Source: Lachnospiraceae bacterium UBA7026
GTDB lineage: Bacteria; Bacillota; Clostridia; Lachnospirales; Lachnospiraceae
Direction of reading: 5' to 3'
Assembly: GCA_002494165.1 (NCBI GenBank)
Contig: DLBH01000018.1
Coordinates: 1-26,580, forward strand
DNA: 26,580 nt
Shown: positions 1 through 26,580 of the stretch, one piece after another
Position numbering within the stretch: position 1 is the first letter of the stretch
Layout of the letters: each line of letters starts with the position of its first letter
Notes under the pieces: generated by a model
Database searches by the model: none
Seen by the model: only the letters and a program-made list of their open reading frames with translations
Told to the model about the DNA's origin: nothing
Position numbers and translations under genes: made by a program

Positions 1-1
1 T

Positions 2-73
2 AGCGCTATCGCCAAATGGTAAGGCACCGGATTCTGATTCCGGCATTTCCAGGTTCGAATCCTGGTAGCGCTG
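2..73 (+). tRNA. tRNA-Gln (anticodon CTG)
   Basis: A full cloverleaf can be folded. The 7-bp acceptor stem pairs 2-8 with 66-72 exactly, the D arm is at 11-25, the anticodon stem pairs 27-31 with 39-43, and the T arm at 49-65 has the TTCGAAT loop. The 7-nt anticodon loop is 32-38 with CTG at 34-36, which reads CAG glutamine codons. The discriminator base is G73. The 3' CCA is not encoded, so it must be added enzymatically. Confidence 0.96.
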
Positions 74-77
74 TAAG

Positions 78-117
78 AAAGGTCGTTTCCATTTATCGTG
101 AAAACGACCTTTTTCTT
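78..117 (+). terminator. Intrinsic terminator after tRNA-Gln
   Basis: An 11-bp perfect inverted repeat, AAAGGTCGTTT (78-88) with AAACGACCTTT (102-112), encloses a 13-nt loop and is followed by a T-rich tract. It starts five bases after the tRNA end, as expected for the end of a tRNA transcript. Confidence 0.88.
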
Positions 118-118
118 T

Positions 119-332
119 GCCCGGAAACCGGAGATTTCCGGATTCAGATGGAGAAGTTCCGGATTATGACAGAGACATTCCGAATCCAGACGGAGGCTTC
201 CAGGCCGGGTCCGGCAGTTATTGCCACTGCTTTTTGAGCCCGCTGGCCGGGCTTTAAGAAAAAAGCTCTAGTGACCAATAAAGTACATTGAAAAACTGAT
301 TCTTATATGCTATCATTTTTATAAATAATTTT
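119..332. other. Intergenic stretch without a supported gene
   Basis: Between the tRNA terminator and the promoter of the next gene there is no credible coding sequence. The only open frame here starts inside the tRNA and has no ribosome binding site. The stretch holds a three-unit 21-bp repeat (129-191) and a GC-rich hairpin, AGCCCG (237-242) with CGGGCT (248-253), that lacks a clear U-run on either strand. Confidence 0.6.
129..191. repeat. Three imperfect 21-bp tandem repeats
   Basis: Three consecutive 21-base units (129-149, 150-170, 171-191) share a core GAGAnnTTCCGGATT and diverge at several bases. Because 21 is a multiple of three, a plus-strand frame through them reads a repeated heptapeptide of the type E-x-F-R-I-Q-T. 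That frame has no supported start, so this is called a repeat and not a gene. Confidence 0.6.
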
Positions 333-362
333 TTGACAACAAGAATTTACAAGGATGATAAA
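333..362 (+). promoter_or_regulatory. Sigma-A-type promoter of the BMC-fold gene
   Basis: A perfect -35 box TTGACA (333-338) is followed after 18 bp by GATAAA (357-362), matching 4 of 6 consensus bases, in an AT-rich region. It lies about 55 bp upstream of the start at 418. The leader between them can form a short G/C hairpin near 374-390. Confidence 0.6.
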
Positions 363-417
363 TATATGATTTAAGGGGACCTAAGGTTTCCGGTTTAATG
401 TAGAAGGGGTTTGAATT

Positions 418-735
418 ATGGCTGAAGCACGTATTATTTATAATCCGGGAAAGCTTTCTTTACAGATGTTTTACCGTAAGATGAATGCCGAGAGCAGGAA
501 AGAGCTGGAAGAGAGAAAGTTTAATGCGATTGGATTGTTCCAGACAACTGTGGCAAGTATTCTCTATTATGCGGACCGCGTTGCCAAGACCAGCAACGTT
601 TATCCGGTAGAGATTAACGGAAGCTGTCCTCAGCACATTACTACACTTGCTTTCTTCGGAGAGACCTCCGCTGTTGAGACTTCCATGAAGATGGTGATCC
701 AGGAGGAACAGGAGAGGAAAAACCGTTTTATTTAA
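418..735 (+). CDS. Stand-alone BMC-fold (microcompartment shell-like) protein
   Basis: 105-residue soluble protein. Residues about 37-95 follow the pattern of the bacterial microcompartment (BMC) domain: an A-I-G-L strand, a helix rich in Ala/Asp (YYADRVAKTSNV), a V-E-I-x-G turn, a strand ITTLAFFG, then a G-x-x-S-A-V-E helix like the GDVxAVxxA segment of shell proteins. The N-terminal 35 residues are a basic helical extension. The start is fixed by AAGGGG (404-409) eight bases before ATG. The gene has its own promoter and terminator and no other microcompartment gene lies in the window, so it may not build a shell. Assignment is from pattern only. A different small alpha/beta fold is possible. 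Confidence 0.6.
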   Translation: MAEARIIYNPGKLSLQMFYRKMNAESRKELEERKFNAIGLFQTTVASILYYADRVAKTSNVYPVEINGSCPQHITTLAFFGETSAVETSMKMVIQEEQERKNRFI

Positions 736-769
736 AGGTTTTATGCTTAATTTTATAGTTGAACTATTT

Positions 770-814
770 AAAGGATTCTGTTACAGTTATAAACATTGCG
801 GGGTCCTTTTTTAT
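770..814 (+). terminator. Intrinsic terminator of the BMC-fold gene
   Basis: A 9-bp stem AAAGGATTC (770-778) with GGGTCCTTT (801-809), including two G-U pairs, is followed by a T-run. It sits 35 bases past the stop codon. Confidence 0.75.
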
Positions 815-1002
815 TTGTGGAAAATCAGGGAATTACCAAAAGGGGAAGTAGCATAAATGAAATACCATCCGGGAAGTTCCCTCTGGTGCATAGGTATTAT
901 GGCATTGGCGTGACCGCGCAGGAGGCGAAAGTCCGCAAGAGTACTTTTTCTTGTTGTTCTGAAGGCTGCCCGGTTAAAAAAATATGAGTGAAGGAGAAAA
1001 AG
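815..1002 (+). other. Long, possibly structured leader before the thioesterase gene
   Basis: This 188-nt region holds no supported gene. It contains nested complementarity: AATACC (near 862) pairs with GGTATT (near 893) and encloses a GGGAA-G-TTCCC hairpin. A second GC-rich element around 908-935 contains a GGC-GAAA-GTC tetraloop hairpin. No known riboswitch consensus was recognised and no U-rich terminator sits just before the gene. Confidence 0.3.
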
Positions 1003-1734
1003 ATGAGATTTGAGATGCCTATCAAGGTCAGATACAGTGAAGTTAACAGGCACGGAATTGTTCCGCCCCACCAGATTCTGGACTATTTCCAGGATTGCAG
1101 TACCCTGCAGTCAGACTTGCTGGGGGATGGGGTTTATGAGGAGTTCAAGATGAACAGGGCCTGGTACCTGATAAGCTACGATATTCGTTTTTCCAGGACA
1201 GCCCGGCTGCATGAGGATCTTGTCATCACAACCGAGGCAATTCGTATGCGCCGCTACTATGGCTACCGGCGGTTTACTCTCCAGGACAAAGAAGGGACCT
1301 GCATAGCCGATGGGGAGTCACTCTGGATCTACATGAATACGGAGAATATGCTCCCCTGTAAGATTCCCATGGACCTGGAGAAAAGATATATCCCTGAACC
1401 GGTTGACTATGAGTGCAGTATCTCCCGGAAAATCGACGCCAAAGGGGACTGGCAGGAAGAAGATATTATAGAAGTGACAAAGTATTATCTGGATACCAAC
1501 AACCATGTCAATAATAATTTCTATATGCTCTGGGCCGAGAGCCTGCTCTCTGACCGGGAGTTTCCTGACCGGGTCCGGATCGATTACAGGAAGGCTGCCC
1601 AATACAGGGACCAGCTCAGGGTCTATCGCTGCCAGGAAGAGGATAAGACAAGGATTAAGTTCCACAATCAGGACGGAGAACTGCTCTGCCTTGTGGAGTT
1701 TTATAAGAAGGACCAGTCAGAAAAGCAGGGATAG
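1003..1734 (+). CDS. Acyl-ACP thioesterase (FatA/FatB-like, double hotdog)
   Basis: Predicted soluble enzyme of 243 residues that hydrolyses acyl-ACP to free fatty acid. It shows the two-hotdog layout of the acyl-ACP thioesterase family: a first half opening with V-R-Y-S-E-V near residues 9-14, and a second half carrying the active-site signature D164-x-N166-x-H168-V-N-N, close to the plant and bacterial FatA/B motif. Length is normal for bacterial members. A GTG at 988 is in frame, but AAGGAG (991-996) lies six bases before ATG 1003, so ATG 1003 is chosen. It is followed after 47 bp by the CvfB-like gene and may be co-transcribed with it. Substrate chain length cannot be read from the sequence. 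Confidence 0.85.
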   Translation: MRFEMPIKVRYSEVNRHGIVPPHQILDYFQDCSTLQSDLLGDGVYEEFKMNRAWYLISYDIRFSRTARLHEDLVITTEAIRMRRYYGYRRFTLQDKEGTCIADGESLWIYMNTENMLPCKIPMDLEKRYIPEPVDYECSISRKIDAKGDWQEEDIIEVTKYYLDTNNHVNNNFYMLWAESLLSDREFPDRVRIDYRKAAQYRDQLRVYRCQEEDKTRIKFHNQDGELLCLVEFYKKDQSEKQG

Positions 1735-1781
1735 GGAAATAGGGTAAAGATAATAATTCAGAAAGAAATTGGTGATAGAAT

Positions 1782-2780
1782 ATGATAGAACTTGGAAGAA
1801 AGCAGACCCTCTATATGGATCATAAGACGGATTTTGGTGTATACCTGTCTGACCGTCTGCCGGACGCAGACCAGGCAGACGCAGGACGGGTTTCCTACAG
1901 AAAAGAGACCGGCAGGGACCGGGACAGGAGGGGAAGAAGAGCCGGGGACAGGGACCCCAGGACGGGACAGGAGTTCAGGAACAAGGGAAGAAGACCAGAC
2001 CAGAGTAGACCGGGAAAGCAGGACAAAAAGGATAACTGCGTGCTGCTTCCGGCCAGACAGGTTCCTCAAGGTCTGGCTGTCGGGGACCAGATAGAAGTCT
2101 TCGTCTACAGGGATTCTGAGGACAGGTTGATTGCCACCGTCAGAATGCCCATGCTGGAGCTGGGAGGCTTGGCAGTCCTGGAGGTTAGAGAGGTTACGGG
2201 AATCGGGGCTTTTCTGGACTGGGGTCTGGAGAAAGACCTGCTGCTGCCCTTCAGTGAGCAGACGAAAAAGGTACAGAAGGGAGACAAGTATCTAGTGTCT
2301 CTCTATGTGGATAAAAGTGACAGGCTCTGTGCGACCATGAAGGTTTATGATTTCCTCAGGACAGATTCCCCCTACAAGGCGGATGACCAGGTGCAGGGGA
2401 TTGTCTTTGGCATGAATCCGGAATATGGCTGCTTTGTGGCAGTCGACCGGCTTTATGTGGGTATGATTCCCCAGAAGGAGCTGGTCCGCAGGACCTATAT
2501 CGGCCAGGAAGTGGACTGCCGTGTCATGGATGTGCGGGAGGATGGCAAGCTCAACCTCAGCCTCAGGAAAAAAGCCTATCTGCAGATTGATGAGGATTCC
2601 CGGAAGATTATGGAGAAGCTGCAGGAATACGGCGGCAGCCTTCCCTACCATGACAAGTCCTCCCCGGAAGAGATCCGCGGGGAATTTGCCATGAGCAAGA
2701 ATGAATTTAAAAGGGCCATAGGCCGGCTTTACAAGATGAAGAAAATACTGATTACGGATGAGGGAATTAAGTTAGTATAA
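1782..2780 (+). CDS. CvfB-like S1 RNA-binding protein with Arg/Asp-rich insert
   Basis: 332 residues. The start (M-I-E-L-G), the segment CVLLPARQVPQGLAVGD (86-102), the VFVYRDSEDRLIAT segment (107-119) and the following S1 repeats match the CvfB family, an RNA-binding regulator with S1-like domains and a C-terminal winged helix. The winged-helix end is visible as SKNEFKRAIGRLYKMKKI. Residues about 26-83 are unusual: an Arg/Asp/Gly-rich low-complexity block interrupts the first S1-like domain, where relatives run directly from the first strands into the LLP segment. At DNA level the block is built of GGGACC/GGGACAGG words, suggesting growth by slippage. The reading frame stays open. A weak GGTGAT site (1771-1776) precedes the start, and the stop overlaps the next gene (TAATG). 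Confidence 0.85.
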   Translation: MIELGRKQTLYMDHKTDFGVYLSDRLPDADQADAGRVSYRKETGRDRDRRGRRAGDRDPRTGQEFRNKGRRPDQSRPGKQDKKDNCVLLPARQVPQGLAVGDQIEVFVYRDSEDRLIATVRMPMLELGGLAVLEVREVTGIGAFLDWGLEKDLLLPFSEQTKKVQKGDKYLVSLYVDKSDRLCATMKVYDFLRTDSPYKADDQVQGIVFGMNPEYGCFVAVDRLYVGMIPQKELVRRTYIGQEVDCRVMDVREDGKLNLSLRKKAYLQIDEDSRKIMEKLQEYGGSLPYHDKSSPEEIRGEFAMSKNEFKRAIGRLYKMKKILITDEGIKLV

Positions 2781-3835
2781 TGGTTTCTATAAAAGATGTT
2801 AACAGAATATGGCTGCTGGCGGTCCTGATCCATATCGGCGGGTCTTTGCTGGCGGCTTATGCCCAGATTATCTCGGGGGGCAGCCTTTTGGTCTGCCTTG
2901 GCATCGGCCTTGGGGCCGGCTGGCTGGCCGGAGGGGGAAAATGGTACCAGGCGGCAGCCGGTGGGATAGCGGTACCGCTTTTCTTTTACCTGGTTACCTG
3001 GGGACTGCCTTCAGGCTACAGGGCCAGCATGCTCTTGCTGATGGTGGAGATGGACCTGATTCTCTGGCTTCGGGCAAAGAATTACATTTCCCTGGGAAAA
3101 TATTGCCGGATCAGACCAGTGGGGCCCCTGCAGCTTATGGCCATGCTGCTTTCAGGCTGCCTCATGTATTTTTTCTGTGCCTATTTTAATGCCTGGTCTG
3201 AGGTGGTTTTCAGAAACTATGTAGGCGAATCACTGACGGCAGTCGGTCAGAATATTCCGGGATCTCTGCTGATCTTTGCGCTCATGCCTGCCCTGATGGA
3301 AGAGACTCTCTTCAGAGGAATTCTTTTCCAGGGCATGGGGGCCGGCCGGAAGGCGGCCCTGGTGACAGCCCTGCTTTTTGCTCTCATGCATATGAATTTT
3401 AACCAGATGATCTATGCCTTTGCGGCGGGGATGCTGCTCAGTACCGTAATCCTGGTCACTGGCAACCTGACCCTGACTATGGGCATGCATTTTGTCTTTA
3501 ACGGGCTGTCCGTCCTGGTGACAAGCCTGCTGGAAAGCAGTCTGGTCCAGGGACTCCTGTCCGTCCATATAGGCTCCTATTATCCCTTGACACCGGTTCT
3601 TTATGAAAAGGGGCACCTGCTCCCTGCCTCCATAGGGACAGGTTTTCTTGTGGCAGTCCTCTGTTTCCTTGCCATCCTTTTTTTGATGAAGACCCTGGGG
3701 AAGACTCCGACGGGCAAGGAGGGCCAAGCGGCAGGGGAGGATCCTTCTGTCCCTGGCTGGACCGGGCCTGACTGGCATATGGTCACCGGCTGTCTCATAT
3801 GTCTGGCCTTTGCCCTTTCAAGAGAACTGATGTAA
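2780..3835 (+). CDS. CPBP-family intramembrane metalloprotease
   Basis: 351-residue multi-pass membrane protein with about eight hydrophobic segments. The C-terminal half carries the CPBP (CAAX protease and bacteriocin-processing) motifs: E174-E175-x-x-x-R179, a histidine near residue 203 in HMNFNQ, and MHFVFNG near 236-242, which form the metal site in this family. Members cleave in the membrane or serve in peptide maturation or bacteriocin self-immunity. The substrate here is unknown. The start overlaps the stop of the CvfB-like gene by one base, so the two are almost certainly co-transcribed. A charged tail of about 50 residues is followed by one more hydrophobic segment, longer than many family members. 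Confidence 0.85.
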   Translation: MVSIKDVNRIWLLAVLIHIGGSLLAAYAQIISGGSLLVCLGIGLGAGWLAGGGKWYQAAAGGIAVPLFFYLVTWGLPSGYRASMLLLMVEMDLILWLRAKNYISLGKYCRIRPVGPLQLMAMLLSGCLMYFFCAYFNAWSEVVFRNYVGESLTAVGQNIPGSLLIFALMPALMEETLFRGILFQGMGAGRKAALVTALLFALMHMNFNQMIYAFAAGMLLSTVILVTGNLTLTMGMHFVFNGLSVLVTSLLESSLVQGLLSVHIGSYYPLTPVLYEKGHLLPASIGTGFLVAVLCFLAILFLMKTLGKTPTGKEGQAAGEDPSVPGWTGPDWHMVTGCLICLAFALSRELM

Positions 3836-3955
3836 TTGTTTGCCTGTGGGGATTCATCAGGATAGGAAGCTGCCGGCAAGGATGCTTTTAATAATGCTGG
3901 TTTTTAAGGGTGCCGCTTTTAAAAAGTGCTGATTATAAAATAAATAGAAAGAATA

Positions 3956-4003
3956 AACTGACCCCCAAAAGCTAGATGAGTTTCTAACTTTTGGGAGTCA
4001 GTT
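3956..4003 (-). terminator. 48-bp near-palindrome; terminator of the AraC gene or IS-end remnant
   Basis: AACTGACcCCCAAAAGcTAGA (3956-3976) is nearly the exact inverse of 3983-4003, with a 6-7 nt loop. On the minus strand the hairpin is followed by a U-rich tail (TTTATTCTTTCTATTTATTTT), so it fits as terminator of the AraC-type gene ending at 4075. The arm sequence also resembles terminal inverted repeats of IS3-family elements (CCCCAAAAGTTAGA type, from memory), which would make it two fused IS ends. No transposase is present. Confidence 0.6.
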
Positions 4004-4074
4004 CAAGTGAGGCGGGGATTTATGGTTTAAAACCCCGCTGCTTCTTGTTAAGCCGGACCGGTCAAACCGCCATT

Positions 4075-4908
4075 TTACAGGAGCCGGGTAGACCGGCGGT
4101 ACTCATTAGGTGTCATATAAGTATTTTTCTTAAAGGACTGGGAGAAGTAAGATTGGGAAGAAAAACCAATCTGGTCTGCAATCTCCGCAATGGAGTAATT
4201 GGTGGTCTCTAAAAGCCTTTTGCTCTCTTCAATTCTTTTTTCATTCAGGTAATTGATGGGTGAACATCCGAAATTCTTTGTAAAGGAATGAACGAGATAA
4301 TACTTATTCATGCTGCTCTTTTCAGAGAGAAGATCAAGAGTGATATTTTCCCGGAAATGTTTGTCCAGATAATCCCTGACAAAACGGCAATCCCTGGCCT
4401 TCTTTTCCTTGGTGGATATATTGCAGAAAATGTTGGTATGGCGGTGCAGTTCAATCAGAATAACATTCAGATAATAGTTACATATAGCCTCATACTCTTT
4501 TTTCTGTTCCTGGATCTCCTGAATCAGATAAGTCATCAGAGCATCGGCAACAGGACTGTCGAGACTTACTCCCCGGATGGCCTCTCTCATAGGTTCGTCA
4601 TCAATAATAAAATTCAGGTTTTCAATACCCAGGATGACAAAGTCAAGAGAGTCATGGTCAACTTCTATGGAAAAACGGTGTTTGTGGGGGTTGGTGATGA
4701 TAAAATCTTTTTCTTTTACAGGAACACAGGTACCATCACAGATAAACTGTCCGGACCCGTTAAGAACATAGAGAAGCTTAGAATATGGGTATCCTGGGAA
4801 AATGTCGTAATTATTGTCTTCGCAGTGATAGAGGTTGGCATGAGACAACTTAATCTGCGTCTTAGAAAATAAATTATATTGCTGAATGGTATATCGAAGT
4901 TGTTTCAT
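4075..4908 (-). CDS. AraC-family transcriptional regulator with cupin sensor domain
   Basis: 277-residue predicted DNA-binding regulator. The N-terminal 130 or so residues look like an AraC-type cupin ligand-binding domain (LLYVLNGSGQFICDG, then a P-H-K-H-R-F strand). The last 100 residues are a double helix-turn-helix: LDLLSEKSSMNKYYLVHSF for the first, then IAEIADQIGFSSQSYFSQSFK plus the closing M-T-P-N-E-Y-R signature. The open frame extends to 4971, but the promoter at 4940-4968 overlaps that extension, so the start is taken at ATG 4908-4906, preceded by an AGAGGGG site about eight bases away. The gene is AT-richer than its neighbours and stands alone, which hints at separate acquisition. 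Likely targets are unknown; the nearest divergent gene is the nucleotidyltransferase at 5170. Confidence 0.9.
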   Translation of the reverse strand: MKQLRYTIQQYNLFSKTQIKLSHANLYHCEDNNYDIFPGYPYSKLLYVLNGSGQFICDGTCVPVKEKDFIITNPHKHRFSIEVDHDSLDFVILGIENLNFIIDDEPMREAIRGVSLDSPVADALMTYLIQEIQEQKKEYEAICNYYLNVILIELHRHTNIFCNISTKEKKARDCRFVRDYLDKHFRENITLDLLSEKSSMNKYYLVHSFTKNFGCSPINYLNEKRIEESKRLLETTNYSIAEIADQIGFSSQSYFSQSFKKNTYMTPNEYRRSTRLL

Positions 4909-4939
4909 ATGCTTTTCCCCTCTCCACATTTCTCCTTCT

Positions 4940-4968
4940 ATTATAAAGGTATTTTTACTTTTAGACAA
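4940..4968 (-). promoter_or_regulatory. Promoter of the AraC-family gene
   Basis: On the minus strand, TTGTCT (4968-4963) and a perfect TATAAT (4945-4940) are spaced by exactly 17 bp. The -10 box lies about 30 bp from the chosen start. Confidence 0.8.
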
Positions 4969-5155
4969 CAAAATAATAATAAAAATTTGGATTTATCCTA
5001 AGAAAAAAATAAATAATCTATAAATATTTATAAATAAATAATGAATTATTAAAAAATTTATGTCAGACCAGGACCCAACAGTCCCTTGATGTTTTGTCCG
5101 TGATATGGGAAAATACATTTATGAATGTGATAAGGCCTCTTAGGAGGAAAAGAAA

Positions 5156-5173
5156 GTGAGTGACAAGATATGA
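5156..5173 (+). CDS. Five-codon leader ORF coupled to the nucleotidyltransferase
   Basis: A strong AGGAGG (5142-5147) lies eight bases before GTG 5156, which opens a five-codon ORF (M-S-D-K-I). Its stop TGA overlaps the downstream start as ATGA (5170-5173). The downstream ATG has no good ribosome binding site of its own, since the AGGAGG is 22 bases away. Translation coupling through this mini-ORF is the simplest reading. It could equally be a chance start. Confidence 0.4.
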   Translation: MSDKI

Positions 5174-6108
5174 ATAAAAATGGAAAAGAACCGGCCCTGC
5201 TGGTGCTGGCAGCGGGAATGGGGAGTCGTTATGGCGGTTTAAAGCAGCTGGACCCGGTGGATGAGCAGGGGCACGTTATTCTGGATTTCAGCGTTTACGA
5301 CGCTAAGAGGGCGGGCTTTAAAAAAGTGGTTTTTATTATCAAGCATGCCATTGAGAAGGAATTTGTGGAGAAAATCGGCAGGGAGATGGCAGGCAGCATG
5401 GAGGTAGCTTACGCCTTTCAGGAGCTTGACTGTCTGCCGGAAGGCTTTGAGATTCCTGAAGGCCGGCAGAAACCTTACGGGACAGGTCATGCGGTTCTGT
5501 GCTGTAAAGATCTGGTTGACGGCCCCTTTGCGGTCATCAATGCCGATGATTATTATGGAGTGGAGGCATTTTCCCTTCTTTATGATTATCTGACCAGCCA
5601 CCAGGACGATGAGAAATACCGCTACTGCATGGTTGGTTTTCATATTGAAAATACGGTCACAGAGAACGGATATGTGTCCCGGGGTGTCTGCCAGACTGAT
5701 GAAGAGTCCCGGCTGACAGAGATTGTGGAGCGTACCCGGATTGAAAAGGTCAATGGGGAAGCCGCCTATACCCTGGATGACGGGGCCAGCTGGACTGTCA
5801 TTCCTGACGGTACCCCGGTTTCCATGAACTGCTGGGGCTTTTCCCGGAGTTTTTTAGACGCCCTGGAAGAAAAGTTTCCCGCTTTTCTTGAAAAAGGTTT
5901 TGCCGAAAACCCTGTCAAATGTGAGTATTTTCTGCCCAGTGTGGTAGAAGATCTCCTCAATGAAGACCGGGCAGTGGTAGAGGTTCTTGAGACCGATGAT
6001 AAGTGGTTTGGTGTGACCTATCCGGAGGATAAGGCCTCCGTGACGGAAGCCATTACGGCTATGAAGGGAAGCATTTACCCTGACTACCTGTGGCGGCAGG
6101 ACCGCTAG
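5170..6108 (+). CDS. NTP-transferase family nucleotidyltransferase (sugar-phosphate type)
   Basis: 312-residue soluble enzyme predicted to transfer a nucleotidyl group from NTP to a sugar phosphate or similar. It opens with LVLAAGMGSRYGGLKQLDP (residues 11-29), the Rossmann-fold NTP-binding signature with the conserved Lys25 close behind. The second signature, INADDYYG near residue 125, supplies the metal-binding aspartates. Length fits the family. In-frame stop codons just upstream make ATG 5170 the first possible start in frame; see the mini-ORF entry for its translation. It stands alone with no sugar pathway genes beside it, so the substrate cannot be inferred. No clear terminator follows; a CCGC-GCGG stem straddles the stop but lacks a U-run. 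Confidence 0.85.
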   Translation: MNKNGKEPALLVLAAGMGSRYGGLKQLDPVDEQGHVILDFSVYDAKRAGFKKVVFIIKHAIEKEFVEKIGREMAGSMEVAYAFQELDCLPEGFEIPEGRQKPYGTGHAVLCCKDLVDGPFAVINADDYYGVEAFSLLYDYLTSHQDDEKYRYCMVGFHIENTVTENGYVSRGVCQTDEESRLTEIVERTRIEKVNGEAAYTLDDGASWTVIPDGTPVSMNCWGFSRSFLDALEEKFPAFLEKGFAENPVKCEYFLPSVVEDLLNEDRAVVEVLETDDKWFGVTYPEDKASVTEAITAMKGSIYPDYLWRQDR

Positions 6109-6138
6109 GCCTGCGGAAAAGTCGGATAAAGTGAGAAT

Positions 6139-6167
6139 TTGACACCCGGGACCGGGACCAGTAGTAT
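6139..6167 (+). promoter_or_regulatory. Main promoter of the GTPase/kinase/SEDS locus, with candidate operator
   Basis: A perfect TTGACA (6139-6144) and TAGTAT (6162-6167, 4 of 6) are separated by 17 bp. The spacer contains GGGACC twice in tandem (6148-6153, 6154-6159). The second copy plus the next A is mirrored by TGGTCCC at 6201-6207, an inverted pair flanking the expected start of transcription. It is the only strong promoter seen before the first gene at 6294. Confidence 0.65.
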
Positions 6168-6224
6168 CATAAGCATAAGCACAGGGGCCTGTATGACCGG
6201 TGGTCCCAGTCTGTAAGACATAAG

Positions 6225-6263
6225 GCCGGAATGCCGGGAAGGTAAAGCCGGAATGCCGGGAAG
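6225..6263. repeat. 17-bp direct repeat in the leader of the main locus
   Basis: GCCGGAATGCCGGGAAG occurs at 6225-6241 and again at 6247-6263 with no mismatch, offset by 22 bp. Each copy contains a GCCGG/CCGG pair that could form a small hairpin. It lies between promoter and first start codon, so it is in the mRNA leader. Confidence 0.7.
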
Positions 6264-6293
6264 CAGCGAAGCTGAAAGCAGAGGAGTATTCTG

Positions 6294-6869
6294 ATGGGAT
6301 GGATGATTATGACACAGGTCAGCCTGGCGGCAGCCAGCCTGCTGACCTTATATGGATATATTTATTATGTGATCAGTCAGTCCCGCGGGATGAGGTCCAG
6401 CCACCTGTACGGCCAGGCCCTCCAGCTTGCCGGTGAGGAGCGCAGGGAGCGGGAGAGAGTCCATCGCCAGAAGATGGAGGAAGAAAGGATTCAGAGCCGG
6501 AGGGTTTTCAGGATGGATCTTCTGATCACCCACGGGGCGGCCTTCGGCGGCTGCTCGGCTGTTCTCAATGATGGCAGGTTCAGAAAGGGCAGTCTTCCTC
6601 TGGACCGGATACTCATGTTTGGAAGACATCCCTCCGGCAAGGACTTCACTTATTTTATAGAAGACCAGGACATTCTTTTCTGTGCCACAGACTATCCGGA
6701 TGAGATTCTGATCCGGTCGGCCAAGGCCCCCTTTGAAATCAGGGAGGCCGGCCTGGGCAGGGACCAGGGTGCCATCCTTTATGAGGCAGTGCTGCGGAAG
6801 GATATTCTTTACTATATTATCCTGGAATCCAAGCATGAGATTTCAGTGAGGGCATTTATGGGGATGTGA
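6294..6869 (+). CDS. Unknown membrane-anchored coiled-coil protein
   Basis: 191 residues; no family recognised. Residues about 5-27 form one transmembrane helix, residues 40-72 are a charged helix likely to form a coiled coil (rich in Arg, Glu, Gln), and residues 73-191 form a mixed alpha/beta domain. A short cytoplasmic-side linker is implied by the basic residues after the helix. GAGGAG (6281-6286) lies seven bases before ATG, fixing the start. It is the first gene of the long operon, and its layout (one helix, charged stalk, soluble domain) resembles that of the FHA protein at 11885. By position it may anchor or recruit the GTPase encoded next, which begins within a few bases of its stop. 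Confidence 0.7.
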   Translation: MGWMIMTQVSLAAASLLTLYGYIYYVISQSRGMRSSHLYGQALQLAGEERRERERVHRQKMEEERIQSRRVFRMDLLITHGAAFGGCSAVLNDGRFRKGSLPLDRILMFGRHPSGKDFTYFIEDQDILFCATDYPDEILIRSAKAPFEIREAGLGRDQGAILYEAVLRKDILYYIILESKHEISVRAFMGM

Positions 6870-6880
6870 CGGAGGCTTTG

Positions 6881-8311
6881 ATGCAGGAGACAAAAATTCG
6901 TAATATTAAAAGAAAATGTCCATATTGCTTCCGGGAAGTCTCCAACAGCCAGGTAGGATTTCTACTGAAGACTGAGGGGGCCCGTTTCCAGTCGCCGGCC
7001 CTCAATGAGTTCGCTGCGGTCAGGCCCGACCTTCCCTACATCTATTTCTGGAATGCCATGGGGGTGCCGGAGGACCGCATAGACGGGCGGAGGTGTATTA
7101 TTGACAACCAGGCCCTGACAGTCCTCAACCAGGAGCTCAGTTCCTCTGGGGCTGATCTGGCCAGAAAGCAGTATGACGAGGCCAGCTGCGGCTATACCTT
7201 CCTTGTCGAGGAGGGAGCCGTCACCCTCTTTTCCAACACCATGGTCTGCCCCTATTGTCACAATGAACTGCCCCAGAATTTTTTCCGCTATGAGATGCTC
7301 ATGGTGGGACTGGCAGGCAGTGTGGCCTCCGGGAAGACCGTTTATCTGTGCTCTCTCATGATGAATGATTACGATGTCATGCAGCGGGATAATCTGACCG
7401 TGAGGAGCGCCGCCGGCAATCCATCCGACCCGGAGCGGCTGGAGATGGAAAAAAATGCGGACAGGCTTTTTGTGGATGGTATATGTCCGGCAGGCACAAG
7501 CAAGATTTTCCGTAAACCGGTTTTTATGGAATTGAATTACCGGCTGCCTGACTCATCCATATTCCTGCTGGTCGCCGTCTATGATGTGGCCGGCGAGTTG
7601 ATCAGGGAGAGTACGGGCATGGGCCGGACGGGTTTTGTCCGTCATATGGATGGCTTTATCTGTCTGGTGGACCCGGCCCAGATGCATCTCAATCATGCCC
7701 TGTTCAGCAGGCAGATGCCTGATGAAGACCAGGTGCTCCGCCGGCTCCATCTGATGACCCTCGAGGAGCAGATGTCCATCCAGAGGCTGAGCAATGAGAA
7801 CGAAAAACAGGTTTTTGGAGGATCGGATTATCTGCTGGAGCAGACGTCCAGGGATGAATTTTTTTATGAACGTAAGATTGATACAGTTCTCGATGCCCTC
7901 AGGTCCACCCTGGGGGAGAAGCTGCTGTCAGAGAAATATATAGCCCTGACCATAGGGAAAAGCGACCTGCTGGAAGGTCTGGGAGAAATCCTGGAATACA
8001 AGGGCAGCAGCCTGCTATTTGAAAGAGGCCAGGTGGCCTGCGGTTTCATGGATATGGACAGACATTTCCTGAGACAGCAGGTTTTGCGCAAGATTTTTGA
8101 CCAGAAAGTATTCCGGCTTCAGAGAAAGCTTAACGATTATAAGGCTGCCAGTCTCTTTGCAGTCTCGGCCCTGGGTTGTGAGACAGAGGAGCAGACTTCC
8201 GGAGACCAGCAGCTTATACGGGCCGTAGGCAAAGTGCGGCCGATCCGGGTTGAGGAGCCCTTCATGTGGATCCTCATGAAGTACATGCAGGAAAGAGGGT
8301 GGCTTCAATGA
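6881..8311 (+). CDS. Zinc-ribbon TRAFAC-type GTPase (DO-GTPase-like)
   Basis: 476-residue predicted GTPase. Two CPYC motifs, C13-C16 and C123-C126, probably form one zinc ribbon split by an inserted domain. The P-loop is GSVASGKT (146-153), the G3 motif is D235-V-A-G238, a G4-like GKSD is at 359-362 and a G5-like S-A-L-G near 429-432. The layout matches the double-zinc-ribbon GTPases I recall as DO-GTPases in predicted conflict systems, where they pair with GAP1 proteins; the next gene fits that partner. A GTG at 6866 overlaps the previous stop, but GGAGG (6871-6875) is placed for ATG 6881, which is chosen. There is no membrane segment, so recruitment to the membrane would need a neighbour. 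Whether it hydrolyses GTP or another NTP is unproven. Confidence 0.75.
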   Translation: MQETKIRNIKRKCPYCFREVSNSQVGFLLKTEGARFQSPALNEFAAVRPDLPYIYFWNAMGVPEDRIDGRRCIIDNQALTVLNQELSSSGADLARKQYDEASCGYTFLVEEGAVTLFSNTMVCPYCHNELPQNFFRYEMLMVGLAGSVASGKTVYLCSLMMNDYDVMQRDNLTVRSAAGNPSDPERLEMEKNADRLFVDGICPAGTSKIFRKPVFMELNYRLPDSSIFLLVAVYDVAGELIRESTGMGRTGFVRHMDGFICLVDPAQMHLNHALFSRQMPDEDQVLRRLHLMTLEEQMSIQRLSNENEKQVFGGSDYLLEQTSRDEFFYERKIDTVLDALRSTLGEKLLSEKYIALTIGKSDLLEGLGEILEYKGSSLLFERGQVACGFMDMDRHFLRQQVLRKIFDQKVFRLQRKLNDYKAASLFAVSALGCETEEQTSGDQQLIRAVGKVRPIRVEEPFMWILMKYMQERGWLQ

Positions 8312-10335
8312 GAGAAGCACAGACATACCAGTTCGACTGCCATGAGTATACCTGGTCCGACCAGGGTATAGGAGGCAGTCCGGTAGGCTGGGGGATCAAG
8401 GCTTCTTCCAGAACCGGTGACCGGGACCTGCTGAACCGGCTCGAGAAGCTGGCAGCTTCTGCCTGTGTGGACAGCAGGGGAAGGGTCCCCGTTGAGGAGT
8501 TAATGTACGAGGGGAGCCTTGGTTTTGTCAAAATGGTTTCAGAGCCGGCCCGGCCGGGGAAAGACCATAGGAAAAATGTCCGGGTAAGACTGTACCATTG
8601 CCTGGACAAAGAGTGTGGACCGGAAGTTTACCTGGCACCCCACAGCCAGTGGCCCCATTCTCTGGGAAAGGGTCTGGCTCCCCTGGAAGTAAAGCCTCTG
8701 GGACTTGGCCGGGAGGAGCTTCTTGGCAGATACCAGCTGCAGGGCCGGTCCCTGGCTGATTTCCTCGATCTGGTATTTTCCTGTATCGGCCAGAACAAAG
8801 CCGGGTGTTTTGCCGTCAGGGGCTGGGAGGAAGACCAATATGGGATCCGGGGAGCGGAGCTTATGCTGGCAGTCCACCTGCTCCTGCCCAGGAAGGCCAG
8901 ACAGTATGCCGGCTACCTGTCCTTTTCCAGGACAGGCAGGGACAATGTCCCCTTCTACTTCAGGCCGGCGGGAAAGACGGATGAGGGCCTGGAACGGGCC
9001 TTTTTCCTGCCTGGCAGCCGGGAAGGCGGAGAAGGAAGGACCGCCCCGGCCGGTGCTGGCCGGTCATTTACTTCCGGAGAGGGGGACTGGGACAGTCCCT
9101 GGCGGTACATGTGTTTCCATCTGGCGGAATTGCTTGACCACCATGAGGATGAGGCCTACGATCGTTTTATCAGTCTGGTCGATGAAAAAATGACCGATGA
9201 CAGGATGGAGTCCTCTGCCGATTTCATGGCTGCCCTGCCATGGATTTTCTATGAGTATTTTTGCAAAGAGGGAGGAGACCGGCTGCCGGATGAGATTCTG
9301 ATCCATGCGGTACCCCAGCTGTGTTACTGGAAGGCAGGCGGTCTTATTGATGCCTCTCTGCTGCAATTTGTCATGGGCCAGGTGAGGGGGCTGCGGCTGT
9401 CCCTGGTGGAATTACGCGGATATTTTAAAGACCTGACCGGCGGGATGACCAGCCGGACCCGGGAGGATATGCTGCCGGAGATGACCAGGGTTATGGACAT
9501 GATCAAGGCCCTGGATCCCGGTGCAGGCCAACAGGAACTTAAGGAGCTGCAGAAGGGCCATAAGGAGATTTACAGAGCCCTGACAGACCCGGCCGGGGAA
9601 GAACAGAGTTCTGCTTCTGTGGAGGACCATCCCTGGATTCTGGCCCTGGAGAGGCCAGGGCGGCCTGACCTGGCTGCAAGTGAAAGGAAGGACCAAAGTC
9701 AGACAGGACCGGCCGGAAGGCCTTTGGATGAGGACCGGCGCGGAAGGGAAGATTTGGGGGCCGGGAAAGAAAAGAGTTTTGAAAAAACGGGAGTCAGTGA
9801 AATGGACGAAAGGAAAGAAGAGGCCGGGGCCGGCAGGACCATGGCGGAGACCGGAAAAGAGGAGCAGATGACCGGGAGAACAGATCCGGAGGAAAGGCCG
9901 GCTATGGAGAAGGCAGGAAAAGGGGCCAGTTTAGTGGCTGTGACCAGGAGTCTCAGCAAAGAGGAGACAGACCAGGAGGCGGAACATTATCTGACCTTTC
10001 TGCTGGGCAGCCTGCCCCAGGGCTTTCTGACAGCCTGTATGATGTTTCTCTCCCTCTACTCCATCAAGATCGGTCATTGGAAGATCGCCCTCGGTATGGC
10101 GGGAGTATGGACCATCCTTATGGCGAATTACCAGCGGGAACTTCTGGAGAAGAACCAGACCTTCCCTGTCTGGATGGTCCTTGGTCTTAATCTGGTGGAA
10201 GGATTTGTCGTCTCCCAGGCGGCCTGGTTGCTGCCCTCCCAGAAAATCCGCCTTTTCTTTTTCCTGTTTATGGGTATAATGACACTGCTGTCACAGCTGA
10301 TTACGATCTTCCGGATCGTCAGAAAGGATAGATAA
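8308..10335 (+). CDS. GAP1-like GTPase partner with C-terminal membrane domain
   Basis: 675 residues. The N-terminal region opens Q-T-Y-Q-F-D-C and shows a pattern like the GAP1 N-terminal domain that accompanies zinc-ribbon GTPases; residues to about 430 are a large globular region. Residues about 440-555 are a Glu/Lys/Gly-rich linker of low complexity. Four hydrophobic helices follow at about 571-590, 591-608, 620-642 and 647-670, so the protein should present its globular part at the membrane. The start is set by the ATGA overlap with the GTPase stop and an AGAGGG site ahead; an earlier in-frame ATG at 8266 lies inside the GTPase gene and is rejected. Coupled translation implies matched amounts with the GTPase. 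The GAP1 name is from pattern and gene order, not a search, and any GAP activity is inferred from the family name only. Confidence 0.65.
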   Translation: MREAQTYQFDCHEYTWSDQGIGGSPVGWGIKASSRTGDRDLLNRLEKLAASACVDSRGRVPVEELMYEGSLGFVKMVSEPARPGKDHRKNVRVRLYHCLDKECGPEVYLAPHSQWPHSLGKGLAPLEVKPLGLGREELLGRYQLQGRSLADFLDLVFSCIGQNKAGCFAVRGWEEDQYGIRGAELMLAVHLLLPRKARQYAGYLSFSRTGRDNVPFYFRPAGKTDEGLERAFFLPGSREGGEGRTAPAGAGRSFTSGEGDWDSPWRYMCFHLAELLDHHEDEAYDRFISLVDEKMTDDRMESSADFMAALPWIFYEYFCKEGGDRLPDEILIHAVPQLCYWKAGGLIDASLLQFVMGQVRGLRLSLVELRGYFKDLTGGMTSRTREDMLPEMTRVMDMIKALDPGAGQQELKELQKGHKEIYRALTDPAGEEQSSASVEDHPWILALERPGRPDLAASERKDQSQTGPAGRPLDEDRRGREDLGAGKEKSFEKTGVSEMDERKEEAGAGRTMAETGKEEQMTGRTDPEERPAMEKAGKGASLVAVTRSLSKEETDQEAEHYLTFLLGSLPQGFLTACMMFLSLYSIKIGHWKIALGMAGVWTILMANYQRELLEKNQTFPVWMVLGLNLVEGFVVSQAAWLLPSQKIRLFFFLFMGIMTLLSQLITIFRIVRKDR

Positions 10336-10338
10336 GTA

Positions 10339-11895
10339 ATGATTTGGAATAATTCAGAAGATTTTCTCGGACAGATTGAAGAAGCCCTGGCCAGGGGGCA
10401 GAAGAACAAGATTCCTTTTGCCCGTTTTCTTGAAGAGAAAATGGATGTATTTGATTACAGTAATACGGCTCTGGCTAAAAAAGTATATCACAGGTCTGAG
10501 AAACGGAAAGACCAGGGCAATCCCTACCAGCCTGTGACAAGGCAGGCCATAGGGACCTGGCTGCGGGGGGCCCTGCCCTCCTCCAGGGATATCTATGTCA
10601 CCCTGGGTCTGGCCTTTCAGATGTCCCTCGAGGAGATCAACCATGTCCTCCTGGAGACCTATATGGGCTATGGGCTCTACTGCAAAAATATCGATGATGC
10701 CCTCTGGATTGCCCTCATTAACGGCCTTTTTGACATTTCCCGCATGGACCAGATCCGGGGTCAGGTGGAGCAGATCCTTGCGGAGGAGTCTGAGGATGAG
10801 GCCAGAAGTCTGGCCACTACAGACCTCTGGATTCTGCTGTCAGAGGCGGGCAGCCTGGAAGATTTCTTCCAGCTGATCCGGTCCTACCGGGAGGAATTCC
10901 GGGCAGGCAACCGCCAGTTCGGCCAGTGCCTGGCTGAGGTGATCGAGGAGGAATATGGTTATTATGACAAGGCATCCTGGTTTCTCCGGGATATCGGACT
11001 GGGTCATTATGAGGCCCAGTTCTCCAAGATCAAGGCCGGCAAGGCGGTGGTGACCAGAGACTGGCTGCTACGTTTTATGATAGCCCTCCAGCCCTCCTAT
11101 GAGTCTATTGAGAAGCTGCTGGCCAAGGCCCAGATGGAGCCTCTTGGCATAACGCCCGCAGAGGTCATCATAGAGATGGTGGCCAAATACAAGTCTGACT
11201 CGGCGGCCAACAGCCAGCAGATCTGGCAGATGATCGAGTCAGCTGCCGGCAGCCTGCGGAAAAAGGGCTATGAGATGGATGAGGATATCTGCAGGAAATA
11301 CCATGCGGCCTATGAGCTTTCCGTCAGTCAGAAACGCTGGTTTTCCCTCTGCCTGGGAGCCCAGCTCCGGGCCTGCCGCAAGGACCATGATTACGGCTAT
11401 GAAAAACATGGTTACTGCAGGTATACGGTGGTAGACCGGGTGCTCTTTGAGGAAGTGAACCGGTGTAAAAAGAGTATATCCTTCCGCAACAACGCGGTGG
11501 CCTGCAGCCAGCAGGTGACCGGCCTGGCAGATATTCCTGCCTTTGATTCCCTGCCCATACTCTGCGTTGATAAAAACAAGGAGGCTGACGCCTTAGAGCT
11601 GGAGAAGTTTGAGGATTACTGTTTTGAGAGAAAACCGGGAAGACTATCCAATAATTTCCAGTTCAATGATGTGTATTTTTACAGCACCCTGCTTTTTTCC
11701 CTGTGGACGGGCCATTGCTTTATCAGGGATAAATGGGAGGATATGCTGGACCAGATGAAGGAGGAGCTGGACAGACAGGGCCTTACCGGCGACCTGTTTA
11801 TGGATCAGCTGGTCAAGGTCTGGAACGAGGAAGAGAAAAAACAAGTTACCTTAACAGATCTTATGAATGGGGTGATTTCACTGCATGGCTGTTGA
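10339..11895 (+). CDS. XRE-type helix-turn-helix protein with long helical region
   Basis: 518 residues. Residues about 34-92 resemble an XRE/lambda-repressor helix-turn-helix: SNTALAKKV, a short insert, then TRQAIGTWLRGALPSSRD and the LGLAFQMSLEEINHVLL turn. The rest is mostly helical with no recognised domain, no membrane segment and several aromatic-rich stretches near the C terminus. It starts four bases after the GAP1-like gene, with an AAAGGA about 11 bases ahead. In this position it could be the locus's own regulator binding the repeats near 6148-6207, or the HTH could be a structural part of a protein partner. The central region is the least understood part of the locus. Confidence 0.6.
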   Translation: MIWNNSEDFLGQIEEALARGQKNKIPFARFLEEKMDVFDYSNTALAKKVYHRSEKRKDQGNPYQPVTRQAIGTWLRGALPSSRDIYVTLGLAFQMSLEEINHVLLETYMGYGLYCKNIDDALWIALINGLFDISRMDQIRGQVEQILAEESEDEARSLATTDLWILLSEAGSLEDFFQLIRSYREEFRAGNRQFGQCLAEVIEEEYGYYDKASWFLRDIGLGHYEAQFSKIKAGKAVVTRDWLLRFMIALQPSYESIEKLLAKAQMEPLGITPAEVIIEMVAKYKSDSAANSQQIWQMIESAAGSLRKKGYEMDEDICRKYHAAYELSVSQKRWFSLCLGAQLRACRKDHDYGYEKHGYCRYTVVDRVLFEEVNRCKKSISFRNNAVACSQQVTGLADIPAFDSLPILCVDKNKEADALELEKFEDYCFERKPGRLSNNFQFNDVYFYSTLLFSLWTGHCFIRDKWEDMLDQMKEELDRQGLTGDLFMDQLVKVWNEEEKKQVTLTDLMNGVISLHGC

Positions 11896-12556
11896 ATGGA
11901 TGACCCTGCTTTCGGCGGCGGCCGTGATTCTTCTGATTGCTTTTATCATCTTTATTCTCTTCCGGGCCAATAATGACCTGGCAAGAGCCCAGGAGGAGGG
12001 AGAGCATTTCGTCGATGAATGGGCCGAGCGGGAAGAGAAACTGGAAGAAAAGCGGCGCTTGAGAAAGGCCCGGGAAGAAGAACTTAAGAAAATGGAAGAA
12101 GCCCGGCAGGAGCAGGCAGCTTTTGAAGCTGACTACCGGGGCCGGGGGAAGAAAGAAGGGGATGGCAGGCAAAAGCAGCCTGGCCCGGTCCGGGACCAAA
12201 AGGCAGATCCCGGCAGCCAGAAGCAGCCCCGCCGGTTCCCGGACCAGAAAGAGTCCCGGCCCGCTTTGCTTTTGCTGGAGCTCGATGAAAACAAGCGGAT
12301 TCTCAGACGCATCCCCGTAGACCATATTCCCTTCCGCATTGGCAGGAGCAATGATAATGACCTGGTTCTTGATGACCTGTGTGTTTCCAGAAAGCATGTG
12401 TCCATAGAAAGATCCGGGGACAGGTATGTGGCTGTGGACCTGGGAACCAAGAATAAGATATTTTCCGGCGGTAAGCTGCATGACCAGCTGCCCCTGGAGG
12501 CAGGAGTGCGTTTTTTCATTGGAAACATAGAAATGCTGGTGGAGATGAAAAGATGA
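11885..12556 (+). CDS. Membrane-anchored FHA-domain protein
   Basis: 223 residues. A single transmembrane helix (about 6-27) is followed by a highly charged coiled coil (30-80), a Gln/Pro/Lys-rich linker (85-125) and a C-terminal FHA domain (130-220), which binds phosphothreonine. FHA signatures are visible: FRIGRSNDNDL (150-160) and SRKHVS (168-173); Arg152/Arg154, Ser168 and His171 fit the phosphopeptide pocket. The usual GS-NG-T turn reads G-T-K-N at 187-190. It overlaps the HTH gene by 11 bp and has a GGGGTGAT-type ribosome binding site. With a kinase and PP2C in the same locus it is the natural reader of their phosphorylation, next to the SEDS gene that follows by an ATGA overlap. Confidence 0.85.
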   Translation: MAVEWMTLLSAAAVILLIAFIIFILFRANNDLARAQEEGEHFVDEWAEREEKLEEKRRLRKAREEELKKMEEARQEQAAFEADYRGRGKKEGDGRQKQPGPVRDQKADPGSQKQPRRFPDQKESRPALLLLELDENKRILRRIPVDHIPFRIGRSNDNDLVLDDLCVSRKHVSIERSGDRYVAVDLGTKNKIFSGGKLHDQLPLEAGVRFFIGNIEMLVEMKR

Positions 12557-13938
12557 GGGAAAAACAAGAACATACTATTAGCATGACCCGGATCCGGTGG
12601 GAGATACACAGAGCCTTTTATTCCTTCTGGACCGGACCTCTTATGGCTGTGATCCTGATGCAGATCGCAGCCCTCCTTTTTATGGGGGCAAAGGGAGCTG
12701 GCAGGATTTATCTGAATCTGCTGCCCCTGCTTTTGCTCATCAGTCTGGCCGGCTGGCTCTTTACCTCAGTTGCCCACGGCAACAGGAAGGTCCTGGTCTA
12801 CAGTCTGATTCTGCTGACGGTGGGAACCATGCTCCAGTGTATCTTCATTGAGGAACTGGTAATCAGAACCGGGACCAGGGATCCGGCCCGGACTGGTATA
12901 GCCTCCCTGGAACTGCAGTATCTGGTCAGTCTGGCTGCGGCCCTGGCTGCAGGTATTGTTTATTTTTGCACAGACTTCATTGCCAGGAAGAAGACGGCTG
13001 TCCTGATGGCAGCCCTTGCCGTGGGCCTGTCTCTCCTGACTCTGGTCTTTTCAGAAGGGGTAGGCGGCGTGAAGAACTGGATCAGCCTGGCAGGGATTTC
13101 CCTGCAGACAACGGAAATCAGCAAATTATTATATATACCGGTCTGTGCCTATATCCTTGGCCGGGACCGGGAGACGGACAGGAGGACCCTGGCCTTCTTT
13201 TACGGCTATACTTTTCTGTCCCTGCTGCTGCTGGCGGTTCAGGGGGAGTTTGGGACCCTGCTCCTTTTGCTGCTGGTCTTTTTGTCCCTCCACCTCCTGT
13301 TTGTGTCAGACCTTTCCTGGCTGCTGGGGGTGGTTCTTGCCCTGACGGCAGGGGGAGGCATACTGGCTGCCATAGGAAGAAAGCTGACCCAGATGCAGCT
13401 GGATGGATCCGGAGCCAGGACAGGAGCCCTGGTCCGCTTTTATCTGGATGCCTATTCAAAGATAAGTAACCGTTTTATCTACTGGCTCAATCCGGAAAAG
13501 GACCCGGCCGGGCTGGGCTACCAGCTGCTCAAGGCCAAGGAGTCTATTTTGCTGGGTGGTTTTTTCGGCACTTCCTCTGTGACGGACCTGCCTGTAAAAA
13601 GCAGTGACCTGGTCTATCCGGCCCTGATTGAGCGCTGCGGTCTGGTTTTTGCCCTCTTGATTTTCATCGTCTTTAATCTCCTCTGGTTAGAGGAGATGAA
13701 GGTATTTATCAGAAAAAAGCAGAGATACCATCAGATTATCGCTGCCGGCTTCGGAACCCTGGTCTTCTACCAGGCCCTAATCATCATTGCCGGCAGCACC
13801 GGTCTCTGTCCTTTGACCGGAATTACTCTTCCTTTCATATCCAGCGGAGGAAGCTCCCTTCTGGTATGCTTTATCATGACGGCTTTGATTATTGCCGTCT
13901 CGGGTAATATCCCCTGGAAAGGCGGGATGGAAGAATGA
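12553..13938 (+). CDS. SEDS-family peptidoglycan glycosyltransferase (FtsW/RodA/SpoVE)
   Basis: 461-residue polytopic membrane protein with about ten helices. SEDS hallmarks are present: GVKNWISLAGISLQTTEISK near residues 164-184 (family G-x-x-R-W-I...Q-P-S-E-x-x-K), SSDLVYPALIERCGLV near 352-367 with the aspartate at the expected catalytic-loop position, and GITLPFISSGGSSLL near 424-438. SEDS proteins polymerise lipid II glycan strands with a partner class B PBP, and the next gene is such a PBP, joined by an ATGA overlap. It lies downstream of the FHA gene, also by ATGA. It is probably a specialised second copy, since the main division and elongation SEDS genes are usually in other clusters; which one it resembles most cannot be told here. 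Confidence 0.88.
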   Translation: MREKQEHTISMTRIRWEIHRAFYSFWTGPLMAVILMQIAALLFMGAKGAGRIYLNLLPLLLLISLAGWLFTSVAHGNRKVLVYSLILLTVGTMLQCIFIEELVIRTGTRDPARTGIASLELQYLVSLAAALAAGIVYFCTDFIARKKTAVLMAALAVGLSLLTLVFSEGVGGVKNWISLAGISLQTTEISKLLYIPVCAYILGRDRETDRRTLAFFYGYTFLSLLLLAVQGEFGTLLLLLLVFLSLHLLFVSDLSWLLGVVLALTAGGGILAAIGRKLTQMQLDGSGARTGALVRFYLDAYSKISNRFIYWLNPEKDPAGLGYQLLKAKESILLGGFFGTSSVTDLPVKSSDLVYPALIERCGLVFALLIFIVFNLLWLEEMKVFIRKKQRYHQIIAAGFGTLVFYQALIIIAGSTGLCPLTGITLPFISSGGSSLLVCFIMTALIIAVSGNIPWKGGMEE

Positions 13939-15302
13939 AGAAAATGTCATTACTTAAAAGGGCCCAGCTGCTGCAGAGCATTTCCCTGGTTTGTGTCATT
14001 TTAATGATTGTAAGCCTGGTCCGGATTTCTGCGGTCCTGCCTGGGGTGTCAAAGGAAGCAGACCAGAAAAAGAAAGCTGCCAGGAATGCCTCCTATGAAA
14101 AGGAATACGTAAGAGGGAGTATCCTGGACCGGAATGGGAATGTCCTGGCTTTCTCAGATAAAGCAGGAGGGACCAGGACTTATACGGCTCCCCGGTCCTT
14201 TGCCGGGGTCATAGGTTACTGGTCCAAAATCTACGGGACTTATGGCCTGGAGGATACTTTTAATGATGAACTGGTTCACAGTTCCTCTCTGACGGAGAAT
14301 AAGAGGGGGACTGATATCAGTCTGACTCTTGATCTGGACCTTCAGAAAAAGGCTTACAAGGCCATCAGGAAAATGGAAGCCAGCCTGGTGGTCCTGGACG
14401 TCAAAACCGGGCAGATCCTTGCCCTGGCTTCATCCCCGTCCTACGATGCCGGCAGGCTGGAAGAGGACTGGGATATAATAAATGCCACGGAAGGAGCCCT
14501 CCTGGCCAACGCCTACAAGAATCCGGTTGTGCCGGGATCGGTCTTTAAGCTGGTTACCTCCACAGAGATCCTGGAGGCGGGCATAGAGGATGAGGAGGTG
14601 GATGACCAGGGATCCTACAAGGTCAATGGCCAGACCATACGGAATTATAACGGCAAGGCCTACGGCCGGATCTCCTTTGAGGATGCTTTTATCAAGTCCT
14701 CCAATGTCTACTTTATGGACCGGGCAGTCAAGCTGGGGGGAGAGAGCCTGGAAGCTACGGCAAAGCGCTTTCTGCTGGGTCAGGATATCCCGCTTGATTT
14801 CACGATGCTCCGGTCTTCCTTCAGTCTGGGAAGCGGAGAGGACAATGTTCTGGCTTCCACGGCTTTCGGCCAGGGGGAGACCATGCTTACTCCTCTTCAT
14901 ATGGCCATGATCACCCAGAGTGTGGCTAATGACGGAGAGATGCTTGAGCCTTATATGATTTTGAAAAAAACAAATGGAAAGGGAAAGGATACCTACACAG
15001 GCCAGACCCGGCTTCTGGGCCGGACCATGAGCGAGATGATAGCCTACCGGCTGAAAGATGTAATGACAAAGGCCGGGGAGGCCTATGAATTATCGCTGAT
15101 TGGTGAGAAAGAGTACCGGATTGCGGCCAAGACCGGGACTGCCCAGCGGGGTGACGGGACCAACAATGCCTGGATGGTCAGTTTCGCCCCGGCAGATGAC
15201 CCCAGATATGTGGTGGTGGCCTGCCGGCTGAAAACGGATAAGATTGGCAAAAGTATGGCACCTGTCATAGAGGAACTCTATTCCTGGCTGTTGAGGCAGT
15301 GA
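13935..15302 (+). CDS. Small class B penicillin-binding protein (transpeptidase)
   Basis: 455 residues. A signal-anchor helix (about 14-36) is followed by a short pedestal and a transpeptidase domain with all three active-site motifs: S202-V-F-K205, S255-S-N257 and K399-T-G401. The R-G-S-I-L-D-R-N-G motif (60-68) marks the class B N-terminal module. There are no PASTA domains. At about 455 residues it is close to the short mycobacterial PbpA type. It should crosslink glycan made by the SEDS protein encoded just upstream, with which it is translationally coupled. Its 3' end overlaps the convergent kinase-like gene by 25 bp, and the plus-strand run breaks here until 16120. Confidence 0.9.
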   Translation: MKKMSLLKRAQLLQSISLVCVILMIVSLVRISAVLPGVSKEADQKKKAARNASYEKEYVRGSILDRNGNVLAFSDKAGGTRTYTAPRSFAGVIGYWSKIYGTYGLEDTFNDELVHSSSLTENKRGTDISLTLDLDLQKKAYKAIRKMEASLVVLDVKTGQILALASSPSYDAGRLEEDWDIINATEGALLANAYKNPVVPGSVFKLVTSTEILEAGIEDEEVDDQGSYKVNGQTIRNYNGKAYGRISFEDAFIKSSNVYFMDRAVKLGGESLEATAKRFLLGQDIPLDFTMLRSSFSLGSGEDNVLASTAFGQGETMLTPLHMAMITQSVANDGEMLEPYMILKKTNGKGKDTYTGQTRLLGRTMSEMIAYRLKDVMTKAGEAYELSLIGEKEYRIAAKTGTAQRGDGTNNAWMVSFAPADDPRYVVVACRLKTDKIGKSMAPVIEELYSWLLRQ

Positions 15303-16003
15303 CCAATCTGGCAGATATAGTCCTGGAGAGACAGGGAGGGAGAAGGATTCTTTCCTGTCTCGTAGAGGGGCAGCACGGAAGAAGGCATCCGGCTGTCCTT
15401 TTTTTCGTCCCCCCTGGCCCTGATCATATCCTCAAAGAGACAGGCCAGCTCCTGGACCAGAAGCTGCTGGCCCTTAAGATCAGGAGACAGATCGTAGGAA
15501 AAACAAAGAGAGTAGGAGGGATTGGGGTTCCGCAGGAAGTAATAGCTGCAGGTGTAGTCCACCAGATAGAGCCGGCTGCCCTTTTCCTGAGAGTCCAGAA
15601 GAAGGTTGGTCAGGTTCAGGTCCGTGTAGACCAGGCCTTCCCCGAGCAGGAAGGAAAGAAGCCGGCCGGTTTCCATTAAGATACGGAGCATAAGCCGGTT
15701 GGACATATGGGGGACCAGGTCCTTTAAGGGGAATCCGGGACACTCTTCCATGCAGAGGACAGACCAGAGCTGGTCCGAGTCCCCGATGACACAGTTGTCC
15801 CAGTGACCAAAATAAGCCGGGACAGAAGGATGTTCCACCAAAGACATGGTCTCAAACTCGTCCCGGAAGGCTTCCACCATGTCTTTCCGGGACATGGAGC
15901 AGCATTTCCATATGCAGTTGTTCTTATGGCCGGGAGCCCGGTAGATCCGCAGGTCTTTCTTGCGGCGCAGCAGGCTTTCTGCCGTCAGTTCTTGTAAAAA
16001 CAT
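15278..16003 (-). CDS. Minimal protein-kinase-like protein on the opposite strand
   Basis: 241 residues, shorter than normal kinases. A reduced N lobe has Lys33 (I-W-K-C-C) and a Glu at 48 or 51 in the following helix. The catalytic loop reads Y126-T-D128-L-N-L-T-N133 in place of HRD...N, and the metal motif reads V-D149-Y-T instead of DFG. No Gly-rich loop and no APE motif are visible. Key Lys, Asp, Asn and Asp are kept, so it may be active, or it may be a lipopolysaccharide- or choline-kinase-like relative. The start follows GAGG on the minus strand by five bases. The gene is convergent with the PBP (25 bp overlap) and divergent from the PP2C gene, with its own promoter. It could give independent control over the kinase half of the locus. 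Confidence 0.7.
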   Translation of the reverse strand: MFLQELTAESLLRRKKDLRIYRAPGHKNNCIWKCCSMSRKDMVEAFRDEFETMSLVEHPSVPAYFGHWDNCVIGDSDQLWSVLCMEECPGFPLKDLVPHMSNRLMLRILMETGRLLSFLLGEGLVYTDLNLTNLLLDSQEKGSRLYLVDYTCSYYFLRNPNPSYSLCFSYDLSPDLKGQQLLVQELACLFEDMIRARGDEKKDSRMPSSVLPLYETGKNPSPSLSLQDYICQIGHCLNSQE

Positions 16004-16036
16004 GAAAACCTCGTCAGTAGATTTTTTATGTGAATC

Positions 16037-16065
16037 AGTGTATCATATGGGTAATTAATTTGCAA
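16037..16065 (-). promoter_or_regulatory. Promoter of the kinase-like gene
   Basis: On the minus strand TTGCAA (16065-16060) and TACACT (16042-16037) are 17 bp apart, each matching 4 of 6 consensus bases, about 34 bp before the start codon. No equally good plus-strand promoter was found for the PP2C gene. Confidence 0.45.
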
Positions 16066-16084
16066 CCGGGGCGGGAAGCCCCGG
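16066..16084. promoter_or_regulatory. GC-only hairpin between the divergent genes
   Basis: CCGGGGC (16066-16072) and GCCCCGG (16078-16084) form a 7-bp GC stem with a GGGAA loop. No U-run follows on either strand, so it is not a simple terminator. It sits beside the minus-strand -35 box and in the leader of the PP2C gene, so an operator or a leader structure are both possible. Confidence 0.4.
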
Positions 16085-16119
16085 GAGCAGGATGATCCTT
16101 ACCTGGAGGTGCGGAAATT

Positions 16120-17088
16120 ATGACATGTTATATGTTGAGCGATATCAACAGACGATCCGAGAACCAGGACTACTGCCGGCAGATGGAGATCCGGGTCAAC
16201 TATGATTCCACAGTCAGGGCCATGGCTGTGGCAGACGGTATGGGCGGCATGGCCGGCGGCGCTTTCTTCTCAGAGCTGGCCGTCAGATTATGGTTTGAGA
16301 AGCTCTACCGGAGGGTGACAGACCCGGATTTCTGCGGCAAGGCTCTGGATACCCAGATTGAACTTTTAAAGGATTTTTCCGGCCAGGTCTATGAAGAGCT
16401 GGAGCCGGAGATTTATAAGGCAGGACTTGACCGGGGCTACCGTGGAGGGACAACCCTGTCCACGGTCATATCTTTCTGGGATATCTTTATCTTCAGTAAT
16501 TGCGGGGACAGTCCCATCTATGTAGGAGAGGGCAGGAGAATCAGCCTGGTCAGTGAGGTGCAGAATGTGGCTGAGAGCCTGATCCGTTCCGGCAAGACGG
16601 AAAAGGGCTCCATCCTTTATTACCAGACTAAAAACAGGATTTTATCCTACCTGGGGGGAAGGAATGGATGCAGCCCTTCCGTTTCCTTTTTACCTGACAA
16701 GAAGGTGGACTGGGTTCTGATGGGATCTGACGGGGCTTTTTCTGACCTGGACAGGGAGGAGATCCGTAAGGCGGCCAGTGAGGGAAAAGAATCCCGCAGG
16801 CTGCTCCAGCTCTTTCATAAAGCCAGAGAGCGGGGAGAAGAGGATAACCAGACCGCCATCCTCTATGTCCGGGAAAAGAATGACCGGCCGGTCCGGGATG
16901 TGTCTGCGGAAAGACTTTACCGCGAGACCAATGAAGAGAATATGATCCGGGAGGCTAAAGACAAGGAGCCGGAAGAACTGCAGGGTCTGGAGGATGACTG
17001 TGCCTATGTGAAGCTGGAGCAGGCTTCTGTGCTGAGGCGTTTCCGCTCCAAACTGCAAAGGGGCAGGGGACGGACCAAAGGGGAGTAA
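16120..17088 (+). CDS. PP2C-family Ser/Thr protein phosphatase
   Basis: 322-residue soluble phosphatase. The metal-dependent PP2C motifs are all visible in order: RSENQD (12-17), VADGMGG (37-43), GYRGGTTL (106-113), NCGDS (127-131), SDG (203-205) and EDNQT (241-245). The aspartates that bind Mn/Mg are Asp39, Asp204 and Asp242. The last 70 residues are a charged tail outside the domain. A GGAGGT (16105-16110) precedes ATG by nine bases. The Ser/Thr kinase gene begins four bases after its stop, so the pair likely act on the same targets, including the FHA partner. The domain is complete, so activity is expected. Confidence 0.93.
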   Translation: MTCYMLSDINRRSENQDYCRQMEIRVNYDSTVRAMAVADGMGGMAGGAFFSELAVRLWFEKLYRRVTDPDFCGKALDTQIELLKDFSGQVYEELEPEIYKAGLDRGYRGGTTLSTVISFWDIFIFSNCGDSPIYVGEGRRISLVSEVQNVAESLIRSGKTEKGSILYYQTKNRILSYLGGRNGCSPSVSFLPDKKVDWVLMGSDGAFSDLDREEIRKAASEGKESRRLLQLFHKARERGEEDNQTAILYVREKNDRPVRDVSAERLYRETNEENMIREAKDKEPEELQGLEDDCAYVKLEQASVLRRFRSKLQRGRGRTKGE

Positions 17089-17091
17089 ACT

Positions 17092-18318
17092 ATGTATCAG
17101 TATTTTAAGGAAGGGGATTTTCTCACCTGGAAGGGAGAAGGAGACTTCCCTGGGGAGGGCCTGGTCCTGAAGATGGTCAGGGAGAATTACCGTTCGGGAA
17201 CCAAGCAGGCCATGGTAGCTGAGGATATCCGGACCGGAAGAAGGTATTTTCTCAAGATTCTCTTCTGCGAGGACATGGACCGGCTTTTCGTGGAAAAGGA
17301 GAGTAAGGTTCAGCTTTATTCCCCTTATATCGTCAGGATATACGGAGGTATGCTGGATGTGGAAGGCCGCCGTTTTATTACCCTGGTGGAATATATTGAT
17401 GTCCCTGATCTCTCGGATCTGATGAGGCGGAGAGAGACCACCGGGGAGACCTGGCAGGAGAAACTGAGGATCTGTGACCGGATCGCCATGAAGTTTCTCT
17501 ACGGTATCCGTCATTATATGTCCTGCTATGAGAACGATCCCATTATTCACAGGGATTTAAAACCAGAGAATGTTATGGCGGCCCGGGATGGGTCTGTCGT
17601 AAAAATCATAGATTTTGACTGGGTTCACCTCCATGATTCCGTGCTGACCTGCAATCTGCGCAGGGAGCAGAAGGGGACGCCGGGCTATGCGGACCCGGGC
17701 TACTGGAATTCCTATGTATGCCGGCCGGAGATGGATATCTATTCTGCGGGCCTGGTCCTTTATTTTATTTATACAGGCAAGCACCATTTCTTTGGAGCAG
17801 AGGAGATCAACCGCTATATGGAGGACCCGGACTATGCCTACACCCTCAAGGATATGCCGGGTATTGATCCGGCCCTGACAGGAATCCTGGCCAAAATGAT
17901 TGCCCCTGAGCAGGACCGTTACCACAGTATCGAGCCGGTTATAAGGGACATGGAGACTTACCTGGAACAGGAAGGCCGTCTGCCTGATTTTCCGGAGCAG
18001 CTGGAATCAGAGTCCCAGAGGGACACCATCCGTCTGACTTACAGGGTGGGGGATATCAAGTACAGTCCCTATATCCGCAACTATCGTTTTGTCCCTATTT
18101 ATTACGGAACCAGGCAGGAAAGAAGTAAGAACGGGCCCTACAGCGGCCATATTCTGTCCTTTTACCGGGTGGATGACCAGGTAAGGGTTCTTCTGCTCCA
18201 TGAAGACTGCAGGGCTGTCAGCCTGCAGAGGGACAGCCAGGTCACGGAAGGGGATAAATTTCTTTATCATGACACAGAGATAGAAGTACTGCAGATCAGG
18301 GGGAGGGACAGGAGATAA
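17092..18318 (+). CDS. Soluble Ser/Thr protein kinase with DFD motif and C-terminal domain
   Basis: 408 residues. Kinase motifs: Lys55 (Y-F-L-K-I-L), Glu68/70 in the following helix, H153-R-D155-L-K-P-E-N160, D174-F-D176 in place of DFG, G-T-P-G-Y at 195-199 with an APE-like D-P-G-Y, and Asp215. The DFD change puts Asp where Gly usually sits and occurs in some active kinases of this bacterial group, so activity is likely but unproven. There is no transmembrane helix or PASTA domain, unlike PrkC/PknB. Residues about 310-405 form a beta-rich C-terminal domain of unknown type. It directly follows the PP2C gene and its stop overlaps the vWA start (TAATG), the arrangement of TerY-type phosphorylation triads. 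Confidence 0.88.
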   Translation: MYQYFKEGDFLTWKGEGDFPGEGLVLKMVRENYRSGTKQAMVAEDIRTGRRYFLKILFCEDMDRLFVEKESKVQLYSPYIVRIYGGMLDVEGRRFITLVEYIDVPDLSDLMRRRETTGETWQEKLRICDRIAMKFLYGIRHYMSCYENDPIIHRDLKPENVMAARDGSVVKIIDFDWVHLHDSVLTCNLRREQKGTPGYADPGYWNSYVCRPEMDIYSAGLVLYFIYTGKHHFFGAEEINRYMEDPDYAYTLKDMPGIDPALTGILAKMIAPEQDRYHSIEPVIRDMETYLEQEGRLPDFPEQLESESQRDTIRLTYRVGDIKYSPYIRNYRFVPIYYGTRQERSKNGPYSGHILSFYRVDDQVRVLLLHEDCRAVSLQRDSQVTEGDKFLYHDTEIEVLQIRGRDRR

Positions 18319-19016
18319 TGAACAGCTATAACAGTCAGGGGACCGATTATAATCCGTCTCTGCCCGGAAGACTGCGGGAGAAGATGGAAAGCGAGAAGAA
18401 GCAGGGACTCAAGCTTTACCTGGACTTTGTCATCGATGGCACTGCCTCCATGTACACCATATTCCCTGCCGTCTATTTTGCAATCATGCATTTTATAGAA
18501 AGCCTGGCCCGCTATGAGATTCACCCCATGCTGGGCGCTACCGTCATCCGGGACGAGAAGGGAGGAGAGGAGACGGACCAGTTGCTTTTTGCTGACGGGG
18601 AGTCCTTTACAGAGGATGTGACCGAGTTCATGCAGCAGGTCAGGGCCATCAAGCTCTACGGTGGTTCCAATGACGGCCGGGAGTCTGTCCACCATGCCAT
18701 AGCCTTGTCTGTGGCCAAGTTCCCTTCCCCGGGCAGGAATAAGGCAGTCTTTGTATTTTCTGATGCCTACGGCAGCAATGATTACGAAGAGTATCTGGAC
18801 TTTCCTTTAGGCCAAGCTGTGTTCTTTACTACTGATGAGCTGAGCCAGGAGGATTTCCGCTTTTGTTTCGTCAGGGAAGACGGGGGCTATGACGAAGAAG
18901 CGTCCCCCATGTTTATTTCCATTGAAAAACTGCTGCAGCCGGTCAGTACAGACCTTTTGGATAATGTTGTCAAACCTTTGAAGGATCTTCTGAAGGGAGT
19001 GTCCATAGGAATATGA
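18318..19016 (+). CDS. vWA-domain protein (TerY-like)
   Basis: 232-residue soluble von Willebrand factor A-type protein. The metal-ion-dependent adhesion site is readable: D40-G-T-A-S44 (the DxSxS-type motif with Thr at the second place), a GGSNDGRES segment at 115-123 for the second site, and F-S-D149 for the third. Vertebrate-like vWA domains of this kind act in bacteria as scaffold or chaperone partners of kinases and AAA ATPases. Start is by TAATG overlap with the kinase stop, with AGGAG just ahead. Kinase, PP2C and vWA together match the TerY-P triad described by Anantharaman, Iyer and Aravind, although no tellurite-resistance genes are nearby. Confidence 0.88.
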   Translation: MNSYNSQGTDYNPSLPGRLREKMESEKKQGLKLYLDFVIDGTASMYTIFPAVYFAIMHFIESLARYEIHPMLGATVIRDEKGGEETDQLLFADGESFTEDVTEFMQQVRAIKLYGGSNDGRESVHHAIALSVAKFPSPGRNKAVFVFSDAYGSNDYEEYLDFPLGQAVFFTTDELSQEDFRFCFVREDGGYDEEASPMFISIEKLLQPVSTDLLDNVVKPLKDLLKGVSIGI

Positions 19017-20212
19017 TGGAGAGAATTGATACACAGGGACAGACACCCGCAAGCAAGGAGGAGCTCTTTGCCTCCTCCCATCCGGTCATAAAGATGCTCC
19101 GGGAGCTTCCCCAGGTCATTTTTCCGGGAGATGAGGGCCGGCTGCCAGACCAGGCCTGTTCCCTCAAGTGCCTTTTTGGCAGGGAGATGATGGACCATTA
19201 CCACGTGGACAGGCGGCGGCTTTATGCCATGGCTCTGTCCGTGGCTACCCTCCTGGAGGGTTTTCGCCAGAGAAATATCTATCCCGGCCTGCTGGACCTG
19301 GAGGACCTGATGACCGACCCGGCCAGCCAGGATTCCCCGGTATATCTGGTCCGCCCAAACCGTTTCCAGCTGCTCTTTTTTGAGCAGGATTATGAGTGGT
19401 ACCCTGAAGATGAGAGGCTTCTGGGAGACGGGCTTTTTTTTGATGAGGCCAGGCAGCTGCTCTCTGATCAGCGACTGATCTACCGGATTCTCATCGGCTC
19501 CTGCAGAGGGAATATCAAGGTTCCTCCGGCCAAGGCAGATGTGGATTACGCCCATGTCTTTTACCAGCAGCTGCCGGACCGGTGGAAGGAAAAGCTGGAG
19601 CATCATGAGGTCTGGACCCACCTGCAGATCATTGATGAACTGAAAAAACAGCTGATGCTGGACCAGGCGGAGGCTTCAGCCAAAGCCGGCCCCGGGCCGG
19701 TGGAGGAAAAGTTAGAGAGCCGGCCTTCTGGTAATAAGGGACCGCTCTACTGCAGCTTTGTTCTTCTGCGCACCCAGCTCCACCGCCCCTTAGGTCTGGA
19801 AAAGATATTTTACCAGCAGCTGGAGGAACTGGAAAATGAGGGAGAGATGACTGGCAGAAGCATAGTGTTCTCTTTTGTTTACGGTGACCAGGTTGTGGAG
19901 GCCAGAAACTTCAGGGAGTACCCGGCTGGTTTCCGTTTTGAACTGGCTCAGGACATCAGGGATTACTCTTTTGGCGAAGCCCTGGTCATTGCCAGGGATC
20001 TTATGGCGGACCATATGGCCAGACAGCAGGACCATAAGGGAGACTACCGGCTCTATATTTTGCTGGATGGAAGATTTAAGAATGATCAGATTTTAAAGAA
20101 AATGGTGGACGATTTTCTGAAGATGAAGAAAGAGGGCCTCAGGATCTTCCTGCTGGAGAGCGGGGAGTGCTACTGTGAGGCGAAGGAGCAGTTATGCCGT
20201 TTGCTGGATTGA
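19013..20212 (+). CDS. Unknown protein: pseudokinase-like half plus degenerate vWA-like half
   Basis: 399 residues; no family recognised with certainty. Residues about 68-205 follow the order of a kinase C lobe: a long helix RRLYAMALSVATLLEGF, then R-N-I-Y-P-G-L-L-D-L-E-D-L where HxDLxPxN would be, then V-Y-L-V-R-P-N-R in place of a DFG strand. Catalytic Asp and Asn are absent. A linker (217-243) leads to residues 245-395, whose strands and helices follow a vWA Rossmann fold: F-V-L-L-R-T first, F-G-E-A-L-V-I-A helix, then Y-I-L-L-D-G-R-F-K-N-D with Asp352 kept but no DxSxS. So both halves look like dead copies of the two proteins encoded just upstream. Start overlaps the vWA stop (ATGA). This reading is inference. 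Confidence 0.55.
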   Translation: MMERIDTQGQTPASKEELFASSHPVIKMLRELPQVIFPGDEGRLPDQACSLKCLFGREMMDHYHVDRRRLYAMALSVATLLEGFRQRNIYPGLLDLEDLMTDPASQDSPVYLVRPNRFQLLFFEQDYEWYPEDERLLGDGLFFDEARQLLSDQRLIYRILIGSCRGNIKVPPAKADVDYAHVFYQQLPDRWKEKLEHHEVWTHLQIIDELKKQLMLDQAEASAKAGPGPVEEKLESRPSGNKGPLYCSFVLLRTQLHRPLGLEKIFYQQLEELENEGEMTGRSIVFSFVYGDQVVEARNFREYPAGFRFELAQDIRDYSFGEALVIARDLMADHMARQQDHKGDYRLYILLDGRFKNDQILKKMVDDFLKMKKEGLRIFLLESGECYCEAKEQLCRLLD

Positions 20213-20649
20213 GAAAATTACATGAGAGGACCATGGAGGCCTACCGGCAGAACCAGGAGGAGAATATGGAGCCCTGGAAGAGGAAGGTCATGGATATCCA
20301 TGAACAGGCGGACTTTTTATTCTATCTGGAGGAAGGGCTGGAGGAGGACCGGCAGGAGAGAAAGCTCTTGCTCCGGGGCCAACTGGTCAAGGGAGACCCG
20401 GAGCCGGGGACCAGGATCTATTTCTTTACCGGCCAAGGAGACCTGATGGGCAGCGGTCTTCTGTGCAGCCGGCCCGAAGAGAAGGAAGCCGAAAGAAAAG
20501 GCCTGTTTAAACGAAGGAGAAATGAGATGATTATTCAATTAGTCACTTATCTTGATATGGAGGCAGAATCCATGGATAACCTTGAATTATCTAGGTCTTT
20601 TAACAATATTCTCCTGGATGCATCCCTGATTACAGACCGTTTATTTTGA
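20194..20649 (+). CDS. Small unknown protein with a beta-barrel-like core
   Basis: 151 residues, no signal or membrane helix. Residues 1-55 are helical and charged. Residues about 57-91 (K-L-L-L-R-G-Q-L-V-K-G-D-P-E-P-G...) resemble domain 2 of translation-factor GTPases, a small beta barrel, and residues 100-151 return to helix. The resemblance is short and may be chance. AAGGAG five bases before ATG 20194 decides the start, giving a 19-bp overlap with the previous gene. It is the last gene of the locus; no clear terminator follows, and the next gene has its own promoter. Confidence 0.6.
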   Translation: MPFAGLRKLHERTMEAYRQNQEENMEPWKRKVMDIHEQADFLFYLEEGLEEDRQERKLLLRGQLVKGDPEPGTRIYFFTGQGDLMGSGLLCSRPEEKEAERKGLFKRRRNEMIIQLVTYLDMEAESMDNLELSRSFNNILLDASLITDRLF

Positions 20650-20658
20650 AAATATAGC

Positions 20659-20687
20659 TTGTAATTAATTCAAAAATAACATACAAT
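20659..20687 (+). promoter_or_regulatory. Promoter of the aminotransferase gene
   Basis: TTGTAA (20659-20664) and TACAAT (20682-20687, 5 of 6) are separated by 17 bp, starting just after the previous stop codon. The 5' leader of about 90 nt ends with AGGAGG (20768-20773). Confidence 0.65.
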
Positions 20688-20781
20688 AGGAGAAATGCAG
20701 TGTCTGTGGGAATGATAAGTTCCGGCAGGAGGCAGAGTTAACTGTTGTTTTGTAATGACGGATGAGTAGGAGGCTGTACTT

Positions 20782-22062
20782 GTGAAAAAATATAGTGACT
20801 TAAGCAGAGAAGAATTATTGGCCCTTCAGGCCGAGTTGAATCAGTTATATGAGGAGGAGAAGGTCCGGGGAAGGAAACTGGATATCTCTCGCGGCAAGCC
20901 CGGCAGTGAACAGCTTGACCTTTCCATGCCCATGCTGAATACGATTACAGAGGATTCTGACCTCCATGGGGCTGACGGGACAGACCTGAGAAATTATGGG
21001 ATCCTGGACGGAATCCCTGAGGCGAAAAAGCTTATGGGACAGGTTATGGGAGCCAGGGAGGACCAGGTAATCATCTTTGGTAACTCCAGCCTCAATATCA
21101 TGTATGACAGCATTGCCAGGGCAGCCCTTTTCGGCATCATGGGCAGCACGCCCTGGATGAAGCTTGACCAGGTTAAATGGCTTTGTCCGGTTCCCGGTTA
21201 TGACAGACATTTTGCCATCACAGAGCATTTTGGTATGGAGATGATTTCCATCCCCACCGATGAGAACGGTCCGGATATGGACCTGGTAGAGAAGTATGTC
21301 AATAATGATCCGGCAGTAAAGGGTATCTGGTGCGTGCCGGCCTACTCCAATCCCGGCGGTATCGTTTATTCCCCGGAGACCATCAAAAGGTTTGCGGCCT
21401 TAAAGCCGGCTGCTGGCGACTTCCGCATCTTCTGGGATAACGCCTATGCCATCCATACCCTCTACGAGGATGAAGACCCGGCTCTTTTAAACATTCTCGA
21501 AGAGTGTGAGAAGGCTGGAAATCCGGATATGGTATACCAGTTCTGCTCCACCAGCAAGATCACCTTCCCGGGTGCAGGTATCGCGGCCATGTCCGCTTCC
21601 CCTGCCAATATCGCGGATATCAAGTCCCAGATGAAGTGGCAGACCATCGGCCATGACAAGATTAACCAGCTGCGTCATGTCCGCTTTTTCAAAGATTTCG
21701 ACGGCCTTAAGGCCCATATGAGCAAGCATGCCCAGGTAATCCGGCCCAAGTTTGAGGCAGTACTCCGTATTCTCGACCAGGAGCTTGGCGGACTGGGTAT
21801 CGCGGAGTGGACCAGACCAAGAGGTGGATATTTCATTTCCTTTAATGCCATGCCGGGCTGTGCTAAGAATATCGTGGCCAAGTGCAAGGAGGCCGGCGTG
21901 ACCATGACCGGCGCGGGAGCAGCCTACCCTTACGGCCAGGATCCCCAGGATTCCAACATCCGGATTGCCCCGACCCTGCCGCCCCTCTCTGAGATTGAGG
22001 AAGCCATAGAGCTCTTTACCATCTGTGCCAAACTGGCGGCCGTGGAGAAATTGCTCGCTTGA
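20782..22062 (+). CDS. PLP-dependent class I aminotransferase (aspartate-aminotransferase-like)
   Basis: 426-residue cytosolic enzyme. Residues 31-41 (RKLDISRGKPG) and the order of motifs fit the fold-type I group sometimes named alanine/aspartate aminotransferase of the PF12897 type. The PLP Schiff-base lysine is K259 in S-T-S-K-I-T-F-P-G-A-G, with D219 (F-W-D-N-A-Y) for the pyridine nitrogen and Asn190 in Y-S-N-P-G-G for the phenol oxygen. A substrate-carboxylate Arg is in W-T-R-P-R-G-G-Y. The start is GTG with AGGAGG eight bases ahead. Specific amino donor is not readable. It is transcribed from its own promoter and ends at a strong terminator, so it is likely a single-gene unit. Confidence 0.88.
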   Translation: MKKYSDLSREELLALQAELNQLYEEEKVRGRKLDISRGKPGSEQLDLSMPMLNTITEDSDLHGADGTDLRNYGILDGIPEAKKLMGQVMGAREDQVIIFGNSSLNIMYDSIARAALFGIMGSTPWMKLDQVKWLCPVPGYDRHFAITEHFGMEMISIPTDENGPDMDLVEKYVNNDPAVKGIWCVPAYSNPGGIVYSPETIKRFAALKPAAGDFRIFWDNAYAIHTLYEDEDPALLNILEECEKAGNPDMVYQFCSTSKITFPGAGIAAMSASPANIADIKSQMKWQTIGHDKINQLRHVRFFKDFDGLKAHMSKHAQVIRPKFEAVLRILDQELGGLGIAEWTRPRGGYFISFNAMPGCAKNIVAKCKEAGVTMTGAGAAYPYGQDPQDSNIRIAPTLPPLSEIEEAIELFTICAKLAAVEKLLA

Positions 22063-22120
22063 AATAATCGGCAAGATGATGTAATATTAAAGATTGTAGG
22101 AATAAAATAACAGGATAATG

Positions 22121-22166
22121 ACACTAAGGATAAAAGATATTATTTTATTCTTAGTGTTTTTATTTT
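22121..22166 (+). terminator. Strong intrinsic terminator after the aminotransferase gene
   Basis: ACACTAAGgATAAAA (22121-22135) pairs with TTTTATtCTTAGTGT (22143-22157), 14 pairs with one mismatch, followed by a T-rich tail. It separates the aminotransferase from murF. Confidence 0.9.
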
Positions 22167-22208
22167 GCCTGCCGGATAAGATAAGCAGGTGGAGGAAAGG
22201 AAGAAGCT

Positions 22209-23585
22209 ATGGAGAATACGACCATTAAGGATATAGTTAAGGCATGTGGAGGCCGCCTCCTTAGCGGCGATGAGAATAAAGTAATCCGCAATTTTTCCAT
22301 TGATTCCCGGAGTGGGGATGAGGACAGTATTTTTGTGCCCATCATCGGGGAGAGGGTGGATGCCCACCGCTTTATAGAAGGAGCTCTGGCCATTAACGGG
22401 GCTACCTTTACTTCAGAGCATGACCAACCCTTAGAAGGGCCGGCAGGACAAAAACCCTGGGTCCGTGTGGATGACACGGTGGATGCCATGCAGAAGGTGG
22501 GGACCTGGTACCGGAACCGGATGAACCTGCCGGTAGTGGCAGTCACCGGCAGCGTGGGTAAGACCACGACCAGGGAGATGATCAGCACTGTCCTGGCTTC
22601 CCAGAAAAGAGTTTTCCAGACCAGGGGCAACCAGAACAGTCAGATCGGCGTGCCCCTGACCCTGTCCCAGATCAGCAGCCAGGACCAGCTGGCTGTCCTG
22701 GAGATCGGTATGAGTGAGCGGGGACAGATCGAGAAGCTGACTACCATGATAAGGCCCAATATTGCCGTGGTGACCTTAATCGGAGTCAGTCATATCGCCC
22801 AGCTTAAGACCCAGGAGAATATCTGCCTGGAAAAGATGGATATCGTGAAAGGCCTGCAGGAGGACGGCCAGGTCTTCCTGAATGGAGATGACCATTTCCT
22901 GGCCCCTTATAAAGAAAAGCTTTCTTACCCTGTCTGGCTTTATGGCCTGGGTGACCACTGTGACTACAGGGCGGAAAATATCTCTGTGAAAAAGGGAAAG
23001 ACCTATTTTGACTTTCTTTATGAGGACAAGCGCCTGCCGGTAGAACTTTCTTCCTTAGGTGAGCACAATGTCCGCAATGCCCTGGCCGGTCTTGGCATCG
23101 CCCACAGGATGGGCCTGGACCTTGATAAGGCGGCCCTGGCTCTTAAAGACTTTTCCGGCCAGCGTCTGAAGATCCTCTACACAGACCGGTGTACCCTGAT
23201 CGATGATACCTATAATGCCAGCCCTGATTCCATGAAGGCCAGTGCCAAGGTTCTTTCTGACATGGAAGATGTCAGGGGAAGACGGGTGGCCGGCCTGGCG
23301 GATATGCTGGAACTGGGGGACAAGGAGAAAGAGTACCACTACCAGGTGGGCAGCTATCTGGCCGGACTCAGACTGGATGAGGTGGTCCTTTATGGTGACC
23401 TGGCCCGGGAGATTGAGAGGGGTATAAAAGACCACAACAAGACCATGGCTGTCAGATGGTTTGAGGACAGGGAGTCTATGAAGGATTATCTGATGGAAAG
23501 CATTTGCCCGGAGGATGTCCTGCTCTTAAAGGGGTCCAACGGCATGAAATTAAGTGAGATCGTCAGTGCGCTGACGGCGAAATAG
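22209..23585 (+). CDS. murF: UDP-N-acetylmuramoyl-tripeptide--D-alanyl-D-alanine ligase (MurF)
   Basis: 458-residue cytoplasmic ATP-dependent ligase that adds D-Ala-D-Ala to UDP-MurNAc-tripeptide, the last soluble step of peptidoglycan precursor synthesis. The P-loop is T-G-S-V-G-K-T-T (113-120), followed by the G-N-Q-N-S-Q-I-G-V-P-L segment typical of MurF, E-I-G-M-S-E-R-G-Q-I with the catalytic Glu, and the I-D-D-T-Y-N-A-S-P-D-S-M block. Length is normal. A GGAGG and an AAGG stretch precede the ATG. It is separated from the aminotransferase by a terminator, but no obvious promoter was found between. It lies 35 bp upstream of the topoisomerase gene, so those may share a transcript. Confidence 0.94.
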   Translation: MENTTIKDIVKACGGRLLSGDENKVIRNFSIDSRSGDEDSIFVPIIGERVDAHRFIEGALAINGATFTSEHDQPLEGPAGQKPWVRVDDTVDAMQKVGTWYRNRMNLPVVAVTGSVGKTTTREMISTVLASQKRVFQTRGNQNSQIGVPLTLSQISSQDQLAVLEIGMSERGQIEKLTTMIRPNIAVVTLIGVSHIAQLKTQENICLEKMDIVKGLQEDGQVFLNGDDHFLAPYKEKLSYPVWLYGLGDHCDYRAENISVKKGKTYFDFLYEDKRLPVELSSLGEHNVRNALAGLGIAHRMGLDLDKAALALKDFSGQRLKILYTDRCTLIDDTYNASPDSMKASAKVLSDMEDVRGRRVAGLADMLELGDKEKEYHYQVGSYLAGLRLDEVVLYGDLAREIERGIKDHNKTMAVRWFEDRESMKDYLMESICPEDVLLLKGSNGMKLSEIVSALTAK

Positions 23586-23620
23586 ATGGCTGACCAGCCG
23601 ATAGTTAACGGAGATGACAT

Positions 23621-25534
23621 ATGGAAGGACAGACTTACAACGGAAACAGTATAGATATTCTTGAGGGTCTGGAGGCCGTCAGGATGCGGCCCGGCATGTA
23701 CATAGGCTCGGTGTCGACCAGGGGACTCAACCATCTGATCTATGAGATTGTTGATAACTCTGTCGATGAGCACCTGGCCGGTTTCTGTGACCATATCACA
23801 GTGATCCTGGGAGAGGACGGTACGGCCACCATCCGGGATAATGGCCGTGGAATCCCGGTGGGCATCAATGAGAAGACCGGTCTGCCCGGGGTGGAGGTAG
23901 TATTTACCATGCTCCATGCAGGAGGCAAGTTCGGCGGGGAGGGCTACAAGATTTCGGGAGGCCTCCACGGTGTGGGTGCCTCTGTGGTCAATGCTCTTTC
24001 TGTCTGGCTGGAGGTAAAGGTCCAGTCTGACGGCAAGGTCTATGAGCAGATGTTTGAGAAGGGCCATACCGTGGCTCCTTTAGAAGTGATTGGGACCTGT
24101 AAAAAATCAGATACCGGGACCTCGGTGACCTTCCTGCCCGATGGGGAGATCTTTGACAAGACCTATTTTAAGGCCAGCTCCATCAAAAGCCGGCTCCATG
24201 AGACGGCCTATCTGAATCCCGGCCTCTATATTCATTTTGAAAACCACCGGCCCGGCGAGGAGGAGGAAGTTCTTTTCCACGAGCCTGACGGCCTGGAAGC
24301 CTATGTCAGGGACCTGAATAAGGGCAGGCAGACCGTGGGTGACCTGGTGTATTTTCATAAAAAGGTGGATGAGATTGAGGTGGAAGCCGCCTACCAGTTT
24401 GTGGATGAATTCCAGGAGACCATCCTGGGCTTTTGTAATAATATCTGCACCATGGAGGGCGGTACCCATATTACCGGTTTCAAGACCAAGTTTACCCAGG
24501 TTATGAACCAGTATGCCCGGGAGATCGGGGTTCTCAAGGAAAAAGATAAGAATTTTACAGGAGCGGACGTCCGTAATGGTATGACGGCTGTCCTCTCCAT
24601 CAAACATAAAGAGCCCCGTTTTGAGGGGCAGACCAAGACCAAGCTGGATAATCCTGATGCGGGCAAGGCGGTCAGTGAGGTGATGGGAGAGGAACTGGTC
24701 CTCTACTATGACCGGAACTTAGAAGACCTGAAAAAGGTCCTGTCCTGCGCGGAGAAATCGGCAAAGATCCGTAAGGCTGAGGAAAAGGCCAGGACCAACC
24801 TGATCAGCAAGTCCAAGTTTTCCATCGACACTAATGGCAAGCTGGCCAGCTGTGAGAGCCGCAAGCCGGAGGAGTGCGAGGTATTTATCGTGGAGGGAGA
24901 CTCGGCCGGCGGCTCGGCCAAGACGGCCAGAAACCGGCGGACCCAGGCCATCCTGCCCATCCGGGGCAAGATCCTCAATGTGGAGAAGGCTTCCATGGAC
25001 AAGGTCCTGGCCAACGCGGAGATCAAAACCATGATCCATACCTTTGGCTGCGGATTTTCCGAGGGCTACGGCAATGACTTTGATATCTCTAAGTTACGCT
25101 ACCATAAGATTGTCATCATGACCGACGCGGATGTGGACGGAGCCCATATTGCTACCCTCCTGCTGACCTTTTTCTACCGCTTTATGCCGGACCTGATCTA
25201 CCAGGGACACATTTACCTGGCTACGCCGCCCCTCTATAAGGCCATACCCAAAAAGGGCAAGGAGGAGTACCTCTACGACGACAGGGCTTTAGAGAAATAC
25301 AGGAAGACCCACAAGGGCAGCTTTACCCTGCAGCGCTTCAAGGGTCTGGGTGAGATGGATGCCGACCAGCTCTGGGAGACGACCCTGAACCCGGAGACCC
25401 GGGTCCTCAAGCAGGTGGAGATCGAGGACGGCCGTCTGGCCTCTGAGGTCACATCCATGCTTATGGGCAGCCAGGTTCCTCCCAGGCGGGAGTTTATCCA
25501 TAGCCATGCCCAGGATGCGGACATTGACCTTTAA
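23621..25534 (+). CDS. Type II DNA topoisomerase subunit B (GyrB/ParE)
   Basis: 637 residues. Motifs in order: GHKL ATPase with E-I-V-D-N-S-V-D-E (about 42-50), D-N-G-R-G-I-P (about 72-78) and G-G-L-H-G-V-G (about 110-116); the transducer lysine in Q-T-K-T-K-L-D-N; Toprim E-G-D-S-A-G-G (about 426-432), P-I-R-G-K-I-L-N, and D-A-D-V-D-G-A-H. Together with the downstream A subunit it passes DNA through double-strand breaks. The wording S-V-D-E-H-L-A-G and G-C-G-F-S-E-G-Y-G-N-D-F suggests the second, ParE-like pair found in Lachnospiraceae beside the canonical gyrB near dnaA (recalled, not searched), so no symbol is given. GGAG lies seven bases before ATG. The A subunit follows after 36 bp. Confidence 0.93.
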   Translation: MEGQTYNGNSIDILEGLEAVRMRPGMYIGSVSTRGLNHLIYEIVDNSVDEHLAGFCDHITVILGEDGTATIRDNGRGIPVGINEKTGLPGVEVVFTMLHAGGKFGGEGYKISGGLHGVGASVVNALSVWLEVKVQSDGKVYEQMFEKGHTVAPLEVIGTCKKSDTGTSVTFLPDGEIFDKTYFKASSIKSRLHETAYLNPGLYIHFENHRPGEEEEVLFHEPDGLEAYVRDLNKGRQTVGDLVYFHKKVDEIEVEAAYQFVDEFQETILGFCNNICTMEGGTHITGFKTKFTQVMNQYAREIGVLKEKDKNFTGADVRNGMTAVLSIKHKEPRFEGQTKTKLDNPDAGKAVSEVMGEELVLYYDRNLEDLKKVLSCAEKSAKIRKAEEKARTNLISKSKFSIDTNGKLASCESRKPEECEVFIVEGDSAGGSAKTARNRRTQAILPIRGKILNVEKASMDKVLANAEIKTMIHTFGCGFSEGYGNDFDISKLRYHKIVIMTDADVDGAHIATLLLTFFYRFMPDLIYQGHIYLATPPLYKAIPKKGKEEYLYDDRALEKYRKTHKGSFTLQRFKGLGEMDADQLWETTLNPETRVLKQVEIEDGRLASEVTSMLMGSQVPPRREFIHSHAQDADIDL

Positions 25535-25570
25535 ATAGAATTCATATTTGCAAGTGGAGTGATAGATAAT

Positions 25571-26580
25571 ATGTCGGAACAGATCATAAAAAGTGAGTTT
25601 TCTGAAGTGATGCAGAAATCCTATATTGATTACGCCATGAGCGTCATCTGCCAGCGGGCCCTGCCCGATGTCCGTGACGGTCTCAAGCCGGTGCAAAGAA
25701 GGGTTCTTTACGCCATGCAGGAGCTGGGTCTGTCGGCGGACAGGCCTCATAGAAAATGTGCCCGTATCGTGGGAGATACCATGGGTAAATACCATCCCCA
25801 CGGTGACAGTTCCATCTATGATGCCCTGGTGGTCATGGAGCAGGAATTCAAAAAGGGGATGCCCCTGGTGGATGGCCATGGTAATTTCGGGTCCATTGAA
25901 GGAGACGGGGCGGCGGCCATGCGTTATACAGAGGCCAAGCTGCAGAAATTCACCCAGGATGTCTACTTGAAGGATATGGATAAAAATGTGGTGGATTTCC
26001 AGCCTAATTTTGATGAGACGGAGAAGGAGCCGGTGGTTCTGCCGGTCCGGATTCCCAACCTCCTTGTCAATGGGGCAGAGGGTATCGCCGTAGGTATGGT
26101 GACCAACATTCCTCCCCATAATCTGGGAGAGGTCATTGACGGAACCATAGCCTATGTGGATCATCCGGACATCACTACAGACCAGTTGATGGAATATATT
26201 CCGGGGCCGGACTTTCCTACAGGGGGAAGGGTGGTTAATCAGAAGGATATAAAAGAAATCTATGAGACCGGCAGCGGCAAGCTCAAGCTCCGGGGGAGGC
26301 TGGAATTTGAGCCGGCTAAGAAAAGGTCCATGAGGGACAAGTTGGTAATCACAGAGATTCCCTATACCATGATTGGAAGCGGCATCGCCAAGTTTATCTC
26401 CGATGTGGTAGGCCTTATCGAGAACAAAACTATCAGCGATGTGGTAGACATTTCCAATGAGTCCTCCAAGGAGGGTATCCGGATCGTTCTGGAGCTTAAG
26501 AAGAACGCCGATGTGGACAGGCTTAAAAACATCCTTTACCGGAAAACCAAGCTGGAGGATACCTTCGGCGTCAATATGCT
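25571..26580 (+). CDS. Type II DNA topoisomerase subunit A (GyrA/ParC), 3' end beyond window
   Basis: 336 codons are present; the gene continues past the window. The DNA-cleavage domain is clear: [10 protein letters not shown] (17-26), [11 protein letters not shown] (31-41), [10 protein letters not shown] (75-84) and the catalytic tyrosine Tyr119 in A-A-M-R-Y-T-E-A. The quinolone-determining positions are Ser80 and Asp84, the unmutated pattern. N-terminal [16 protein letters not shown] and the Cys27 in V-I-C-Q-R-A-L look like the second, ParC-like type of Lachnospiraceae. A GTGGAG about ten bases upstream precedes ATG 25571. Confidence 0.93.

Follow-up and report, generated by a model that had tools for sequence, protein, structure and literature searches.

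The locus raises the question of why a GTPase/GAP1 module, a set of phosphorylation genes and a pair of wall-synthesis genes are packed side by side, and whether they form one machine, as proposed in the initial annotation. It lies in a 26,580-nucleotide stretch of Lachnospiraceae bacterium UBA7026 DNA (contig DLBH01000018.1), hereafter the window. The 13-gene block consists of 12 closely packed plus-strand ORFs (A–G and I–M) and one minus-strand kinase-like ORF (H):

6139..6167, plus strand: promoter-like site TTGACA-17-TAGTAT ahead of A (consensus match only)
6294..6869, plus strand: A, 191 aa, N-terminus hydrophobic by eye (below prediction threshold) and a conserved soluble domain
6866..8311, plus strand: B, DO-GTPase with zinc-ribbon cysteines CPYC...CPYCH, Walker A GSVASGKT, DxxGE and KSD
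8308..10335, plus strand: C, divergent GAP1-N2-type protein with a hydrophobic C-terminal segment, the fastest-diverging large protein
10339..11895, plus strand: D, HTH domain (about 24-113) and probable degenerate kinase C-lobe (about 319-518), from models
11885..12556, plus strand: E, FHA protein, N-terminal TM helix and FHA domain
12553..13938, plus strand: F, SEDS glycosyltransferase (FtsW/RodA/SpoVE family), from Pfam, motifs and tree
13935..15302, plus strand: G, class B PBP with PbpA-type dimerisation domain; SxxK, SSN and KTGT intact
15278..16003, minus strand: H, small kinase-like protein; catalytic Lys, Asp, Asn and DFG Asp retained
16120..17088, plus strand: I, PP2C phosphatase, PP2C motifs retained
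17092..18318, plus strand: J, Ser/Thr kinase with HRDLKPEN and DFD; no glycine-rich loop recognised
18318..19016, plus strand: K, vWA protein with MIDAS-like DGTAS and a sub-threshold VWA_4 match
19013..20212, plus strand: L, pseudokinase-like domain (about 10-220) and vWA-fold domain (about 241-399), from models
20194..20649, plus strand: M, ORF of 151 aa, fold unassigned

Genes A to G are spaced by −4, −4, +3, −11, −4 and −4 bp, and genes I to M by +3, −1, −4 and −19 bp. G and H overlap tail-to-tail by 25 bp while H and I diverge with 116 bp between them. The plus-strand genes thus form at least two blocks (A–G and I–M), and H, between them, converges on G and points away from I. This is the arrangement described in the initial annotation, whose 11- and 19-bp overlaps are exact in our own coordinates; its start coordinate, 6139, is the first base of the TTGACA-17-TAGTAT site. 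The assignment of this site as a promoter is weak because 20 such sites were observed against 12.5 ± 3.8 in shuffled sequences. A tRNA was the sole match of the Rfam scan.

Pfam scanning (E ≤ 0.01) gave matches above the curated cut-off for FHA (E), FTSW_RODA_SPOVE (F), Transpeptidase and PBP_dimer_2 (G), PP2C_2 (I) and Pkinase (J). Below the cut-off were DO-GTPase2 on B (18.8/27 bits, E 0.0014), Pkinase on H (30.3/31.7 bits) and VWA_4 on K (24.8/27 bits). No Pfam match at this threshold was found for A, C, D, L and M; A, C, D and L obtained no family name from Pfam, NCBIfam or PADLOC, and M none from Pfam or NCBIfam. Relatives retrieved by protein searches were the best 120 of 187 and the best 120 of 282. 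Alignments were made without relatives bearing internal stops or X, and the F profile without the longest F row.

The zinc-ribbon GTPase and GAP1-like partner named initially are both recovered, B by its motifs and C by profile-profile comparison. The Walker B Glu of B is found as DVAGE in 11/11 rows of the genus Anaerobutyricum and as DNSGE in two distant lineages, G092 and G1219. The zinc ribbon CPYC...CPxCH is kept in the same 11/11 rows, while the first Cys pair of the G092 and G1219 GTPases lacks its second residue. PF19993, the model that stays below its cut-off on B (E 0.0014), is pre-annotated on several B relatives, at 59–62% identity (P0027, P0036, P0038, P0040) and at 43–47%; by sequence, the best PDB match of B was only 0.08 (LRRK2 GTPase P-loop). 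The start of C is most likely at 8308, where its initiation codon overlaps the end of B (ATGA), rather than at 8266, because the stretch upstream contains a stop in 7/15 relatives. A three-lineage profile of C aligned by hhalign with three GAP1 proteins at 97.0% (E 8.5e-11) and a genus-only profile at 95.1% (E 3.2e-8), unrelated controls giving 0.12, 0.36 and 0.14%; one of the three comparison proteins was Pfam-tested (GAP1-N2 match, 9.7e-7) and the other two were named by genomic place and alignment. The Pfam GAP1-N2 model itself matched no C protein tested, nor anything in the window's own genome. A protein search with C retrieved six sequences of 49–99% identity (7993 candidates scored) and missed the forms of G092 and G1219. 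On this profile evidence C is a divergent GAP1-N2-type partner encoded directly downstream of the DO-GTPase. A occupies the position held in G092 and G1219 by membrane proteins that are homologous to each other (2e-11). Homology of A to these proteins was considered and dropped, no relation being detectable.

The FHA/SEDS/class B PBP core is also as initially annotated, with the SEDS and PBP motifs intact. The Asp of the SDLVY-type motif of F, which we take to be the SEDS catalytic Asp, is present in 17/17 genus rows and both distant rows; the SxxK, SSN and KTGT motifs of G are found in 16/16 genus rows and both distant rows. The cluster SEDS clade (100/99) and the cluster PBP clade (100/100) are each separate from the second SEDS-PBP pair that these genomes encode. 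Motifs and trees together mark F and G as a SEDS/class B PBP pair that retains its catalytic motifs and has an ancestry of its own. F is additional to three other SEDS proteins, and SpoVD/FtsI-like PBPs, so named from position and sequence, are located elsewhere in G005.

The PP2C-kinase-vWA triad (I, J, K) was correctly recognised and its genes are also adjacent in G092 and G1219. Neither I nor J has a TM segment in any of the three lineages, and the window's J has no PASTA match in Pfam. H is antisense in every locus seen (genus, G092, G1219). Among the proteins left without a family by the initial annotation, kinase-fold domains lacking catalytic motifs had been overlooked. The N-terminal domain of L is modelled as a kinase fold of pseudokinase-like type, with neither HRDxxxxN nor DFG in an 11-row alignment inspected by eye. 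D is, less surely, an HTH domain joined to a probable degenerate kinase lobe without catalytic motifs; its HTH, reported from the outset, was seen after fold modelling. No TM segments are predicted in D or L. By sequence L had no match in the PDB; its C-terminus corresponds in position to a 180-aa G092 protein, with 17.9% identity only, and did not match a 187-aa G1219 protein. M gave only a weak Pleckstrin-2 match (E 0.0034).

The refuting outcome named initially, homologues scattered with no shared neighbourhood, was looked for and did not arise. All 13 genes, with order and strand preserved, were found in 12 of 20 Anaerobutyricum loci examined; the remaining eight end at contig ends and are consistent over what is present (G015, G020 and G023 are outside the synteny set). 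A single-sequence search found the GTPase in 24/24 genus genomes and 0/37 others. A nucleotidyltransferase gene lies upstream in all 18 loci that reach that far, an AraC-type gene intervening in some. The dN/dS ratio is 0.01–0.17 wherever computable; the cluster genes are under purifying selection. Outside the genus, G092 and G1219 carry genes B–K in the same order, antisense H included, with GTPases only 24–27% identical to the window's. This gene order is far beyond chance, and it is because two distant relatives keep ten genes in order that the locus looks like one regulated wall-synthesis machine.

The GTPase marker was not found in 345/392 sampled genomes of the order and 351/358 of the family. 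For the 47 matching genomes of the order survey, context was seen for the window's own, G092 and 16 more (18 regions, two overlapping and one of 4.8 kb only); for the seven of the family survey, for all except G1271; for two smaller sets, of seven and six matches, for the window's own, G818 and G861 and for all except G447, respectively. Profiles of D–K (E ≤ 1e-3) found none of these genes in 20 other GTPase regions (order survey and G818/G861 set), and in three further regions (L066–L068) gave a weak kinase match (21 bits) in L068 alone. A PBP-like ORF was observed in G1234. SEDS-linked GTPases form a clade separate from GTPases of SEDS-less loci (100/100), in a tree where four of the GTPases of 43–47% identity (P0058–P0076) are labelled "cluster" without known context. 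Across families, G092 pairs with G1219 in the SEDS and PBP trees, although G1219 belongs to the window's family; for the second, non-cluster pair G1219 instead joins G005. Transfer or an ancient duplication of the block as a whole is therefore likely.

We consider it somewhat more probable than not that the product of the locus is a dedicated peptidoglycan synthase, gated by signals and controlled through GTP and phosphorylation. The membrane protein encoded upstream (A in the window, one of secreted-vWA type in G092) would report the state of the envelope, and the B–C GTP switch would license assembly at the membrane. J and I would set the phosphorylation of the pseudokinases D and/or L, H possibly supplying a second input; these scaffolds would then dock on the FHA protein E and switch synthesis by F–G on or off. 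Metal-dependent adaptor roles may fall to K and L, and the HTH of D could link transcription to this state, possibly at the H–I divergent region. A precedent exists in mycobacteria: the pseudokinase domain of MviN, once phosphorylated by PknB, is described as recruiting FhaA and inhibiting peptidoglycan synthesis (PMC12599244). The single-machine proposal is in this way partly upheld: conserved order and separate clades speak for a single co-inherited unit, while the layout, with two or more plus-strand blocks and an antisense gene, lends no support to co-transcription.

Other explanations fit parts of these data. Two independent neighbours, a GTPase/GAP1/SEDS operon (A–G) and a TerY-P-like signalling operon (I–M) without shared function, would agree with the two plus-strand blocks, the antisense H between them and the 116-bp divergent region; we regard this as very improbable since both types of block and H are co-ordered in the genus, G092 and G1219 despite the divergence of their GTPases. 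The defence response suggested initially, in which the GTPase-GAP1 pair would detect an invader and a SEDS-PBP effector thicken or seal the wall, draws on the prediction that GAP1-N2/DO-GTPase systems, among whose themes is a kinase-PP2C-vWA one, are conflict systems (PMC7159879). It also draws on PADLOC: J matched mad6 (6.8e-27) and 35 further models, H matched mad6 (1.1e-6) and E, weakly, LmuC (0.016). The scan, whose kinase models could be matched by Ser/Thr kinases of any sort, covered A–E and H–L and gave no match (E ≤ 0.1) on A–D, I, K and L. The constant gene content, with no variable effector, and the purifying selection argue against such a system, which we judge distinctly unlikely; for the genus, a mobile or variable defence island is ruled out by the GTPase in every genome, the identical gene set of the 12/12 complete loci and the constant upstream nucleotidyltransferase.

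A developmental or spore-linked role, in which F–G would build a specialised layer of peptidoglycan during dormancy or a sporulation-like programme, is unlikely as well, if a little less so. SpoIVA was found in 7/8 host genomes (5/5 near-complete Anaerobutyricum tested, G092 and G1219; the miss is the window's own, 83%-complete genome), and the extra SEDS would suit such a programme. Yet the sporulation-like response first envisaged finds no sporulation family among the Pfam matches of the locus, the SpoVD/FtsI-like PBPs of G005 lie elsewhere, the GTPase marker is missing from most genomes sampled in the order and family, and the genus is called non-spore-forming in a 2026 review (PMC13303155).

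Under the preferred reading of a signal-gated synthase, an additional, regulated wall synthase would be core to the butyrate-producing gut genus Anaerobutyricum, with two pseudokinase-like architectures, HTH-pseudokinase and pseudokinase-vWA, among its proposed regulators. We advance more tentatively, at rather less than even confidence, that this is a signal-gated peptidoglycan synthase of Bacillota not described before, its private SEDS-PBP pair being controlled directly by a DO-GTPase/GAP1 switch together with a kinase-pseudokinase-FHA relay. If true, this would make the "conflict" GTPase systems and the wall-growth locus of actinobacteria offshoots of a shared toolkit for envelope control, with the GTPase-GAP1 pair serving generally as a switch for membrane assembly and not only for defence. 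As far as published passages on it go, the DO-GTPase/GAP1 family has been described by computational prediction only; the product of a SEDS-PBP pair is measurable, so that the role of the GTPase/GAP1 pair becomes testable.

Compared with known systems, the locus is best read as combining two published arrangements, the GAP1-N2 GTPase systems and the actinobacterial FHA-PstP-RodA-PbpA-Pkn locus. With the former, which Kaur et al. 2020 (eLife 9:e52696, PMC7159879) predict to be conflict systems acting close to the membrane, it shares a zinc-ribbon DxxGE GTPase, a GAP1-N2-type partner immediately 3′ and a membrane setting. Their third theme (kinase, PP2C and standalone vWA) is reported there as restricted to actinobacteria, and the passages on these systems mention no SEDS/PBP pair; here the host belongs to the Bacillota, and the locus has FHA, SEDS and PBP proteins at its core, together with the pseudokinase-like D and L. 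Highly variable effector genes are a trait of those systems, in contrast to the fixed gene set found here. No fn3 match was seen on A–M in Pfam (E ≤ 0.01); such repeats evolve fast. The adjacency of I, J and K recalls TerY-P triads, a likeness of gene kind and position, and the trio is here embedded in a wall-synthesis locus.

The linkage of FHA, PP2C, SEDS, PbpA-type PBP and Ser/Thr kinase genes is shared with the actinobacterial locus fhaA-fhaB-pstP-rodA-pbpA-pknA-pknB (PMC6554272). That locus encodes a transmembrane PASTA kinase and a transmembrane PP2C, unlike J and I, and the window's locus adds the GTPase/GAP1 pair, the putative HTH-pseudokinase, the vWA proteins and the antisense mini-kinase. 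Its PP2C gene is placed after the SEDS-PBP pair, whereas in mycobacteria it precedes it. As in the MviN-FhaA system, a pseudokinase, an FHA protein and a Ser/Thr kinase would be tied to wall synthesis, a parallel drawn here from genes and models; the pseudokinase-like domains are carried by proteins without predicted TM segments, fused to an HTH domain in D and to a vWA domain in L.

The genome that carries the window belongs to the genus Anaerobutyricum (Lachnospiraceae), and the thirteen genes, A–M, of the initial annotation were all borne out on the window sequence, with position 8308 as the most likely start of the GAP1-like gene C. Conserved gene order, which that annotation had set as a check, is kept both in the genus and in two lineages outside it (genomes G092 and G1219). 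Among 20 genus loci that were fetched, A–M are complete with order and strand unchanged in 12 (L032–L040, L042, L044, L045), while the other 8 are interrupted by contig ends and are consistent with this order over the part present. Best-segment identity between these loci and the window is highest for the DO-GTPase B (60–67%) and the Ser/Thr kinase J (57–64%), and lowest for C (27–39%), the pseudokinase-like vWA protein L (34–40%) and the 151-residue protein M (31–47%). Database records that match B, from Candidatus Anaerobutyricum stercoripullorum (66%), Eubacterium sp. An11 (66%) and a Lachnospiraceae MAG (99%), all lie within the window's genus; a single-sequence search found B in all 24 genus genomes but in none of 37 others. 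dN/dS was estimated by NG86 for five close pairs, gene availability varying between pairs and several saturated dS values not being computable. The ratios are 0.01–0.02 for B, 0.02–0.03 for J, 0.10–0.12 for C and up to 0.17 for M. The selection pattern, as read from these sequences, is one of conserved function rather than of an arms race.

The window opens with a tRNA gene:
window 1–74, tRNA-Gln (CTG)

Downstream of the block (20782–26580) lie genes for an aspartate aminotransferase, a Mur ligase, which we take to be MurT-like, and gyrB/parE-type and gyrA/parC-type subunits. SpoIVA is encoded in all five genus genomes G005, G009, G018, G021 and G022, which contrasts with the non-spore-forming label given to the genus in a 2026 review (PMC13303155).

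In wider searches, GTPase matches were found in 6 of 391 class genomes with a genus profile and, with a 14-row profile, in 47 of 392 order, 7 of 299 phylum and 7 of 358 family genomes; C was found by single-sequence search in 2 of 295 order genomes, its own and G092. Among the sampled GTPase-matching genomes whose context was seen, the block is absent from all except those of the genus, G092 and G1219. The layout in these two is (membrane protein)-B-C-D-E-F-G-H(antisense)-I-J-K-(small protein), and their GTPases share 24–27% (G092) and 24% (G1219; 4e-21) identity with B of the window. Profiles matched each of B–K in G092. C of G1219 went unmatched by a simple profile; the protein in its place is identified as C by hhalign against the genus profile (90.0%, E 1.6e-6), and it aligns with C of G092 by BLASTP at 1e-66. 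The gene preceding B in G092 (L065:6583-9306) codes for a protein that is vWA-like by eye, has two hydrophobic segments and is homologous at its C-terminus to the 313-aa protein preceding B in G1219 (BLASTP 2e-11). A 1272-aa protein, by eye SF1-helicase-like with a transglutaminase-like N-terminal part, is encoded 3′ of the G1219 block (L153:3-3818).

B carries Walker A, DxxGE and zinc-ribbon cysteines. C aligned with three GAP1 proteins in hhalign at 97.0% (E 8.5e-11; residues 1–348 of C) with a three-lineage profile and at 95.1% (E 3.2e-8) with a genus-only profile; unrelated control profiles gave 0.12, 0.36 and 0.14%. C did not match Pfam GAP1-N2, a model matched in 7 of 148 class genomes, its own not among them. 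A DO-GTPase locus without SEDS in G725 (L124:3690-17203) has a Pfam-matched GAP1-N2 protein, a 380-aa protein with a degenerate-kinase look by eye and no Pfam kinase match, a membrane vWA-like protein and a 1069-aa ATPase, FtsK-like by eye. In G1234, an ORF resembling class B PBPs (L155:2-2410), which scores 125 bits against the profile of gene G, lies some 10 kb away from a DO-GTPase gene, with no SEDS match across the surrounding 20-kb region.

All 14 genus rows of J retain the VAIK-type Lys, HRDxKPEN (HRDLKPEN in 13, HRDIKPEN in one) and DFD, and the two distant rows have HRDLKPDN or HRDIKPEN with DFD; a glycine-rich loop was not recognised in the rows aligned. For the minus-strand kinase-like protein H, K, D, N and the DFG Asp are present in all 16 genus rows as well as in the two distant ones. 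PP2C motifs are likewise retained in I, in all 15 genus rows and in the two distant ones, where the final DN is replaced by DD. In the FHA domain of the membrane protein E, the Arg is retained in 9 of 10 genus rows and missing in G092 and G1219, and Ser is replaced by Ala in 9 of 10 genus rows, a residue pattern that weighs against E as a universal phosphothreonine reader. The SEDS Asp motif of F and all three transpeptidase motifs of the class B PBP G are conserved in every row tested. Six Anaerobutyricum genomes carry four SEDS genes each; F is thus an additional one.

In IQ-TREE trees, the cluster PBPs (6 of 12 rows) occupy one side of a branch with 100/100 support, as do the cluster SEDS proteins (6 of 11 rows; 100/99, long branches being flagged in this tree). 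Both are set apart from a second SEDS-PBP pair of G005, G092 and G1219 (L182:6765-9666; L185:7476-10207; L186:5980-8770), whose PBP scores 237–256 bits against the gene G profile, compared with 91–123 for other G005 PBPs. That pair adjoins U32-peptidase-like genes in all three genomes and lies close to a ruvB-like gene in G005 and G1219, both names being read from the sequence by eye. For the cluster SEDS and PBP proteins, the trees place G092 next to G1219 as its sister (100/100), whereas in the second-pair part G005 and G1219 group instead (100/99 and 97/97). Because the sister pairs differ, the whole block probably either moved as one unit or was duplicated and lost. Cluster GTPases also split from those of SEDS-less loci with 100/100 support, in a 19-row tree where 4 of the 10 "cluster" rows, taken from a group of GTPases at 43–47% identity (P0058–P0076), are without known context.

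The reading we favour, at slightly better than even chances, is a dedicated wall synthase whose activity GTP and phosphorylation would gate; it draws on gene content, order, motifs and ancestry, together with folds as models. The N-terminally hydrophobic protein A would sense, assembly would depend on GTP, D/L would become phosphorylated and dock on E, and F–G would be controlled by these steps, while the HTH protein D may couple the state to transcription. No description of the combined locus was found in the open-licence papers searched. Kaur et al. 2020 (PMC7159879) report on GAP1-N2 systems, one theme of which combines kinase, PP2C and vWA and is confined to actinobacteria. The closest experimental precedent is MviN-FhaA of mycobacteria (PMC12599244), and the closest known locus is the actinobacterial pstP-rodA-pbpA-pkn (PMC6554272).
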